64,000 nucleotides of DNA from contig NZ_OY776222.1 of assembly GCF_963675395.1 (NCBI RefSeq), forward strand, positions 1,364,001 to 1,428,000. Direction: 5' to 3'. Source of the DNA: an uncultured Vibrio sp. (GTDB taxonomy: Bacteria > Pseudomonadota > Gammaproteobacteria > Enterobacterales > Vibrionaceae). The number at the start of each line of letters is the position of its first letter. The stretch's first letter is position 1. The position numbers and the translations under genes are program-made. Positions 1 through 64,000 of the stretch are shown piece after piece. The notes under the pieces were generated by a model. That model worked only from the letters and a program-made list of their open reading frames with translations, was not told the origin of the DNA and did no database searches.

Positions 1-231
1 CGCACGTGCTGTTTTACGCGAAACACTCTGTTCACTGTCTAACAACTGCTGAATCATAGGCAATGAGAACGCTGCAGTTTTACCCGTACCGGTCTGAGCT
101 GTCGCGAAGATATCATGGCCTTTACGAGCCATTGGAATCGCCTTCTGTTGAATTGGCGTTAACTTTTCATAACCGCATTCTGCCAGCGCTTTTACCACTT
201 CTGGTGCAAAACCTTGAGATGAAAATGACAT
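1..231 (-). CDS. DEAD-box RNA helicase, RhlE-like (N-terminal part, cut by window edge)
   Basis: Only the first 77 codons are inside the window; the gene runs off the left edge. The fragment has the Q-motif region (YEKLTPIQQKAIP, residues 21-33) and the Walker A/motif I AQTGTGKT (residues 45-52), the hallmark of ATP-dependent DEAD-box helicases. The MSFSSQGF opening and spacing resemble RhlE-type helicases, which remodel structured RNA in ribosome assembly or mRNA decay. The DEAD box itself is outside the window, so the subfamily is an inference. The ATG at 231 is the only sensible start. Confidence 0.9.
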   Translation of the reverse strand, partial: MSFSSQGFAPEVVKALAECGYEKLTPIQQKAIPMARKGHDIFATAQTGTGKTAAFSLPMIQQLLDSEQSVSRKTARA

Positions 232-429
232 TGAGCGTATTCCTTAAACAAACCACTAAAAATAGCGTTAAAAATTCAGCCGTGCACTATACCCGAATTT
301 AAGTGATTTATCCCACTTTTCTCGCTTTTTTCAGTTTTAAGGCAGTGCCCGTAGATTAAGCGGCAAACACTAGCACTTCATTCCCTAGCACTTGATTGTT
401 TGACCGCCTAAGCGAGATATCAAAATAAT

Positions 430-1419
430 CTATTGCTGCTCTATACCAGCAAGTTTGACTAGAACACGCTCTAACTCATCCCAAGGAAGCAACTGGGAAT
501 CAATCACTTCTAATCTCGACTCAAAACCTTCAAGGCTGATCTCATTAACCGTAACCACAGTATTTGCGACATTAAATGCGTAGCAACCTCGGTCTGTGTT
601 CACCACGGCTTTGACTCGCTCTGCCGTTAAGGCTGACAGCATCGAGAAAAGCTGATCAAAATCGAACGTGTGTTCTGCGCCAAACAACCAACCACAACTA
701 AAATAACCCTGCCCCTTATTCTCTTTTCGAATGAAGGCTTCGCCCGGTGGTAGCTGAAATTGTGGTTCTTGATGCGCGTGATCATGATGATGAGATTCAA
801 TCTGCGAAGAAGCGCCGCCATGCACTCGTTCAATATCTAACACTTCAATGGGTAGATCACCGTCGTGAATCAGCTTGCTAAACACTTTTGATGGTGACTG
901 ATCGGTGATCCAGTCATTAAATACATCAATATCATGGCTCGAACAAAGATCGATTTTGCTACCGATAACCACATCCGCGCAATCTAGTTGATCAACGAAG
1001 TTCTGATTTGAAAGATGCTTTTCATCACTCAAATTACGCGGGTCCACCAGTGCGATTGTTGCTTTAAGATCAACATAAGGTTGATACTGCTCAGACGTCA
1101 ATGTGGCGATAACTTGCTTTGGATGACCAAGTCCCGTCGGCTCAATAAGCAAACGATCGGGCTTTTGACGTAACAAAGCGGTGATGCCCACTGACATAGG
1201 AACGCCTGCTGTACAGCACATACAACCGCCAGGGACTTCTTTTATCAACGCACCTTGATCGGTCATCAAAGCGCCATCAATACCAATCTCACCGAATTCA
1301 TTAACTAAGACGGCCCAATTTTCGTCTTCTGGCTTTTTCTTCAGAAGGTTTAAGATCGTCGTCGTTTTACCTGATCCCAAAAAACCAGTGAGTATATTGG
1401 TAGGTACTCGATTTGACAT
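430..1419 (-). CDS. CobW/COG0523 family GTP-binding metal chaperone
   Basis: This 329-aa protein is a G3E-family GTPase. It has the P-loop GFLGSGKT (residues 12-19), the family-defining CMCC metal-binding motif (residues 66-69, context GGCMCC) and a histidine-rich stretch SHHHDHAHQ typical of YjiA/ZagA-like proteins. The C-terminal CobW domain follows. Family members load or traffic zinc, cobalt or other metals using GTP. The frame is open to 1509, but ATG 1419 is chosen because GGAGAAAAGC precedes it and the P-loop then sits at the usual distance from the N-terminus. I saw no convincing Zur site upstream, so the metal is unknown. Confidence 0.9.
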   Translation of the reverse strand: MSNRVPTNILTGFLGSGKTTTILNLLKKKPEDENWAVLVNEFGEIGIDGALMTDQGALIKEVPGGCMCCTAGVPMSVGITALLRQKPDRLLIEPTGLGHPKQVIATLTSEQYQPYVDLKATIALVDPRNLSDEKHLSNQNFVDQLDCADVVIGSKIDLCSSHDIDVFNDWITDQSPSKVFSKLIHDGDLPIEVLDIERVHGGASSQIESHHHDHAHQEPQFQLPPGEAFIRKENKGQGYFSCGWLFGAEHTFDFDQLFSMLSALTAERVKAVVNTDRGCYAFNVANTVVTVNEISLEGFESRLEVIDSQLLPWDELERVLVKLAGIEQQ

Positions 1420-1621
1420 GCTTTTCTCCGACATTAGCGCATTCATACTATGGCAAAGTATACGGACAACGTGATGTGCTTCAATGATTTTGTCATTGCG
1501 GAACAACATTGGCGAACGGTTTTGTTCAGACCACTGAAAATTTACAGGAACTTGGTTTCTCGTCTTAACTTAGGTAGAGTACGCGCCACAAAATATCTGC
1601 GATTCGAAGAGATTGAATACC

Positions 1622-1870
1622 ATGAACATTGATGATCAAGTGATTGAAACCATTGAAGAGCTAGAAACCTTTCTGCATTTAGTTGAAAGCGGTGCTCTGG
1701 GCTTAGAAGGCGTAGCAGGCATTGCACTTGCTACGACAAATAACGATGGCCGCCCATTTGTCGCAGTTTTGGGAGATAACCACCAGCTACTTCTGGGTCG
1801 TTGGGTTTCCAAATACGTTTACGACAACGGCAAAGATATCATTCGAAACGGCCCATCTCGTACGCATTAA
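1622..1870 (+). CDS. conserved-looking small protein of unknown function (82 aa)
   Basis: I do not recognise a family. The product is acidic at its N-terminus (MNIDDQVIETIEELETFL), with a hydrophobic middle (GVAGIALATT) and a basic end, and no signal peptide or metal motif. ATG 1622 is preceded by a purine-rich GAAGAGAT. A strong intrinsic terminator 20 bp after the stop supports a real, separately transcribed gene. It is divergent from the CobW-type GTPase, with about 200 bp between start codons. Confidence 0.6.
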   Translation: MNIDDQVIETIEELETFLHLVESGALGLEGVAGIALATTNNDGRPFVAVLGDNHQLLLGRWVSKYVYDNGKDIIRNGPSRTH

Positions 1871-1890
1871 TATAAATGTGACGAACCATT

Positions 1891-1918
1891 AGCTTGCTTC
1901 TTATAAGCAAGCTTTTTT
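1891..1918 (+). terminator. intrinsic terminator after the 82-aa gene
   Basis: A perfect 9-bp stem (AGCTTGCTT/AAGCAAGCT) with a 5-nt loop is followed by a run of T. It isolates the downstream trpB paralogue from read-through. Confidence 0.9.
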
Positions 1919-1928
1919 GTATTTAACC

Positions 1929-1948
1929 CGTACTATTCAACTAGTTCA
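1929..1948 (+). promoter_or_regulatory. candidate TrpR operator upstream of the trpB paralogue
   Basis: By eye, CGTACTATTCAACTAGTTCA matches the E. coli-type trp operator palindrome CGTACTAGTTAACTAGTACG at 16 of 20 positions, including the CTAGT core half-site. It lies 106 bp before the start codon. A second CGTACTA half-site is at 2011-2017. Binding by tryptophan-loaded TrpR would make this gene tryptophan-repressed. This is a consensus match only. Confidence 0.6.
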
Positions 1949-2053
1949 CAAGAACAACATCAAGATTTAGGCAACTGATCACACAATACGCATTAGATTT
2001 TGGGTATAAACGTACTAATCATAAAAATGAAGACGTGAACTAGGACGTGAACA

Positions 2054-3277
<1,224 letters not shown>

Positions 3278-3549
3278 GTTTACTGTTTCAATTTGAAGCC
3301 ACCTAAATAGACTTCTGTGTAAAAGACAAAGGCAGTATCTGGTTTAGGTTTTGCGATACTACCTGTAGAATTTGCCAAGGCGAGATATATTAAGGCACTG
3401 TTTGGTGGAGATGGAGTATCAGCTTGATAATTTAGTGCTGTATGCTTTTTATCCTTCTAGAAAGCACTAAGTTCAATAAACTTTACATCACTGAACAATG
3501 AAGATATTAAACATTGTGTGTCTGAATTAGCTTCCATTTAGATAAAGTG
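3278..3549. other. gene-free stretch between trpB and the phosphonate locus
   Basis: No credible gene is present. The only structure noticed is an 8-bp inverted repeat, TTAGTGCT (3432-3439) and AGCACTAA (3463-3470), with a 23-nt loop and no T-run. It could be a factor-assisted terminator for trpB. Confidence 0.4.
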
Positions 3550-3576
3550 AAGGGCCACATCAAAGATGTCGCCCTT
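3550..3576 (-). terminator. terminator at the end of the phn operon
   Basis: The hairpin AAGGGC-(C)ACAT / ATGT-(C)GCCCTT with a 5-nt loop lies 32 bp beyond the stop of the binding-protein gene. On the minus strand it is followed by CACTTTATCT, so the T-run is imperfect. Confidence 0.6.
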
Positions 3577-3607
3577 CCGTATTGTTTCGGCATGTCATTA
3601 ATAGCCG

Positions 3608-4624
3608 TTAATTTTTAGCATCTGACTTACTATCGTAACGATTGATCCATTCCTTTAAAATTGAATCGCGGTTCGCTGCTGCCCACTTGAAGTTGTTCTT
3701 AATCATCATAGCTTCTGGCTTTTCAGGGTAGTGCTCAACGGGCTTAGCCACACCAGGAAGTGCAACAACAGCGTAAGACTCGTTATAAAGCTTGTTCGCA
3801 TCTTTACTTACTGCGAAATCCATTAGCTTCTTAGCCGCTTCGAGCTGATCAGTACCTTTAACAATCGCTGCGGCTTCCATATCCCAGCCGATACCTTCTG
3901 TTGGGAATACTAGGTCGATTGGTGCTTTTTGTTTCTTCAGTTTAGCGCCGCGGAAAGCAAATGAAACACCCATCGTTGTTTCACCTGTAGCAGCTAAGTG
4001 ACACGGCTGAGAACCAGAGTGGGTATAACGAGCAATATTTTCATGAAGCTTGTCCATGTAGCTCCAGCCTTTCTCTTCTCCAAACAATTGCAGCCAAGCT
4101 GATACATCTAGGAATCCCGTTCCTGAAGAACTAGGGTTAGGCATCACAATGTGACCTTTGTATTCTGGTTTTGTTAGATCAGCCCATGATTTAGGCATTT
4201 CCAAATTGTTTTTTTCTAGTTCAATCGTGTTGACACAGATACCAGCAATCCAAGCATCCATGCCAATCCATGTTGGGTTATCGCTCATGTCGCGGAAGCT
4301 ATCGTAAAGTTCGTCACTGCCTTTTGGCTGGTATGATTGCAGCATATTAAGGTTGTCAAAAACCATCATACTTGTTGCAGAAAGCCCCCAAACAACGTCC
4401 GCTTGTGGGTTGTCTTTTTCAGCGAGGATCTTAGCCGTCATGATACCGGTAGAGTCGCGAACCCATTTAATTTCGATATCTGGGTATTGTGATTCAAACG
4501 CTTTTTTGTATTGGCTTAGCTGATCAGATTCTAATGCAGTATATACAGTGAGTTCCGTTGCAGCATTTGCCATTGGAGCAGCCAAAACAAGCAACAAAGC
4601 ACTGGTTTTTATCTTGTAGTCCAT
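3608..4624 (-). CDS. 2-aminoethylphosphonate-type ABC transporter, periplasmic binding protein (PhnS2-like)
   Basis: The 338-aa secreted protein has a signal peptide (MDYKIKTSALLLVLAAPMANA) and the Fe(III)/AEP-type extracellular-binding fold (LTVYTALESDQLSQYKKAFE, then PQADVVWGLS). It resembles family members annotated as 2-aminoethylphosphonate-binding PhnS2. It follows phnP after a 124-bp gap, last in the C-P lyase transcription order. The cognate ATPase and permease are about 9 kb away on the other strand (13050-15811). That pairing is inferred from family and locus; the ligand has not been shown. Confidence 0.82.
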   Translation of the reverse strand: MDYKIKTSALLLVLAAPMANAATELTVYTALESDQLSQYKKAFESQYPDIEIKWVRDSTGIMTAKILAEKDNPQADVVWGLSATSMMVFDNLNMLQSYQPKGSDELYDSFRDMSDNPTWIGMDAWIAGICVNTIELEKNNLEMPKSWADLTKPEYKGHIVMPNPSSSGTGFLDVSAWLQLFGEEKGWSYMDKLHENIARYTHSGSQPCHLAATGETTMGVSFAFRGAKLKKQKAPIDLVFPTEGIGWDMEAAAIVKGTDQLEAAKKLMDFAVSKDANKLYNESYAVVALPGVAKPVEHYPEKPEAMMIKNNFKWAAANRDSILKEWINRYDSKSDAKN

Positions 4625-4748
4625 TTTCTCTTTCCTTGGGTTTAATTTGTATCAAGTTGTTGCTACTTTACTGGGTAAATATTGTCTAAATGAGTACGAC
4701 ACTTTAGAAATATTTAGGAAACCAACGGTTTTTCCTAATCATTGAATT

Positions 4749-5522
4749 TCAGTCTGAGTAATCGATCGATTGACCATCATGTGCCATATCTAGTACGTCA
4801 GAAAAATAGCCGCAATTGTCCATTGCCCATGCTTCAAAGGTATGACTGATATGCAGCAAACGTAGATATTTTGGCTTGCATCGTCGTTGAATATCTTCGA
4901 TTTGTTCAAATGTACTGTGGTTTTTTGTTGCTATATTTCCTCTTACCTCAAAAGGCATGTAGCCACAATCAATAAACATCCATTCAACGGGGTTATCCTG
5001 AAACCACTGAATAGCAGTATCATTGAGGCCATAGGTATCCGTTAAATAGGCAATACGTTTATCACGCCAATTGAACACATAGCCTAAACACGTTCTTGAA
5101 TGATTCAGGGGAATGGTTGTTATTGAAATACCCTGCCATTCAAGTGTTTGAAAAGCGGCAAAGGGGGGCTGAAATTTTAGAATACCGGGATATTTGTAGA
5201 GGTTGTCACAGCCAAGTAGGTCATCTGGTCCACAGACAGGGATTGGTGTTCCTACTCCTTCTCTCAAGTCAAACAGACTTTGTACATGGTCAATGTGGTA
5301 GTGAGTTAATAGTATTCTATCGATGCTGCCGGAGGGAAATCGTTGAAGGAGATCGGGTAAGTTTGCATCAATCAGTAACGTTTTTCCATTATGCTCCACC
5401 ATAGCAGAGCTTTTATTTCGGCAATATTGAGCGTTGTCGTTTGCACGGGTACACGCTTTGCAATCGCACCCATAGACAGGCAACATCGCACCATTGCCTG
5501 TACCCAATAAAGTAAATTTCAT
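4749..5522 (-). CDS. phnP: phosphoribosyl 1,2-cyclic phosphate phosphodiesterase PhnP
   Basis: This 257-aa metallo-beta-lactamase-fold protein carries THYHIDH as the binuclear metal site, LIDAN before it, and the structural zinc motif CDCKAC near residues 19-24 that is typical of PhnP. It opens the cyclic ribosyl phosphate released by C-P lyase to give ribose 1,5-bisphosphate. Its start overlaps the phnN stop by 4 bp, indicating translational coupling. Confidence 0.92.
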   Translation of the reverse strand: MKFTLLGTGNGAMLPVYGCDCKACTRANDNAQYCRNKSSAMVEHNGKTLLIDANLPDLLQRFPSGSIDRILLTHYHIDHVQSLFDLREGVGTPIPVCGPDDLLGCDNLYKYPGILKFQPPFAAFQTLEWQGISITTIPLNHSRTCLGYVFNWRDKRIAYLTDTYGLNDTAIQWFQDNPVEWMFIDCGYMPFEVRGNIATKNHSTFEQIEDIQRRCKPKYLRLLHISHTFEAWAMDNCGYFSDVLDMAHDGQSIDYSD

Positions 5523-6064
5523 ACCGTCACCATTTGTTCCAAAAATTGGTTAACGGTATCTGTCAAGCTACCACTGTTATCCAGTATCAAAGCGTTTTCT
5601 GGCAGTGAAATAGTGCGAAACTCATTGGCTCTTTTTAATCTTTGCTCAATGTCATCATCGCTTTCTCGACCACGTATTCTTAGCCGCTTTTCCAGAACAT
5701 CGTTAGATACATCAATCACAACAGGAATCAGTACTTCGCCGTAACGCTCAAGTGCTTGCTCAAGGTAACCACGAGAACCATTAACCACAACATCAACTCC
5801 CTGGCCTAGCCATGAATCGACTTCGCAACCAACTCCATAACAGTGATTATTGGCTTGCCAGTGCATCGAGAAGAGGTTGAGCGACTGGCGCAGTTCAAAC
5901 TCGTTTAAACTAAGCTCAATATAATTTTCACCACCAGCATCAGCGCTACGAGTTATGTAACGGTGAGCAAAGACCAGATTTCTGGTTCTTTGCTGCTTTA
6001 GCTTGTCAATCACGCTATCTTTACCGGCCCCAGAGGGACCGATAACGTAAAACAATTTTGCCAT
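5519..6064 (-). CDS. phnN: ribose 1,5-bisphosphate phosphokinase PhnN
   Basis: The 181-aa guanylate-kinase-like protein has the P-loop GPSGAGKDS close to the N-terminus. It phosphorylates ribose 1,5-bisphosphate to PRPP, returning the C-P lyase product to nucleotide metabolism. Two starts are possible: a GTG at 6073 directly after the phnM stop, and ATG 6064. I prefer ATG because TAGGTG lies just upstream of it and MAKLFYVIGPSG is the usual beginning. Confidence 0.9.
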   Translation of the reverse strand: MAKLFYVIGPSGAGKDSVIDKLKQQRTRNLVFAHRYITRSADAGGENYIELSLNEFELRQSLNLFSMHWQANNHCYGVGCEVDSWLGQGVDVVVNGSRGYLEQALERYGEVLIPVVIDVSNDVLEKRLRIRGRESDDDIEQRLKRANEFRTISLPENALILDNSGSLTDTVNQFLEQMVTV

Positions 6065-6073
6065 TCGTTTCAC

Positions 6074-7204
6074 CTAGAAGATTAACTGACCATTTTTGTA
6101 TACTTGCTTCACCATTGGAAAGTCTCGGTCAACTTCAACACGCACCAAATCGGCGATTCGCCCGGCTTCAATTAAACCGCGATCTTTCATGCCCAGAGCT
6201 TCAGCCGGATTAGTCGTTACCAACGCTATCGCTTTAGGTAGATCGTAATCATTCTGTAGTGCTTCTATCTTAAATGCCGCTTGTAACAAACTTGCTGGAT
6301 AGTAATCTGATGACAGAATATCCAGCACACCTAACTCAGCCAGTTTATGAGCTGCAATATTGCCAGAATGGGAACCACCACGAACAACGTTGGGGGCTCC
6401 CATCAATACTTTCAGACCTTGCTCGTGAGAAGCTTTTGCTGCGGTTAATGTCGTTGGGAATTCTGCGACCACCATGCCATCTTCTTTAGACTCTGTTACG
6501 TGTTCTTCTAAGCCATCGTCGTGAGAGGCCATAGGAATACCGGCGATACGGCATTTATCAACGATAGCTCTGCGGTTTACTGCTGAATACAAACGCGCTT
6601 GCTCGGTTTGTTCAACTTCAAACTCTGCCATTTTCTTATCATCCCAACCGTATTTCTGTTGGTAGTAAGAACGATATTGTTCAAGAGTTGGGAACTGACG
6701 CTGACCCGGAGAGTGATCCATAATTGAAACCAACTTAACCACTTCTGGTTCAAACAGTTCGTCAAACAGAGAAACTGTAGATTCATTTGGAACTTCACAA
6801 CGCAGATGCAGCATATGGTCAACGCGACAACGAAAATCTTTAGCACTTTTCACCGCTTTAACCATACGTGATAGGTTTGCTAAACGTGTACCACCATCAT
6901 TAACGTAGCCGACAGTTACTGCATCCAGGACCGTCGTAATACCGCTTGCCGCACAAATACCGTCAAACGCTGTAAGCGCTGAACGTTCAGGCCAAGCAGC
7001 ATTAGGGCGTGGGGAAAAGTACTTTTCCATGTGGTCAGTATGTAACTCTACCAACCCCGGAATAATGTAATCACCGTTACAATCGATCGCTTGTGGATCT
7101 GAGCTCATTCCTTTAACAACATTGACAATTTTGCCATCTTCAACGTAAAGCGTACCTTCGACGACTTCGTTGCTTAGTACTAATTTTGCGTTGGTAAGAA
7201 TCAT
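6074..7204 (-). CDS. phnM: alpha-D-ribose 1-methylphosphonate 5-triphosphate diphosphatase PhnM
   Basis: The 376-aa amidohydrolase-superfamily enzyme has the N-terminal metal-site region VELHTDHMEKYF and the downstream DHSPGQRQF and SHDDGLEEH segments typical of PhnM. It removes pyrophosphate from the ribose 5-triphosphate phosphonate to form the PhnJ substrate. It sits 2 bp after phnL and abuts phnN, in the canonical C-P lyase order. Confidence 0.94.
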   Translation of the reverse strand: MILTNAKLVLSNEVVEGTLYVEDGKIVNVVKGMSSDPQAIDCNGDYIIPGLVELHTDHMEKYFSPRPNAAWPERSALTAFDGICAASGITTVLDAVTVGYVNDGGTRLANLSRMVKAVKSAKDFRCRVDHMLHLRCEVPNESTVSLFDELFEPEVVKLVSIMDHSPGQRQFPTLEQYRSYYQQKYGWDDKKMAEFEVEQTEQARLYSAVNRRAIVDKCRIAGIPMASHDDGLEEHVTESKEDGMVVAEFPTTLTAAKASHEQGLKVLMGAPNVVRGGSHSGNIAAHKLAELGVLDILSSDYYPASLLQAAFKIEALQNDYDLPKAIALVTTNPAEALGMKDRGLIEAGRIADLVRVEVDRDFPMVKQVYKNGQLIF

Positions 7205-7206
7205 GT

Positions 7207-7905
7207 TTAAACGTCCTTTGAATTCATATTATGTAGGCGATCTGCCACGGCATCACGAGCGTATGGGTCATGGAAAATACCCACGATAGCTGCGCCTTTA
7301 TTTTTCGCTTGTTGAATCAGGTCGATGACCACTTCACTGTTGGTTTTATCGAGAGAAGCGGTGGGTTCATCTAATAACAGAATTGGGTAATCCATGATGA
7401 ATCCGCGGGCAATATTTACTCGTTGTTGCTCGCCACCAGAAAACGTCGCCGGGGCTAATTGCCACAGGTGTTCAGGCACATTTAGGCGAGTCAGAAGGTA
7501 TGCAGCCTTTTGATAACACTCGTCATAGCTGACGCCTTTGCTTAGTAATGGTTCCATCACAACATCAATGGCGGACACCCTTGGAATAACAGATAAAAAC
7601 TGACTCACATAGCCCAGCGTTTGCTGTCTTAGCTGGACAATCTGACGCGGTGTCGCTGTGACCAAATCAATGCTCTCATTTTCCTGCTTACCAAAACGAA
7701 CACAGATAGAACCAGAATCAACTTTGTAGTTTCCATAAAGGGAGCGCAAAAAAGTACTTTTCCCTGACCCTGAGTGACCATGTAAAATGACGCACTCACC
7801 GGAGTTTACTGAGAGATCCGCGCCTTTCAGAACCGGTAACTCAACGCCATTTTGGTTGTGCAGAACAAACGTCTTCGCGACATTCTTTGCTGAAATCATT
7901 TCCAT
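7207..7905 (-). CDS. phnL: C-P lyase ABC-type ATPase subunit PhnL
   Basis: The 232-aa ABC ATPase has Walker [10 protein letters not shown], signature [10 protein letters not shown] and Walker B ILLLDEP. PhnL proteins are not transporters; with PhnK they associate with the PhnGHIJ core. Position between phnK and phnM supports the assignment. Start 7905 has AAGGTAA upstream at slightly long spacing. Confidence 0.9.
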
Positions 7906-7912
7906 GTTTGAA

Positions 7913-8695
7913 TTACCTTACGATTGAAGAAACCAGAAGCTGGGTATACGCGTGTTGAGGATCATCAAGAATTTGATCGGTTAATCCCTGCTCTACAACT
8001 TCACTGCTGCGCATAACCAATAAGCGATCAGCCAGTAAACGGGCAACGCCCAAATCATGAGTCACAAAGATCACCGCAACTTTCAGTTCGATAACCAGAC
8101 GACGCAGTAAATCTAAGAATTTAGCCTGAACCGACACGTCCAAACCGCCGGTTGGTTCATCCATGAATACAAGACGAGGTTTAGTCACCAGGTTTTTCGC
8201 TATTTGCAGACGTTGCTGCATGCCACCAGAAAATTGGGATGGTTTGTCGTCGACACGATCAGCAGTCAGCTCTACCGATGCCATCCACTCGATACTCTCT
8301 TGTCGAATATCACCGTAGTGACGCTCACCAATAGCCATTAAACGCTCACCAATATTCCCTCCAGCAGAAATGTTCATGCGCAAACCATCACTTGGATGTT
8401 GGTGTACAACGCCCCATTCTGTGCGAAGCAGCTTTCGTTGGTCGCTCACTGGCATTTCAAACAGTGAATGCAGGTTCGCTTGACGGTCGATATACAGCAC
8501 TTCACCTGCATCTGATTCCAATTGCCCTGATAACAGTTTCAATAGCGTTGACTTACCAGACCCTGACTCGCCAACAATGCCAAGCACTTCACCGGCATAA
8601 AGTTCGAAATTGACTTTTTGGCAGCCTTTATTTTCTGCGTATAGTTTTGAAACGTTCTTTACTTCAAGAATCGGTTTTTCATCAAGGTGCAGCAT
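7913..8695 (-). CDS. phnK: C-P lyase ABC-type ATPase subunit PhnK
   Basis: The 260-aa ABC ATPase has Walker [10 protein letters not shown], signature [10 protein letters not shown] and Walker B LVFMDEP, followed by a VTHDLG switch region. PhnK binds the PhnJ surface of the C-P lyase core complex and is needed for activity in vivo. Its ATG shares a base with the phnJ stop (TAATG), so the genes are coupled. Confidence 0.92.
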
Positions 8696-9582
8696 TATTC
8701 AGCTCCTGATTGTTGTTTCTGAAATGCCACAAAATCGACATTATCTTTACCCTGATTTTCAAGGCTTTGACGGCAGTAATCGGTATCTGAACAGATAAAG
8801 GTTCGGTTACCCTCTTCATCAATGACGACTTCATCGAGGAAGCTATCGTGAGAGCCACAAATAGCGCATGATTCTTCCCACTGCTGAACTTCAAACGGGT
8901 GGTCATCAAAATCCAAACTCTCAACTTTGGTGTATGGCGGTATGGCGTGAATACGTTTTTCACGACCCGCACCAAACAATTGCAAAGCGGGATTCATGTG
9001 CAATTTAGGGTTATCGAACTTCGGAATCGGAGACGGATTCGTCAGGTAACGATCGTTTACAATTACCGGATAATCGTAACTGGTTGCTATTTGGCCGAAG
9101 CGCGCAATATCTTCATACAGTTTTACTCGCATCACTCCATACTCTTCCAGTGCGTGCATGGTTTTTGTTTCCACTTCGCTTGGTTCTATAAAGCGCATCG
9201 GTTCCGGAATTGGCACCTGATAAACTAAGATTTGGTTTTCCGTTAACGGTGTTTCCGGAATACGGTGACGCGTCTGAATAATGGTTGCTTCACTCGTCAC
9301 TTCAGTGGTTTTTGCGTCCGCAACTTTGCGGAAGAACTGACGAATACTCACCGCGTTGGTCGTATCGTCTGCACCCTGGTCAATCACTTTTAACGTGTCT
9401 TTAGGGCTAATCAACGTTGCAGTAAGCTGTATACCACCAGTGCCCCAGCCGTATGGCATTGGCATTTCTCGTCCACCAAAAGGGACTTGGTAACCAGGAA
9501 TCGCAATGGCTTTTAAAATCGTTCTTCGAATCATGCGTTTCGTCGATTCATCCAAATAGCCGTAGTTATAGGTATCGTTCAT
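8695..9582 (-). CDS. phnJ: C-P lyase PhnJ (radical-SAM carbon-phosphorus bond cleavage)
   Basis: The 295-aa protein is the catalytic radical-SAM subunit that breaks the C-P bond of the ribosyl phosphonate. The PhnJ-specific cysteine pattern CX2CX21CX5C is intact at about C239, C242, C264 and C270, supplying the 4Fe-4S cluster ligands and the radical-carrying cysteine. Length and the YNYGYLDE start match the family. All residues needed for activity appear present. Confidence 0.96.
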   Translation of the reverse strand: MNDTYNYGYLDESTKRMIRRTILKAIAIPGYQVPFGGREMPMPYGWGTGGIQLTATLISPKDTLKVIDQGADDTTNAVSIRQFFRKVADAKTTEVTSEATIIQTRHRIPETPLTENQILVYQVPIPEPMRFIEPSEVETKTMHALEEYGVMRVKLYEDIARFGQIATSYDYPVIVNDRYLTNPSPIPKFDNPKLHMNPALQLFGAGREKRIHAIPPYTKVESLDFDDHPFEVQQWEESCAICGSHDSFLDEVVIDEEGNRTFICSDTDYCRQSLENQGKDNVDFVAFQKQQSGAE

Positions 9583-9584
9583 GG

Positions 9585-10688
9585 TTACTGTTCCTTTTTA
9601 ATCGACTGCTTTGCATGCATTTCACGAAGCATGTGAAGTTCTGATTGGAAATCGACGTAGTGAGGCAATCTAAAGTGAGACACGAAGCCAACCGCATCGA
9701 TGATGTCACTATGGTAAAGAATGAATTCTTCATTCTGTGCTGGAGATGATGCTTCCTCACCGTAGTCTTTTGCCTGTAATGAACGATCAACCAGTGCAAC
9801 CGCTAAGGCTTTAGTTTCAGCGCGACCAAATGTCAGACCATATCCACGAGTAAACTTGGGTTCTTCTTGCGAAGAGGAGTAACCGTTGATCATTTGGCAT
9901 TCTGTTAGTTGAATTTCACCAATGCACACTTCGAAACCCAGTTCTTCTGGTACAAAGCTGATTTCACTTAAACCGGTACGCATTTCGCCACAGAATGGGT
10001 GTGAATCGCCGTAACCACGAATAGCGGAGTAAGCCATGCCGATAAGGAAACCTTCATCACCACGAATCAGGTTCTGCATACGCGTACTGCGAGACGCTGG
10101 GAATTCTAACGGTGATTCTGTTAAATCAAATGGTTCAGTACCCGAATCTTGCTCTTCAACCAATAATCCTGCTTTGGCAATCCAGTCGAACGCGTTGGCA
10201 CATTGCAGCGAATCTGGCTTTGAAGGGTTTGCATCAACCTTTTCGCTCTGTAGCTGAATCTTTTCGGCGTTCTCAGGGCAGCCCGCCATCAGCGAAAAAT
10301 CCAGCAAACGATGGGTATAGTCATAAGTGGGACCGAGAATTTGCCCCCCCGGTAGATCTTTAAAGGTTGCAGATACGCGGCGCTCAATCTGCATTTGTTC
10401 TGTATCAACCGCAAGTGCAGAACCAAAACGAGGCAACGTGGTACGAAACGCCCTAAGCAAGAATATCGCTTCAATCATGTCACCACTCGCTTGTTTCATC
10501 GCCAGTGCGGCCAACTCGCGATCGTAGATTCCGCCTTCATTCATAATGCGGTCAACCGCCAGCGGCATCTGATGCTGTAGCTGTTCAACAGTCAGCTCTG
10601 TTACAGATGTGTCTCCTCGGCGTTTTGTTGCCAATAATTTATGCGCGGCATTAATGGCATTTTCACCGCCTTTTACTGCTACATACAT
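9585..10688 (-). CDS. phnI: C-P lyase core subunit PhnI
   Basis: The 367-aa protein matches PhnI throughout, from the opening MYVAVKGGENAINAAHKLLA to the C-terminal SHFRLPHYVDFQSEL. PhnI, with PhnG and PhnH, transfers the ribose-triphosphate of ATP onto the phosphonate and releases adenine. It overlaps the end of phnH by 10 bp and precedes phnJ by 2 bp. Confidence 0.95.
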   Translation of the reverse strand: MYVAVKGGENAINAAHKLLATKRRGDTSVTELTVEQLQHQMPLAVDRIMNEGGIYDRELAALAMKQASGDMIEAIFLLRAFRTTLPRFGSALAVDTEQMQIERRVSATFKDLPGGQILGPTYDYTHRLLDFSLMAGCPENAEKIQLQSEKVDANPSKPDSLQCANAFDWIAKAGLLVEEQDSGTEPFDLTESPLEFPASRSTRMQNLIRGDEGFLIGMAYSAIRGYGDSHPFCGEMRTGLSEISFVPEELGFEVCIGEIQLTECQMINGYSSSQEEPKFTRGYGLTFGRAETKALAVALVDRSLQAKDYGEEASSPAQNEEFILYHSDIIDAVGFVSHFRLPHYVDFQSELHMLREMHAKQSIKKEQ

Positions 10689-11305
10689 GTTTCTGCCTCC
10701 GCAATTTTTACGTGAGTGGTACGTGGTATTGCCATGACTTTGTCCTCGGTCATCAAGAACATGTCCAGACCAGTTGGGAAGGCGTGTGTACGGTGAGTTA
10801 AGTAATCAACAAAACTTGAATGCAATCCTTTCAGCGAAACTGCATGTTCAGTCTGAATACCCGGCCCTGACAGTACGAGTTTGGTTTCCAAACTCTCTTC
10901 TTTTGTTGAAGCAATTTTGTCAATTTCGATGATCAGAGAAGTACTTTGGTGTGGGTCGCGAGCGCTGCCCGCGTTGAACTGATTAAAGTCGATTGGATTT
11001 GCACCATTCATCAACGCAAAATCTGCTTTATCAGCGGAGACATCGCATGAACAGTTACAATGAAACGCAACGTTTTTTGTTACTGAGTCAATTCGGTACT
11101 CTTCACTCAAGTAAAGTGAGGACTTAGTATCTAATAAGGTAAGCAAAAAACTGAAGCTGGTCTTGTACATGCCTTGCGGGCCAATTAACTGGGGTAACTC
11201 AGCGACGCTACCCGGACGGGCAATCACATCGGCCAATTTTCGAAAGTTATTAAGACTGTCTAATACAGGGTTTTCAAAACCGGAAATTAATGTACTGGTC
11301 GACAT
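10679..11305 (-). CDS. phnH: C-P lyase core subunit PhnH
   Basis: The 208-aa PhnH begins with GFENPVLDSLNNFRKLADVIARPG, a typical PhnH start (quoted in part; residues 9-31), and ends with IPRTTHVKIAEAE. It is a structural partner in the PhnGHIJ complex. Its ATG overlaps the phnG stop by one base (TAATG). Confidence 0.93.
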   Translation of the reverse strand: MSTSTLISGFENPVLDSLNNFRKLADVIARPGSVAELPQLIGPQGMYKTSFSFLLTLLDTKSSLYLSEEYRIDSVTKNVAFHCNCSCDVSADKADFALMNGANPIDFNQFNAGSARDPHQSTSLIIEIDKIASTKEESLETKLVLSGPGIQTEHAVSLKGLHSSFVDYLTHRTHAFPTGLDMFLMTEDKVMAIPRTTHVKIAEAETCM

Positions 11306-11769
11306 TATTCGTCCTCCCCGCGCACCAAAGTGAAGAAATCCACCTTAGTTTTTAGTGTCTCTTCTGTCGCAGCGCGACGACGTTCCATGCGAAGTTGATT
11401 CAACGGGCCAAGAATCATTTCATTGACGGTTGGAGCTAAATCGCTTTGCATCAACGCATCTAGAACAGCAGCAATATCTGCGTGCTGTTTGTTACGTCCC
11501 TGCACATAGGCGAATCCATTAAATCCGTTTTCCAAAGCAATAGATGCACGAGTCATTGTGACATCACCCATATTGAAACGGTCACCAGTGTTGCCCAGTT
11601 TCCCGCGCACCTGTACCAATCCACTTTCGGTTGCTCTTAGGTGTTTGTAGGAAGGTTTATCTGAAAATGCTTCCCAAAGTTCTGATAGTTGGTCGAACGG
11701 TGCAAGTGACAGTTCTTTCATCCACTGCTGACGTTCTTCCTGACTTATATTGTGACGGATTTGCATCAT
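11305..11769 (-). CDS. phnG: C-P lyase core subunit PhnG
   Basis: The 154-aa protein has the PhnG hallmarks RGKLGNTGDRFNMGDVTMTR and a C-terminal segment rich in charged residues. It is the first gene of the minus-strand phn operon. Two adjacent ATGs (11769 and 11766) are possible behind AGGAAC. The 198-bp upstream gap is shared with a divergent LysR gene rather than the phnF gene seen in E. coli. Confidence 0.92.
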   Translation of the reverse strand: MMQIRHNISQEERQQWMKELSLAPFDQLSELWEAFSDKPSYKHLRATESGLVQVRGKLGNTGDRFNMGDVTMTRASIALENGFNGFAYVQGRNKQHADIAAVLDALMQSDLAPTVNEMILGPLNQLRMERRRAATEETLKTKVDFFTLVRGEDE

Positions 11770-11967
11770 TGCGTTCCTAGTCGTTTATCTTGATGCTCAC
11801 TTTATCCACATTCCGTCAGATCGAATATCGAGAAGAATTTCAGCTTTTCATAAGATTTTCTAACCAAAATCACACCCAACCCCCTTCACTAGAAACATTA
11901 CTGTCACATAGATTCGCTAAAAATTGCTCTGTCATTATTTAGAACAATCCAGTTTGTAGGTCTGAGA
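11770..11967. promoter_or_regulatory. divergent promoter region phnG / LysR regulator
   Basis: This region must hold the promoters of both the phn operon and the LysR gene. CTGTCAC (11901) and CTGTCAT (11929) resemble Pho-box half-sites, but they are 28 bp apart, not a multiple of 11. A standard PhoB box is therefore not supported. LysR binding here would be the expected arrangement. Confidence 0.4.
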
Positions 11968-12915
11968 GTGAAAAAGAATCGAAGAATCCCGCCTTTAAAT
12001 GCATTAAAAGCGTTTGAAGCTACCGCAAGGCACCAAAGTATTACTCGTGCAGCAGAGGAGTTGTGTGTCACGCAGGCAGCAGTGAGTCAACAGGTAAAGC
12101 AGTTAGAAGAGTACTTGGATGCAAAACTACTGGTTAGGAAAGGGCGCAAGATTGCATTAACAGACCAAGGGCGTATGTATCTTCCGGTTTTAAACACCAC
12201 ATTTGACGCCCTTGCTAGCCAAACTCACGAACTGTTTGGCAATAAAAATACCACTACTCTACACATCAGAAGCACCTACAGCTTTGCACAAAACTGGTTA
12301 TGCCCACGTTTGGGCGATTTCGTTCGCCAATATCCCAACATCAAAGTCCGAATCATTCCTTCGAATACTCCCATCCCGGAAGAAAGCGAAAATGAACCCG
12401 ATATTGAGATTCTTAATGGTTACGGTAATTGGCTGGATAAACAAGTTGAACAGATCACTGAAGATGAATGGGTCGTCGTTGGTAGTCAAGAGTTGCTTAC
12501 CCACTACCCGATGCCAGCCCCGATCTATCATTTCGAAAGCTACCCAAGGATAACTACGCTCGGATATAGAGAAGGCTGGAAGGAGTGGTTTGAGCTTTCT
12601 GACTTCGGTGCTAGCTTTAAGCCAGCGATGCTCGAAGCGTCAAGTTCCTGTCTCGCGATTCAGATGGCGGAATCTGGGGCAGGTTTCTTACTGGTTAAAA
12701 GAGTACTGGTTCAGACATCTCTCGACGCCGGAAAACTGAGTATTGTTCACCCTCAGAACATGTCTAGCCAAAGTCACCACTACATGCTCACTCGCCCCGA
12801 GAGCAGTAACCAACTCGCGGTTAAGCTGTTTCGAAAATGGTTATTTTCCGCTTTATCCGCTTCGTCGTATTGCCCACAGCATGAAAGACAAACGCAAAGC
12901 CTATGTAAAACGTAA
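11968..12915 (+). CDS. LysR-family regulator, GcvA-like, of the phosphonate locus
   Basis: The 315-aa regulator has an N-terminal winged helix (IPPLNALKAFEATARHQSIT then AAEELCVTQAAVSQQVKQLE) and a LysR substrate-binding domain. The start is GTG 11968, with purine-rich sequence before it; no ATG fits the domain. It lies between the phn operon and the AEP-type transporter genes and probably controls one or both, perhaps sensing 2-aminoethylphosphonate or a breakdown product. That role is inferred from position. Confidence 0.85.
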   Translation: MKKNRRIPPLNALKAFEATARHQSITRAAEELCVTQAAVSQQVKQLEEYLDAKLLVRKGRKIALTDQGRMYLPVLNTTFDALASQTHELFGNKNTTTLHIRSTYSFAQNWLCPRLGDFVRQYPNIKVRIIPSNTPIPEESENEPDIEILNGYGNWLDKQVEQITEDEWVVVGSQELLTHYPMPAPIYHFESYPRITTLGYREGWKEWFELSDFGASFKPAMLEASSSCLAIQMAESGAGFLLVKRVLVQTSLDAGKLSIVHPQNMSSQSHHYMLTRPESSNQLAVKLFRKWLFSALSASSYCPQHERQTQSLCKT

Positions 12916-12954
12916 AGCGTAAAGCATGGCAGAGAATACTGTTAAGTAAAACTT

Positions 12955-12984
12955 AGTGAATTGACCACTATTACTTAATTCACT
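12955..12984 (+). terminator. hairpin after the LysR gene
   Basis: AGTGAATT (12955-12962) and AATTCACT (12977-12984) form an 8-bp stem with a 14-nt loop, followed by a pyrimidine-rich TTTCATCCCGCTTTC. It may be a weak terminator or an operator for the transporter genes downstream. Confidence 0.4.
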
Positions 12985-13049
12985 TTCATCCCGCTTTCTC
13001 AAGAGCGAAGTATTCTGTCAGGAACAAAGAACACGTAAGGTAGACAAGT

Positions 13050-14087
13050 ATGTCCCAACAGTATTTAACCGTCGAAAACATCTACAAACAGTTCGGCGAT
13101 TTCACCGCACTCTCTGATATTAGCCTCTCGGTAGACAAAGGTGAGTTCGTCTGCTTTCTTGGCCCATCAGGCTGTGGCAAAACCACCCTATTACGAACAA
13201 TCGCTGGCCTTGAAACACAAACCTCGGGCCGAATCATTCAAGCTGGTGAAGACATATCTCACCTACCTACCGAAAAACGTGATTTCGGCATTGTGTTTCA
13301 ATCTTACGCGTTATTCCCTAATCTAAACGTCGCAGATAATATTACCTTTGCTCTACGTGAACGCGGTATGGGTAAGGCTCAGGCAGAAGCTTTGATGATT
13401 AGATGGCTCGCTAACATCGGACTACAAGGCTCCAACAATAAGTACCCTTCACAACTGTCCGGGGGGCAACAACAACGTGTCGCCCTTGCTCGTGCCCTTG
13501 TACTTTCACCTGGATTGCTGCTTCTCGATGAGCCACTCTCTGCGCTGGATGCAAAAGTTCGCACCCATCTGAGAGTCGAAATTCGTAAGCTACAGAAAGA
13601 ACTCGGTATCACTACGATTATGGTCACGCACGATCAGGAGGAAGCGCTTTCTATGGCCGATCGTATTGTCGTGATGAACCAAAGCCGCATTGAACAGATA
13701 GGAACACCCACAGAGATATATCGTAAACCTGCGAGTGAGTTCGTCGCGCGCTTTGTCGGTAACATTAATTTCATTGACCAGAGCCACCCACTCCACAACC
13801 ACTTTAACCAACAGAAACCCAATGGCAGTCAACGCTACAACTACGCCATTCGTCCAGAAGACATTCAAATTGACTTGAATGCGAAAGACAAGATTTGTGC
13901 CGACGTCATAGACAAAGAATTTATGGGGGCGTCAATGCGCCTGATCTGTGATATCGGCAATGGACATACAATCGAAGTTGACTCACCGAATCATTTCTCT
14001 GACACCCTATTGAAATCCAATTGCTCACAGATTGGGCTGAAAATAGATCCCTCTCTTGCTCACCAATTTATTCAGGCAGGGGCATAA
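13050..14087 (+). CDS. 2-aminoethylphosphonate-type ABC transporter ATP-binding protein (PhnT2-like)
   Basis: The 345-aa MalK/PotA-type ATPase has Walker A GPSGCGKTT (from residue 38), signature LSGGQQQR, Walker B LLLLDEP and the H-switch MVTHDQEEA, then a TOBE-like C-terminal domain (YNYAIRPEDIQ). It energises import together with the permease that starts 2 bp downstream. The likely binding protein is encoded at the end of the phn operon. Assignment to AEP is by family resemblance. Confidence 0.86.
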   Translation: MSQQYLTVENIYKQFGDFTALSDISLSVDKGEFVCFLGPSGCGKTTLLRTIAGLETQTSGRIIQAGEDISHLPTEKRDFGIVFQSYALFPNLNVADNITFALRERGMGKAQAEALMIRWLANIGLQGSNNKYPSQLSGGQQQRVALARALVLSPGLLLLDEPLSALDAKVRTHLRVEIRKLQKELGITTIMVTHDQEEALSMADRIVVMNQSRIEQIGTPTEIYRKPASEFVARFVGNINFIDQSHPLHNHFNQQKPNGSQRYNYAIRPEDIQIDLNAKDKICADVIDKEFMGASMRLICDIGNGHTIEVDSPNHFSDTLLKSNCSQIGLKIDPSLAHQFIQAGA

Positions 14088-14089
14088 TC

Positions 14090-15811
14090 ATGGATCAACC
14101 GATGAATATCTCAACGCCCGCTACAGTAGCAGTAAAGGCAACTCGATTTCGTTTACGTTGGTTCAATGTGAACTTGCTTTTAGTGATAGCCATTCTTGCA
14201 TTGATGGCAGTGGGGTTATTGCTTCCTTTAGGTTCACTATTGATTAAGAGCTTACGAGACCAACAAGGCAATTGGATTGGGCTTTCCAACTATGCGGAAT
14301 ATTTATCCACACCATCATTGAGTTATTCCGTGTTTAACTCATTGCAAATTGGCGTGATGGTCACCGTCTTAGTCATTTCACTGGCTTTCACTTATGCGTT
14401 AGCACTTCAACGTACTTGTATGCCAGGGAAGAAGTTTTTTAAAACCATCGCTTATCTGCCAATACTGACACCATCATTACTTCCAGCGTTAGCGCTCGTC
14501 TACTTATTCGGTAAGCAAGGTTACGCAAACTCTCTTCTATTCGGTCACTCAATTTATGGCCCAATCGGGATTGTTTTAGGGCTTACGTTCTGGGGGTTCC
14601 CTCACGCGCTAATGCTGATTACCACTGGCCTGCGTAACATTGATGCGCGAATGTATGAATCTGCCCAAGTACTTCGCATCGGCAAAATTAAGACCTTCTT
14701 TTTGGTTACTATTGCCAACTCCAAATATGGTTTGATTTCCGCAGCCATCGTAATTTTTACCCTGGTTATTTGCGATTTCGGCGTCGCAAAGATCATTGGT
14801 GGTTCGTTTAATGTATTGGCAACCGATATTTATAAACAAGTGGTTGGTCAACAAAACTTTTCGATGGGTGCAGTAACCAGCGCAGTACTTTTACTGCCTG
14901 CGGTCGTGTCATTCGCTATTGATCAGCGCATCAGAAGCAAACAACAGCAGATGATTTCAACCAACTCAGTGCCCTATCAACCAAAACCGAATACGCTGCG
15001 TGATACGCTCGCATTTATTGTTTGTTCGATGATCGCTATCGCGATTCTGACCGTTTTAGGCACAGCAATATACGCCTCTTTTGTCTCGTTCTGGCCTTAC
15101 AACAAAGAGCTCACCTTCACTCACTACGACTTTGAAATGAACTCGGTTTACGGCTGGTCTCCATTTATAAATTCACTGAAACTCTCTTTCTGGGTGGCCA
15201 TCATCGGTACTATAGTCACGTTTGTGGCAGCTTATAATATTGAAAAAGTGAAGACTTTCCCTGTCTTGAGTAAGCTCATCCATTTAATCGCCATGTTACC
15301 AATGGCAGTTCCGGGAATGGCACTGGGACTTGGTTACATTTTCTTCTTCAACCAAGGTCAGAACAGTCCGTTACAGCTGATGTATGGCACTATGGCTATC
15401 TTGGTACTCAATACCGTCACTCACTTGTACACCGTTGGTCATTTAACCTCTTTAACTGCACTAAAACAGTTGCCGAATGAGATTGAGTCAGTAGCTAAGT
15501 CTCTAAAAATCGGCTCGCTGAAGACCTTTTTTAAGATTACTGTTCCAGTATGTACACCTGCTCTGCTGGATATCTTTATCTATCTATTCATGAATGCGAT
15601 GACGACAACCTCAGCCGTCGTATTCTTGTACTCTCCGGACACGATCGTAGCGAGTATATCCGTGTTGAACATGGCCGATACGGGACAAACAGCATCAGCA
15701 TCAGCAATGGCTGTAATGATAATGCTCGTTGCCAGTGCCATAAAAGGGGTACACCTAGTTGCTGAAAAGTATCTGCTCAATAAAACACAGCAATGGCGCG
15801 GTGGCCGATAA
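14090..15811 (+). CDS. 2-aminoethylphosphonate-type ABC transporter permease, fused two-domain (PhnU2-like)
   Basis: The 573-aa inner-membrane protein contains two binding-protein-dependent permease domains in one chain, each ending in the EAA-type loop (ESAQVLRIGKIKTFF; ESVAKSLKIGSLKTFF). So a single polypeptide can replace the usual permease pair. The frame is open from 14021, but ATG 14090, just after the ATPase stop, gives the expected cytosolic start. It matches the ferric/AEP transporter permease family. Confidence 0.88.
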   Translation: MDQPMNISTPATVAVKATRFRLRWFNVNLLLVIAILALMAVGLLLPLGSLLIKSLRDQQGNWIGLSNYAEYLSTPSLSYSVFNSLQIGVMVTVLVISLAFTYALALQRTCMPGKKFFKTIAYLPILTPSLLPALALVYLFGKQGYANSLLFGHSIYGPIGIVLGLTFWGFPHALMLITTGLRNIDARMYESAQVLRIGKIKTFFLVTIANSKYGLISAAIVIFTLVICDFGVAKIIGGSFNVLATDIYKQVVGQQNFSMGAVTSAVLLLPAVVSFAIDQRIRSKQQQMISTNSVPYQPKPNTLRDTLAFIVCSMIAIAILTVLGTAIYASFVSFWPYNKELTFTHYDFEMNSVYGWSPFINSLKLSFWVAIIGTIVTFVAAYNIEKVKTFPVLSKLIHLIAMLPMAVPGMALGLGYIFFFNQGQNSPLQLMYGTMAILVLNTVTHLYTVGHLTSLTALKQLPNEIESVAKSLKIGSLKTFFKITVPVCTPALLDIFIYLFMNAMTTTSAVVFLYSPDTIVASISVLNMADTGQTASASAMAVMIMLVASAIKGVHLVAEKYLLNKTQQWRGGR

Positions 15812-15833
15812 TTATATTTGAAAAATCCGTTAA

Positions 15834-15944
15834 CATGCTGATAAAGCACGTATCTTTCGTCATGAAGACAGTCGAAACCCGGCAGTCGCTGGTATTGCCG
15901 GGGAATTTATTGTGGATATCCCTAAAGGGTTTAAGGAGAAGTAA
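15834..15944 (+). pseudogene. possible 3' remnant of an unidentified gene
   Basis: This frame is closed by TAA on the left, contains no good start codon and ends with TAA. Its 35 or so residues (for example NPAVAGIAGEFIVDIPKGF) look natively encoded rather than random. Possibly the tail of a gene replaced by deletion or inversion. Confidence 0.3.
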
Positions 15945-16053
15945 ACCTGCTGAGGTTACGCACACTCGGCGAATAGGCGCAAGGCATGTTCAGAATATCC
16001 TGAAAAAGTTCAATACGACGAAGACAATCAATAGTGGCGTTTATGTATATTAA

Positions 16054-16170
16054 TTCTTAACTGGAGATAAATTATCAGAGGCTTACTTATTGATATTCAG
16101 ACGACACTATCCAGATAACGACAAAATAAAAGTGGATGACCTTGCATATCAATTTGTAACCGACAAATAA
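16054..16170 (+). pseudogene. possible 3' remnant of an unidentified gene
   Basis: An open stretch bounded by stop codons encodes LSEAYLLIFRRHYPDNDKIK and ends DDLAYQFVTDK. There is no start codon or ribosome site. It may belong to the same decayed gene as 15834-15944 or to a different one. Confidence 0.3.
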
Positions 16171-16403
16171 TATGAAGTATCCCAATAAAAGCAAGACATC
16201 AATATCAATAAATTGCAATATTACAATAGATAATTAAATGACTCATTACGCAACAGTAGTGCGATATCAACCGCTATTAATATATCTTGGTGCTTAATTA
16301 TTGTGGTACGTACAGTGTCACACCATTTAAGTGATATGACTTAGCGATGGCTCGTTGGGAGGATAAAGAAAATGGCCCAATATATTGAGCCAGGACATAA
16401 AAA

Positions 16404-16589
16404 TTATTTGTTCTCTAATTTCCTTTTTGAAATATCATCAGTGTCCGGCTCACTGTTCATTGCGTTTTTAAAACTTTTTATTGCTGAACCTAAATCACCA
16501 CCAACGTTGCGTAATTTTTTGGTACCAAATAGCAATACTACAATCACAGTGATAATCGCTAATTGCCAAATGCTGATTCCTCCAATCAT
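16404..16589 (-). CDS. TatA/TatE-family twin-arginine translocase subunit (spare copy)
   Basis: The 61-aa protein has one N-terminal membrane helix ([18 protein letters not shown]), the TatA hinge [20 protein letters not shown] with its amphipathic helix, and a short charged tail. TatA-type subunits form the pore of the Tat pathway that exports folded proteins. No tatB or tatC is nearby, so this is an accessory copy. AGGGAGAAG precedes the ATG. It is the last gene of a GNAT-dehydrogenase-tatA run, 6 kb from a gene with a twin-arginine signal. Confidence 0.9.
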
Positions 16590-16634
16590 AATTTCTTCTC
16601 CCTAGAATAATTATCAATTAAAGCGTTTATAGGC

Positions 16635-17711
16635 TTATATTTCGAGCAAATCTAGAACCTCATGTTCTATTTCTGTCCCTAAGTCCTGAGTCGATGCATT
16701 TCCGCCCATATCCGGCGTTAAGTTTGCACCTCTGGCAATAACATTTTCTATGGCTTTAACAATGATGTCATGTTCTAAAGAAAACCCAAGGTGATCCAGC
16801 ATCATTGCACCAGCCCATATGGTACCAATAGGGTTTGCAATATTTTTTCCGTAGATATCAGGTGCTGAACCATGTACTGGTTCAAACATAGAGGGATAAT
16901 TCTTTTCCGGGTTGATGTTCGCAGATGGAGCAATTGCGATCGTACCTGTACAACCTGGTCCCAAATCAGAAATAATATCGCCGAATAAATTAGAGCCCAC
17001 GATCACGTCAAACATTTCCGGTTTATTAACAATGTTCGCCGTTAAAATATCGATATGGTATTGATCTGTTTTGCAATCGTAATCTTTGGCAATTTCATGG
17101 AAACGTTCATCCCAGAACGGCATTGAGTGATAGAGACCATTCGATTTAGTCGCTGACGTTACGTGTTTTTTATCCAGCTTAGTTGCTAACTCAAATGCGT
17201 ATTTAATAACGCGGTCTGTCCCTTTTTTCGTAAACACACTTTGTTGCAAAACAAATTCGTCATCTGTTCCTGCTGCAAACCGACCACCAATATCAGAGTA
17301 TTCACCTTCAATATTTTCACGAACAACCCAAAAATCGATGTCACCAACCTTTTTATCTTTCAGTGGGCAGTCAACTCCATCAAACAAGCGGACTGGACGC
17401 AAGTTTATATACTGTTGAAATTGTTTACGGATAGGAAGCAACAGACCCCATAATGAGACGTGGTCGGGAACACTCGGGAAACCCACAGCACCAAGATAAA
17501 TAGAATCGTAAGTCAACAACGTTGACATGCCATCTTCAGGCATCATTCGGCCTGTCTCTAAATAGGTTTCACACGACCAGTCAAAATTATCAAACACCAT
17601 TTTGCAATCACTGTTGCGAGACAAAGCTGCATTAATAACTTTGATACCTTCTGGGGTAACCTCTTTACCTATGCCGTCACCCGGAATGACAGCGATTTTA
17701 AAATCTTCCAT
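16635..17711 (-). CDS. tartrate dehydrogenase-like NAD-dependent beta-hydroxyacid oxidative decarboxylase
   Basis: The 358-aa enzyme belongs to the isocitrate/isopropylmalate dehydrogenase family: VIPGDGIGKEV at the N-terminus, WVVRENIEGEYS for substrate and metal binding, GSNLFGDIISDLG and EPVHGSAPDIYGKNIANPIG. The sequence is closest to tartrate dehydrogenase/decarboxylase (TtuC/YeaU-like) proteins, which act on tartrate or D-malate. It is 13 bp from the GNAT gene upstream and 45 bp from tatA downstream. The true substrate is uncertain. Confidence 0.85.
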   Translation of the reverse strand: MEDFKIAVIPGDGIGKEVTPEGIKVINAALSRNSDCKMVFDNFDWSCETYLETGRMMPEDGMSTLLTYDSIYLGAVGFPSVPDHVSLWGLLLPIRKQFQQYINLRPVRLFDGVDCPLKDKKVGDIDFWVVRENIEGEYSDIGGRFAAGTDDEFVLQQSVFTKKGTDRVIKYAFELATKLDKKHVTSATKSNGLYHSMPFWDERFHEIAKDYDCKTDQYHIDILTANIVNKPEMFDVIVGSNLFGDIISDLGPGCTGTIAIAPSANINPEKNYPSMFEPVHGSAPDIYGKNIANPIGTIWAGAMMLDHLGFSLEHDIIVKAIENVIARGANLTPDMGGNASTQDLGTEIEHEVLDLLEI

Positions 17712-17724
17712 GTGTTAACTCACC

Positions 17725-18594
17725 TTAACCTAAAGCCTGAGTCATTAAGCAAAATTGATTAAAACTCGAATCTAATTTTGGCGTATCACCTTTCACCATT
17801 TGGACAACGGTGTCCACTTTATTTAGTCCCCAGTTAACCAATTGAGTACTTATATCTGGATTCCCGACAATATCCAGACGAACAAACTTGTCATGACAAT
17901 CCACTAGATGATGAGCGATTAAACTTAATGCATTTTGGCTACTTTCTGCGATAACAGGTCCGATACACCACCCTCGTCCAAATCTACGTAATGCGGCAAA
18001 ACCAGTAACTTTACCTTGCTCCTCAACCATCAGGATACGATCAGATATACTGGTAACTTTATTGGCTAAAGATTCACGATCCATTCCGGTCGATTTGCTC
18101 ATCAACTCAACTAAACGCAAGTAATCACTTTCGTCATATTCACGTATTGAGGCTTGATTGGCAGGCATAATGAGCTCTATCTTTGAAGAATCGATTTCAT
18201 TCTGGTACTGCTCTACCACTGCATATTGGTCAAACCCGAGTTTTTGATATAGAGGCTTACCCATTTCCGTCGCAGTAAGATACAGAGATACCTCATCAGA
18301 ACATTGCGACATAATTTCATTCATAATTTGTTTGCCAAAGCCGTTGCCCTGATATTCATCAGCAATAACGATTAATCCAACACTGGCATAATTGCCTTGA
18401 GGGATTAAACAGGCAGTGCCAATAATTTGATCATCGGCTTCCATTACGAGTGACGTACCTAAAGAGTGGATATCGCTCCAATCCGCTAGCGTATGGGGCC
18501 ATTTTAGTCTTTGTGTTAACTCATGGGCATCATACAAGTCCGAGATGTCCATGGGACGAATGGTTGCATTAATGCCAGGAATCACTATATCCAT
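17725..18594 (-). CDS. GNAT N-acetyltransferase with two acetyltransferase-like halves
   Basis: The 289-aa protein has an N-terminal GNAT domain with the acetyl-CoA loop YQGNGFGKQIM, then a second, weaker GNAT-like half (MVEEQGKVTGFAALRRFGRG). It begins the minus-strand operon with the dehydrogenase and tatA. A TTG at 18609 is in frame, but ATG 18594 has AAAGGA correctly placed. It is divergent from the aldehyde dehydrogenase, suggesting shared control. The acceptor amine is unknown. Confidence 0.8.
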   Translation of the reverse strand: MDIVIPGINATIRPMDISDLYDAHELTQRLKWPHTLADWSDIHSLGTSLVMEADDQIIGTACLIPQGNYASVGLIVIADEYQGNGFGKQIMNEIMSQCSDEVSLYLTATEMGKPLYQKLGFDQYAVVEQYQNEIDSSKIELIMPANQASIREYDESDYLRLVELMSKSTGMDRESLANKVTSISDRILMVEEQGKVTGFAALRRFGRGWCIGPVIAESSQNALSLIAHHLVDCHDKFVRLDIVGNPDISTQLVNWGLNKVDTVVQMVKGDTPKLDSSFNQFCLMTQALG

Positions 18595-18680
18595 GTCATA
18601 TCCTTTCAACTGTTTTTGCTGGAAATTTATGTCCTATTTGTAGAAACAATATTACGAATTATCAGCGGTAGATTGCACCG

Positions 18681-18696
18681 TTTTTAAGACTAAAAA
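18681..18696. promoter_or_regulatory. inverted repeat in the GNAT / aldehyde dehydrogenase divergent promoter
   Basis: TTTTTA-AGAC-TAAAAA is a perfect 6-bp inverted repeat with a 4-nt spacer, preceded by CCG. A very similar element, preceded by CCG and also with a 4-nt spacer, lies in the other divergent promoter of this cluster (34720-34737). Candidate operator for the Lrp-type regulator of the cluster. Confidence 0.4.
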
Positions 18697-18793
18697 TATC
18701 CAAGGATGCTAAAAGCTAGTTAGATGTCAGCAGCACTTACCGCACAACTTTAATTAGTATGTTAAGAAAGGAAAAGCAGTTAGGACATGACAT

Positions 18794-20260
18794 ATGGATT
18801 GGTACACCCCTTCAAATATTACTATCCCTAAAGGGCATTTTATTGATGGTCAACTTATAACGATGGATGACGATTTAGCTTTAGACGTGACTTGTCCTTC
18901 AACAGGTAGGCCTTATGCTTCTTTAGGTTGCGCATCTATTGCAACCACTGAGTTAGCGATAGAAAAATCCCATCTAGCCTTTGAAACAACAAACTGGGCA
19001 TCCATACCGCCAAGAGAAAGAGCGGCATTTTTGTACAAATGGTCTTCACTTATAAAAGAGAATGCAACACAACTGGCTGAATTAGAGTCACTGGGTTCAA
19101 GTCGCCCATACTACGAAGTATTACAATGGGATATTCCTTATGTAGTCGATTGCCTTAATTTTTTTGCAGAACTGGCAGACAAGCATGGTGGTTATGTCGG
19201 TGCAACTCAACAAGATCGTTTAGGTATGGTTATAAATCAGCCTTACGGTGTTATCGGCGCAATCGCACCATGGAATTTCCCGATGAGCATGTTGGTCTGG
19301 AAAGTGGCCCCTGCTCTTGCAGCAGGAAATGCTGTGGTATTGAAACCTTCCGAACTTACCCCATTCACAGCAGTTTATCTTGCCAAATTGGCTTGTGAAG
19401 CTGGGATTCCAGACAACATTTTTAATGTCGTACAAGGGGATGGAAAAACAGTTGGCCAAACCCTATGTCGCCACCCGAAAATTGGCAAGGTCACATTTAC
19501 TGGTTCCACCGCTACCGGTGCTGCAATTATGTCTACTTGTGCTCTGAACGGGCCAAAGATGTCTACTTTAGAACTAGGAGGCAAAAGCCCACAAATAGTA
19601 TTCGCCGACGCAGATATAGAAAAAACAGCCCTAATGGTTGCGAAAGCTATTACTGGTAATGCTGGTCAGGTTTGTGTTTCAGGCTCCAGACTCATTGTTC
19701 ATCAATCCATCGCAGAACAAATGACGGAAATTGTTATTAGCCATTTTAAAGATCTAAAGTCCGGCCCAACGTGGGAAAAAGAAACGACGCTTCCCCCTAT
19801 TATCTCGGCCAATCAGGCAGACAGAATTCAGTCCATCATAAATCAAAGCATCGAAGAAGGTGCAGAATTACTCTACGGCGGCGAGTTAATAAAAAACGGT
19901 GGCAGTTTTTGTAAGCCAACCTTGCTGAAAGTAACACAGACAAACAATTGTGCTGTTGAACAAGAAATTTTTGGACCGGTATTAACACTTCAGACATTTG
20001 ACACTGATGAGCAGGCCTGGGAACTGGCCGGTCACAAGAGCTATGGATTAGCTGCGGGAATCCATACTAAAGATATTAATCGAGCTCTAACTGGCATGCG
20101 CCGTATTGATGCCGGCTCAGTATGGATTAACCGTTATGGTCGCTCTTTTGACCACATTATGCCTACAGGCGGCTTTAAATCCTCTGGTATAGGTAAAGAC
20201 ATCGGTGTAGAAGCATTTCAGGGCAGCATGCGAAGTAAAAGTGTATTAATAGATTTCTAG
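18794..20260 (+). CDS. NAD(P)-dependent aldehyde dehydrogenase
   Basis: The 488-aa protein is a complete ALDH: cofactor-site APWNFPMSM, GSTATGAAI, catalytic glutamate in LELGGKSPQ and nucleophilic cysteine in GNAGQVCVSGSR, with the terminal PTGGFKSSGIGKD. It resembles betaine/gamma-aminobutyraldehyde dehydrogenases and would oxidise an aldehyde made by one of the amine oxidases downstream. ATG 18794 follows TTAGGACATGACAT. A strong terminator ends this transcript, so it is a separate unit in the cluster. Confidence 0.92.
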   Translation: MDWYTPSNITIPKGHFIDGQLITMDDDLALDVTCPSTGRPYASLGCASIATTELAIEKSHLAFETTNWASIPPRERAAFLYKWSSLIKENATQLAELESLGSSRPYYEVLQWDIPYVVDCLNFFAELADKHGGYVGATQQDRLGMVINQPYGVIGAIAPWNFPMSMLVWKVAPALAAGNAVVLKPSELTPFTAVYLAKLACEAGIPDNIFNVVQGDGKTVGQTLCRHPKIGKVTFTGSTATGAAIMSTCALNGPKMSTLELGGKSPQIVFADADIEKTALMVAKAITGNAGQVCVSGSRLIVHQSIAEQMTEIVISHFKDLKSGPTWEKETTLPPIISANQADRIQSIINQSIEEGAELLYGGELIKNGGSFCKPTLLKVTQTNNCAVEQEIFGPVLTLQTFDTDEQAWELAGHKSYGLAAGIHTKDINRALTGMRRIDAGSVWINRYGRSFDHIMPTGGFKSSGIGKDIGVEAFQGSMRSKSVLIDF

Positions 20261-20282
20261 CTACATCACAATATAAATCATG

Positions 20283-20305
20283 GGGAACTCAGGTTCCCTT
20301 TTTTT
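20283..20305 (+). terminator. intrinsic terminator after the aldehyde dehydrogenase gene
   Basis: GGGAAC-TCAG-GTTCCC stem-loop followed by seven T residues. Confidence 0.9.
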
Positions 20306-20654
20306 GTTCCCGACAGTAGGTAATGCGGTCAGCACACCATGCTGCTCCACTATCTATAATGTCGGAACATTAAGCCTCACGCCCTGCTCCTTACCATTTA
20401 TTAATTTATACAATCCATTGTTCTAAAAGGCTTATAGCCAAAATCAGGTTTACTTTTAAACGTAATTTATTGCTGAAAAACCCAAAACTATTTGAACGGC
20501 ATTACCTGCTGTCACCCTAGCTAAAAAAGTATATTTCAATTTCTGCGTCTGCAAATTAAACCATATCTGCTGCACCCATATGATGTAATAAATATCAGTT
20601 GAGGAAAGGCATTTCTATTTCCTTTTTTGTTACTTCAGTTTTAAGGATGACACT
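20306..20654 (+). promoter_or_regulatory. upstream region of the HAD/oxidase/transporter operon
   Basis: About 350 bp without a gene. It must contain the promoter of the long catabolic operon starting at 20655. It is AT-rich near 20530-20620. I see no clear copy of the inverted repeat found at 18681 and 34720. AAGGATGACACT precedes the first ATG. Confidence 0.4.
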
Positions 20655-21329
20655 ATGAGTACACTTAAGCCTAAATTCATCACGTTTGATTGTTACGGCA
20701 CGCTAACAAACTTCCAAATGGGCACTATGACGCGAGAGATATTTAAGGACAGAATTTCTCCGGAACGCATGGAAGCATTTGTTCAAGGTTTTAGTAAATA
20801 CCGTTTAGATGAAGTGATGGGCGAATGGCAACCTTACGATCAAGTACTTAAAAGTGCTCTGGAACGTACCTGTAAACGCTGGGGAATCGCATACAATGAT
20901 GCTGAAGGACAAAGCTATTACGATGCAGTACCAACCTGGGGACCACATGCAGATGTACCATCAGGTCTTGCTCGTCTTGCAAAAGAGTTTCCACTGGTCA
21001 TTTACTCAAATGCGAGCGACAGCCAAATCAACAGCAACGTAGAACAGCTTGGAGCTCCTTTCCACCGTGTATTTACTGCAGAAGAGGCGAAGGTATATAA
21101 ACCACGCTTAGCAGCATTTGAATACATGATCGACAACCTTGGTTGTGCTCCGGAAGAAATTCTTCACGTTTCATCAAGCTTCCGTTACGACTTGTTCTCT
21201 GCTGATGATATGGGTATCAAGAACAAGGCGTTTATTGCTCGTGGTCATGAGCAGCCAGCAAACAGCATTTACTCTTACCACCAGGTGCCTGACATCAACG
21301 GACTTGCTGACTTATTAGGTCTTGACTAA
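20655..21329 (+). CDS. HAD-superfamily hydrolase, haloacid dehalogenase type II-like
   Basis: The 224-aa protein has HAD motif I TFDCYGTLT with nucleophile D12, motif II VIYSNAS and the later lysine in EAKVYKPRL, the pattern of class-I haloacid dehalogenase-like proteins. The family includes true L-2-haloacid dehalogenases and many phosphatases, so the reaction is open. It is the first gene of a plus-strand operon, 23 bp before the FAD oxidase. Confidence 0.8.
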   Translation: MSTLKPKFITFDCYGTLTNFQMGTMTREIFKDRISPERMEAFVQGFSKYRLDEVMGEWQPYDQVLKSALERTCKRWGIAYNDAEGQSYYDAVPTWGPHADVPSGLARLAKEFPLVIYSNASDSQINSNVEQLGAPFHRVFTAEEAKVYKPRLAAFEYMIDNLGCAPEEILHVSSSFRYDLFSADDMGIKNKAFIARGHEQPANSIYSYHQVPDINGLADLLGLD

Positions 21330-21352
21330 CCCATACGGATCAGGAGTCGGCT

Positions 21353-22627
21353 ATGATCAATCAATCATTTTGGATCGACACTAAACCAGCGTTTAAGTTA
21401 GGTACTGATCAATTTGGTAGTAGTCACTACGACGTGGCTATTATTGGCGGTGGGCTTACTGGGCTGGCAGCAGCCCATACCTTAGCAAAACAAGGTGCCT
21501 CTGTTGCGTTATTTGAAAGCGGTCAAATCATGGAGCAGGCATCGGGGCAAAATGGCGGCCAGTGTAGCACTGGTGTCGCTCAGGATTTTGCTTCACTTGC
21601 TTCTACCATCGGCCTTGAAAAAGCCAAGCGCTACTACAATGCGTATTCGGACGCCGTAGATTATTTGCGCAACATTATTATCGAAGAAAACATTGAGTGT
21701 GAGTATCGGGAAAGTGGCAAATTAAAACTGGCAGCAAAACCACAACATGCTGAAAAAATTCATAAGACTTATGAGCTAATCAAGCAAGAAGTGGACTCTA
21801 ATGTTGAGTTTCTTGATGCGAATGCCGTGAAAAGTGAAATTGCTTCTGATGAGTTTTACGCTGGAATGGTTCAGAAAAATGCTTTCCAGATCCACGTTGG
21901 TAAACTGGGTATAGGCATTGCAAACAGTGCTGCCAACTATGGCGCGCACATATTTGAGAACAATCCAGTCACTGGCATTAAAAACCAGGGTCAGCAATAC
22001 TCCATTGAATCTCCCAAAGGAAAAATTACCGCTAAAGACGTCATTGTTGCTAGTGGAATAAGTAAAGATGGGCCTTTGGGATGGTTCCGACGCCGTATTG
22101 TGCCAGTTGGAAGCTTCATTCTCGTAACGGAGAAAATAGACCCCAAAATCATTGAACGTCTGATGCCAAACAAACGTTCATATGTAACCAGTCGAATCAT
22201 CGGTAATTACTTCCGTGTTATGGGTGATGACCGACTCCTGTTCGGAGGCCGCGCTCGCTTCGCGATGTCCGATTCGAAATCTGATGCTATCAGTGGGCAA
22301 ATTCTACTCAAAGCTATGGGTGATATGTTCCCTGATTTGAAAGATGTCAAAGCTACCCATTGCTGGGGTGGACTGGTCGATATCACACCTAATCGTTTAC
22401 CGAAAGCTGGTCAACATGATGGGATGTTCTATGCCATGGGCTACAGCGGCCATGGCGTACAAATGTCTGCATTTATGGGTCAGCAAATGGCAAAAATGAT
22501 TTCTGGTGACAGCAATGCTAACCCCTGGAATGAGGAGTCCTGGTACCCAATACCTGCGTACAACGGAAAACCATGGTTCCTTCCAATGGTCGGTGCTTAT
22601 TACCGGCTCCAGGATTATCTCCATTAA
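21353..22627 (+). CDS. FAD-dependent amine oxidoreductase, PuuB-like (DAO family)
   Basis: The 424-aa flavoprotein has the Rossmann signature VAIIGGGLTGLAAAHTLAKQ near residue 28, EQASGQNGGQCS as the DAO-family FAD contact, and the C-terminal CWGGLVDITPNRLP and YSGHGVQ. This is the architecture of gamma-glutamylputrescine oxidase (PuuB) and related secondary-amine oxidases. It probably converts an N-substituted amine to an aldehyde that an ALDH of the cluster oxidises. The precise substrate is not shown. Confidence 0.85.
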   Translation: MINQSFWIDTKPAFKLGTDQFGSSHYDVAIIGGGLTGLAAAHTLAKQGASVALFESGQIMEQASGQNGGQCSTGVAQDFASLASTIGLEKAKRYYNAYSDAVDYLRNIIIEENIECEYRESGKLKLAAKPQHAEKIHKTYELIKQEVDSNVEFLDANAVKSEIASDEFYAGMVQKNAFQIHVGKLGIGIANSAANYGAHIFENNPVTGIKNQGQQYSIESPKGKITAKDVIVASGISKDGPLGWFRRRIVPVGSFILVTEKIDPKIIERLMPNKRSYVTSRIIGNYFRVMGDDRLLFGGRARFAMSDSKSDAISGQILLKAMGDMFPDLKDVKATHCWGGLVDITPNRLPKAGQHDGMFYAMGYSGHGVQMSAFMGQQMAKMISGDSNANPWNEESWYPIPAYNGKPWFLPMVGAYYRLQDYLH

Positions 22628-22674
22628 TTTAAGGGTCGTATGTATAACTCGTAATATAGAAAGGACGCAATATT

Positions 22675-24303
22675 ATGAAAGATAAGAAAATTATTACTGG
22701 ACAAGAGTGTATAAATGATTTTGAAAGGCTAACTCAAGAAGGCCGTTCAAGACGCAATTTATTGAAATCTTTCGGTGTAGCGGGTTTAGCATTCGCTGCA
22801 GCCAGTGCAACGTCAGTTCCCTTTAATGTGTTAGCTCAAGCTGAAGACTCAAAACCAGCGGTTGGAGAGCCCGGCGGCAAAATCCGGGTCGCAAGTTTAT
22901 CATCATCCACTTCCGATACTTTAGACCCAGCCAAAGGCGCTCTATCCACAGATTACACTCGTCATTACATGGTCTATAACGGTCTGACCAAGTTTGACGA
23001 ACATCTGGTTCCACATATGGAACTTGCTGAAAGCATCGATAATGAAAACGCGACTATCTGGCACATTAAATTACGTCAAGGCGTCCTTTTCCACGATGGC
23101 AAAGAACTAACTTCTGAAGACGTCGTATATTCGCTTAACCGCCATAAAGATCCTGCCATTGGATCAAAGGTAATGGGGTTAGCAGAGCAATTTAAGACGA
23201 TTAAAGCGGCCGGAAAATACGAAGTAACGATTGAACTTCAATCGCCAAATGCTGAATTACCTTCTATTCTAGCCGTTTCTCACATGCTTATCGTTCCAGC
23301 TCATGTCAGCGACTTGAGTAAAGGTATTGGTACAGGTCCATTCAAAGTTAAAAACTTCAAACCAGGGATGCAAACCGTAGTAGTTAAAAACGAAAACTAC
23401 TGGAAACCAGGCCTGCCATACCTTGATGAAATCACCCTTTTCGCTATCCCGGATGAGCCGTCGCGCGTAAACGCACTGTTATCAGGAGAAGTTCATGTCA
23501 TCAACAACGTTGACCCTCGTTCAACACAGCGAATAGCAGCAAGTCAAGGCCACCAATTCGTTAACGCGCCATCGGGTAACTATACCGATCTTATCGTTCG
23601 TCAGGATATGATGCCAGGTAAGAGTGCTGAATTTACTGAAGCCATGAAACTGTTGATGGACAGGGAACAAATTAAATCAGCAATATTCCAGGATTTTGCA
23701 GTTGTCGGTAACGACACCCCTATTGCTCCGGGAGCGCGTTACTTCAATAGCGAACTACCACAGACACAATATGACCCGGATAAAGCTAAATATCTAGTTA
23801 AAAAAGCGGGACTGGCCGACGCCAAAATACCATTAGTGGCATCAACAGCAGCAACCAGCTCGGTTGAAATAGCAGTACTAATGCAACAATCTGCGGCTAA
23901 AGTCGGTATCAATATTGATGTGCAGACCAAACCCGCAGATGGATATTGGTCAAATCACTGGGCTAAGCACCCACTTAGCTTCGGTAATATAAACCCACGC
24001 CCTAACGCTGACATTATATTCTCACAATTTTTCTTATCCAGTGCGTCGTGGAACGAATCTAAGTGGAAAAACAGCCGGTTTGATCAACTTCTTCTGGATG
24101 CACGTAAAGAGACAGATGACAGCAAACGTGGCCAGATGTATGCGGAAATGCAAACCTTGGTTAATCAAACCAGCGGTATTGGTATTCCTGTCTTTATTAG
24201 TAATATCGACGGTGTAGATTCACGATTGAAAGGCTATGGTACAAACCCACTCGGTGGCTTCATGGGATATATGTTCGCGGAAAAAGTATGGCTTGATGCT
24301 TAA
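22675..24303 (+). CDS. peptide/opine-type ABC transporter binding protein with Tat signal (SBP_bac_5)
   Basis: The 542-aa protein is a family-5 extracellular solute-binding protein like DppA/OppA (YNGLTKFDEHLVPHMELAES, then LRQGVLFHDGKELTSEDVVY). Its N-terminus has a twin-arginine signal, SRRNLLKSFGVAG with RR at 26-27, a hydrophobic stretch and a likely cleavage after LAQA near residue 55. It should therefore be exported folded by the Tat system. The ligand is unknown; the family binds peptides, opines and similar compounds. It leads the four-gene importer set. Confidence 0.9.
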   Translation: MKDKKIITGQECINDFERLTQEGRSRRNLLKSFGVAGLAFAAASATSVPFNVLAQAEDSKPAVGEPGGKIRVASLSSSTSDTLDPAKGALSTDYTRHYMVYNGLTKFDEHLVPHMELAESIDNENATIWHIKLRQGVLFHDGKELTSEDVVYSLNRHKDPAIGSKVMGLAEQFKTIKAAGKYEVTIELQSPNAELPSILAVSHMLIVPAHVSDLSKGIGTGPFKVKNFKPGMQTVVVKNENYWKPGLPYLDEITLFAIPDEPSRVNALLSGEVHVINNVDPRSTQRIAASQGHQFVNAPSGNYTDLIVRQDMMPGKSAEFTEAMKLLMDREQIKSAIFQDFAVVGNDTPIAPGARYFNSELPQTQYDPDKAKYLVKKAGLADAKIPLVASTAATSSVEIAVLMQQSAAKVGINIDVQTKPADGYWSNHWAKHPLSFGNINPRPNADIIFSQFFLSSASWNESKWKNSRFDQLLLDARKETDDSKRGQMYAEMQTLVNQTSGIGIPVFISNIDGVDSRLKGYGTNPLGGFMGYMFAEKVWLDA

Positions 24304-24340
24304 GGCCTAGCTGAATTGTTATTTCCCATACCCTGATGAA

Positions 24341-24394
24341 AAAGTTGTAACGTGAGCAACAACTATGACGCTCTACCAGCCACGTTGCAACTTT
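24341..24394 (+). promoter_or_regulatory. long hairpin between binding-protein and permease genes
   Basis: AAAGTTGTAACGTG (24341-24354) pairs with CACGTTGCAACTTT (24381-24394), a 14-bp stem with one G-U pair in RNA and a 26-nt loop, and no T-run. Such stem-loops after a binding-protein gene usually protect its mRNA from 3' decay, giving more binding protein than membrane subunits. Confidence 0.65.
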
Positions 24395-24433
24395 CAATAT
24401 TAAAGGGTCCCCAATAAAAACCGAGGTTGCCTG

Positions 24434-25393
24434 ATGAATAATATTTTGTTAGTTCTCGTCGTACGTAGGCTTCTCAGTGCCTTACTTACACTGTTTCTCG
24501 TCTCGATTGTTGTTTTTGCTATTACCAACATACTACCGGGTGATGCTGCGCAACAGATTCTGGGACAATTTGCGATGCCTGAACAAGTTGCAGCTTTACG
24601 AAGTCAATTAGGGCTCGACCAACCAGCTACAACACGCTACTTTCACTGGTTATTCAATTTGCTTAGCGGTGATCTGGGGCAATCATTTGCCAATAATATG
24701 CCAGTAAGCGAACTTATGGATGACCGTTTACAAAACACTCTGATGTTAGCAGCAGCCACATCGATAGTATCAGTACCTATCGCTCTGATGCTTGGCATTT
24801 GGTCAGCGATTTACCGAAATGGGCGCCTGGATCGAGTGCTCAACCTCATCACACTATCTTTGGTGGCTGTTCCTGAATTTTTAGTGGCAACCATTGCCGT
24901 GCTTATCTTCGCAGTAAAACTACACTGGTTCTCAGCTATCTCTTACGGCGGTTATGGTGAAGGTATTCTCGATTTTTTACGCTCCTATACTCTACCCGTA
25001 ATGACATTGTGTTTCGTCATTACCGCACAGATGGCGCGTATGACACGAGCTGCCATGGTTGACGAGTTAAGCACAAGTTATATAGAAATGGCTCACCTGA
25101 AAGGCCTATCCACCATAAGAATAGCTTTCATTCACGCTCTGCCTAATGCCATTGGACCCATCGCCAACGCAGTAGCATTAAGTCTGTCTTATCTGTTTGG
25201 AGGCGTGGTAATTGTCGAAGCCATATTCAATTTCCCTGGTATTGCCGGACTAATGGTTGATGCTGTTACCAACCGAGACATCGCATTAATTCAGGCTTGT
25301 ACCATGTTGTTCTGCACTGGCTATTTAGTTCTTATTTTACTAGCTGACATCAGTGCCATCGTATTCAACCCAAGATTAAGGAATAAAGTATGA
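24434..25393 (+). CDS. ABC transporter permease, DppB/OppB-like
   Basis: The 319-aa inner-membrane protein has about six membrane helices and the DppB-type features LPGDAAQQILG near the N-terminus and the EAA loop YIEMAHLKGLSTIRIAFIHALPN (quoted in part here as residues near 215-235). With the next gene it forms the channel of the importer. The stop overlaps the next start (ATGATG at 25390), indicating coupling. Confidence 0.9.
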   Translation: MNNILLVLVVRRLLSALLTLFLVSIVVFAITNILPGDAAQQILGQFAMPEQVAALRSQLGLDQPATTRYFHWLFNLLSGDLGQSFANNMPVSELMDDRLQNTLMLAAATSIVSVPIALMLGIWSAIYRNGRLDRVLNLITLSLVAVPEFLVATIAVLIFAVKLHWFSAISYGGYGEGILDFLRSYTLPVMTLCFVITAQMARMTRAAMVDELSTSYIEMAHLKGLSTIRIAFIHALPNAIGPIANAVALSLSYLFGGVVIVEAIFNFPGIAGLMVDAVTNRDIALIQACTMLFCTGYLVLILLADISAIVFNPRLRNKV

Positions 25394-26217
25394 TGAGTTC
25401 TAAACATCAATCGAAGATTCTTGGGTCACTCAAAGGAATCAGTTCTATTATTTGTGTCATTGCACTTCTTGTGGCGGTATTTGGTCCGTGGCTTGCGCCA
25501 CACAGCGTAGGTCAGGTTGTTTCTAAAACCATTTTCGCACCAATGAGCATTGACTTTCCTCTTGGTACTGATTATCTGGGCCGAGATAATCTGAGCCGTA
25601 TTTTAAACGCTATGCGCTATACTGTTGGACTCGCACTTGTTGCTTCCGTGCTTGCATCAAGCATAGGGACACTAGTGGCTCTCATCTCCGTAATTTCACC
25701 ACGCTGGCTGGAAGAGGTCATTATCCGCCTTGTAGATGCCTTGATTTCTATTCCAAGTAAAATGCTGGCGCTGGTTATCGTCGCTGGTTTTGGTTCCTCG
25801 GTTCATCTTCTTATCATCACAGCCGTATTTGGCTATGCGCCAGGCGCGTTTCGAATTGCTTATAGTCTAGCGGTGAACCAATCAGAACTGGAATATGTAC
25901 AAGTGGCTAAAATTCGGGGGGAAAATCCATTCTATATCGCGATAAGAGAAATTTTACCTAACATTCTCAATCCGGTTCTCGCCGATTTTGGCTTACGTTT
26001 TGTTTTCATCGTTCTTTTACTTAGCGGTTTGAGTTTCCTTGGATTAGGTATCCAGCCACCAAATGCAGATTTAGGCTCTTTGGTTCGTGAAAACATTGGT
26101 GGCCTTAGCCAGGGAGCGGCAGCGTTAATTGCACCAGCTTCTGCTATTGGCATCATGACTGTCGCTGTCAATATTGTTATTGACCGTATTGCCGAACAAC
26201 GCAACGCACAACGCTAA
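25390..26217 (+). CDS. ABC transporter permease, DppC/OppC-like
   Basis: The 275-aa permease has the DppC pattern DFPLGTDYLGRDNLSRIL after the first helix and the EAA loop YVQVAKIRGENPFYIA. The first ATG overlaps the dppB-like stop. It pairs with the preceding permease. Confidence 0.9.
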   Translation: MMSSKHQSKILGSLKGISSIICVIALLVAVFGPWLAPHSVGQVVSKTIFAPMSIDFPLGTDYLGRDNLSRILNAMRYTVGLALVASVLASSIGTLVALISVISPRWLEEVIIRLVDALISIPSKMLALVIVAGFGSSVHLLIITAVFGYAPGAFRIAYSLAVNQSELEYVQVAKIRGENPFYIAIREILPNILNPVLADFGLRFVFIVLLLSGLSFLGLGIQPPNADLGSLVRENIGGLSQGAAALIAPASAIGIMTVAVNIVIDRIAEQRNAQR

Positions 26218-26227
26218 GGAAAGCACA

Positions 26228-28117
26228 ATGAGCAAGTTTATTGATATCAAAGGATTGTGTATCAGTGCAACACAAAACGAGCAGTCGATAAAAATAGTGA
26301 ACAACGTGAGCTTTTCTCTTGAAAAAGGTAAGGTTCTCGCATTGATCGGTGAATCGGGCTCAGGTAAAACCACTATCGCTTTATCACTTTTGGGGTACAC
26401 CAAACCTGGATGCTATTTTTCCGGCGGCGAAGTGTGGCTGGATAATGACAACCTGCTAAATTCTACACCAGCGCAACTGCGTGAATGGCGTGGCAAGCGC
26501 ATCACCTATATAGCTCAAAGTGCAGCAGCAGCCTTTAACCCAAGTAAAAAGTTGATTGATCAGGTTATTGAGTCTGCACTACTAAAAGGGTTAGGCACGA
26601 GAAACCAACTGATGGTAAAGGCTGTCGCCCTATTCCGCGAATTAGCTTTACCTAATCCTGACGAAATTGGTCAACGTTATCCACATGAAGTATCCGGCGG
26701 CCAGCTACAAAGAATCATGGCGGCGATGGCATTAATCGTTGACCCAGAATTAGTGATTCTCGATGAACCAACTACAGCGTTAGACGTAACAACTCAGGTT
26801 GAAGTATTACAGGCGTTCCGCAAAGTTGTACAACAGCGTAGTGTTACTGCAGTTTATGTTTCTCATGATCTCGCCGTTGTTGCACAAGTCGCTGATAAAG
26901 TGGTTGTTCTCAATGACGGTGAGACAAAAGAGATAAACACACTGGAAAGTGTCATTACTCAACCAAATCACCCGTACACCAAACAACTCATGGAGGCGGC
27001 AACCCCGAAATCATCGATCAAACAAACGGACTGCATTGGTGAAATAAATAACCCGGCTAAAGAACCATTATTAACCGTACGCAAATTAGTCGCAGGCTAT
27101 GGTAAAAGAGATTCCCGTGGCATGCCTGATTTTCCGGTATTAGACGACATCAACTTTAATCTTTATCCAGGGCAGGCAATCGGAATTATTGGGGAATCAG
27201 GTTCAGGTAAATCAACTCTGGCAAAAACACTGGTCGGTATGTTGCCTATGGCTTTAGGCGCGGCAAAATTTAATGGTGAAGAACTATCACCTACACTCAG
27301 TGACCGTAGTAAAGTTCACTGCCAGAAGATACAGTTGGTGTTTCAAAGTGCTGATACGGCGCTCAATCCGAAACACACTGTAAAGCAACTTCTTGAACGC
27401 CCTCTTAAAGCGTATTTTAAAATGACAAGTAAAGAGCGTCTGGCAAGGATTCAAGAGCTGATTTCGCTTGTTCAACTGCCTTCCGATGTTATTGAGCGTA
27501 AACCATCCGCATTATCCGGCGGGCAAAAACAACGCGTCAACTTAGCTCGCGCATTAGCAGCAGAACCCGATATCATCATTTGTGATGAAGTCACTTCTGC
27601 ATTAGACACCGTTGTCGCCGCCGCAATTTTAGAACTACTTAACGACTTAAAACAACGCCTTGGGTTCTCCTATCTGTTTATCAGTCACGATATGCATAGC
27701 GTTGAAAAACTATGTGATGATGTCATTGTTTTGTATAAAGGGAATCAGGTTCAGACCGCACCAGTACAACGTCTGTATGACGGAGCTCTCCACCCGTACA
27801 CCGCATTACTGATGGATTCCATCCCGCAAATACGTCCTAATTGGATTAATGAACCTAGGGTGGCCACTCAGGTTGTCGAGTTGATCCCTCATCGTCAACA
27901 TGCTGAAGTTTGTTCATTCATCGATCGTTGTACAAAACGCATGACACATTTATGTGCTCTCACAGCACCAAGCCGTCGAGCATCCGGGGAAAGCGGTCAC
28001 GTGTTATGTCATCTGCCTGACGAACATTTACCTAAGTTAGCTTCAATGACGAAGCCTCCTGAAAACAACAATATTCACGTTCTGATGCCGAACAAAGAAA
28101 AGGAACAATACGCATGA
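26228..28117 (+). CDS. fused ABC ATPase, DppD-DppF type
   Basis: The 629-aa protein contains two complete ATPase domains. The first has GESGSGKTT and SGGQLQR with LVILDEP; the second has GESGSGKST and SGGQKQR with IIICDEV. Each domain is followed by the oligopeptide-transporter extension (NHPYTKQL; LHPYTALL). The usual separate DppD and DppF are thus one chain. Open frame extends to 26174, but ATG 26228 after GGAAAGCAC is chosen. Its end overlaps the ferredoxin-like subunit gene by 4 bp, tying import to catabolism. Confidence 0.9.
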   Translation: MSKFIDIKGLCISATQNEQSIKIVNNVSFSLEKGKVLALIGESGSGKTTIALSLLGYTKPGCYFSGGEVWLDNDNLLNSTPAQLREWRGKRITYIAQSAAAAFNPSKKLIDQVIESALLKGLGTRNQLMVKAVALFRELALPNPDEIGQRYPHEVSGGQLQRIMAAMALIVDPELVILDEPTTALDVTTQVEVLQAFRKVVQQRSVTAVYVSHDLAVVAQVADKVVVLNDGETKEINTLESVITQPNHPYTKQLMEAATPKSSIKQTDCIGEINNPAKEPLLTVRKLVAGYGKRDSRGMPDFPVLDDINFNLYPGQAIGIIGESGSGKSTLAKTLVGMLPMALGAAKFNGEELSPTLSDRSKVHCQKIQLVFQSADTALNPKHTVKQLLERPLKAYFKMTSKERLARIQELISLVQLPSDVIERKPSALSGGQKQRVNLARALAAEPDIIICDEVTSALDTVVAAAILELLNDLKQRLGFSYLFISHDMHSVEKLCDDVIVLYKGNQVQTAPVQRLYDGALHPYTALLMDSIPQIRPNWINEPRVATQVVELIPHRQHAEVCSFIDRCTKRMTHLCALTAPSRRASGESGHVLCHLPDEHLPKLASMTKPPENNNIHVLMPNKEKEQYA

Positions 28118-28425
28118 GTGCAAGATTTATTCGATTAAATGAAACGGACAGGAAGCCCGTAACACTAATTGTTGATGGTCAATCTGTGGAGGCATTAGAA
28201 GGCGATACGCTAATGATGGCAGTTTTGTCTTATCAGCAGACATTACGCAGTAATGATTTTGACGATAAACCTCGTTCCGGTTTTTGTCTTATGGGGGCTT
28301 GTCAGGATTGTTGGGTATGGACAGAAAATGGCGAACGTATACGTTCGTGTACAACGTATGTTGAACAGGGATTGAAGATTGTAACCCGTGAACCGGAGGC
28401 CTTATGGAAAATCCAAGAGTGGTAA
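28114..28425 (+). CDS. 2Fe-2S small subunit of an HcnABC/opine-oxidase-like dehydrogenase
   Basis: The 103-aa protein is a Fer2_4-type [2Fe-2S] subunit with cysteines in GFCLMGACQDC and RSCTTYV. Such proteins are the small subunit of hydrogen-cyanide synthase (HcnA), octopine/nopaline oxidases and D-amino-acid or hydroxyproline dehydrogenases. It overlaps the next gene by 22 bp, as expected for subunits of one complex. Confidence 0.85.
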   Translation: MSARFIRLNETDRKPVTLIVDGQSVEALEGDTLMMAVLSYQQTLRSNDFDDKPRSGFCLMGACQDCWVWTENGERIRSCTTYVEQGLKIVTREPEALWKIQEW

Positions 28426-29792
28426 TAATTGGTGCAGGTCCAGCTGGTATTCGATGCGCAGAAACATTAGTAAAACAAGGTATGAAACCCATAGTTGTTG
28501 ACGAACAGCAACAATCCGGCGGACAAATATACAAACGCCAGCCAAAGACGTTTAAACGCTCAGCGCAAGAGCTCTACGGGACTGAATATAAAAAGGCACA
28601 AGACGTTCATCAGGCGTTTGACGCAATTATTAATAAAATCACTTATTATGCCAATACCACTGTATGGGCGATTGAACACAAAACGCTTTATGTGCATCAA
28701 AATGATAAACCCCTAGAAATCAAGTTTGATTATCTCATCTTATGTACGGGCGCAACTGACCGAGTTTTACCAATTAATGGTTGGGAATTACCAGGGACGT
28801 ATTCTCTCGGTGGTGCTCAAATTGCACTAAAACATCAAGCCTGCTCAATTGGTGAAAAAGTCGCGTTTATAGGCACTGGCCCACTACTGTATTTGGTCGC
28901 TTACCAATACCTTAAAGCCGGAGCTAATGTTGCGGGCGTATTTGATACCTCGGATTTTTCATCTCGCGTTAAAGCGATGGATAAACTGCTGGCCAAACCA
29001 TTCGCTTTACTGACGGGCTTAAAAATGATCGCGGCTTTAAAGAAAGCTAAAGTTCCAGTAATGACAGGCATTACCCCTAAAGCTATCCGCGGTGATAATT
29101 CAGTAAACGGCCTAACCTTTGAGGATAACCACAATCAAACCGTAGAGATAGATTGTGACGCTGTGGCACTTGGCTTTCATATCAAACCTGAAACACAACT
29201 GGCAGACTTGGCAGGTTGCCAATTTAAGTTCGAGGAGACCAGCCAGTTATGGTTACCAGAAGTTAATGATCAGGGCGAAACTTCCGTAGATTACGTATTC
29301 AGTGCCGGCGATGGCTGCCGTATTCTCGGTGCAGATGCCGCTGAACTTTCAGGTCAAGTCGCTGCATGGTCAGTTTTAAATAAGATAAGCAACCTTAATA
29401 GTCAACAGCAAGAGCTTCACTCTAAGCTCCAGTCTCGTTTTAAACGTCTTAAACGATTTGGTGACGGTTTAGCACAAGCGTTCCCCTGGCCATCTCACCT
29501 TATCAGCAAGTTAATTGATGACACGGTTGTATGTCGTTGTGAAATGATCACGAAAGCTGAAATAAAACTCAGTGTAAACAGCAAAGAAGCGAGCGAAGTA
29601 AACCGCTCTAAGTCTTTCAGTCGTGTAGGCATGGGACGCTGTCAGGGGCGCTATTGTGCGCATGTTAACGCACAGATTATTGCAGATGAGAAGCAACAAC
29701 CGTTACAAACCAGCGGCAGACAACGATCTCAAGCGCCAGCCAAACCGATTCCTATTAACGTGTATGTCTCACCACAACAACAGGATGTATAA
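28404..29792 (+). CDS. FAD/NAD(P)-binding large subunit, HcnB/OoxA-like, with C-terminal BFD-type 2Fe-2S domain
   Basis: The 462-aa protein starts with a dinucleotide fold (VVIIGAGPAGIRCAETLVKQ) and has a second one near residue 150 (GEKVAFIGTGPLLYL). It ends with a four-cysteine [2Fe-2S] site, VVCRCEM followed by GRCQGRYC. This is the arrangement of HcnB and octopine/nopaline oxidase subunit A, which pass electrons from the catalytic subunit. GGAGGCCTT precedes the ATG. Confidence 0.87.
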   Translation: MENPRVVIIGAGPAGIRCAETLVKQGMKPIVVDEQQQSGGQIYKRQPKTFKRSAQELYGTEYKKAQDVHQAFDAIINKITYYANTTVWAIEHKTLYVHQNDKPLEIKFDYLILCTGATDRVLPINGWELPGTYSLGGAQIALKHQACSIGEKVAFIGTGPLLYLVAYQYLKAGANVAGVFDTSDFSSRVKAMDKLLAKPFALLTGLKMIAALKKAKVPVMTGITPKAIRGDNSVNGLTFEDNHNQTVEIDCDAVALGFHIKPETQLADLAGCQFKFEETSQLWLPEVNDQGETSVDYVFSAGDGCRILGADAAELSGQVAAWSVLNKISNLNSQQQELHSKLQSRFKRLKRFGDGLAQAFPWPSHLISKLIDDTVVCRCEMITKAEIKLSVNSKEASEVNRSKSFSRVGMGRCQGRYCAHVNAQIIADEKQQPLQTSGRQRSQAPAKPIPINVYVSPQQQDV

Positions 29793-29795
29793 ACA

Positions 29796-30947
29796 ATGAA
29801 TACAATAAAGAGTAAGTACGATGTAATCATTATCGGTGGTGGGTTCATGGGAGCATCAAGCGCGTTTTTTATGGCAAAACGTGGTTTGAAAGTTCTGCTG
29901 CTTGAACGGGACAAAATTGGCCAATATGCCAGTGGTGTGAATTTTGGCAACGTGCGCCGTCAGGGCCGCCATTTAAAGCAACTTGATCTTGCAAACCGTT
30001 CACTTTCTCTATGGAAACAGTTGCCTGAATTAATCGGTGAAGACCTCGAATTTATCCCCAGTGGTCACATGCGAGTCTGCTATCAGGAATCTAGTATTGC
30101 TCAGCTGGAAGCATACGCCAACGCTCCAGAAGCCAAAGAATTAGGAATACAGATACTTACGGGAAAACAGCTACGAGAAAAATTTCCTTATCTTGGGCAC
30201 GAGGTTGTAGCAGGTTCACTTGCTCCTTTTGATGGTCATGCCAACCCCCGTTTGGCAGCTCCGGCATTTGCTCGCGCTGCTAAAAAGTTAGGAGCAACCG
30301 TTTTAGAAGGAGTAGAAGTCACTACTATTGAAAAATCAAACGCTGGATTTTCAGTGTTATGCAAAACAGGTGAGAACTTCCATTCGGAGCAATTACTGGT
30401 AACAGCTGGTGCCTGGGGAGAAAAGTTATCCAATCAGATGAACGAATCGGTTCCGCTTTTTGCACGCGGGCCGCAAATGAGTGTAACAGAGCCTCTTCCT
30501 TACCGATTTAAAACCGTTATTGGCGTTTCAACTAATGTTACCGAAGAAGAGCTCTACTTCCGGCAGATACCAAGAGGCAACATCATCATCGGTGGATGCA
30601 ACCGTTCGATTCCTGATATGGAAACGCGCACTGTACAATTCGAACCTAAATCTCTGATTCTTCAGATGCAACAGATGGCTCGTATCGCACCAGAAATTGG
30701 CAACGTGAATATCATCCGGACCTGGAGCGGTATCGAAAGCTATCTCCCGGATTCACTTCCAATTATGGGGCCAAGCTCCACAACGGATGGCCTGTACTAT
30801 GCGTTTGGCTTTTGCGGACATGGTTTCCAGTTAGGTCCTGCTGTTGGCGATGTCATGGCAGAGCTAATCACAACCGGTTCTACCAGCACACATATAGAAT
30901 CCTTTAGTATTAAACGCTACACCGAAAGCTTAAAGAGAAGTGCCTGA
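29796..30947 (+). CDS. FAD-dependent catalytic subunit, HcnC/OoxB-like (DAO family)
   Basis: The 383-aa flavoprotein has IIGGGFMGASSAFFMAKRG at the N-terminus, SGVNFGNVRRQGR as the FAD contact region and GFCGHGFQLGPAVGD at the end. It is like HcnC, opine oxidase subunit B and sarcosine oxidase beta. With the preceding two subunits it should dehydrogenate a secondary amine or imino acid to an imine, which hydrolyses to an oxoacid or aldehyde plus an amine. Starts 3 bp after the previous stop. Confidence 0.87.
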   Translation: MNTIKSKYDVIIIGGGFMGASSAFFMAKRGLKVLLLERDKIGQYASGVNFGNVRRQGRHLKQLDLANRSLSLWKQLPELIGEDLEFIPSGHMRVCYQESSIAQLEAYANAPEAKELGIQILTGKQLREKFPYLGHEVVAGSLAPFDGHANPRLAAPAFARAAKKLGATVLEGVEVTTIEKSNAGFSVLCKTGENFHSEQLLVTAGAWGEKLSNQMNESVPLFARGPQMSVTEPLPYRFKTVIGVSTNVTEEELYFRQIPRGNIIIGGCNRSIPDMETRTVQFEPKSLILQMQQMARIAPEIGNVNIIRTWSGIESYLPDSLPIMGPSSTTDGLYYAFGFCGHGFQLGPAVGDVMAELITTGSTSTHIESFSIKRYTESLKRSA

Positions 30948-32122
30948 TGGATACAAAAGAACTGCTTAAACGACTGATTTCCTATGCAACCATATCATCC
31001 GAATCGAATCTGGAATTAATCTGTTTTATTCAGGGTATTCTGTCGTCGAAAAACATAGAATCTCAGTTGGTTTACAATCAAGACCAAACCAAAGCAGCGA
31101 TGTTTGCGACGATAGGCCCTAAAGACAAAGCTGGGATTTTGTTTTCCGGTCATTCCGATGTTGTGCCAGTAAAAGGCCAAAACTGGAATTCAGATCCATT
31201 TAACGCAGTGGAAAAAGAAGGAAAGATATTTGGTCGTGGTGCCTGCGATATGAAAGGTTTTATCTCATCCGCAATCAATGTCCTACTGGAGTTTTCTAAC
31301 AAAGAACTTTCACGCCCTATTCATCTGGCTATCAGTTTCGATGAAGAGCTTGGGTGCCTTGGCGTAAAAGACTTATTAATGCAGTTACAACAACTCAATA
31401 TCGAGCCTTATTTATGTATCGTGGGTGAACCTACCAACATGAATATTGCCACCGGTCATAAAGGAAAGACCGCATATCGGGCGCATTGCTGTGGTGATGA
31501 AGGTCATTCATCACTCGCACCCTTACATACCAATGCCATTTATCTGGCCTGTGATGTGATTTCTCATTTGCGTTCTATACAAGCAGATCTAATTGCCAAC
31601 GGTGCCCATGACGATGAATTCGATGTTCCTTATTCGACGGTTCATATCGGTACCATCAATGGCGGTCGTTCGCTAAATATTGTTCCGGGCCAATGTGAAT
31701 TTGAATTCGAAATCCGTCATCTACCTGAAGACGACATCGAAGGTCATTTAAATACTCTGTTTAGACAAGCTGAAAACCTTGTAAATACAACAAAACAGGA
31801 TAAGCCACATTCAAACGCCAGCATCCAATTCGACTGTCTGACCAATTACCCGGGATTGGATGCTGATAGAAATCATTCTTCAATAAAAGCTTTAGCCTCT
31901 CTAGCGCCGAGGGATACACAAGTTTTAAAAGTCGCATTTGGAACGGAAGGGGGTTTATTTTCTCAGTACCTTTCATCACCAGTTGTGATTTGTGGTCCGG
32001 GTTCCATAGAACAAGCACATAAACCTGATGAGTTCGTTACGTTATCTCAGCTAGAGCAATGTGACCAACTATTAAACAAATTCGTATTAGAAACATGCAT
32101 TCAACGGAGTGAACATGATTAA
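30947..32122 (+). CDS. M20-family deacylase, ArgE/DapE-like
   Basis: The 391-aa metallopeptidase has GHSDVVPVKG (metal ligand H69, catalytic D71), GRGACDMKGF (bridging D101), FDEELGCLG (catalytic glutamate near 133) and CGPGSIEQAHKPDEF with the last histidine. It resembles acetylornithine deacetylase and would hydrolyse an N-acyl or gamma-glutamyl amide bond of a pathway intermediate. One-base overlap with the previous gene and a short overlap with the next show a single operon. Confidence 0.88.
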   Translation: MDTKELLKRLISYATISSESNLELICFIQGILSSKNIESQLVYNQDQTKAAMFATIGPKDKAGILFSGHSDVVPVKGQNWNSDPFNAVEKEGKIFGRGACDMKGFISSAINVLLEFSNKELSRPIHLAISFDEELGCLGVKDLLMQLQQLNIEPYLCIVGEPTNMNIATGHKGKTAYRAHCCGDEGHSSLAPLHTNAIYLACDVISHLRSIQADLIANGAHDDEFDVPYSTVHIGTINGGRSLNIVPGQCEFEFEIRHLPEDDIEGHLNTLFRQAENLVNTTKQDKPHSNASIQFDCLTNYPGLDADRNHSSIKALASLAPRDTQVLKVAFGTEGGLFSQYLSSPVVICGPGSIEQAHKPDEFVTLSQLEQCDQLLNKFVLETCIQRSEHD

Positions 32123-33584
32123 TGAATCAGTAAAACAGCAGTTGTCTTGCAAAGAACTGCTAACAGATAAAGCTTACATTAATGGAACATGGTGTTATTC
32201 AGATGATGAAAAATCTATTGATATCATCAACCCTTCAACACAGGAAGTGGTAGCAACAGTTCCAGACCTTACCGATGAACAAGTCATTTCTTCTATCGAA
32301 TTGGCAGACGAGGCATGGAAATCGTTCAAAAAAACCAGCGCATCTGAACGCTCAAGCATGCTGATGAGATGGTATCAGCTCATGATGGATAATGCCGACG
32401 ATCTGGGCTTAATCATGACACTGGAACAAGGGAAACCACTACCCGAAGCAAAAGGTGAAATCACTTACGCAGCCAGCTTCATCAAATGGTTTGCTGAAGA
32501 AGCAAGACGAGTTCACGGCGAAACACACCAGAACCCTTCACCGACTCAACGGGTGATGACCATTAAGCAACCGGTTGGTGTGTGTGCAGCGATTACTCCT
32601 TGGAACTTCCCGGCAGCAATGATCACGCGTAAATGCGCACCTGCGATTGCAGCAGGCTGCCCTATCATTGTGAAACCAGCAGATCTTACCCCGCTAACTG
32701 CGTTGGCATTAGGTGTGTTGGCTGAAAAAGCGGGCATTCCAGCCGGTATTTTCAATGTGATTACGGGTGATGCTGCGAGAATCGGTAATCAACTCACAGC
32801 AAGCCCAACCGTACGCAAAATCACCTTTACCGGTTCAACGCGTGTCGGCAGCTTACTAATGGAGCAAAGTGCGCCGACCATAAAGCGACTTAGTTTAGAG
32901 TTGGGTGGTAATGCTCCATTTATTGTGTTTGATGATGCAGATATTCCACAAGCTATCACTGGTGTCATGGCGAGCAAATTCCGTAATGCCGGCCAAACCT
33001 GTGTGTGTGCAAACCGTATTCTTGTCCACGACTCTATTTATGAAAAATTTACTGAGGCTCTTATCAGTGCAGTATCAGAACTTAAAGTCGGTGATGGCCT
33101 TGAAGACGGTGTCACAATCGGTCCGCTGATTAACAAAGCTGCCGTTGAAAAAGTAAAACATCACATTGACGATGCTTTGGCAAAAGGTGCAAACCTGGTA
33201 CATGGTGAAATCCCGTCAGTCGACAGCCAGTTTGTTATTCCAACGATTATTACTGATGTAACAATCGATATGATTGTTTCTCAGGAGGAAACATTTGGTC
33301 CACTCGCTCCACTGTTCCGTTTTACTACTGATGAAGAAGCGATTCAGATAGCGAATAACACACCATATGGGTTAGGTGCTTACTACTATACACAAAACCT
33401 TAAACGTGCGTGGCATGTAGGCGAAGCGCTGGAGTTCGGTATGATCGGTCTGAACTCTGGTGTGATCTCAATGGATTCAGCACCGTTCGGCGGTATCAAG
33501 CAATCAGGTCTGGGCCGCGAAGGTTCAAATCTTGGTATTGACGAATATTTGGAAGTAAAAGCCTGGCATATGGGAGGCTTATAA
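32115..33584 (+). CDS. succinate-semialdehyde dehydrogenase-like aldehyde dehydrogenase
   Basis: The 489-aa ALDH has TPWNFPAAMITRK, GSTRVGSLL, LELGGNAP and the catalytic FRNAGQTCVCANR, matching the GabD/SSADH clade including the double-cysteine region. It would oxidise succinate or glutarate semialdehyde to the dicarboxylate. ATG 32115 is chosen over a GTG at 32109 because CGGAGTG is well placed before it. It overlaps the deacylase gene by 8 bp and is closed by a strong terminator. Confidence 0.9.
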   Translation: MINESVKQQLSCKELLTDKAYINGTWCYSDDEKSIDIINPSTQEVVATVPDLTDEQVISSIELADEAWKSFKKTSASERSSMLMRWYQLMMDNADDLGLIMTLEQGKPLPEAKGEITYAASFIKWFAEEARRVHGETHQNPSPTQRVMTIKQPVGVCAAITPWNFPAAMITRKCAPAIAAGCPIIVKPADLTPLTALALGVLAEKAGIPAGIFNVITGDAARIGNQLTASPTVRKITFTGSTRVGSLLMEQSAPTIKRLSLELGGNAPFIVFDDADIPQAITGVMASKFRNAGQTCVCANRILVHDSIYEKFTEALISAVSELKVGDGLEDGVTIGPLINKAAVEKVKHHIDDALAKGANLVHGEIPSVDSQFVIPTIITDVTIDMIVSQEETFGPLAPLFRFTTDEEAIQIANNTPYGLGAYYYTQNLKRAWHVGEALEFGMIGLNSGVISMDSAPFGGIKQSGLGREGSNLGIDEYLEVKAWHMGGL

Positions 33585-33594
33585 ATCCAAACTA

Positions 33595-33620
33595 TTAAGG
33601 GCATCATTTGATGCCCTTAA
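33595..33620. terminator. bidirectional terminator between the convergent aldehyde and hydroxyacid dehydrogenase genes
   Basis: An 11-bp perfect stem TTAAGGGCATC / GATGCCCTTAA with ATTT loop lies 10 bp after one stop and 4 bp from the other. The flanks are A/T-rich on both sides. Confidence 0.8.
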
Positions 33621-33624
33621 TTAA

Positions 33625-34557
33625 TTAGTATCCCTTTCTGCGGTCTATCAAACCTTCCGGCTTTTGCCCCTCTCGCCATTCAAGCAAGCTTTTCTCTAAT
33701 GATTCAAAACCTGACTCAGGACGAGTCACACCCGCTATATGTGGTGTAACCATCACCTTGGGATGCGTCCACAATTCACTCTCTTCTGGTAATGGCTCCA
33801 CTATCGCAACATCCAGAATTGCGTTGCCGATCTGACCACTATTTAACGCCTGAATAAGCTCCTCTTCAATAAGATGTTCTCCTCGCCCAATGTTAATCAG
33901 GCTGCATCCAGCAGGTAATTGAGAAAATAACTTTTTTCTCAATATATTTTTAGTATTTTCAGTTAGAGGAAGTACACACAATAAAATATCAAGATCTGAC
34001 AGGAACCTATTCAAGTTATTTTGATCATAACAACTCACTCCATCAATAGAGTGCAGTGATCTGGACCATCCCTTAAGGTGAAAATCGAAAGGTTTTAATT
34101 TCTCAATAATTTTAAGCCCTTGTTTACCTAATCCCATAATACCTATATGTGTATTTCTAGTTAGTTTGATGCTCAAGGGTTTCCACTGTTTAGCGCTTTT
34201 GCATTGTAAATAATCCAAAGCCCGACGGTATAACATGAGCACAGACATCGCAGCATATTCTGCTAACTGATTAGAAAGATCTTCATCAATCATACGTACT
34301 ACATCAACATGAGAAGGGATGATCGTAAAATCAATTTGATCAATACCTGCAGAAACTGTAAATATCGCTTTGAGGTTCGGCATTTTGCTAATGAGATCCG
34401 AAGTAAGTTTCCAGACAACTAGAACATCAATACTGGCAAGCTCAACCTCATCTGGCCAAACATGGAAATTTATAGTCTTATGATGCTTAGACATACTCTC
34501 CTGCCATATTCGCCCTCTTTTCTCTTCCGAGTAATATAAAACTTCAAGCGATTTCAT
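33625..34557 (-). CDS. D-2-hydroxyacid dehydrogenase, GhrA-like
   Basis: The 310-aa NAD(P)-dependent reductase has the nucleotide fold IGIMGLGKQGLKI and the catalytic set R in NIGRGEHL, E in VEPLPEE and H in TPHIAG. It resembles glyoxylate/hydroxypyruvate reductase A. In this cluster it may reduce an oxoacid such as glyoxylate released by the flavin dehydrogenase, which is inference. ATG 34557 follows AAGGAATTGTG. Confidence 0.87.
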   Translation of the reverse strand: MKSLEVLYYSEEKRGRIWQESMSKHHKTINFHVWPDEVELASIDVLVVWKLTSDLISKMPNLKAIFTVSAGIDQIDFTIIPSHVDVVRMIDEDLSNQLAEYAAMSVLMLYRRALDYLQCKSAKQWKPLSIKLTRNTHIGIMGLGKQGLKIIEKLKPFDFHLKGWSRSLHSIDGVSCYDQNNLNRFLSDLDILLCVLPLTENTKNILRKKLFSQLPAGCSLINIGRGEHLIEEELIQALNSGQIGNAILDVAIVEPLPEESELWTHPKVMVTPHIAGVTRPESGFESLEKSLLEWREGQKPEGLIDRRKGY

Positions 34558-34878
34558 CACAATTCCTTATCTAATTATTTCCATATTTTTATCAAAAAAC
34601 ACAATAACAACAATAGCAACACTATCGAAATCCGATAATAATTGGCAGTTGTTAAACAGAATATTTTATCCCTACGACTATGTTTAACAGCATACTGTAC
34701 CCACACAATAAAACCTGCCGTTTTGAATGCTCAAAACAGTTAAATATGGGTAATACGGTCTCGAATTAAGCGTCCTACGCCGCACAAAAATGTTAACTTT
34801 TTTAATATGCTCACTGTGTACTAATTAGCATCCATATGGTGAGCGTTGAAAATGTTTAAACTATGGAAAGGTATCAAT
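34558..34878. promoter_or_regulatory. divergent promoter region of hydroxyacid dehydrogenase and aminotransferase genes
   Basis: About 320 bp, AT-rich, no gene. It contains the inverted repeat at 34720-34737 described separately. An in-frame ATG at 34852 also lies here but is judged less likely than 34879 as the aminotransferase start. Confidence 0.5.
34720..34737. promoter_or_regulatory. perfect inverted repeat, candidate operator
   Basis: GTTTTGA-ATGC-TCAAAAC is a perfect 7-bp inverted repeat with 4-nt spacer, preceded by CC. It resembles the 18681-18696 element in sequence (CCGTTTT), spacer length and location between divergent genes of the same pathway. Confidence 0.45.
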
Positions 34879-36177
34879 ATGGACACTAGTAATCCTCGCT
34901 CTCAAAAATTGCTTTCAGAAAAAGAACTTCATGTACCAAGGGGGCTTGTTAACGCACACCCTATCGCTTTAGATACAGCAAATGGTGCAGAATTATGGGA
35001 TGTCGATGGCAATCGTTATCTTGATTTTGTCGGTGGAATTGGTGTACTGAACATTGGGCATAATCATCCAAATGTCACAAATGCCGTTGTAGAACAGCTC
35101 GCTAAAGTGTCTCACCCATGCGCTCAAGTAACCGTGTACGAACCGTATCTTGAAGTCGCTAAAAAATTGAATCAACTGGTTGGTAAGGGTGAAGACTACA
35201 AAACCGTGCTTCTTTCCTCTGGCGCGGAAGCGGTAGAAAATGCGGTCAAGATTGCTCGTGGATACACAAACCGTCCGGCAGTTATCTCCTTCAAAGGCGG
35301 CTTCCACGGTCGTACTCTGTTAGGTAGCACTCTTACAGGTATGAGTGCGCCCTATAAGCAGAACTTTGGTCCAATGGCTGGTGAAGTTTACCATGCGACC
35401 TACCCTAACCCTTTTTACGATATTTCTATAGAAGATTCACTGACTTCAATTGAAGACATCTTCACATGTGACGTCACTCCCGATCGCGTTGCAGCGATCA
35501 TCGTAGAATCAGTACAAGGTGATGGTGGCTTCCTCGCTCCGGAAAAAGAGTTCTTCCAAAAACTACGTGAAATAACCACTCAACATGGCATCGTCCTTAT
35601 CATGGATGAAATTCAGGCTGGCTTTGGTCGCACAGGTAAAATGTTTGGCTTTGAACACTCAGAAATCCAACCTGATATCGTGACTACAGCTAAAAGCTTA
35701 GCTGGCGGTTTCCCTCTTTCAGCGGTTGTTGGTAAAGCTGAAATTATGGATGGCCCGAAACCAGGTGGCTTAGGTGGTACTTATGGCGGTAATGCGATTG
35801 CCTGTGCAGCAGCATCTGCTGTAATCGATCTTTACACTAAAGACGATTCTTTACTTTCAATGGCTAGACAACGTGGTCATTTCTTCCGTGAAGGTCTGAA
35901 TGCGATTGAATCGAAATTCTCTAACGTCGCTAACGTACGTGGCCTTGGCTTCATGCTGGCTATCGAAATCGTCTCGGATACAAATACCATCGATGACAAT
36001 GCAAACCTCACGCAGGCAGTTATCGATGAATGTCGTGAGCAAGGTTTAGTGGTCATTAAGTGCGGTACATATCGCAACGTAATTCGTTTCTTACCACCAA
36101 TCAACACGTCCGAACAAATACTAACAGAAGCTCTAGGTATGCTAACTAAAGCTTGTGAAAACGTTTTTAGCAAATAA
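34879..36177 (+). CDS. class-III PLP aminotransferase, GabT-like
   Basis: The 432-aa enzyme has SSGAEAVENAVKIAR, the PLP-contacting MDEIQAGFGRTGK and the Schiff-base lysine in TTAKSLAGGFPLSAV. It is closest to 4-aminobutyrate/5-aminovalerate transaminases, which make the semialdehyde that a GabD-like enzyme oxidises. ATG 34879 has GGAAAGG upstream; ATG 34852 would add nine residues. It probably supplies the semialdehyde for the enzyme at 32115. Confidence 0.9.
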   Translation: MDTSNPRSQKLLSEKELHVPRGLVNAHPIALDTANGAELWDVDGNRYLDFVGGIGVLNIGHNHPNVTNAVVEQLAKVSHPCAQVTVYEPYLEVAKKLNQLVGKGEDYKTVLLSSGAEAVENAVKIARGYTNRPAVISFKGGFHGRTLLGSTLTGMSAPYKQNFGPMAGEVYHATYPNPFYDISIEDSLTSIEDIFTCDVTPDRVAAIIVESVQGDGGFLAPEKEFFQKLREITTQHGIVLIMDEIQAGFGRTGKMFGFEHSEIQPDIVTTAKSLAGGFPLSAVVGKAEIMDGPKPGGLGGTYGGNAIACAAASAVIDLYTKDDSLLSMARQRGHFFREGLNAIESKFSNVANVRGLGFMLAIEIVSDTNTIDDNANLTQAVIDECREQGLVVIKCGTYRNVIRFLPPINTSEQILTEALGMLTKACENVFSK

Positions 36178-36192
36178 AAAGGCAACAATAAT

Positions 36193-36256
36193 GCACAGAG
36201 ATGATTCCGCCGAAGTTGAGCTTATGATTTGCGCTCCATGTCGGTGCACTCTGTGC
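36193..36256 (+). repeat. 8-bp inverted repeat before the HAD gene
   Basis: GCACAGAG (36193-36200) and CTCTGTGC (36249-36256) are perfect complements separated by 48 nt, between the aminotransferase and HAD genes. It could form a leader hairpin or be a regulator site. Confidence 0.35.
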
Positions 36257-36288
36257 GTTATAGTGCACATCCAGCAAGGAAGATAACC

Positions 36289-36939
36289 ATGGTTACCACA
36301 CAATTCAGCACTATTGTTATTGATTGTGACGGTGTTTTAGTCAATCACTGTCAGGGGATTTTGGGGAAAATTAATGAACTCCAGCAGAATCTATCGCAAG
36401 ACATACCGTTTCAGCAATCACTCATCCATCAGTATTTAAATCACTATTATTCACTTTCTAGTTCACTAGATGCGAATGGGTTCTGTGCCTCACATTGTTT
36501 TACATTTCAAAACATTATGTCAGGTATAGGCGTTAAAACGTCATGGAAAAAAACCTTTCAGTTTGGTCGCAACATGCGATACTGGCCCATCTATGAAGAC
36601 TCTTATGGTGCCTTACAATATTTTAAAAAGTTTTTCCGAGTTTTCGTCCGTTGCGACCGCGAGCCAGAAGATGTAGCAGACCTGATTAAAAGCCTTGGTA
36701 TTGACCACTCTGAAATAATCATAAGAGACTATAATAATCAAGGACTTAAAAATGAATTGCTGCGTAAAGGAGAGAATATCGAATCTTGCCTGTTGATAAC
36801 AACACCGCGACTGGCTGAACTAACAGAATTTCCTAATGTTCAGGTCATTCGCCGTTCAACCATTTTCAGTCATAACGACCCAGGCCAACGTTCTCTCGCA
36901 CGATTAGTATTTGACCACCAAGATCACCTCCGTAGTTAA
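36289..36939 (+). CDS. HAD-superfamily hydrolase of unknown substrate
   Basis: The 216-aa protein has HAD motif I IVIDCDGVLVN with the D-x-D pair near residue 13. The rest is divergent: the usual motif II and III are not clear, with HSEIIIRDYNNQGLKNELL toward the C-terminus. ATG 36289 follows AAGGAAGATAACC. It lies between the aminotransferase and the Lrp regulator. Phosphatase or dehalogenase activity cannot be decided. Confidence 0.65.
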   Translation: MVTTQFSTIVIDCDGVLVNHCQGILGKINELQQNLSQDIPFQQSLIHQYLNHYYSLSSSLDANGFCASHCFTFQNIMSGIGVKTSWKKTFQFGRNMRYWPIYEDSYGALQYFKKFFRVFVRCDREPEDVADLIKSLGIDHSEIIIRDYNNQGLKNELLRKGENIESCLLITTPRLAELTEFPNVQVIRRSTIFSHNDPGQRSLARLVFDHQDHLRS

Positions 36940-37021
36940 TGGCATTAAATGTGCATTATGTTTCTTGGATTCAAGTACTAAGTTTGATAACGTCAGATGT
37001 CAAATACTAAAAGGTATAGCT

Positions 37022-37510
37022 ATGAACTCGGAAATGAGACTCGACAGAATCGATATTAATATACTGACTCAGCTACAAAAAAATGGACGGATGACCAACG
37101 TTAAGCTCGCCGATGCTGTTGGTCTATCAGCCAGCCCATGTTTACAAAGAGTGAAACGACTCGAGCAATGTGGCTTTATTAAGAACTATAAAGCCTTCCT
37201 GAACATTACAAAAATAACAGAGTACGTAACCGTTTACACAGAAGTGTATTTGAACGGACATAAACGAGAAGATTTCATTAAGTTTGAAAGTAGTATGAAA
37301 AATGTCGATGAAGTTATGGAATGTCACCTTATTAGTGGTGGTTATGACTATTTGGTAAGATTTGTCACTCGCAATATCACTCATTATCAGGAAATTATTG
37401 AGAAACTGGTCGATAGTAATATAGGGATATCAAAATACTTCAGCTACGTGGTGATTAAATCCCCGGTCGTGAAAGATGATATCCCATTACAAAAACTACT
37501 CGCTTATTAA
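37022..37510 (+). CDS. Lrp/AsnC-family transcriptional regulator of the catabolic cluster
   Basis: The 162-aa protein has the Lrp helix-turn-helix (LDRIDINILTQLQKNGRMTN, then LADAVGLSASPCLQRVKRLE) and a RAM/AsnC ligand domain (ECHLISGGYDYLVRF). ATG 37022 follows AAAAGG. Lrp-type regulators usually sense an amino acid and control adjacent catabolic genes, so this is the best candidate regulator for the 16.4-37 kb island and for the inverted repeats at 18681 and 34720. That link is inference. Confidence 0.88.
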   Translation: MNSEMRLDRIDINILTQLQKNGRMTNVKLADAVGLSASPCLQRVKRLEQCGFIKNYKAFLNITKITEYVTVYTEVYLNGHKREDFIKFESSMKNVDEVMECHLISGGYDYLVRFVTRNITHYQEIIEKLVDSNIGISKYFSYVVIKSPVVKDDIPLQKLLAY

Positions 37511-37731
37511 AATCGTTGTACTTTTTTAGTCGAATATTGACCAAGGTTCTTGGCCACTGACCTTCACTTACTACTGCAAGTGACGTTGATATTGAAAATA
37601 TAGATACCATTAAAAAATAATAATACGTCCCATAAGGATTACCATTAAACAAAAATTCAAGTACCCTGTCACAAATTATATAGGGATAAACACTCGGTAT
37701 TATCTGAAAGTGACAATTCTGAGAGGTGTGA

Positions 37732-37908
37732 GTGGAACTGAATACGTTGACTAAACAAACTAAGCTCGATCGATTTTTAACCAGAAGCATTCAATGGTGG
37801 AATGAAGTTGCATCGATGGGTACGACGATTCAAGTGCCACTTAACACTGATCAAACACGGCTCATTTTTCTGTGGCGTGAAGAAGAAATCAGCAATTGTA
37901 AAACGTAA
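37732..37908 (+). CDS. small unrecognised protein (58 aa), GTG start
   Basis: An open frame not previously obvious because of its size starts at GTG 37732, nine bases after a strong AGAGGTG site, and ends TAA. The product is mixed charged and aromatic (LDRFLTRSIQWWNEVASMG, then RLIFLWREEEISNC), with no membrane segment. It reads like genuine protein, but no family is recognised. The gap around it holds no other gene. Confidence 0.5.
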   Translation: MELNTLTKQTKLDRFLTRSIQWWNEVASMGTTIQVPLNTDQTRLIFLWREEEISNCKT

Positions 37909-38031
37909 GAAGTGACCGTTGTGGCATCCCAAATAGACCAAGCCACATCAGCCATAGTGAGAATGTTTTTCATTATTATAAAAGTAGTTTTATAAAGGCG
38001 AGCAGCATGATCCCGACTCTAGATCAAAGAA

Positions 38032-38247
38032 TTACATTCGCTTGAGTGGTTTTACCACGCTATCTAATCCTTCGATTTTCAACGCTAAACACAACTTGAG
38101 TAAATCCCCCAGCTCACCACTAGGCCAGCCTTTTTTATCGAACCACAGCAAGTACTCCTCTGGTAGATCAATCAAAACTCTTCCCGAGTATTTACCAAAA
38201 GGCATTTGCATTCTTGCCAGTTTTATCAAGTTCTCTTTTTCTAACAT
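38032..38247 (-). CDS. DUF3820 family protein
   Basis: The 71-aa protein has the family signature MPFGKYSGRVLIDLPEEYLLWF in its first half (quoted in two parts: MPFGKYSGRV and LIDLPEEYLLWF), followed by a helical, leucine-rich tail. The family is widespread in gammaproteobacteria, and its molecular function is not established. Confidence 0.88.
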   Translation of the reverse strand: MLEKENLIKLARMQMPFGKYSGRVLIDLPEEYLLWFDKKGWPSGELGDLLKLCLALKIEGLDSVVKPLKRM

Positions 38248-38363
38248 AAGTTGAATAGTGGTTATCGTAAGTCGGATAAGAGTACCACCAGTACAATCTA
38301 CAGACCAGTTTCACTGTGCTTTATGCTAAAGTAAGCGCCATTCAAAATGAGAACGAGAATTCA

Positions 38364-38672
38364 ATGAAGTCACCTTGTCGTGCTGCCTGTAAAAACAATG
38401 GCGGCATCTGTTCTGGATGTCACAGAACGATAGAAGAAATCATCCAATGGAAAGATAAAACGGATGAACAGCGAGACAGTTTGATAGAGCAAATTACAGG
38501 TAGCGACTCTACCCATTCATGCCCGGAGTGCGGCACTCAAGCACACTGTGATATCACAGCAGGGAAAGAGACCTGTTGGTGTTTTGAGCTCGAGGAAAGA
38601 GACATACCAACGTCTGATAAACAGCAATTGTGCTTATGTCGCAAGTGCCTGGAGAAAAAGCCAGTCGCTTAA
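38364..38672 (+). CDS. DUF1289 plus cysteine-rich (CWC-like) protein
   Basis: The 102-aa protein begins with the DUF1289 cysteine motif (SPCRAACKNNGGICSGCHRT, E-E-I-IQW). It then has a second cysteine-rich part (CPECGTQAHC, ETCWCF, CLCRKCLEK), suggesting metal or Fe-S binding. ATG 38364 places the first motif at the N-terminus. Function unknown; DUF1289 genes often sit singly. Confidence 0.82.
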   Translation: MKSPCRAACKNNGGICSGCHRTIEEIIQWKDKTDEQRDSLIEQITGSDSTHSCPECGTQAHCDITAGKETCWCFELEERDIPTSDKQQLCLCRKCLEKKPVA

Positions 38673-38682
38673 TTGACTGGCT
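38655..38682 (-). terminator. terminator for the HopJ-type gene, overlapping the end of the convergent gene
   Basis: AGCCAGTC / GACTGGCT stem with 8-nt loop. Read on the minus strand it is followed by a short T-run inside the coding end of the convergent DUF1289 gene. Confidence 0.7.
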
Positions 38683-38690
38683 AAGTTTGG

Positions 38691-39035
38691 TTATTTCGCT
38701 GTAAGCGCTGGCGACTTAAACTTCACACCATCCCATCCGCTGACCATAAAGTTACGAATGTTCTGATGATCATCGTTTTCTGGATGTTGCAGAACGTCTT
38801 CACGGTAAAAACGACCAAAACAAGCCAGCGTTGCTTCCTTATCTAAGTTATTAAGCAAACCAAATGCAAAGATTTTGCACGAACCATTGTTCTCATCAGC
38901 TCCGTTTTCGGTCGCGCCATTGGTAAAAGCAGTCGGCGTGAAGTCGTAATTCGCTTCAATTACTGCCATCGTTGTTTCAAATTCGATGCTTTCTGGAGTT
39001 GACGCCACTGCTTGCAAAAATTGTTGTAGTTCCAT
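38691..39035 (-). CDS. HopJ-type protein
   Basis: The 114-aa protein matches the HopJ family: MELQQFLQAVASTPESIEFE at the start, a NNGSCKIFAFG core and FGRFYREDVL before the IRNFMVSGWDGV end. Despite the type III effector name, these are common housekeeping-like proteins in free-living bacteria, and their role is unknown. The second ATG (39035) has GGA at correct spacing; an ATG six bases upstream (39041) is possible. Confidence 0.85.
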   Translation of the reverse strand: MELQQFLQAVASTPESIEFETTMAVIEANYDFTPTAFTNGATENGADENNGSCKIFAFGLLNNLDKEATLACFGRFYREDVLQHPENDDHQNIRNFMVSGWDGVKFKSPALTAK

Positions 39036-39239
39036 TTTCATTCCAAATTGTTATGCCATCATGCCGGTGACATATTTGTTTAATAAAAAGCCCATATAAA
39101 AGTCATTAATCATACATATATTCATAGCCTTACCAAAACACACGTTATTTAATGCTCGAAAGCTATTTAATTTAAGAGTGAATATTTATAGCAGAATTAT
39201 GCATTGAACGACATTGTATCGGATTGATAAGGAGATATC

Positions 39240-41009
39240 ATGTCCACCCCATTTAAAGCAATAGGTGTTTTAGCACTTTCGTCACTTGCCATCGCATGTT
39301 CCTCACAGCCTGACAATACATTGGCTTCCTTTGGTGAACAGTGTAAAGCGACGATTACACCTGTCGCTGGCGAAACCTCTATTCAAGGATTGACGTTGGT
39401 AGGAACGTCTGTTGCCGATGCTCCGTTTGATACTTCAGCAGCAGAGATTGTTAGCTACGACGCATGTACAGACAACCTTTATGTCGTCAATGCGCAGGCA
39501 AAACGCATCGATGTCTTGTCTATGGACGAAAATAGCGCGCCTTCTCAAACCGCGTTTATCGATTTGAATGGTGCTGGTGAAGCCGCATCGATTGATATTG
39601 GCGCAGCCAACAGTGTTGCTGTCTCAAACGGCCTTGTCGCCGTCGCGATAGAAAATAACAACAAACAAGAAAACGGCATTATCGCCCTTTACCGATCAGA
39701 TGACTTGTCTCTTGTGACAACTTATCCTGCTGGCGCATTACCAGATATGGTTGGGTTCTCTAAAGATGGGCGTTATATTGCTACCGCCAACGAAGGTGAA
39801 CCAAGCGGCGATTACCGTATTGATCCGCAAGGCAGCATTACATTGGTTGATTTAAGCAATGGAATTACCAGCGCAGCAGTCACTCAAATCGGTTTCGGTC
39901 AATTTGATGGTCCACGTGCCAATGAATTACCAGACAACGTGCGAATCTCTGGCCCAAACGCAAGCGTGGCTCAAGACTTAGAACCTGAATATTTAACCTT
40001 CGCTGATAACGGTAAGATTTACGTGGCGTTACAAGAAAACAATGCCATGGCAATCATTAACCCAGAAAGCAAATCGGTTGAGAAAATCGTCGGTTTGGGC
40101 GAGAAATCGTGGTCGGATGCAAAATTGGATGCGTCCAACAAAGACAAGATCGTTGGCAACTTCAAGAGCTACCCTCAATTGGTTGGTTTATATATGCCAG
40201 ACACTCTCGACAGCTATTCGGTTAATGGCAAAAGTTACATCGTCTCTGCCAACGAAGGTGACGGCCGTGAGTATGGCATCAAAACCACTCAGCAACGTTG
40301 TGACCAAGCGAACTTTAAGTGGGATGAAGATGACTATAAAGGCACAAGCGATTACACCAGCAAAGAAGGCACGTGTCTCAGCCATGTAGATGAAGTACGC
40401 GGCAAGAAGCTAAAGGTAGCGGACGCTCACCCACTGGCACCGGCGCTAAAGGACAACTCACTATTAGCACGACTTAAAGTAATCAAACCTGAGCAGGCAT
40501 TAACTGCTGCTGAAAATGTCCAGGCGTTTGGCGCTCGTTCTTTCTCAATCTGGGACGAAAATGGTGAACTGGTTTTCGATAGCGGTGATGACTTTGCAAC
40601 AATTGCTTTAATTAGTGAAGGTAAACACTTCAACAGCACCAATGACAGCAATAGCAGTGGTGATGATCGCAGTGACGACAAAGGCATAGAACCAGAAGCA
40701 ATCGAAATCGCAGAGATAAACGGACGCCACTACGCGTTTATTGGCCTTGAGCGTCAAGGTGGCATCATGGTTTACGACATTAGCGAACCTAGCCGAGCGG
40801 TATTCCTGCACTATGTAAACCATCGTAATTACGATCAGCCGGTATGCACACAAGTAGAAGATAGCGAGTGTGCAAATGACACTTACAACCCAAAAGCGGG
40901 TGATCTCGCGCCAGAGTCGATCAATTACTTCACTCGCAATGGTGGTCACTTTATCGCGGTAGGAAATGAAGTGTCGGGGACGACGTCGGTTTACCGTATC
41001 GAGCTTTAA
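39240..41009 (+). CDS. choice-of-anchor I family lipoprotein (esterase/phytase-like beta-propeller)
   Basis: The 589-aa protein starts with a lipoprotein signal (MSTPFKAIGVLALSSLAIAC, lipidated C20). It continues as the choice-of-anchor-I type propeller domain: FSKDGRYIATANEGEPSGDY and VSANEGDGREYG are diagnostic repeats. Such proteins are surface or periplasmic and sometimes annotated as alkaline-phosphatase- or esterase-like, but the catalytic role is unproven. AAGGAGATATC precedes the ATG. It is a single-gene transcript with its own terminator. Confidence 0.85.
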   Translation: MSTPFKAIGVLALSSLAIACSSQPDNTLASFGEQCKATITPVAGETSIQGLTLVGTSVADAPFDTSAAEIVSYDACTDNLYVVNAQAKRIDVLSMDENSAPSQTAFIDLNGAGEAASIDIGAANSVAVSNGLVAVAIENNNKQENGIIALYRSDDLSLVTTYPAGALPDMVGFSKDGRYIATANEGEPSGDYRIDPQGSITLVDLSNGITSAAVTQIGFGQFDGPRANELPDNVRISGPNASVAQDLEPEYLTFADNGKIYVALQENNAMAIINPESKSVEKIVGLGEKSWSDAKLDASNKDKIVGNFKSYPQLVGLYMPDTLDSYSVNGKSYIVSANEGDGREYGIKTTQQRCDQANFKWDEDDYKGTSDYTSKEGTCLSHVDEVRGKKLKVADAHPLAPALKDNSLLARLKVIKPEQALTAAENVQAFGARSFSIWDENGELVFDSGDDFATIALISEGKHFNSTNDSNSSGDDRSDDKGIEPEAIEIAEINGRHYAFIGLERQGGIMVYDISEPSRAVFLHYVNHRNYDQPVCTQVEDSECANDTYNPKAGDLAPESINYFTRNGGHFIAVGNEVSGTTSVYRIEL

Positions 41010-41054
41010 CGCTAGATAGCTTTAGTAAAATGGCTTTAACTCAGTTGCTCTAAC

Positions 41055-41086
41055 AATAACGCCCGAACATCAGTTCGGGCGTTATT
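41055..41086. terminator. bidirectional intrinsic terminator
   Basis: A 14-bp perfect stem AATAACGCCCGAAC / GTTCGGGCGTTATT with an ATCA loop lies between the converging anchor-I gene and phhB. Confidence 0.9.
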
Positions 41087-41107
41087 ATGTATAAAACAAG
41101 GCCTTGG

Positions 41108-41446
41108 TTACTCAGCGATAGCCAGACCGTCACATTTCGATGCGCAGATAAAGTCGTTCTTATGTAGCCCTTTTATCGAGTGACTCCACCAAGTCACCGT
41201 CACTTTGCCCCACTCCAGCAAGATCGACGGATGATGAAATTCATCTTCAGCCAACTCAGCAATTTTATTGCTGAATGCCCAAGCCTGCTTGAAGTTTTTA
41301 AACTTATACACTTTTTCTAACTGAGGAATCCCCTCTCTTTCAACGATCTGCCAATCAGTAAGTTGCAGCAGCAGTGACTGTTGCTCCTCGTTACTCAGTG
41401 CAATGGCATCAAGACTACAAGCTTCGCATTTTTGTTCATTCAACAT
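41108..41446 (-). CDS. phhB: pterin-4a-carbinolamine dehydratase
   Basis: The 112-aa protein has the dehydratase core [20 protein letters not shown] with the two active-site histidines and [14 protein letters not shown]. It regenerates tetrahydropterin cofactor for phenylalanine hydroxylase. A conserved CEAC segment near the N-terminus is typical of the family. ATG 41446 is preceded by AAAGGAA. It overlaps the end of phhA by 11 bp. Confidence 0.92.
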
Positions 41447-42230
41447 GAGCAGGTTCCTTTGGTTTAAATAATGGTGGCAACAATCCAGCCCCAATCGCCT
41501 TATCGGCTTGCGTTAACAGGTTTAATTGACTGATTTGATAAAGCTGTGAAAAATCGTTTATAACATAATACTTCGGTTGCATAATATCGATACGATAAGG
41601 TGTTCTCAGTACGGTTTGTAAATCGAACTCCTCACGAATCGCATCATCACTTTCTAACGAATAAATAGTTTCTCCTGGAGAAGAGAGAATGCCGCCGCCA
41701 TAAATCTTGGTCTGATCGCCTTCTTTTACTAATCCGAACTCGACGGTAAACCAGTACAACCGTGCAAGATAAGCCCTCTGCTTCGGAGTTGCAGCTTGTC
41801 CTAACTGCCCATAATGCTCGGTAAATGCGGCGAAGTCAGGGTTGGTCAACATGGCGCAGTGGCCAAATATTTCATGGAAGAAGTCTGGCTCTTGTAAATA
41901 GTCAAACTCTTCACGACTGCGCAAAAACGTCGCTACAGGAAAGCGTTTATTCCCCAATAGATTGAAAAACCGATCGAAATCGATTAGCGCAGGAACAGGC
42001 TCAACTTGCCATCCTGTCGTATTCATCAGTACGCGATTGATCTCAGGAATCTGTGGAACATGATCCTCGGGTAAATCGAGCAATGTCAAACCATGCAGAT
42101 AAGCCTGACAAGCACGGTTCTGAATCACGCTCATCTGTCTCGCAACTAAGTCGCGCCAAATCGCATCTTCTTCGAGGCTCCATTCCACCCTTCCATCCTG
42201 GTCAACGGGCTTAGAATGATATTGAGTCAT
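41436..42230 (-). CDS. phhA: phenylalanine 4-monooxygenase
   Basis: The 264-aa non-haem iron hydroxylase has the ligand motif [12 protein letters not shown] (two histidines) and the glutamate in [13 protein letters not shown]. It converts phenylalanine to tyrosine using tetrahydropterin. It is translated with phhB and has AAAGGTC before the ATG. The TyrR box in the upstream region suggests induction by aromatic amino acids. Confidence 0.95.
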
Positions 42231-42322
42231 GACCTTTCTCCATTAACAAGTCCTTTACATTAAGCCTATCCGTACTCCTTACTGCTTCCAATCCCCAAAC
42301 CATTTTCGCCGCCTCAACCGAG

Positions 42323-42340
42323 TGTAACAAATTATTTACA
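42323..42340. promoter_or_regulatory. TyrR box between phhA and acetoacetyl-CoA synthetase gene
   Basis: TGTAAC-AAATTA-TTTACA matches the TyrR consensus TGTAAA-N6-TTTACA with one mismatch and keeps the invariant G and C with 14 bp between them. It lies 93 bp before phhA and 113 bp before the acetoacetyl-CoA synthetase start, so it could control both. Confidence 0.75.
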
Positions 42341-42452
42341 ATTACATGTAAGACTATGATATTGCTAACATCAAATACTTAACCGCAAGTTTGACATTGT
42401 TCGCGATTGCTTTCAGACTTAATCTGTTATCAGCTTGTTATAGAAGGAACCT

Positions 42453-44426
42453 ATGCGCGAGTACAATAAATTATGGCAACCGAGCGAGAGCCGCATCGAA
42501 GAAGCCAATATCACCCAGTTTATTGAACACATAAACAGGCAAGGAAATGACTTAAAAAGCTATGCCGAATTGCATCAATGGTCACTCGATCATAATGAAC
42601 AGTTTTGGCAAGAAGTCTGGCTGTTTTGTGATGTGATTGGAAACCAGGGTGACACGGTAAAATGTCAAGCTGAAAGTAAATGGCAACAACCGGTTCCTAA
42701 CCGCGACACTCGTTGGTTCCCTAGCGCCCAAATAAATTATGCGGAAAACCTTCTTAGTTTTGCGTATCACAACCCCAATGATATTGCGATTTGGTTCGAA
42801 AACGAGCGTGAAGAGCGACAAACCTATACATGGCAAGCGCTCTGTGATGAAGTATCTAGCATACAGCGATGGTTGAAAGAATGTGGTGTAACAAAAGGGG
42901 ATGTGGTTGCTGGTTACCTACCGTATCTACCTCAGACCGTCATCGCAATGCTTGCCACAACCAGCCTTGGCGCGACTTGGACCGCTACGTCTCCGGACTT
43001 TGGTATAGACAGTGTTCTTGAACGGTTTGGTCAAGTAAAACCTAAAGTCCTCTTCACTTGCGATGGCTACACATTTAACGGAAAAGTGTTTGATATGACG
43101 GATAAAAACCGTCATATCTCCGAACATCTAAATGGACTCAAGCACGTTTGCCAGATCAACTATCTAAATCCGCGCAGCTGCGAATGTGATGTTTGTACCC
43201 AAGATTGGCAATACATCTTAAATCAATATCCTCCACAGCCTGTTACTTATACCCGTATCAACTTTAATGATCCGCTATTCATACTTTACTCTTCAGGCAC
43301 AACAGGAAAGCCGAAGTGTATCGTGCATTCTGTCGGTGGTACCCTGCTTAATCACGTTAAAGAGCATCAACTTCATTGCGATATTCAGCCTGAAGATCGC
43401 GTGTTTTATTACACCACCTGTGGATGGATGATGTGGAACTGGCATGTTTCCACCTTAGCAAGCGGCGCGTGTTTGGTCATTTTTGATGGCAGCCCGATGT
43501 ACCCCAATTACAAGGTGCTGTGGAATCTGGCTAAAAACGCGCAAGTCTCACTTTTTGGTACCTCGGCAAAATACCTAGAAGCCATGGAGAAAGCAGGTTA
43601 TTCAACCCAAGACAGCGACCCGCTTCCATCACTGAAAACCATCTGTTCAACGGGCTCTGTGCTCTACCCCGAACAATTTGATTACGTTTATCAGCATCTG
43701 AAAAAGGATGTTCACTTGGCTTCCATTTCTGGTGGTACCGATATCTGTGGCTGTTTTGTGTTAGGTAACCCTATCTCTCCGGTTTACCGTGGTGAATGTC
43801 AGTGTGCGGGATTAGGTGTAGATGCAAGAGTATTCAATCCTCAAGGTCACGCTATTGTCGGTAAACGTGGCGAGTTAGTGTGTACTAATTCGATTCCGAA
43901 TTTCCCGGCTCAATTCTGGGATGACTCTGGGGAACGTTACCATAATGCGTACTGGGATAAATTCGATAATGTCTGGCATCACGGTGACGATGTGGAAAGA
44001 AATGCCTCAACGGGCGGTTACGTATTCTATGGGCGTAGTGATACAACGTTAAACCCCGGAGGAGTAAGGATCGGCACGGCAGAAATCTACCAGCAGGTTA
44101 ATTCGATAGAAGGTATTGTCGACTCAATCGCCGTCGGAAAAGAAGTGGATAGAAACGAGCAGATTTGGCTGTTTGTTCAGTTAGCAAGTAGCGACACATT
44201 AAACGATGACATGATCGCGAAAATTAAAGCTCAGCTGAAGTCTGCTTGCTCAGCAAGGCACGTACCCAGTAAAGTTTTTGCCATTAGTGACATACCGAAA
44301 ACCAGGTCAGGAAAATTAGTCGAACTTGCAGTTAAACAAGTGATCAATGGCAGAGATGTGGAAAACATCGGCGCTATAGCAAACGCACAAGTTTTAGACG
44401 AGATAAAAAAGCTCGTATCAGCCTGA
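42453..44426 (+). CDS. aacS: acetoacetyl-CoA synthetase
   Basis: The 657-aa adenylate-forming ligase has YSSGTTGKPKCIVHSVGGTL (AMP/ATP loop), the acyl-CoA-synthetase N-terminal extension seen in AacS, and the C-terminal lysine in KTRSGKLVEL. It activates acetoacetate, the final C4 product of phenylalanine/tyrosine degradation. Divergent position to phhA and a shared TyrR box support that role. Confidence 0.93.
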   Translation: MREYNKLWQPSESRIEEANITQFIEHINRQGNDLKSYAELHQWSLDHNEQFWQEVWLFCDVIGNQGDTVKCQAESKWQQPVPNRDTRWFPSAQINYAENLLSFAYHNPNDIAIWFENEREERQTYTWQALCDEVSSIQRWLKECGVTKGDVVAGYLPYLPQTVIAMLATTSLGATWTATSPDFGIDSVLERFGQVKPKVLFTCDGYTFNGKVFDMTDKNRHISEHLNGLKHVCQINYLNPRSCECDVCTQDWQYILNQYPPQPVTYTRINFNDPLFILYSSGTTGKPKCIVHSVGGTLLNHVKEHQLHCDIQPEDRVFYYTTCGWMMWNWHVSTLASGACLVIFDGSPMYPNYKVLWNLAKNAQVSLFGTSAKYLEAMEKAGYSTQDSDPLPSLKTICSTGSVLYPEQFDYVYQHLKKDVHLASISGGTDICGCFVLGNPISPVYRGECQCAGLGVDARVFNPQGHAIVGKRGELVCTNSIPNFPAQFWDDSGERYHNAYWDKFDNVWHHGDDVERNASTGGYVFYGRSDTTLNPGGVRIGTAEIYQQVNSIEGIVDSIAVGKEVDRNEQIWLFVQLASSDTLNDDMIAKIKAQLKSACSARHVPSKVFAISDIPKTRSGKLVELAVKQVINGRDVENIGAIANAQVLDEIKKLVSA

Positions 44427-44463
44427 TTGGGCCATGATGCGAAGGTTGAGGTTGCAAGCAAAT

Positions 44464-44491
44464 AAAAAGCGAGCTCTGATGCTCGCTTTTT
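44464..44491. terminator. bidirectional intrinsic terminator after aacS
   Basis: AAAAAGCGAGC / GCTCGCTTTTT with a 6-nt loop; flanking A- and T-runs let it act for aacS and for the convergent methyltransferase gene. Confidence 0.9.
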
Positions 44492-44508
44492 GATGTCCTA
44501 ATTATAGT

Positions 44509-45084
44509 CTAGCGACGGCCAACGCCCATTAGCACAGACATTGTTTTGCCATCTGACGTAATCTCAAACACTGATTTTGTCTCTACATCAGTGAAACCCG
44601 CTTTAACGAGGGCAGATTCTGATTGCGCAACCGTAAAGCCGTCTTGCCCTGAGTCTGAGACAAAATCAAAATGAACGAAATAACCACCGTGGTTAAGTAA
44701 TGAGTGCGAAATGTTTAATGCTGAAGCTACATCGTCCACAAACGCTAAAACTGATGATGCAACGACGAGATCAAATTGCCCTCGAAACGCCGGGTGCTGC
44801 GCAACAAGACCGCGAGATAAAGTATCGACAACCGGCTCGACATTTACCAGCTCTTTTTTATCTAACTCTTCGATCATCTCCTCAGAGGTATCGAGTGCCA
44901 CAATATCTTTGACCATTGGGGACAATAACTGACTCAATTGCCCGGTTCCGCATCCAAAATCTAGTAATTTAATGCCATCAAGCTGAGTTAACTGTTGTAG
45001 CTGTTCAAACACTGACTGCGCAAATTTCTTGGTTGCGGGATTTGATTCCCAACTCTTTGCTAAGCCGTCCCAATCTTGTGCCAT
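44509..45084 (-). CDS. class-I SAM-dependent methyltransferase
   Basis: The 191-aa protein has the SAM-binding motif LLDFGCGTGQLSQLL, an acidic end of strand 2 (VALDTSEEM) and DLVVASSVLAFVDD after it. The substrate is unknown. The frame is open further, but ATG 45084 has a perfect GGAGG site five bases upstream. Confidence 0.85.
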   Translation of the reverse strand: MAQDWDGLAKSWESNPATKKFAQSVFEQLQQLTQLDGIKLLDFGCGTGQLSQLLSPMVKDIVALDTSEEMIEELDKKELVNVEPVVDTLSRGLVAQHPAFRGQFDLVVASSVLAFVDDVASALNISHSLLNHGGYFVHFDFVSDSGQDGFTVAQSESALVKAGFTDVETKSVFEITSDGKTMSVLMGVGRR

Positions 45085-45406
45085 CGTGGCCTCCATGTTC
45101 ACTTCTGATATCTCACATCTCACCGTGTGACGCCGAAAGTACTTGAGTTGAGAAGAGAACACTTTATTCTCTGTTACAAAGCGCAAAACACTTTCAGCGT
45201 GACACAAGAAGTCTCACATTAATTAACTTCTTTTGAGCGTCAAGACCTAATCTTCGCATACTCGGTATAGGGTACCCCAAAACCACAAAAAGACCATAGA
45301 CTTATCTGGCGAAATCTTGTTTTTTTCGTTAACCTTTCACAGCTTTGGGAGTCTGTCTGTAACCTATCCCTATTGATTTCAAATTACTTTTCGGTTGTGT
45401 CAAATC
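45085..45406. promoter_or_regulatory. divergent promoter region, methyltransferase / LysR genes
   Basis: About 320 bp with no gene. A weak inverted repeat AAGAAGT (45206) / ACTTCTT (45226) is present. I see no recognised operator; autoregulation by the LysR protein would be expected here. Confidence 0.35.
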
Positions 45407-46285
45407 ATGAACTTAACGCAAGTAGAAGCCTTCTGCACCATCGCTGATTGTGGGTCTGTATCCGAAGCTGCACGGCAGTTGGACTGTAACCGTACCAAGC
45501 TTAGTATGTCGATAAAAGCGTTGGAAAAGGAGCTCGATGTCGAGTTATTTACCCGAACTGGTAACCAACTCACGTTGTCTGAGGCCGGCAAAGCCATCTA
45601 CAAAGACTGTGAATACCTACTCGTGATAGCACAACGCATTCGCAAAACGTGCGGCCAAATTTCAGAGGGTTTCAATGCGGAGGTATGGGTTGCCCGCGAT
45701 GACTCCCTACCCGACGATCTGTGGCAAGACCTTTCGCATAAGCTTAATAACCGTTTCCCATCAACAACGTTTAACATCATCCTTGCTTCTAGTGGTGACT
45801 TAGCCAACCTAGTGAGCACTCATCAAGTGGATTTTGCTTTTGGTGTGGACTACGAACGAGTCGACGACCCACATATCGTCTATAACCCATTAGGTAAGAT
45901 ACGCATGATGTCAGTGTGCAGCGCTGATCACCGATTAAGCAAAATGCGGCGCGTCTCTGATGAAGAGCTACGCAGTCAAATGCAAGCTCTCATGGTTTAC
46001 TTAAATGAGAAAGACAACCCAGAGTTACAGCCTTTCTCAACACGCTACATCGGGTTCTCAAGCTTTGATTACATGTTAAACACCATTTTAGAAGAAGATG
46101 CATGGGGTGTGTTACCAGAGCCCTTGATTCGTCACTATCTACGTCAACAGAAGTTGGCGGTCATTAAACACACCTACGGTTTAACCCAAGAGGACTACTG
46201 TATGTTTACGACGAATGGTCAAATTGAGCACCCTGCAATGACATGGCTAGCGGATAAACTCAGCGATTATTTATTTGACTTCTAA
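45407..46285 (+). CDS. LysR-family transcriptional regulator
   Basis: The 292-aa protein has the LysR helix-turn-helix (MNLTQVEAFCTIADCGSVSE, AARQLDCNRTKLSMSIKALE) and a divergent effector domain. ATG 45407 is used since the domain begins there, although the ribosome site is poor. Its target may be the methyltransferase upstream or the cation transporter downstream; neither is shown. Confidence 0.85.
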   Translation: MNLTQVEAFCTIADCGSVSEAARQLDCNRTKLSMSIKALEKELDVELFTRTGNQLTLSEAGKAIYKDCEYLLVIAQRIRKTCGQISEGFNAEVWVARDDSLPDDLWQDLSHKLNNRFPSTTFNIILASSGDLANLVSTHQVDFAFGVDYERVDDPHIVYNPLGKIRMMSVCSADHRLSKMRRVSDEELRSQMQALMVYLNEKDNPELQPFSTRYIGFSSFDYMLNTILEEDAWGVLPEPLIRHYLRQQKLAVIKHTYGLTQEDYCMFTTNGQIEHPAMTWLADKLSDYLFDF

Positions 46286-46460
46286 ACATTTTGCACTGAG
46301 AGTCAATTTTATTGACAGCAAAAAATCATCATATCTTATTGTTTTTACTATAAAATAAATATAAGGCTTCTTGCCCAACTGATTACTGGTCAAATTCTGG
46401 TTGCCTAATAAGCCTTGTAGGCAAAGAATATAGCGGTATAAAAACTACAAGGTATATCTC

Positions 46461-47351
46461 ATGTGTGTCAGGACAAGCAGAAATGAAAACCATATTTTAA
46501 CTATTTCAGCCCTTTTAGCTTCAGGCTTTGCTGCTGGTGGTATGGTACTAGGCTTGCTTGTTGGTTCAATTGTGATCGTTTTTGATGGTGTCTATTCGTT
46601 AGTCAGCTTACTGTTAACATTATTGTCACTGGCAGCCTCTTATTACATTAGTAAACCATCGAAGTCGGTATTCCCATTTGGTAAAGCCGTACTAGAGCCA
46701 ATCGTTATTGCGATCAAGGCATCAGTGATTCTGATTGTTGTGCTATTTTCTCTTTACTCCGCGATTTCAGCACTGATGACCGGCGGCCGAGAAGTAGACG
46801 CTTCTATTGCAACAATCTTTGGTGTTGTAAACATTTTTGGTTGTGGTTACGCATGGTGGTTTATGGCGAAAAGAAGCCGTAACTACTCATCAGGTCTAAT
46901 CGAAGCAGAGAAGAAACAATGGCAAATGGACACCTTATTGAGTGTCGCAGTCACAGTGGGCTTTGTGGCCGCATGGCTAGTGTCGCTGTCTCCATTCGCT
47001 CAATATGCCGCTTATGCTGACCCACTGATGATGTTGTTAATGGGCTTCTACTTTTTAAAAGTGCCGTTTGATATGCTGTGTGGCGCATTGCGAGAGCTGA
47101 TGATGATGACACCAAGCAAAGAGCTATGTCAGGTGGTCGGTAACGATGTACTTGAAATAGAGAAAATGTCAGACCACCAGCTGAAAGTAGCGGGCATCAC
47201 TAAAGTTGGACAAGAGCTACGAGTGAACATCGATCTGCATGTTGACGATGACACTCTAGAGCTGGATACGTTAGAAAAGACCCGTAAACAACTAACAACA
47301 CGTTTGTCGAAGCATAGATTCAAGCTCCAGCTCCAGCTAAACGTCGCTTAA
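46461..47351 (+). CDS. cation diffusion facilitator-like transporter
   Basis: The 296-aa membrane protein has CDF architecture: six helices (for example LLASGFAAGGMVLGLLVG), the site-A region IVFDGVYSLV and EKKQWQMDTLLSV, then DPLMMLL and a cytosolic C-terminal domain (ELRVNIDLHVDDDTLELD). Site-A acidic residues are kept on helix 2 and 5, consistent with divalent-metal efflux, but the usual histidine positions are altered. The metal is unknown. Confidence 0.82.
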   Translation: MCVRTSRNENHILTISALLASGFAAGGMVLGLLVGSIVIVFDGVYSLVSLLLTLLSLAASYYISKPSKSVFPFGKAVLEPIVIAIKASVILIVVLFSLYSAISALMTGGREVDASIATIFGVVNIFGCGYAWWFMAKRSRNYSSGLIEAEKKQWQMDTLLSVAVTVGFVAAWLVSLSPFAQYAAYADPLMMLLMGFYFLKVPFDMLCGALRELMMMTPSKELCQVVGNDVLEIEKMSDHQLKVAGITKVGQELRVNIDLHVDDDTLELDTLEKTRKQLTTRLSKHRFKLQLQLNVA

Positions 47352-47362
47352 AGCATATATAG

Positions 47363-47386
47363 AAAGCTCCCTAACTCGGGAGCTTT
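47363..47386 (+). terminator. intrinsic terminator after the CDF gene
   Basis: AAAGCTCCC / GGGAGCTTT stem with short loop, followed by TTCTG; 12 bp beyond the stop codon. Confidence 0.85.
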
Positions 47387-47815
47387 TCTGTATTTACCGT
47401 TGCGAGATTCCTCGCCAGCGCAACTTCACGCTTCTCTCTTGTGACCAGCTAACACAACAGAGAGCTGATCGCCACCATCACGACTCGATGCCAAAGCTCT
47501 GACTCAACGCCACCCCTAGAATGACGGAAGAAAATAGCGCAGACTTCGTTTGACCTACTGCTTATCAATGCCAAAGTAGACCTCAGCTTAACGCCAAACG
47601 GGGCCGCTTCAACCAACAATGCTGTAAAAATCAGTAATGAAATTATTCCGTTACAGGTTTAGAACAAATACAAAACACTTTTTACACATTCTGCTTAACC
47701 CCTCTTTAGTCAGCGACTATGATAAAAAGGAAGACGAAAGTGAAATTGTCGAAAATAATCAGTCTGTACAAATAAAGAACAACAGGCAGAACTCTCAGAC
47801 TAAAGGGACTCTCAA
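47387..47815. other. gene-free stretch upstream of elbB
   Basis: About 430 bp. I see no convincing gene, repeat family or conserved RNA. A small GTTGCG/CGCAAC stem (47399-47424) follows the terminator. An open frame at 47637-47819 is judged spurious. The elbB promoter must lie here; AAAGGGACTCTCAA precedes elbB. Confidence 0.5.
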
Positions 47816-48466
47816 ATGAAAAAAATTGCAGTTATCTTCAGTGGCTCTGGTGTTTACGATGGAACAGAGTTGCACGAAGCTGTATTGGCACTCCACGCCA
47901 TTGAGAAAGAAGGCGCTACTTGGCATTGCTTCGCGCCTAATATTGACCAGTTGCATGTCATTAATCATCTGACTGGCGAAGAAATGGATGAAACCAGGAA
48001 TGTAATGGTGGAATCAGCACGCATCGCACGAGGAAACATTGAGGATGTGGCACGATTACATGTCGAAGATTTCGACGCGTTACTTCTACCTGGTGGTTTT
48101 GGCGCAGCAAAAAACCTAACGGACTTTGCGGTGTCTGGGGCTGAATGCTCAATCAACACACACGTCGCTCAAGCCTGCCGCGCATTCGCCCATGCCAACA
48201 AGCCTGCAGCTTATCTTTGTATTGCGCCTATCATTATCCCGATGATTTATGAGCAGGGTGTAAAAGGAACAATAGGCAATGATGAAACGACTTCTGCCGC
48301 CTTTAACCAAATGGGCGGCGAACATATCGAATGTACTGTTGATGAATTTATTTTTGATGAGCAACACAAGGTGCTTTCTACACCCGCTTATATGTTAGCA
48401 GAGAATATCTCTCAAGCGGCTTCAGGTATCGAAAAGTTAGTATCAAAACTTGTCGAAATCGCATAA
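47816..48466 (+). CDS. elbB: isoprenoid biosynthesis glyoxalase ElbB
   Basis: The 216-aa DJ-1/PfpI-superfamily protein matches ElbB throughout: MKKIAVIFSGSGVYDGTELH at the start, LLLPGGFGAAKNLTDFA and the nucleophile-elbow cysteine in AYLCIAPIIIP. It has glyoxalase activity in E. coli, and its link to isoprenoids is genetic. Single-gene unit with a following terminator. Confidence 0.93.
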   Translation: MKKIAVIFSGSGVYDGTELHEAVLALHAIEKEGATWHCFAPNIDQLHVINHLTGEEMDETRNVMVESARIARGNIEDVARLHVEDFDALLLPGGFGAAKNLTDFAVSGAECSINTHVAQACRAFAHANKPAAYLCIAPIIIPMIYEQGVKGTIGNDETTSAAFNQMGGEHIECTVDEFIFDEQHKVLSTPAYMLAENISQAASGIEKLVSKLVEIA

Positions 48467-48500
48467 TTATTGATACATAACTTAAAAGCACATCTTTAGT

Positions 48501-48533
48501 CCCCATTGATAAATTTAATATCAATGGGGATTT
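48501..48533 (+). terminator. intrinsic terminator after elbB
   Basis: CCCCATTGATA / TATCAATGGGG 11-bp stem followed by ATTTCTT. Confidence 0.85.
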
Positions 48534-48796
48534 CTTATACTTTAGTCTAATTTAGATATAAATCATCAATAGATCTTAATTATTAGCAATTTTTTACGTT
48601 ACAAGTTTCATATTTAAGCTACGTTATAGTTATGTTGCACCTACATGCTGTGCAACAAGATCGTTGTCACAATTACTGTAATTGACACGAGTTCCAGCTG
48701 GCTTAGTTTGTTTTGGATTAAGTTGGAGCCCGAAAAAGGTGTGTGACAGCAATTTTCAATTAATAACAATCTATAAGAACGACGGAGCAATCCAAT
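48534..48796 (+). promoter_or_regulatory. leader/promoter region of the alcohol dehydrogenase gene with an inverted repeat
   Basis: The 260-bp gap holds CAATTAC-T-GTAATTG (48670-48684), a perfect 7-bp inverted repeat that could be an operator. AACGACGGAGCAATCCAAT precedes the start codon. Confidence 0.4.
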
Positions 48797-49945
48797 ATGA
48801 CTAGTGCATTTTTTATCCCTACGGTAAACCTAATGGGCGCAGGCTGTCTTAAAGACGCCGCGGACAGTATTCAATCACAAGGCTTTAAAAAAGGGTTAAT
48901 CGTTACCGATAAAATCCTTAACCAAATCGGTGTGGTTGAGCGGGTTCAAGGCCTTCTTAACGCAAGAAGTGTCGCCACCGTAGTGTTCGATGGCACTCAG
49001 CCAAACCCAACGATTAACAACGTTAATGACGGCTTAGCACTTTTAAAACAAAACGAGTGTGACTTTGTCATCTCACTTGGCGGTGGCTCACCACACGACT
49101 GTGCGAAAGGTATCGCACTCGTCGCTGCAAACGGTGGACACATTTCAGACTACGAGGGCGTGGATCAGTCTGCAAAACCAATGCTGCCACTTATCGCCAT
49201 TAACACGACCGCCGGTACGGCATCAGAAATGACACGCTTCTGTATCATTACCGATGAAGAGCGTCACATTAAGATGGCAATTGTAGATAAGCACACGACA
49301 CCACTTATCTCAGTAAACGACGCTGAGCTCATGCTCGCAAAACCGGCTTCTCTGACCGCAGCAACAGGTATGGACGCACTGACTCACGCAATTGAGGCTT
49401 ACGTATCCATTGCAGCAACTCCGATTACTGATGCGGTAGCAATTAAAGCGATTGAATTGATTCAAGCACACCTACGCACAGCAGTGAAAAACGGTGAAAA
49501 CCTGGAAGCTCGTGAGCAAATGGCGTACGCGCAATTTATGGCAGGTATGGCATTTAACAACGCTTCGCTGGGCTACGTCCACGCAATGGCGCACCAGTTA
49601 GGTGGTTTCTACGATCTACCACACGGTGTATGTAATGCCATCCTGCTCCCTCACGTACAACGCTACAACGCACAAGTCTGCCCAGAGCGCTTGACTGATG
49701 TGGCGAAAGCAATGGGCGTCAATGTAGAAGGCATGTCAGCAGAGCAAGGCGCTGCGGCGGCTATCGACGCCATCGTGACACTTGCAAAAGACGTTGGCAT
49801 TCCGGCGGGTATCAAAGAGCTTGGTGCGAAGTTAGAAGATATCCCAACCTTGGCGGATAATGCGCTAAAAGACGCTTGTGGCTTCACTAACCCGAAACAA
49901 GCGACTCACGAGGAGATCACTGCAATTTTCGAAGCAGCGATGTAA
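48797..49945 (+). CDS. iron-dependent alcohol dehydrogenase (YiaY/FucO type)
   Basis: The 382-aa group-III dehydrogenase has the NAD loop [16 protein letters not shown] and the iron ligands in [13 protein letters not shown] and [19 protein letters not shown]. It probably oxidises small alcohols or reduces aldehydes. High expression is suggested by strong codon use. A terminator follows. Confidence 0.93.
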
Positions 49946-49980
49946 ATCGAATTCGCGTTCACACTAGGTAACGTCATCCA

Positions 49981-50007
49981 ATCCCCGATGCCATATCGGG
50001 GATTTTT
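49981..50007 (+). terminator. intrinsic terminator after the alcohol dehydrogenase gene
   Basis: ATCCCCGAT / ATCGGGGAT stem with 5-nt loop, then TTTT. Confidence 0.9.
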
Positions 50008-50093
50008 ACATCTGTATACAAAACATTTTCTGACAAAACTGTTGTTATAGTGTTAATTTTTAGAAACAAACACGCTTTAAAATGGACACAGCC

Positions 50094-51170
50094 ATGAAAA
50101 CTGTTATCACCACCCTGCTCGTTTGTTTTTCCCTTTCCAGCCACGCTGCCGATTATCAGGCGAAAGAGGTAGCTAACGGATTCAATATCCCTTGGGGAAT
50201 AGAATTTCTGAATGAGAAACAGGCCGTGATAAACGAGAAAAACGGCACCATTTCATTGCTGAATATCGAATCGGGACAACGCGAAAAACTCTTTTCGGTT
50301 TCAGGTGTCAGCACCACTGGTCAGGCAGGCTTACTTGACGTTGCCCTTGCCCCAAATACGGATAAAACTCGTCCAACGCTCTTCTTTACTTACAGCAAAC
50401 GCACTAGCAAAGGAAATACGCTCGCCCTCGCGACCGCAACATTACAGAACAATCAACTGATAGATTGGAAGGATCTGTTCGTTGCAGATGCCATTACTGA
50501 TACCGGACGACATTTTGGTAGCCGTATTACGTTTGTCGATAACAAAGTTTACTTCTCTATTGGCGATCGTGGTGATCGTGATAATGGCCAAAACAGGCAA
50601 ACTCATGCGGGGTCAATTCTACGTTTAAATCTGGACGGCACGGTTCCGACTGATAATCCTTTCACTGAATCTAAAGTAAAACCTGAAATTTGGAGTTATG
50701 GTCATCGTAACCCTCAAGGTTTGTTCTACGACCAAACAACAAATCAGCTTTGGTCAATTGAGCACGGTCCAAGAGGTGGCGACGAGATCAACCTGATTAT
50801 AAAAGGCGCGAACTACGGCTGGGCTAGGGTCTCTCAAGGAAAAGAATATTGGGGTCCGCTTGATGTCGGCGAAGCGAAATCTTTACCTGGGATGGAAGAT
50901 CCCAAACTCGTCTATATTCCTTCGATTGCACCGAGTAACTTAGTGGTTTATCGAGGTGACAAGTACCCTGACCTAGACGGGAAAATTATCGCTGGAGCGC
51001 TTAAGCTTACGCACCTCAATGTGGTTTCTATCGAGAATGGAAAACTGACCGAATATCAACGCCTGATGGACGATCTTGGCGAGCGAATCAGAGACATCAC
51101 GATCAGTCCCGATGGTTATCTCTACTTTTCGACCGACACAGGAAAAATTTTTCGACTAGAGCAGAAGTAA
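50094..51170 (+). CDS. PQQ-dependent soluble aldose (sugar) dehydrogenase, YliI/Asd-like
   Basis: The 358-aa protein has a signal peptide (MKTVITTLLVCFSLSSHA) and the six-bladed propeller of the soluble glucose dehydrogenase family: NGFNIPWGIEFL, GRHFGSRITF with the catalytic-site histidine, YGHRNPQGLFYD and EHGPRGGDEINLI. It would oxidise sugars in the periplasm if PQQ is available. ATG 50094 gives a clean signal peptide; ATG 50082 is also in frame. Confidence 0.88.
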   Translation: MKTVITTLLVCFSLSSHAADYQAKEVANGFNIPWGIEFLNEKQAVINEKNGTISLLNIESGQREKLFSVSGVSTTGQAGLLDVALAPNTDKTRPTLFFTYSKRTSKGNTLALATATLQNNQLIDWKDLFVADAITDTGRHFGSRITFVDNKVYFSIGDRGDRDNGQNRQTHAGSILRLNLDGTVPTDNPFTESKVKPEIWSYGHRNPQGLFYDQTTNQLWSIEHGPRGGDEINLIIKGANYGWARVSQGKEYWGPLDVGEAKSLPGMEDPKLVYIPSIAPSNLVVYRGDKYPDLDGKIIAGALKLTHLNVVSIENGKLTEYQRLMDDLGERIRDITISPDGYLYFSTDTGKIFRLEQK

Positions 51171-51237
51171 TTCACATTTATCCTATAATTAAGCTATTGT
51201 TTTAAAGATACTTTATACCCATGCGCATGAGGTCAAA

Positions 51238-51873
51238 ATGGTTCCTTTCCCATTAGTCGTCAAAAGAATTAAAGCCGTTATTTTTGATTTAGATAACACC
51301 CTTGTGAGTTCAGATATGAACTTCCACACGCTGCGCCAGCAGCTAGGGTGCCCGAAGTCAGAAGATTTATTAGACTTTGTAGAAAAACTGGAACATCCTC
51401 ACCACAAAGAGCATGCACACAATGTGATTTTTGATCACGAAATCTCCGATGCTGAACAATCTTCACCAATGAAGGGCTGTCACGAACTTCTGGCGTACCT
51501 GAATCAACAAGCGATGAAAACTGCCATCGTGACACGTAATTGCCTAATTGCGACCCAACGTAAGCTTGAGCATAACCAAATCGAAGTTGAACGTGTAATT
51601 ACTCGCGAGTGTTTTCCACCAAAGCCAGATCCTTTATCCCTGCAGGTGCTCGCGAAAGAGTGGCGATTGATGCCAGATGAAGTACTCTACGTCGGTGACT
51701 ACCTATATGACTTACAGGCGGCCTACAACGCGCAAATGCCCTCTTGCCTTGTCCATCATGGTAATCTGACTGAGTTTCACACTTACGCTTCCCTTGCGGT
51801 GACAGAACTCACTGATCTGTTGACTTACTTCGAGTCGGTCCACTTACGACAAAACTATGATCCAGTTCCATAA
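51238..51873 (+). CDS. HAD-superfamily phosphatase
   Basis: The 211-aa protein has all HAD motifs: AVIFDLDNTLVSSD (motif I), KTAIVTRN (motif II) and KPDPLSLQVLAKEW with YVGDYLYDLQAA (motifs III and IV). It resembles phosphoglycolate phosphatase-like hydrolases. GAGGTCAAA precedes the ATG. The substrate is unknown. Confidence 0.85.
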   Translation: MVPFPLVVKRIKAVIFDLDNTLVSSDMNFHTLRQQLGCPKSEDLLDFVEKLEHPHHKEHAHNVIFDHEISDAEQSSPMKGCHELLAYLNQQAMKTAIVTRNCLIATQRKLEHNQIEVERVITRECFPPKPDPLSLQVLAKEWRLMPDEVLYVGDYLYDLQAAYNAQMPSCLVHHGNLTEFHTYASLAVTELTDLLTYFESVHLRQNYDPVP

Positions 51874-51879
51874 AAGCAA

Positions 51880-51904
51880 AAAAGAGCACTGGGTGTGCTC
51901 TTTT
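51880..51904. terminator. bidirectional terminator between the HAD gene and dps
   Basis: AAAAGAGCAC / GTGCTCTTTT stem with 5-nt loop between convergent genes. Confidence 0.9.
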
Positions 51905-51932
51905 GCTCTGATTTCCCGATTCTTTTTCTTAC

Positions 51933-52409
51933 TTACTGAAGGTAAGCGTTAAGCATCCACATCAGTTTCTCTTGCTCGCGAATGTAATCACCCATTAATG
52001 CTGCGGTACCTTCATCACCCGCCTCGCCAGCATTGGATAAAATTTCTCGCTGATTAAGCAAAAGGATGCCAAAACCATCGACCAGTCCTTTGACGCACTC
52101 ATCACCGGACGTCGCATTTTGGTGCTCTTTTATTTCGCTCGATTCCAGATAGTGACTGAACGCATGTGCTGGGGTGTAGCCTAACGTTAAAATACGCTCT
52201 GCCAACTCATCAATTTTCACTTGTAGGTCAGTATAGATTTCTTCAAATTTTACGTGTAGTTCAAAAAACTGATGACCTTTAATGTTCCAGTGGTAACCAC
52301 GTGTATTCATGTACAACACTTGGTAGTAGGCAAGTAGCTGATTTAGCTGTTGTGCTAGTTGCTCAGAGTGTTGACGATCTAGACCAATTAGGCTTACTTG
52401 TGTGCTCAT
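51933..52409 (-). CDS. dps: DNA-protecting ferritin-like protein Dps
   Basis: The 158-aa protein is a Dps dodecamer subunit. The inter-subunit ferroxidase ligands align as H40, H52, E56, D67 and E71 (YHWNIKGHQFFELHVKFEE; IDELAERI). It oxidises and stores Fe(II) with peroxide, protecting DNA in stationary phase and oxidative stress. The N-terminal tail is short and not lysine-rich, so DNA binding may be weak. Confidence 0.93.
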   Translation of the reverse strand: MSTQVSLIGLDRQHSEQLAQQLNQLLAYYQVLYMNTRGYHWNIKGHQFFELHVKFEEIYTDLQVKIDELAERILTLGYTPAHAFSHYLESSEIKEHQNATSGDECVKGLVDGFGILLLNQREILSNAGEAGDEGTAALMGDYIREQEKLMWMLNAYLQ

Positions 52410-52492
52410 ATCTTGCTCCTAAAATGTAATTCAAACATAGTGCCGTGTTTTCTGCCGATGGAGTTATATTAGATCTAAGCGCTGAGTAACGA

Positions 52493-52527
52493 AATTCGGT
52501 TCTGGCTATAGCTCTGATAACCGAATT
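52493..52527. repeat. inverted repeat between dps and the envelope operon
   Basis: AATTCGGTT (52493-52501) and AACCGAATT (52519-52527) are perfect complements flanking an inner GCTATAGC palindrome. It is upstream of dps and just beyond the end of the minus-strand envelope operon, so it may be an operator or a terminator without a T-run. Confidence 0.5.
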
Positions 52528-52564
52528 CGATAGTTTTATCGGTCTGGGAAAATGAACGATCGCA

Positions 52565-53782
52565 CTAGAAGCTGTATCGTATGTTTACATACAATAGTGT
52601 GGCAGGCGTTTCACCAAACAAGCTGTCACTTTCACCGGTAAAACATTGCACAACCGTAAGTAGCTGCCAATCATTAGCAAGAGAGTAATTGCTCGAAAGT
52701 CCAGCAAAATAGGAACCGTCATCATAGTAGCTAACGGATGCCGTCAGGCGATTAAGGGATGTGAGGTCAAAGCTTACATCAGCATAAAGCGTGTTCTGGG
52801 TAAAACTCAGAGTTTTCGCATTCAGAGGCAAATTCAGATAAGCCAGTGCACTGGAAGCTTCAACAGGATCTGAAATAAACAACCACGCCATTCGTCCAAG
52901 CCAGCTGCGTTTTCCTCCAAAGCTGTAGTCTGATTCAAGGCTGCCTACCATCGACGATTGAGTGAGTTCACCTTGGTATTCCGATTCTATCGGATCAAAC
53001 CATGAGAGTTCACCACGCACACCTGCTTCGTAGATGTCCGTTGCAAACCCAGCGCCAAGAATAAAGTCCCGGCTTGCTCTCCCTGCAATCACCTGATAAT
53101 CCCAGCCTGATTGATTGGCAAAATAGCGCATAGAGAAACTATTCTTATCTGGTGACTCCACTGGCGCGAAAATTAAATCGATGCCATCGGCAAATCCCAG
53201 CTTCTTGCTCACCATTAGTGCATCGGTACCCGCACGCTCTTCATAGTCAAAGTCATAAATTGAATAAGCATTGTAGATATCGTTTGGGTTCCAGATCGTG
53301 TTCATCGACCAGTTAACACGAAACCGACCAACCATTGCGCTCCAGTCATCTTCACGCCAGGTGATATAAAGTCGATCGAACTGAGTATTAAGGATGACGG
53401 AGTCTTCACGCCAGTTTTTGCTCAGATCAAAGTATCCATTATCCAAGGCAACTAGCTGTGGATATTGGGCAATATCGAGCGCATCGCCCCACAAAGCACG
53501 GTTCCTCATCCCGACATTAATCCGCCAGTTGGACGAAAATCGATATTCCAGATTAAAGCGATTATGAACAAGGTGATCGACCGTATTACTCTGATTCTCA
53601 ATAATATTATAGGTTGCCATGTACTTGATGTAACCATCGAGGTCCCAGGATTTTTCAGGTTCGATGCCCGGAATGCTGGCCGTTGTCTGTAAGCTTGCGG
53701 CAGTCAGAAAGATGGCGCTTAACACCCGGTAAACGCCAACTTTGGCTACCAGATATGAGAAAGTTAATGTCCGCCTAGGCAT
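52565..53782 (-). CDS. outer-membrane beta-barrel protein linked to a LolCDE-like transporter
   Basis: The 405-aa protein has a hydrophobic signal region (VYRVLSAIFLTAASLQTTAS), then alternating amphipathic strands rich in aromatic residues (WRINVGMRNRALWGD, WSAMVGRFRVNWSM). It ends in SF, the terminal-phenylalanine signature of barrel proteins. I do not recognise a named family. ATG 53782 has GCGGAGC upstream and overlaps the ATPase gene by 8 bp, so the two are co-translated. Likely role: partner at the outer membrane, inferred from the operon. Confidence 0.7.
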   Translation of the reverse strand: MPRRTLTFSYLVAKVGVYRVLSAIFLTAASLQTTASIPGIEPEKSWDLDGYIKYMATYNIIENQSNTVDHLVHNRFNLEYRFSSNWRINVGMRNRALWGDALDIAQYPQLVALDNGYFDLSKNWREDSVILNTQFDRLYITWREDDWSAMVGRFRVNWSMNTIWNPNDIYNAYSIYDFDYEERAGTDALMVSKKLGFADGIDLIFAPVESPDKNSFSMRYFANQSGWDYQVIAGRASRDFILGAGFATDIYEAGVRGELSWFDPIESEYQGELTQSSMVGSLESDYSFGGKRSWLGRMAWLFISDPVEASSALAYLNLPLNAKTLSFTQNTLYADVSFDLTSLNRLTASVSYYDDGSYFAGLSSNYSLANDWQLLTVVQCFTGESDSLFGETPATLLYVNIRYSF

Positions 53783-54488
53783 GGGTTCGCTCCGCATGGT
53801 TACCGATGTTGCTAAAATCTCTGGTTAAACGGCCGTCTTCGAAAACAATAATTCGATGTGCACGTTTGATCACTCTGGGATCATGCGTCGAGAAGATGAA
53901 GGTTGTGCCTTCTTGCTCACTCAACTGCTCCATGATATCGAGCAGCTCTGCGGTGCTTTTCGCATCTAAATTAGCAGTAGGTTCATCCGCCATAACGAAA
54001 CGGGGCTTAGGTGCCAGTGCACGTGCAACTGCCACACGTTGCTGTTGCCCGCCAGACATTTTGCTCGGACGTTTGTGCATTTGTTCAGATAGCCCAACCT
54101 GCTCGAGCAGCGAGGATGCTCGTTCCCGGCACTCTCTTTCGCTCTTCCCCTGCAATTGCATGACAAATTCGACGTTCTCCAGCGCGGTTAACACTGGTAG
54201 CAGACTGTAATCCTGAAAGATAAAACCGATATTGTCTCTTCGATACGCGATCAACTCTTTCTCCGACATTTCCGAAATGACACAACCATCAATTTCCACC
54301 CGGCCTGACGTTGGCGCGTCAATGCCACCAAGCATATTCAACAGGGTTGTTTTCCCCGATCCTGATGGCCCCATGATGGCGACAAACTCCCCCTGTTTGA
54401 TTTCCAAATCCACGCTCTTAACGGCATGCACTGGAAAGTCACTTTTGGGATTGTAAGTTTTGGTTAATTGTTCGAGTTTAATCGTCAT
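53775..54488 (-). CDS. ABC transporter ATP-binding protein, LolD/MacB-type
   Basis: The 237-aa ATPase has Walker A GPSGSGKTT, signature MSGGQQQRVAVARALA and Walker B FVMADEPTANLD, typical of LolD/FtsE-like proteins that drive FtsX-family permeases rather than importers. Its ATG overlaps the upstream permease stop by one base. It is probably not LolD itself, since the operon differs from lolCDE and contains its own LolA-like protein. Confidence 0.88.
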   Translation of the reverse strand: MTIKLEQLTKTYNPKSDFPVHAVKSVDLEIKQGEFVAIMGPSGSGKTTLLNMLGGIDAPTSGRVEIDGCVISEMSEKELIAYRRDNIGFIFQDYSLLPVLTALENVEFVMQLQGKSERECRERASSLLEQVGLSEQMHKRPSKMSGGQQQRVAVARALAPKPRFVMADEPTANLDAKSTAELLDIMEQLSEQEGTTFIFSTHDPRVIKRAHRIIVFEDGRLTRDFSNIGNHAERTHA

Positions 54489-55723
54489 CAAGTTTTCTCC
54501 GCCATGGCATCCACAGGTCTATGCTTGAGTATTTGTCGAGCTGGGTACCAAGCCGCAAGCAGACTCGCAACAAATATCGCCACAATGATCATCTGGTACT
54601 CATAAAAAGACACTCTTGGAAACAGCAAAGTATCCACACCGTAAGCACCTAACCCATCAGCAAGACCACTAAGCGACAGCCCGGTAATACTCAGAACCTT
54701 CAGCATGATTGCACTCCCAGTTAATCCAAGCGTACAACCTGACAGGCCGAGAAACAGCGTCTCTAAAATGATCAGTATGCGGATTTTGTGGTGCTGCATA
54801 CCCACCGCCATCAGTACGCCGAATTCTCTGGTACGTTCGAATACCGACATCAGCATAATATTGATAATACCCAGCGTCATCGCCAAGACAAACACCACCA
54901 GCATGATCTGATTCGAAATGTCCATTGAGCTCATCATCGTCGAAAGTAATGGTTGTATTTCTTCCCATTTCCTGACCACTAAATGGTCTTTCGTCCTGTT
55001 AGAAAGTAGCGTCTGAGTAAACCTTTTTGTTTGCTCCAACGCGTTATTGTCATTGGATTTAAGTAGAATGGAAATCTCGTGCGCGCCCTTTAAACCCGCG
55101 ATGTTTTCCAGATCCGCTTTGCGTACATAGGCATTACCATCATCAAACGTCGTGGATGGTGTTTTGAATATTCCCTTAACCCGAAAAGCTGCACCAGAGA
55201 CATCGCCATTGATATCTGAAAGCGTCAAAATTACTTTGGAGCCAACACGCAGATTTAAGCGCTTCGCGGTTTTCTGCGACACTAAAATAGGATTTCTACC
55301 CTCTTCATCCAGCCATTTCCCTAACAATATCTGCTCAGACAACGGTGTGATCTGCTGCTCTTGGACAATATCAATGCCATTGATGCGAATACCGCGCGTA
55401 CTTCGAGCAGAGGCTATCATTCCATCAGCGAGAAAACGTTCGGACACGGCTTTCACTTGTTGTTGATTCGCTAATGTCGCCGCTATGACATCCGCGTTCG
55501 GAATAGTCTCTTCCAGTTCAGGATTAATCAGATACTGGTCTTGGTGGATCTGTAAATGGCTAGTTTGCCAAGCAATTGCATTTTTTATCATGCTATCTAC
55601 CAAGCCGTTCATAAATCCTATCATCGCAACCACCCCCATCAGACCAAACACCATAGCGCCTATCATGATTGACGTTCTTAGCTTGTTCCTCCAGAGGTTG
55701 CGCCACGCTAATTTAATCAACAT
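54488..55723 (-). CDS. FtsX/LolE-family ABC permease (second copy)
   Basis: The 411-aa protein starts MLIKLAWRNLWRNKLRTS, has one N-terminal helix, a large periplasmic domain (about residues 45-270) and three C-terminal helices (for example IMLVVFVLAMTLGIINIMLM). This is the LolC/LolE/MacB layout. AAAGGAGG lies five bases before ATG 55723. It overlaps the previous permease gene by 11 bp. The two permeases share nearly the same first twelve residues, pointing to ancient duplication. Confidence 0.88.
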   Translation of the reverse strand: MLIKLAWRNLWRNKLRTSIMIGAMVFGLMGVVAMIGFMNGLVDSMIKNAIAWQTSHLQIHQDQYLINPELEETIPNADVIAATLANQQQVKAVSERFLADGMIASARSTRGIRINGIDIVQEQQITPLSEQILLGKWLDEEGRNPILVSQKTAKRLNLRVGSKVILTLSDINGDVSGAAFRVKGIFKTPSTTFDDGNAYVRKADLENIAGLKGAHEISILLKSNDNNALEQTKRFTQTLLSNRTKDHLVVRKWEEIQPLLSTMMSSMDISNQIMLVVFVLAMTLGIINIMLMSVFERTREFGVLMAVGMQHHKIRILIILETLFLGLSGCTLGLTGSAIMLKVLSITGLSLSGLADGLGAYGVDTLLFPRVSFYEYQMIIVAIFVASLLAAWYPARQILKHRPVDAMAEKT

Positions 55724-56942
55724 GTGAACCTCCTTTGAGACCACTTGCAATAGGGAGGCGTAACAAGCGCACCATAGGATAGAGAAGACATAAAAAGAGA
55801 ATAACGATCACAACTGAGATTTGAGTCAATGCTAAATGAGGGTCAAGAGAAACAGGTACAATTGGCTCGAACCCGGTTTCCAACATCATTTCCGCAGCCT
55901 CTCCGGTAATTTCAATCGGATAGAAGTAAAAATAAGCCAGTACCGGGGCACTGATCATCAAGCCGAGCAGTACGCCAATGAATGAGATAAGCAGCGACTC
56001 AATCGCCAGCAACGAAATCAGCTTACCTCTCAGCATCCCAGTCGCCAACATGACCGCAAATTCGCGCTGTCTTTCTAACGTTGTCATTAGAATGGTGGCA
56101 AACAGACCAAAGCCAACAATGCCGTATAGGATATAAATTAAAAATATGCCTCCCGCTTTATCGAGGGCAATCTGTTGCGATAACTCAGGTGACAGCGCTT
56201 GCCAATCTTTCACCGCCACGTCTTTACCATAATCTCGGCGCAACTGGTCTACGACACTTGGCAAATTACGTAAGCTCTCGGTATTAAGGACCCAAGCTGT
56301 CACTTGTTTATCCAACGAGAACAGAGCCTGGGCCGTATCGAGAGGCATGTAGACCAATTGAGAATCGAGTTGCTGCAGTGGGAAATGCAAAATACCCGCG
56401 ACACGATACAATCCTGCCGCCGTTTGCCCGTGATAGCCCATGCCATATAAGACCAATTCATCCCCAACGTCTAAATGGAGGTACTGGGCCAGTCTTCCAC
56501 CCACAAGTACTGCATTTTCTCCTGGTGCGATGTAAGCCCCTTTGACTATTTTGCCACTGATGCTGGAGTAGTTGTCTTCGGCTTCTGGCTCAACCCCCAA
56601 TACTAGGGCGCCCTTTGAGAATTCATCTTTCGCCGCCAGAGCAAACGACTCGACTCTTGGCAGTATGACATCAATGTTGGGGTTATCCATCGCGGAGGAA
56701 ATAAACGACTCGGTTTGTGGCAAAACATCATCAATACTCGAAGTGTCGCTGAACTCCGGATTTTGTAACTGAATCAGTCCAGTATAGAATTTAGCCGCAT
56801 TTTTTATATTAGAAGTGTAACTCCCCTCTTGAAAAGAGCGGGTTATCAGAGAGAGGAAAAGAACCAGAGCCAGCGCTGTCGCCGTTAGCAACGTCCGCCG
56901 TTTTTGCCGCCATAAATTCCGCCAAGCAAGTTTAATCAGCAT
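55713..56942 (-). CDS. FtsX/LolC-family ABC permease (first copy)
   Basis: The 409-aa permease has the same layout: MLIKLAWRNLWRQKRRTLLT, a periplasmic domain, then helices such as FLIYILYGIVGFGLFATILM and a terminal helix ISVVIVILFLCLLYPMV. With its paralogue and the ATPase it should form a heterodimeric LolCDE-like complex extracting a lipid or lipoprotein from the inner membrane. That cargo is an inference. Confidence 0.88.
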   Translation of the reverse strand: MLIKLAWRNLWRQKRRTLLTATALALVLFLSLITRSFQEGSYTSNIKNAAKFYTGLIQLQNPEFSDTSSIDDVLPQTESFISSAMDNPNIDVILPRVESFALAAKDEFSKGALVLGVEPEAEDNYSSISGKIVKGAYIAPGENAVLVGGRLAQYLHLDVGDELVLYGMGYHGQTAAGLYRVAGILHFPLQQLDSQLVYMPLDTAQALFSLDKQVTAWVLNTESLRNLPSVVDQLRRDYGKDVAVKDWQALSPELSQQIALDKAGGIFLIYILYGIVGFGLFATILMTTLERQREFAVMLATGMLRGKLISLLAIESLLISFIGVLLGLMISAPVLAYFYFYPIEITGEAAEMMLETGFEPIVPVSLDPHLALTQISVVIVILFLCLLYPMVRLLRLPIASGLKGGSHVD

Positions 56943-56974
56943 ATGCTATTGCCTCTCCACTACTGGCTAACGAC

Positions 56975-57721
56975 CTAGTCTCTCAGTAACTTCATCTGTT
57001 GCTGAGAGAAAAAATCATCATCAATCTTAAAGTCGAACTGAGCCTGGTGTGTCGTCAGAACTGTTTTGTTACCCGGCTTATCTATCGGCCGCATTTCCAG
57101 GCGAGTTGCAACCTTTCTTCCACCGAGCATTTTGATTTCGAAAGTGGTCATGACATTGACCAATTCATCAAACTCATCATAGAACTCGATCTTGCGCTGT
57201 AAGTAAGTCGACTGAGAAATCCACAAGGTGACTTTATTCCACACAACTGGCGCGTCAGGTTTCGCCAAAGCATCAATTCGCCAGACCTTATCTCCATCAA
57301 AGGTCTCCTCACCGAGCAAGGTGTGTTGGTAATCCACAACGATCGAAGACTGGTTAATAAGATCATCATTAGTGAAATCAGATCCCATCCACGACTGACT
57401 CAACATCGATGGTGCAATCTTGATGATGCGCTCGATGCTAGGTACCCAGTTCCACATTTCTCTATAGCGCTTGAGTGACGCACTGCCTTTATCTTTCGCC
57501 GGAGCCGTCACCAGCACTAATGAGAGTTCAGTTCCTTTAGTCCAACTCTTCATGGTCATTGACCGACGCCAATCCGGGCGAATAATTTCCATTGTCGCTT
57601 CACTATAGCTGGATTCGCCTCGCATGGTTTGATCCGACTTCTGGACTATCTCAAAGGCGGTTGCCGCCAAAGTCTGCGGCGAAGATATGATAGATAGCAG
57701 GATCACAAACACTCTAAACAT
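56975..57721 (-). CDS. LolA-like outer-membrane lipoprotein-sorting protein (COG2834)
   Basis: The 248-aa periplasmic protein has a signal peptide (MFRVFVILLSIISSPQTLA) and then a LolA/VioE-type half-barrel fold region (SEATMEIIRPDWRRSMTMKS, WNWVPSIERIIKI, MLSQSWMGSDFTNDDL). The MWNWVPS and SWMGSDFTNDD segments are typical of COG2834 proteins encoded beside RND or LolCDE-like transporters. It is the first gene of the operon and probably carries the cargo across the periplasm. Confidence 0.86.
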   Translation of the reverse strand: MFRVFVILLSIISSPQTLAATAFEIVQKSDQTMRGESSYSEATMEIIRPDWRRSMTMKSWTKGTELSLVLVTAPAKDKGSASLKRYREMWNWVPSIERIIKIAPSMLSQSWMGSDFTNDDLINQSSIVVDYQHTLLGEETFDGDKVWRIDALAKPDAPVVWNKVTLWISQSTYLQRKIEFYDEFDELVNVMTTFEIKMLGGRKVATRLEMRPIDKPGNKTVLTTHQAQFDFKIDDDFFSQQQMKLLRD

Positions 57722-57959
57722 AATGCTCCTCTCGCCTTGGCTGACTTTATGTCAGAACAGAAATAACAGTAAAAACATGAAATTCAATTGAGTATAGCAA
57801 GGAACCCATTGTGCTTAGGTGATGTGAGGTAGAAAAAACCAGGTGTGTGATGTGTAATCAAACTGACGGGAAAATTAACAACCAAAACGAGAGCCCACAA
57901 GCATCAACAATCATGGAAAGTCAAAGTCTGTACCTCAAGTCTGGGTTGTTTATGTAAAG

Positions 57960-58005
57960 AAAAAGCCCTATTCAAAATCCACAATGTGAGAACTTTGAAT
58001 AGGGC
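57960..58005 (-). terminator. hairpin terminator containing the arfA stop codon
   Basis: GCCCTATTCAAA (57965-57976) pairs perfectly with TTTGAATAGGGC (57994-58005), a 12-bp stem. On the minus strand it ends in a T-run. The stop codon of arfA (57972-57974) is inside the 3' arm, so terminated or hairpin-cleaved transcripts lack a stop. Confidence 0.88.
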
Positions 58006-58190
58006 TCTTTGCCTCTATGCTTCATTTTCCGGCTGAAGCTGCCTTTACCTTTTTTCGCACTAACGATTCTCGTTTTAAACAACTGACTCGTCACAACCGC
58101 TTTTAGCGCGTTATCTTTTATTTTACCTCTGCCGAATTCAGTATCACGGTGAAACTCATTCGGCTGAGGATTCGCTTTTAATTTTGCCAT
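57972..58190 (-). CDS. arfA: alternative ribosome-rescue factor ArfA
   Basis: The 72-aa protein has the ArfA core KIKDNALKAVVTSQLF and the basic KKGKGSFSRKMKHRGKE, with a hydrophobic/cysteine end. ArfA binds ribosomes stalled on nonstop mRNA and recruits RF2 when tmRNA is lacking. As in E. coli, the 3' end of the gene folds into a hairpin that includes the stop codon, so the mRNA is itself nonstop and ArfA is made only when trans-translation fails. AAGGAGG gives a strong start. Confidence 0.9.
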   Translation of the reverse strand: MAKLKANPQPNEFHRDTEFGRGKIKDNALKAVVTSQLFKTRIVSAKKGKGSFSRKMKHRGKEPYSKFSHCGF

Positions 58191-58557
58191 AAATCCTCCT
58201 TAATGGTCGGGCCAGATTGGACAATAATTAAAAAAATAAGTCAATTTAATTGAGTAAAATAATTTTATGCCTAAAAACTTCACAGCGACGTCATTAAATT
58301 GAAAATTACTCTAAAACACGTCGATAAAATAGTGACTACATACAAATATTTGCCCTTAAAGTACTAATATCTGTTGACTCTTACCGTATTTAACCTAGAC
58401 TCAATCACGGCTAGAAAGAAAGTTCTTTGTTTTCACATTTCGTTGGATTACTTGTAACTCCGTCGTCCTGTGGTACGCAATAGCAATTTATTTTTCCACG
58501 CTATAAGCGCCGTTGAGGCGAAAGATTACACAAATTTAGATATTTAGGAAAAGAGAC
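58191..58557 (+). promoter_or_regulatory. promoter and long leader of the cold-shock gene
   Basis: A -35-like TTGACT (58374-58379), 16-bp spacer and -10-like TAGACT (58396-58401) would give a leader of about 150 nt before the csp start. Long structured leaders are typical of cspA-family mRNAs. No sure cold-box sequence was identified. The rest of the gap up to arfA holds nothing recognisable. Confidence 0.5.
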
Positions 58558-58767
58558 ATGTCTAACACAGCTACTGGTACAGTTAAGTGGTTCAACGAAA
58601 CTAAAGGCTTCGGTTTCATCCAACAAGAAAACGGTCCTGACGTATTTGCTCACTTCTCTGCAATCACTGGTGACGGCTTCCGTACTCTAGTTGAAGGCCA
58701 GAAAGTAGAGTTTGTTATCTCTCAAGGTCAAAAAGGCCCTCAAGCAGAGCAAATCAAAGTACTTTAA
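58558..58767 (+). CDS. cold-shock protein, CspA family
   Basis: The 69-aa protein is a single cold-shock domain with RNP1 KGFGFIQQ and RNP2 VFAHFSAI, and the usual [11 protein letters not shown] start. It binds single-stranded nucleic acid and melts RNA structure. The leader and strong terminator mark a monocistronic unit. AGGAAAAGAGAC precedes the ATG. Confidence 0.95.
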
Positions 58768-58788
58768 TTCTTAAAGAATTTGATACGG

Positions 58789-58817
58789 TAGCCAGCTTTT
58801 AAGCTGGCTATTTTTTT
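58789..58817 (+). terminator. intrinsic terminator after the csp gene
   Basis: TAGCCAGCTT / AAGCTGGCTA perfect 10-bp stem and seven T residues. Confidence 0.93.
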
Positions 58818-58856
58818 ATCTATAATTCACTTTTCTCTCCGAACACTGACAACCAT

Positions 58857-59402
58857 ATGGCGCTAAAACCTACCATTTACAAATTTCGTATCGATATTTC
58901 CGATATGAACAACGATTATTATAATTCGCACAAACTGACCATCGCTCTTCATCCCTCGGAAAAACCACAACGCATGATCGCCCGCGTATTAGCTTATTGC
59001 CTCAATGCGACAAGCGATTTAGAGTTCACAAAAGGGCTATCAACCACTGAAGAGCCTGACCTGTGGCACATCGAAGACGATCAAAGCATCACTCACTGGA
59101 TTGAGATCGGTGAACCAGACGTAGATCGAATCAAAAAAGCCACTCGCCTTTCAAAGCAAGTCAAAGTCTACAGCTATAACACTAAGGCTTCGGTATGGTG
59201 GGAGAAAGTATCAGGCAAGTTTTCCATGCTTCCGGTAAGCGTAGAAAGTTTTGACTACGACTCCATTGACACAATTTGTCAGCACCTTGACCGTGGCGCA
59301 AGCCTTTCTGTTATGATCACTGGTACGTCTATATTTGTTGATATTAACGATCAACATATCGAAGTAACGGTGAGGGAACTGCAAAGTCATGACGCCACTT
59401 AA
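58857..59402 (+). CDS. yaeQ: YaeQ family protein
   Basis: The 181-aa protein matches YaeQ end to end: MALKPTIYKFRIDISDMN, PSEKPQRMIARVLAYCLNA, EPDLWHIEDDQSITHWIEIG and VYSYNTKASVWWEK. The fold is nuclease-like (PD-D/ExK, with D, E and K in the EPDLW...IEIG region), but the role is unknown. It overlaps the next gene by 14 bp. Confidence 0.92.
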   Translation: MALKPTIYKFRIDISDMNNDYYNSHKLTIALHPSEKPQRMIARVLAYCLNATSDLEFTKGLSTTEEPDLWHIEDDQSITHWIEIGEPDVDRIKKATRLSKQVKVYSYNTKASVWWEKVSGKFSMLPVSVESFDYDSIDTICQHLDRGASLSVMITGTSIFVDINDQHIEVTVRELQSHDAT

Positions 59403-59931
59403 TACACTGTTTCAAGAAATGGGATTCAAAACGATTCCCTTTGTAACCGAGCATAAGACGGCAAAGAAACGTTGGCTGGACGAACAAAACGCACTATTCG
59501 CTAGAGTATGTGAGAATAAGCCATCAACAGCCCCGGCACTTCATCTGCTGGGATTGCTGACTAAATCTCACATTGAAGCCAGTGCTATCTACGAGCAAAA
59601 CGTGCACGCTAGCCAACAAATGCAGATAGCGATCAGTGAGTCAGTGGGTGACGAACACGCGAGCAAGTTCACCAATCAATCTGCTGAAGACCTTATTCTG
59701 ATTACCCACCTGTGGCTCTTTACGCAAGGGTATCTGAATATGGATTTCAGTCTGGCTCACGATCATGCAGAGCAAACTCAGAACACGCTCCATCATGAAC
59801 TGGTGATTCAACGTATTGATGTCGACGCGTTTAGAACCGAGTTGATGCGTAGCTTTTATTTGGGACGAGAAGCAAATCCAGCCAAAAGTGGCGGCTTTTT
59901 AGGTTGGTTCAAACGACTATTTTCCATATAA
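59389..59931 (+). CDS. unrecognised protein coupled to yaeQ (180 aa)
   Basis: I do not recognise a family. The protein is soluble-looking, histidine-rich in places (HLLGLLTKSH, SLAHDHAEQT, LHHEL), mostly helical by composition, and ends with a hydrophobic/basic GGFLGWFKRLFSI that could be an amphipathic membrane-binding tail. The 14-bp overlap with yaeQ suggests a shared function. Confidence 0.65.
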   Translation: MTPLNTLFQEMGFKTIPFVTEHKTAKKRWLDEQNALFARVCENKPSTAPALHLLGLLTKSHIEASAIYEQNVHASQQMQIAISESVGDEHASKFTNQSAEDLILITHLWLFTQGYLNMDFSLAHDHAEQTQNTLHHELVIQRIDVDAFRTELMRSFYLGREANPAKSGGFLGWFKRLFSI

Positions 59932-60041
59932 AAAGCATGGTTTTATCTACAGTAAACAACTGATAGACTGCGTCTCCGGCACGACACTTGTCGTAATTGT
60001 ATTCGTAAAGGACATCATCCTTTGAACATCAGGGACTCATT

Positions 60042-60401
60042 ATGAAGTTTATTCGTTGGTTTTTGGGAAAAATCATATTATTGCTTAACGCTGTTTTTTC
60101 ACCTCGTGGAATCAAGCGCGATGCTAATGAACAAATGAGCGTTGACGACAAAGCGAAACAATATGCGCTTTATCAGTTTGAAGCTTGTCCTTTCTGCGTG
60201 AAAGTTCGCCGTGCAATGAAACGACAGTCGGTAAAAATCGAACTACGTGACGCGAAGAACGACCCTGCTCATCGTCAAGATCTCGAGCAAGGTGGCGGTA
60301 GAATTAAAGTTCCTTGTCTTCGAATCGAAAAAGATGGTGAGACACAGTGGCTTTACGAGTCTTCAGACATCGTCGCACATATTGAAAAAGAATTTGCCTA
60401 G
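60042..60401 (+). CDS. membrane-anchored glutaredoxin
   Basis: The 119-aa protein has an N-terminal hydrophobic segment (FLGKIILLLNAVFS) and then a glutaredoxin domain with active site ACPFCVKVRR (cysteines 49 and 52), KVPCLRI with the cis-proline and an extra cysteine, and YESSDIVAHI. It would reduce disulfides or glutathione adducts at the inner membrane. AGGGACTCATT precedes the ATG. Confidence 0.88.
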   Translation: MKFIRWFLGKIILLLNAVFSPRGIKRDANEQMSVDDKAKQYALYQFEACPFCVKVRRAMKRQSVKIELRDAKNDPAHRQDLEQGGGRIKVPCLRIEKDGETQWLYESSDIVAHIEKEFA

Positions 60402-60427
60402 TTCCCCCTAAGAACATTGGCGGATGT

Positions 60428-60459
60428 AAAAGAGGCACCAATCAATTGGTGCCTCTTTT
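60428..60459. terminator. bidirectional intrinsic terminator
   Basis: AAAAGAGGCACCAAT / ATTGGTGCCTCTTTT, a 15-bp near-perfect palindrome between the convergent glutaredoxin and OmpA-like genes. Confidence 0.93.
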
Positions 60460-60485
60460 CTATTTATCAGAACAAATGACGACGA

Positions 60486-61109
60486 TTAGTCGCTGACGAT
60501 CAACATCAGTTCCACACGGCGATTACATGCTTTTCCACTGGCGGTCGCATTACTGCATTGGGGAGCGTGCTCACCAAACCCGCGCGAGAAAACTCTTTGA
60601 CGAGGAATACTGGTTGCCAGTAACTGCTTTTCAACTTCGCGAGCTCGTCGTTCGGACAATGTGTCATTAAAACTTGCCGCCCCGGTGCTGTCCGCATGTC
60701 CATCGATCACCACGTCAACATCAGTACGTCCTGCCAGGTAGTGTCCCAGACTGCTCAGCCAGCCTTGAGATTGAGCAGATAATTTCGCAGAACCAGTCTG
60801 GAAGTGAACTTGATCTTTCAAGCGTACCATCAAGTGTCCCCCACTGATGGTTTCATGGGCAATATTGTGCCGATCTAAAAACATCTCCAGTGAAGTTATG
60901 GAATAGGATTCGTCTACAGCAGCGTTCGTAGTCGGCTGAGCAGCAATGTTCATGACACTCGATGAATTACCATACCCCCACTCAGGGTGTCTTAGCTCTG
61001 TGTTCGTCTTGGGGGCTGTATCTAACATGTTCCCACCAGGCACTATGTCTTGACTGATACTGCCGCACCCTCCAAGAATGCCGCAAACAATTAAAAACCA
61101 ATGCTTCAT
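60486..61109 (-). CDS. OmpA-family lipoprotein (peptidoglycan-binding)
   Basis: The 207-aa protein has a lipobox GGCGS (lipidated C15) and a C-terminal OmpA domain: VHFQTGSAKLSAQSQGWL, VVIDGHADSTGAASFNDTLS and the peptidoglycan-contacting D and R in LSERRAREVEKQL and NRRVELML. It is a Pal-like anchor of the outer membrane to the wall. Two cysteines near the end (CSNATASGKAC) may form a disulfide. Confidence 0.9.
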   Translation of the reverse strand: MKHWFLIVCGILGGCGSISQDIVPGGNMLDTAPKTNTELRHPEWGYGNSSSVMNIAAQPTTNAAVDESYSITSLEMFLDRHNIAHETISGGHLMVRLKDQVHFQTGSAKLSAQSQGWLSSLGHYLAGRTDVDVVIDGHADSTGAASFNDTLSERRAREVEKQLLATSIPRQRVFSRGFGEHAPQCSNATASGKACNRRVELMLIVSD

Positions 61110-61383
61110 ACCGCTCCCAACGTAGAAAAACTCTTATTCACTATGTCGACTCAATACGCATTGTCTTTAGCGCTTTCGTCAGTTCAATATCAGGCATAAC
61201 GTCAAATGACATTAAAACGTCGAAACAAATGCACTGTTCGTGCCAGCCATGTGATGCGTTAGCAGCGAGTTTGATTTCTATTTGGGCATTATCATCTCAC
61301 TTTAGTGTAACAATCGGTTTTAATGGTTTTAGTCGTCATCGTTAACCGATAAACTAGCGAAAATTTCTCAATCGAGCGTTAAT

Positions 61384-62016
61384 ATGTTCAAAAACATTTT
61401 GAAAGGATTTGCTTTTTTTGCCGCAGTGACAACACTCTCAGCATGTGACAACGGCAATTCACAGCCGCTACAAGGCAAACAGTATGAAGTGCTGCCAGCC
61501 TCACTTCAGGAGTACCAACTCGCTCCCGTTACCGAAGCTTTCTCTTTGACCTGCGGTCACTGTCGCTCGATGGAAGAGTTTGTCCCTCAACTGGAATCTC
61601 TGACTGAGCAAGACGTTGAAAAAGTGCATGTTACGTTTAACGACAGTGCTCAAATCAGCGCTATCATTTTCTATACGGCGGTAATGCAGCTCGAAGCGAC
61701 TCCAGATAAGGCATTTATGGCTGACCTTTTCGCTGCGGTTCAAATGGCACCTGAAGCCACCGCTGATGAACGCCAAGCAGCGGTAGAAAAAGCGTTTGAA
61801 TCTCGTAACCTTATCAGCCCTTATCACCTTGACGAAGCACAGCAAAAGCAATTGTTCGAGTACATAAACAATGCTGATGCAATTACGACTAAAGGGCAAA
61901 TCAACTCAGTGCCAACCTTTATCGTCAATGGTAAATATCAGGTGATTAGCGGCGGCCATGACAGTATTGAAGCTATGGCTGAAACAATTAACTACTTACT
62001 AAAACAACCTAAATAG
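61384..62016 (+). CDS. DsbA-like thiol:disulfide lipoprotein
   Basis: The 210-aa protein has a lipobox LSACD (C21) and a thioredoxin-fold DsbA domain with active site CGHC (cysteines 57 and 60) and cis-proline in SVPTF. The CGHC dipeptide is the PDI-like type rather than the CPHC of E. coli DsbA, implying different redox power. It is membrane-tethered and followed 13 bp later by an FKBP gene, so the pair may assist folding in the periplasm. Confidence 0.88.
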   Translation: MFKNILKGFAFFAAVTTLSACDNGNSQPLQGKQYEVLPASLQEYQLAPVTEAFSLTCGHCRSMEEFVPQLESLTEQDVEKVHVTFNDSAQISAIIFYTAVMQLEATPDKAFMADLFAAVQMAPEATADERQAAVEKAFESRNLISPYHLDEAQQKQLFEYINNADAITTKGQINSVPTFIVNGKYQVISGGHDSIEAMAETINYLLKQPK

Positions 62017-62029
62017 ACAAGGAGCCAAC

Positions 62030-62503
62030 GTGTCTAAATTTTTGTTTCCTCTCATCATTTTTGTTCTGGCGGCATTTTTCATTTATCGCACTTGGACAAA
62101 CCACAAAGTGGCCGATGAAAACTTTGCCAAGGGACAAGCATTCCTACTAGAGAACGCCAAGAAAGACGGGGTCATCACAACAGAAAGTGGCCTGCAATAT
62201 ATGGTGCTAGAGAAAGGCACGGGTGACATTCACCCTACAGCGACAAGCAAAGTAAAAGTGCATTATCATGGCACACTCATCGATGGTACGGTTTTCGATA
62301 GTTCAGTAAACCGCGGCGAGCCTATCTCATTCGGTCTAAACCAAGTGATTAAAGGCTGGCAAGAGGGTGTTCAGTACATGGTAGAAGGTGAGAAGATTCG
62401 CCTGTTCGTACCAAGCACTCTCGGCTACGGTAAAGGTGGTACGGGTCCAATTCCACCAGCCAGTGTGCTGATCTTTGATATTGAGTTGCTAGAAATTCAA
62501 TAA
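62030..62503 (+). CDS. FKBP-type peptidyl-prolyl isomerase, membrane-anchored
   Basis: The 157-aa protein has an N-terminal helix (FLFPLIIFVLAAFFIY) and an FKBP domain with VKVHYHGTLIDGTVFDSS, VIKGWQEGVQYM and the hydrophobic pocket residues of the family (IRLFVPSTLGYG). GTG 62030 with AAGGAGCC upstream is the start. It is cotranscribed with the DsbA-like gene. Confidence 0.9.
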   Translation: MSKFLFPLIIFVLAAFFIYRTWTNHKVADENFAKGQAFLLENAKKDGVITTESGLQYMVLEKGTGDIHPTATSKVKVHYHGTLIDGTVFDSSVNRGEPISFGLNQVIKGWQEGVQYMVEGEKIRLFVPSTLGYGKGGTGPIPPASVLIFDIELLEIQ

Positions 62504-62511
62504 TAAAAATT

Positions 62512-62544
62512 AAAAACGCCGGATGACTACAATCCGGCGTTTTT
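62512..62544. terminator. bidirectional intrinsic terminator
   Basis: AAAAACGCCGGAT / ATCCGGCGTTTTT 13-bp stem with 7-nt loop between the FKBP gene and cyoE. Confidence 0.93.
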
Positions 62545-62566
62545 CTATTCAGAAAGTCACAAAGGT

Positions 62567-63475
62567 TCACATCATTGATAAATTGAGGTTGTGGTCTGCA
62601 AGTAAAGCGATAAACAACACAAAAAGATGGTAGATAGAAAACTTAAAGGTTTCTATCGCGCTCCTTTCTTCCGGTGCAAACTTCAGCTTCCACGCATGGT
62701 AAATAAACCCGGCGTTAAGCAGAAGTGAGGTAAATAGATAAATTAAGCCGACCATACCAACCAGCACTGGCATCACACATACCAAAGTCAGAAGTACGGA
62801 ATACAACAGAATTGAGGTTTTGGTGTATTCGATACCATGCGTGACAGGAAGCATAGGGATATCCACTTTACGATATTCTTCCACTCGGTGAATCGCGAGT
62901 GCCCAAAAGTGGGGCGGCGTCCAGATGAATATGATCATCACCAAAAGCCATGCATTACCGTGCAATTCGCCAGTTACCGCTGTCCACCCTAATAGTGGTG
63001 GCATCGCACCAGCTATGCCGGCTATCACAATATTTTGTGGCGTAGCCCGCTTGAGATACATGGTGTAGACAACCGCATAACCAAGCAAGCTCAATAATGT
63101 CATCCATGCGGTCAACGGGTTTACCCAAGCGTACAGCAGAACAAACCCTACTCCGCCTAAACAAACGGCAAATGTCACCACGGACTTCGGACTTGTGTCC
63201 CCAGAAGGCAACGGACGCTTATGGGTACGAGCCATTCGCGCGTCTATATGACGATCGATCAGGTGATTAAATGCCGCAGCAGAGCCTGCCATCAAACCGA
63301 TCCCGGCTAGCCCTATTGCCGCTTTTAACCAAGGAAACACAGCCACAGGAGCTAGACTCATACCAACTACGGCAGTCACCAGCATAAGTGCGACGACTTT
63401 CGGCTTGGTGAGCTTTAAGTAAGTGGAACCGATTCGCTTTCGTCCCTCTAAAGACAATACAATTTCTTTATTCAT
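62567..63475 (-). CDS. cyoE: protoheme IX farnesyltransferase
   Basis: The 302-aa membrane prenyltransferase has the Mg-binding [20 protein letters not shown] and a second aspartate-poor loop, with about nine helices. It makes haem O from haem B. It overlaps the end of ctaA by 8 bp, the usual ctaA-ctaB pair serving cytochrome c oxidase. The opening residues [14 protein letters not shown] are charged and cytosolic. Confidence 0.95.
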
Positions 63476-64000
63476 AGCGAACTCCTTTCACTTGATGACT
63501 CCAGTGTGTTTTTCCCTGCCACAAATAGAACTGACTCACACAAATCAGGCTCAACATAATCGCAGCACCTAATGTATGAGCCACAGCGACATAGATAGGT
63601 AACTGAAACACCACATTACTCACGCCGAGCATGATTTGGCAGATGAGCGTAATGCCAATCCACACCCCAAGGTTTCGTGAATGATGGGACTCTTGTTTGA
63701 ACAGCAGCATACAATAAGTAGCGACCACCAACGCCACAATTATGGCTCCAATGCGATGAGTAACGTGTATGGTCATTCTTGCCGGATACTCTAAAACGCC
63801 AAATTCGTAATTTTCGAACCCGGTTTGCCAGAACGAAAACGCTTCTTTCCAGGACAAATAACTGACCCAATCACCCTCACAGATGGGTAATGTAGTACAC
63901 ATCAAAGCGGCATAGTTTGAAGACGTCCAACCGCCAAGCAGCACCTGTAAAAGCACTACCACAAAGGCAACCATCGAGAATAAACGCACGGTATTGGTAG
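63468..64000 (-). CDS. ctaA: haem A synthase (C-terminal part, cut by window edge)
   Basis: The frame is open through the right edge, so the gene continues outside and the GTG at 63989 is not its start. The visible part matches CtaA/COX15: [36 protein letters not shown] with the haem-ligand histidines and [20 protein letters not shown]. It converts haem O to haem A. Overlaps cyoE. Confidence 0.92.

Follow-up and report, generated by a model that had tools for sequence, protein, structure and literature searches.

A conserved gene island in an uncultured Vibrio as a candidate catabolic system for nicotianamine and mugineic-acid phytosiderophores

Nicotianamine is a chelator that plants use for metal transport. 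Phytosiderophores are secreted by grasses and degraded by rhizosphere bacteria, P. fluorescens SBW25 being one such degrader, and the taxa and genes responsible were stated in 2021 to be currently unknown (PMC7786132). Azetidine-2-carboxylate (AZC) is handled by A. nidulans by means of the HAD hydrolase AzhA, the GNAT NgnA and the GABA transaminase GatA; the same three enzyme classes, for opening, acetylation and transamination, recur in the locus described here, whereas the accessible part of that account includes neither amine oxidases nor malate-forming steps and leaves the transporter unidentified (PMC8016842). The open-licence literature yielded no account of such a pathway as we propose, no characterised nicotianamine or phytosiderophore catabolic system for comparison, and no characterised operon matching the locus, in keeping with the first-pass annotation, which knew of no described pathway with exactly this gene set. 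The Puu and Gab pathways of E. coli comprise the PuuB oxidase, an aldehyde dehydrogenase and the GabT/GabD pair. The present locus shares a PuuB-like oxidase, an aldehyde dehydrogenase and a GabT/GabD-like pair with them, but its 18 genes are without PuuA and PuuD and include in addition an AZC-hydrolase-like HAD protein, a tartrate/D-malate-type dehydrogenase, a GNAT, an M20 deacylase and an Opp-type importer.

Here we describe this island of 18 genes, located at 16635-37510 of a 64,000-nucleotide window (the whole stretch of DNA analysed), and give slightly less than an even chance to the reading that it serves to break down an N-substituted azetidine-2-carboxylate, nicotianamine and/or a mugineic-acid phytosiderophore being the most probable substrates. 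Gene families were assigned by Pfam and NCBIfam model matches, the latter judged against curated cut-offs, and every gene that had been named earlier was confirmed as an intact open reading frame. Eleven of them form a single run on the + strand in which no gap exceeds 130 bp (20655-33584).

The first gene of this run, HAD2 (20655-21329), is the clue that the first-pass annotation overlooked. It exceeds the cut-off of TIGR01428 for type-II HAD hydrolases, and its nearest PDB sequences are the L-azetidine-2-carboxylate hydrolases 8hp5 and 3smv (87 and 85 bits; 83-84 bits for mutants of these enzymes), followed by cis-epoxysuccinate hydrolase (51 bits) and haloacid dehalogenase 3um9 (48 bits); its closest solved relative in sequence is an AZC hydrolase, ahead of the haloacid dehalogenase and epoxide hydrolase kinds. 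The top fold matches of its AF2 model (pLDDT 91.9) are 8hp5-8hp7 and 8yvw, level with haloacid dehalogenase 7arp. Residues D12 and K149, invariant across a 36-row alignment, align with D12 and K152 of the 8hp5 and 3smv enzymes, and HAD2 lacks the second Asp that HAD phosphatases have (motif DCYGT). In its type-II HAD fold, in the positions of the Asp nucleophile and the catalytic Lys, and in the absence of the phosphatase Asp, HAD2 resembles the known AZC hydrolases (3smv, 8yvw and 8ywo of Pseudomonas sp. A2C; 8hp5-8hp7), from which it differs by an identity of only about 26% and by an unlike stretch near residues 36-60. HAD2 may be a member of a second, divergent branch of azetidine-opening HADs. 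The AZC hydrolase gene of strain A2C reportedly sits among small-amino-acid transporters (work of Gross, 2008), and not beside an Opp-type importer and amine oxidases.

The grouping of HAD2 with its neighbours extends well beyond Vibrionaceae, so that the comparison of neighbourhoods proposed earlier shows an island that is not peculiar to the window. Largely the same gene set stays clustered in Pseudomonas, Halomonadaceae, Burkholderia relatives, Variovorax and Alteromonas, and because it does so across these lineages the grouping is not due to chance. Among 82 loci selected by their binding protein, a choice on which the co-occurrence counts at these loci are conditional, HAD2 was present at 66 with at least 53% identity, and importer and HAD2 occurred together at 64. 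In a set of 149 Pseudomonas genomes (centre genome included; read by eye), the binding protein is encoded by 29, every one of which has HAD2 too, HAD2 alone was seen in 2 of the other 120, and the two genes lie within 3 kb of each other at 30 of 33 binding-protein sites. Many of the carriers (Pseudomonas, Burkholderia relatives, halomonads, some Vibrio) are plant-dwelling, alongside other soil bacteria, and a seagrass-root endophyte carries the binding protein.

The importer consists of an SBP_bac_5 binding protein (22675-24303; PF00496), two permeases (24434-25393, PF00528 and PF19300; 25390-26217, PF00528) and a double ABC ATPase (26228-28117, start set at an internal ATG of the ORF; two PF00005 domains and PF08352), the same make-up as in Opp/Nik/Cnt-type importers of peptides, nickel chelates and opine metallophores. 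Members of that group are fold neighbours of the binding protein, which lies closest to NikZ, AapF and SaNikA in a near-tie with many others, the opine-binding SBP_bac_5 proteins AgaA and MoaA also being among them. It differs from them by a twin-arginine signal motif, with R26 and R27 invariant in alignments of 21 and 28 rows, and by scores far under the cut-off of every named NCBIfam substrate-binding model that it matched.

Adjoining the importer is a trimer composed of a 2Fe-2S protein (subunit A, Fer2_4, 28114-28425; PF13510), an HcnB-like FAD/NAD protein with a BFD 2Fe-2S domain (subunit B, 28404-29792; PF07992, Pyr_redox_2; PF04324, Fer2_BFD; PF17806, SO_alpha_A3) and an HcnC/SoxB-like DAO flavoprotein (subunit C, 29796-30947; PF01266; best PDB match 1y56_B). 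These are the subunit kinds, in the same order, of the HcnABC, opine oxidase and D-hydroxyproline dehydrogenase type, although here the trimer is part of a larger island and its subfamily is assigned at the HcnABC-type level. This make-up and the opine binders near the binding protein would fit an importer for an opine or a similar N-alkyl amino acid that the trimer splits, HAD2 having an unrelated hydrolase role. We regard this as unlikely: the trimer was not found at 39 of the 82 loci (some of them incomplete), against 66 with HAD2, and HAD2, TTC and AT3 are not known to have a part in opine routes. Opine, gamma-glutamyl and N-acyl substrates, all put forward in the first-pass annotation, give HAD2 no role and are disfavoured here; its broader picture is supported, namely a coherent catabolic island whose importer takes up an N-substituted amino compound, whose flavin amine oxidases split it and whose GabT/GabD-like pair drains it.

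The class-III aminotransferase AT3 (34879-36177, + strand; PF00202) reaches 483.7 bits against TIGR00700 (GabT), somewhat under the cut-off of 506.65, and may be called GabT-like by score without being classed as GabT. The SSADH-like aldehyde dehydrogenase (32109-33584) exceeds the cut-off of TIGR01780 (682.8 against 646.35 bits) and stays under that of the narrower PRK11241 (660.2 against 828). TTC, the tartrate/D-malate-type dehydrogenase (16635-17711, - strand), likewise passes TIGR02089 (519.6 against 470.4 bits) but not the narrower PRK08194 (489.2 against 501), and scores 467.5 bits against the tartrate dehydrogenase/decarboxylase 3flk. Besides TTC the genome encodes a single homologue, with 38% identity to it, and thus no close second copy, whereas at least three further adjacent pairs of a class-III aminotransferase and an SSADH-like enzyme are encoded elsewhere. 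TTC is present at 33 of the binding-protein-chosen loci, at 31 of them no further than 1.5 kb from SSADH, AT3, Lrp, GhrA or GNAT.

Taken together, an AZC-hydrolase-like HAD2, a TTC without a close copy and further aminotransferase/SSADH-like pairs point to 4-amino-2-hydroxybutanoate ending as D-malate, rather than to the GABA or 5-aminovalerate that had been named as the drained product. The configuration of the hydrolase product agrees with this: the PDB title of 8hp7, a mutant of 8hp5, names trapped (2R)-4-amino-2-hydroxybutanoic acid, so that D-malate is predicted, matched by the TTC-type enzyme of the island. The earlier proposal of a gamma-glutamyl, N-acyl or polyamine-type amine passing through GabT and GabD draws on the PuuB-like oxidase, the M20 deacylase and the GabT/GabD-like pair, all in the island; it is nevertheless quite improbable, since the 18 genes include neither a PuuA-like synthetase nor a gamma-glutamyl hydrolase, the M20 enzyme (acetylornithine-deacetylase family, 30947-32122; PF01546; above the cut-offs of TIGR01892 and PRK07522) occurs at just 24 of the 82 loci, further GabT/GabD-like pairs lie elsewhere in the genome, and HAD2 and TTC are left unaccounted for.

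An island chiefly for free AZC, by which the cell would detoxify the compound and use its nitrogen as Pseudomonas A2C and A. nidulans do, with the oxidases as a separate pathway, would match the HAD, GNAT and GABA-type transaminase set of A. nidulans (PMC8016842); it appears very improbable, because free AZC would require neither importer nor amine oxidase and both stay with HAD2 (full importer at 64 and DAO1 at 66 of 67 HAD2 loci, chosen by binding protein). Least probable is hypusine or another hydroxylated polyamine conjugate, oxidised to 4-amino-2-hydroxybutanal and then by ALDH1 to (R)-4-amino-2-hydroxybutanoate with the same D-malate exit, which by chemical reasoning on the structures would employ the DAO oxidases, ALDH1, AT3, SSADH and TTC with fitting stereochemistry but offers no role for a C-X hydrolase tightly linked to the importer.

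As we infer the nicotianamine/phytosiderophore route, from its substrate through each reaction to the order of its oxidases, the importer would bring in the chelator, perhaps metal-complexed. DAO1 (21353-22627; PF01266), a PuuB/AmaA-like flavin amine oxidase whose best NCBIfam match is pipecolate oxidase AmaA (161 bits against a cut-off of 600), and the trimer would cleave CH2-N bonds, the aminocarboxypropyl (or hydroxycarboxypropyl) arms leaving as semialdehydes. ALDH1 (18794-20260, + strand; PF00171), aminobutyraldehyde/betaine-aldehyde-like and under the cut-offs of all 25 NCBIfam matches listed, would oxidise these, yielding aspartate in the case of nicotianamine. The free L-AZC left behind would be attacked with inversion by Asp12 of HAD2, opening the ring to (2R)-4-amino-2-hydroxybutanoate, which AT3 could transaminate to malate semialdehyde; the SSADH-like enzyme would convert this to D-malate and TTC would finally decarboxylate D-malate to pyruvate. 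The N-acetyltransferase with two GNAT domains (17725-18594, - strand; PF18014, PF13508), found with at least 27% identity at 61 of the 82 loci, might, perhaps with M20, serve as a safety valve by acetylating AZC, a toxic proline analogue.

Somewhat more tentatively, the island could be the missing bacterial gene set for consuming nicotianamine and mugineic-acid phytosiderophores by import, arm removal, release of toxic AZC, ring opening through a new HAD subfamily and a D-malate exit, spread over Pseudomonas, Burkholderia relatives, halomonads and some Vibrio. If so, carrier bacteria could destroy the plant's iron carrier, the named genes would link to bacterial competition over such carriers, and a large importer group annotated merely as 'peptide/nickel' or ABC transporter would gain a candidate function. 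With these conserved genes and a key enzyme open to testing, phytosiderophore degradation would become accessible to knock-out and enzyme work.

Three genes complete the set of 18. The GhrA-like D-2-hydroxyacid dehydrogenase (33625-34560, - strand; PF02826, PF00389) scores 210.3 bits against PRK15469, far under the cut-off of 403. Of the two HAD proteins previously counted, HAD2 stands, while HADx (36289-36939, or 36229-36939 with the earlier start, + strand) gave no Pfam or NCBIfam match at the limits used, and a DxD motif, DCDGVL, read by eye, suggests a HAD-like protein. HADx homologues adjoin AT3 and Lrp in V. salinus, P. poae and halomonads. The Lrp/AsnC-type protein (37022-37510, + strand; PF13412, PF01037), the putative regulator of the island, is 85% identical in V. 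salinus and 72% in P. poae, where it likewise follows AT3 and HADx.

The island comprises 18 intact genes (window positions 16635-37510), whose families were assigned with Pfam and NCBIfam, on the smaller of the two contigs (1.57 vs 3.19 Mb) of a genome that its closest binding proteins place in Vibrio. The first-pass annotation had noticed a catabolic gene island here, which we confirm, and its list is correct gene by gene, with the second HAD-like protein (HADx) lacking a family match. At the start of the island, genes for a tartrate/D-malate-type dehydrogenase (TTC) and a GNAT protein lie on the minus strand, followed by an aldehyde dehydrogenase (ALDH1) and a run of eleven genes with intergenic gaps of -22 to 130 bp. 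These encode HAD2, a type-II HAD resembling hydrolases of L-azetidine-2-carboxylate (AZC); DAO1, a PuuB/AmaA-like flavin oxidase; an importer consisting of an SBP_bac_5 binding protein, two permeases (P1 and P2) and an ATPase; the Fer2-HcnB-HcnC trimer; M20; and a second aldehyde dehydrogenase (SSADH). GhrA follows on the minus strand, and a class-III aminotransferase (AT3), HADx and Lrp come last. Upstream LysR and PhnT/PhnU genes occurred in 0/82 related loci at the thresholds used, which puts the border of the island near its earlier placement, and base composition carries no foreign sign, with a G+C content of 43.0% in the island vs 44.3% in the remaining window. The genes immediately upstream (13050-15811) encode a PhnT/PhnU2-type 2-aminoethylphosphonate ABC transporter (TIGR03262, 714 bits). 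Elsewhere in the window lie a small HopJ-family protein (38691-39041, minus strand; PF08888, 166 bits), named in Pfam as a HopJ type III effector, and a choice-of-anchor I family protein (39240-41009; NF038117, above cut-off).

The island is a conserved system. Among the best 120 of 4571 matches, orthologues of the binding protein are 71-85% identical in several Vibrio species, Candidatus Celerinatantimonas neptuna and Pokkaliibacter, and 64-68% identical in many Pseudomonas. A panel of 82 loci (79 from a scan of named genomes, taken from the best 80 of 571 relatives, plus three plasmid loci) was picked by the binding protein, so that counts reflect what accompanies it rather than prevalence. 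They are also lower bounds, as many loci are truncated by contig ends or by the 10-kb limit of the flanks. Window proteins were mapped onto the loci at identity thresholds of our own choosing. The binding protein was recovered in 81/82 loci, each permease and the ATPase in 72/82, DAO1 in 74/82, HAD2 in 66/82 at ≥53% identity (67/82 at 50%) and GNAT in 61/82. SSADH (42/82), ALDH1 (39/82), GhrA (37/82), the trimer (43/82), Lrp (27/82) and M20 (24/82) were found less often, as was TTC (32/82 at ≥50% identity, 33/82 at 47%). AT3 was matched in 46 loci, 11 of them at ≥50% identity and 35 only at 25-40%, and two of the latter matches, one from Paraburkholderia and one from Alteromonas, were typed as subfamily PRK05965. 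In V. salinus (L016, L104), the only named Vibrio relative whose neighbourhood was read, GhrA-AT3-HADx-Lrp come after SSADH as in the window. A binding-protein match was present in four of 150 Vibrionaceae, three of them only 33-34% identical, leaving a close copy in the window's own genome alone. The remaining Vibrio species, like Celerinatantimonas and Pokkaliibacter, are represented by the binding protein alone. Related loci in other genera rule out an island confined to this one strain.

Outside these chosen loci the system is patchy, present in about one-fifth of the sampled Pseudomonas and rare in the class sample. The Pseudomonas sample, whose tables were read by eye, comprises 149 genomes from the genus to which P. 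poae belongs and is free of selection by the binding protein save for its centre genome (P. poae, G150), itself a carrier. The binding protein occurs in 29/149 genomes, all of them within the 31 that encode HAD2 (≥50% identity); the two with HAD2 and no binding protein are G181 and G303. HAD2 lies ≤3 kb from the binding protein at 30 of its 33 places in these genomes. Among 369 class-wide genomes, the binding protein was found in one (the window's own) and HAD2 in two (the same genome and one other). In a tree of 27 binding proteins, the Vibrio and Celerinatantimonas sequences group together, joined next by Pokkaliibacter and then by Pseudomonas. The binding protein of the seagrass endophyte Ca. 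C. neptuna (P0008) is nested among the Vibrio sequences, which suggests exchange between coastal bacteria.

Uptake of free AZC requires a small amino-acid carrier. Within the loci chosen by the binding protein, 67 bear HAD2, and of these 66 also carry DAO1 and 64 the complete importer. The presence of DAO-type oxidases and of an importer of the oligopeptide/nickel/opine type, neither of which free AZC would need, points to an N-substituted AZC. The top NCBIfam match of DAO1, far under cut-off, is L-pipecolate oxidase, an enzyme that oxidises the N-CH2 distal to the carboxylate, and the island's oxidase would cut an N-CH2 bond of this kind. The best-known natural N-substituted AZCs are nicotianamine and the mugineic acids. 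Passages of PMC11794875 name plant nicotianamine among AZC derivatives and describe how nicotianamine synthase links three aminocarboxypropyl units, the terminal one being closed into the AZC ring. We give such an azetidine chelator roughly an even chance of being the substrate. Fold searches with a model of the binding protein (pLDDT 75) brought out no ligand class.

Somewhat likelier than nicotianamine as substrate is that HAD2, AT3, SSADH and TTC form a single line from hydrolysis to D-malate. The product of AZC hydrolase is 4-amino-2-hydroxybutanoate, present in the (2R) form in the trapped-product structure. HAD2 would release this compound from AZC, AT3, as a GABA-type transaminase, would convert it to (R)-malate semialdehyde, the SSADH-type enzyme would oxidise the semialdehyde to D-malate, and the TTC-type enzyme would yield pyruvate and CO2, D-malate oxidation being what we take to be an activity of the TTC family. 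TTC scores above the TIGR02089 cut-off and below that of PRK08194, and the genome encodes a single other homologue of it, with 38% identity. In 31 of its 33 loci, TTC has SSADH, AT3, Lrp, GhrA or GNAT within 1.5 kb. The first-pass annotation had proposed import of an opine-like, gamma-glutamyl or N-acyl amine drained as GABA or 5-aminovalerate; this interpretation is partly supported and now sharpened, except for the drain to GABA or 5-aminovalerate, which is not supported. The genome holds three more side-by-side pairs of class-III aminotransferase and SSADH-like genes (C1:1487904 and 1489197, C2:448439 and 449716, C1:79343 and 77767). Plain GABA would hardly call for yet another dedicated pair with TTC beside it, whereas the 2-hydroxy compound would. 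A phosphatase role for HAD2 is ruled out by the absence of the second Asp.

A fungal parallel exists for part of this set. As reported in sections of PMC8016842, a GNAT aids AZC detoxification beside a HAD hydrolase in Aspergillus nidulans, and AZC is used via GABA transaminase; the island has HAD2, GNAT and AT3. GNAT is present in 55 of the 67 HAD2-bearing loci (again chosen by binding protein), and a search of solved structures returned no close relative, so its possible role on AZC rests on analogy.

According to parts of PMC7786132, P. fluorescens SBW25 reduced mugineic and deoxymugineic acid near Brachypodium roots, P. putida strains were without phytosiderophore degradation, and the taxa and genes responsible are currently unknown. 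The candidates it names are iron-responsive SBW25 genes for a porin, a transport-associated OB-domain protein and a monooxygenase-type protein, none of which, judged by named families, is in the island set. Neither SBW25 nor P. putida is named among the best 120 of 517 matches to the P. poae binding protein, where clusters bear one member's name. Carriers other than Ca. C. neptuna have plant or soil habits, to judge by their genera. According to PMC8636270, Ca. C. neptuna inhabits Posidonia root tissue, and a gabT gene ranks among its most transcribed genes. The open-licence papers listed, a set outside which most subscription papers and bioRxiv preprints fall, described no such pathway for nicotianamine/phytosiderophore degradation genes or AZC hydrolysis products, and no known operon matching the island (opine with haloacid dehalogenase; gamma-glutamylputrescine oxidase) was found in open-licence papers.

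Across variant loci, HAD2 travels alongside amine oxidases and enzymes of the class-III PLP type. In halomonads, one DAO protein sits between ALDH1 and HAD2, and the trimer was not found in the loci read. L118 keeps GNAT-ALDH1-DAO-HAD2-GhrA-HADx-Lrp together, with importer, DAO1, AT3 and SSADH absent from the 20 kb read. P. poae carries two loci, the second of which (L095) has no permease or ATPase within the 30 kb read and, like modules in other Pseudomonas (L110-L112, L036), combines HAD2 with an APH-type kinase and a PRK06148-like class-III PLP enzyme; families were typed on L112 and L036 and assigned to the remaining loci by similarity, and a GntR-type regulator, named for L112, is part of these modules. 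They could represent an alternative processing of the HAD2 product or serve another substrate. The route from AZC to D-malate leaves this kinase variant unexplained, and that is the strongest argument for still considering an amino-alcohol pathway.

Paralogous binding proteins occur in other settings. Five loci (L051, L063, L067, L068, L070) combine them with hydantoinase A/B-like, DAO1-like and class-III aminotransferase genes, suggesting related substrates; the hydantoinase B family was assigned by Pfam on L064 and hydantoinase A by eye. The three Pseudomonas places without HAD2 within 3 kb (two on G211:C26, one at G165:C1:2536683; L098-L100) hold close paralogues of the binding protein with DAO1 and/or GNAT nearby, and these may handle a different substrate.
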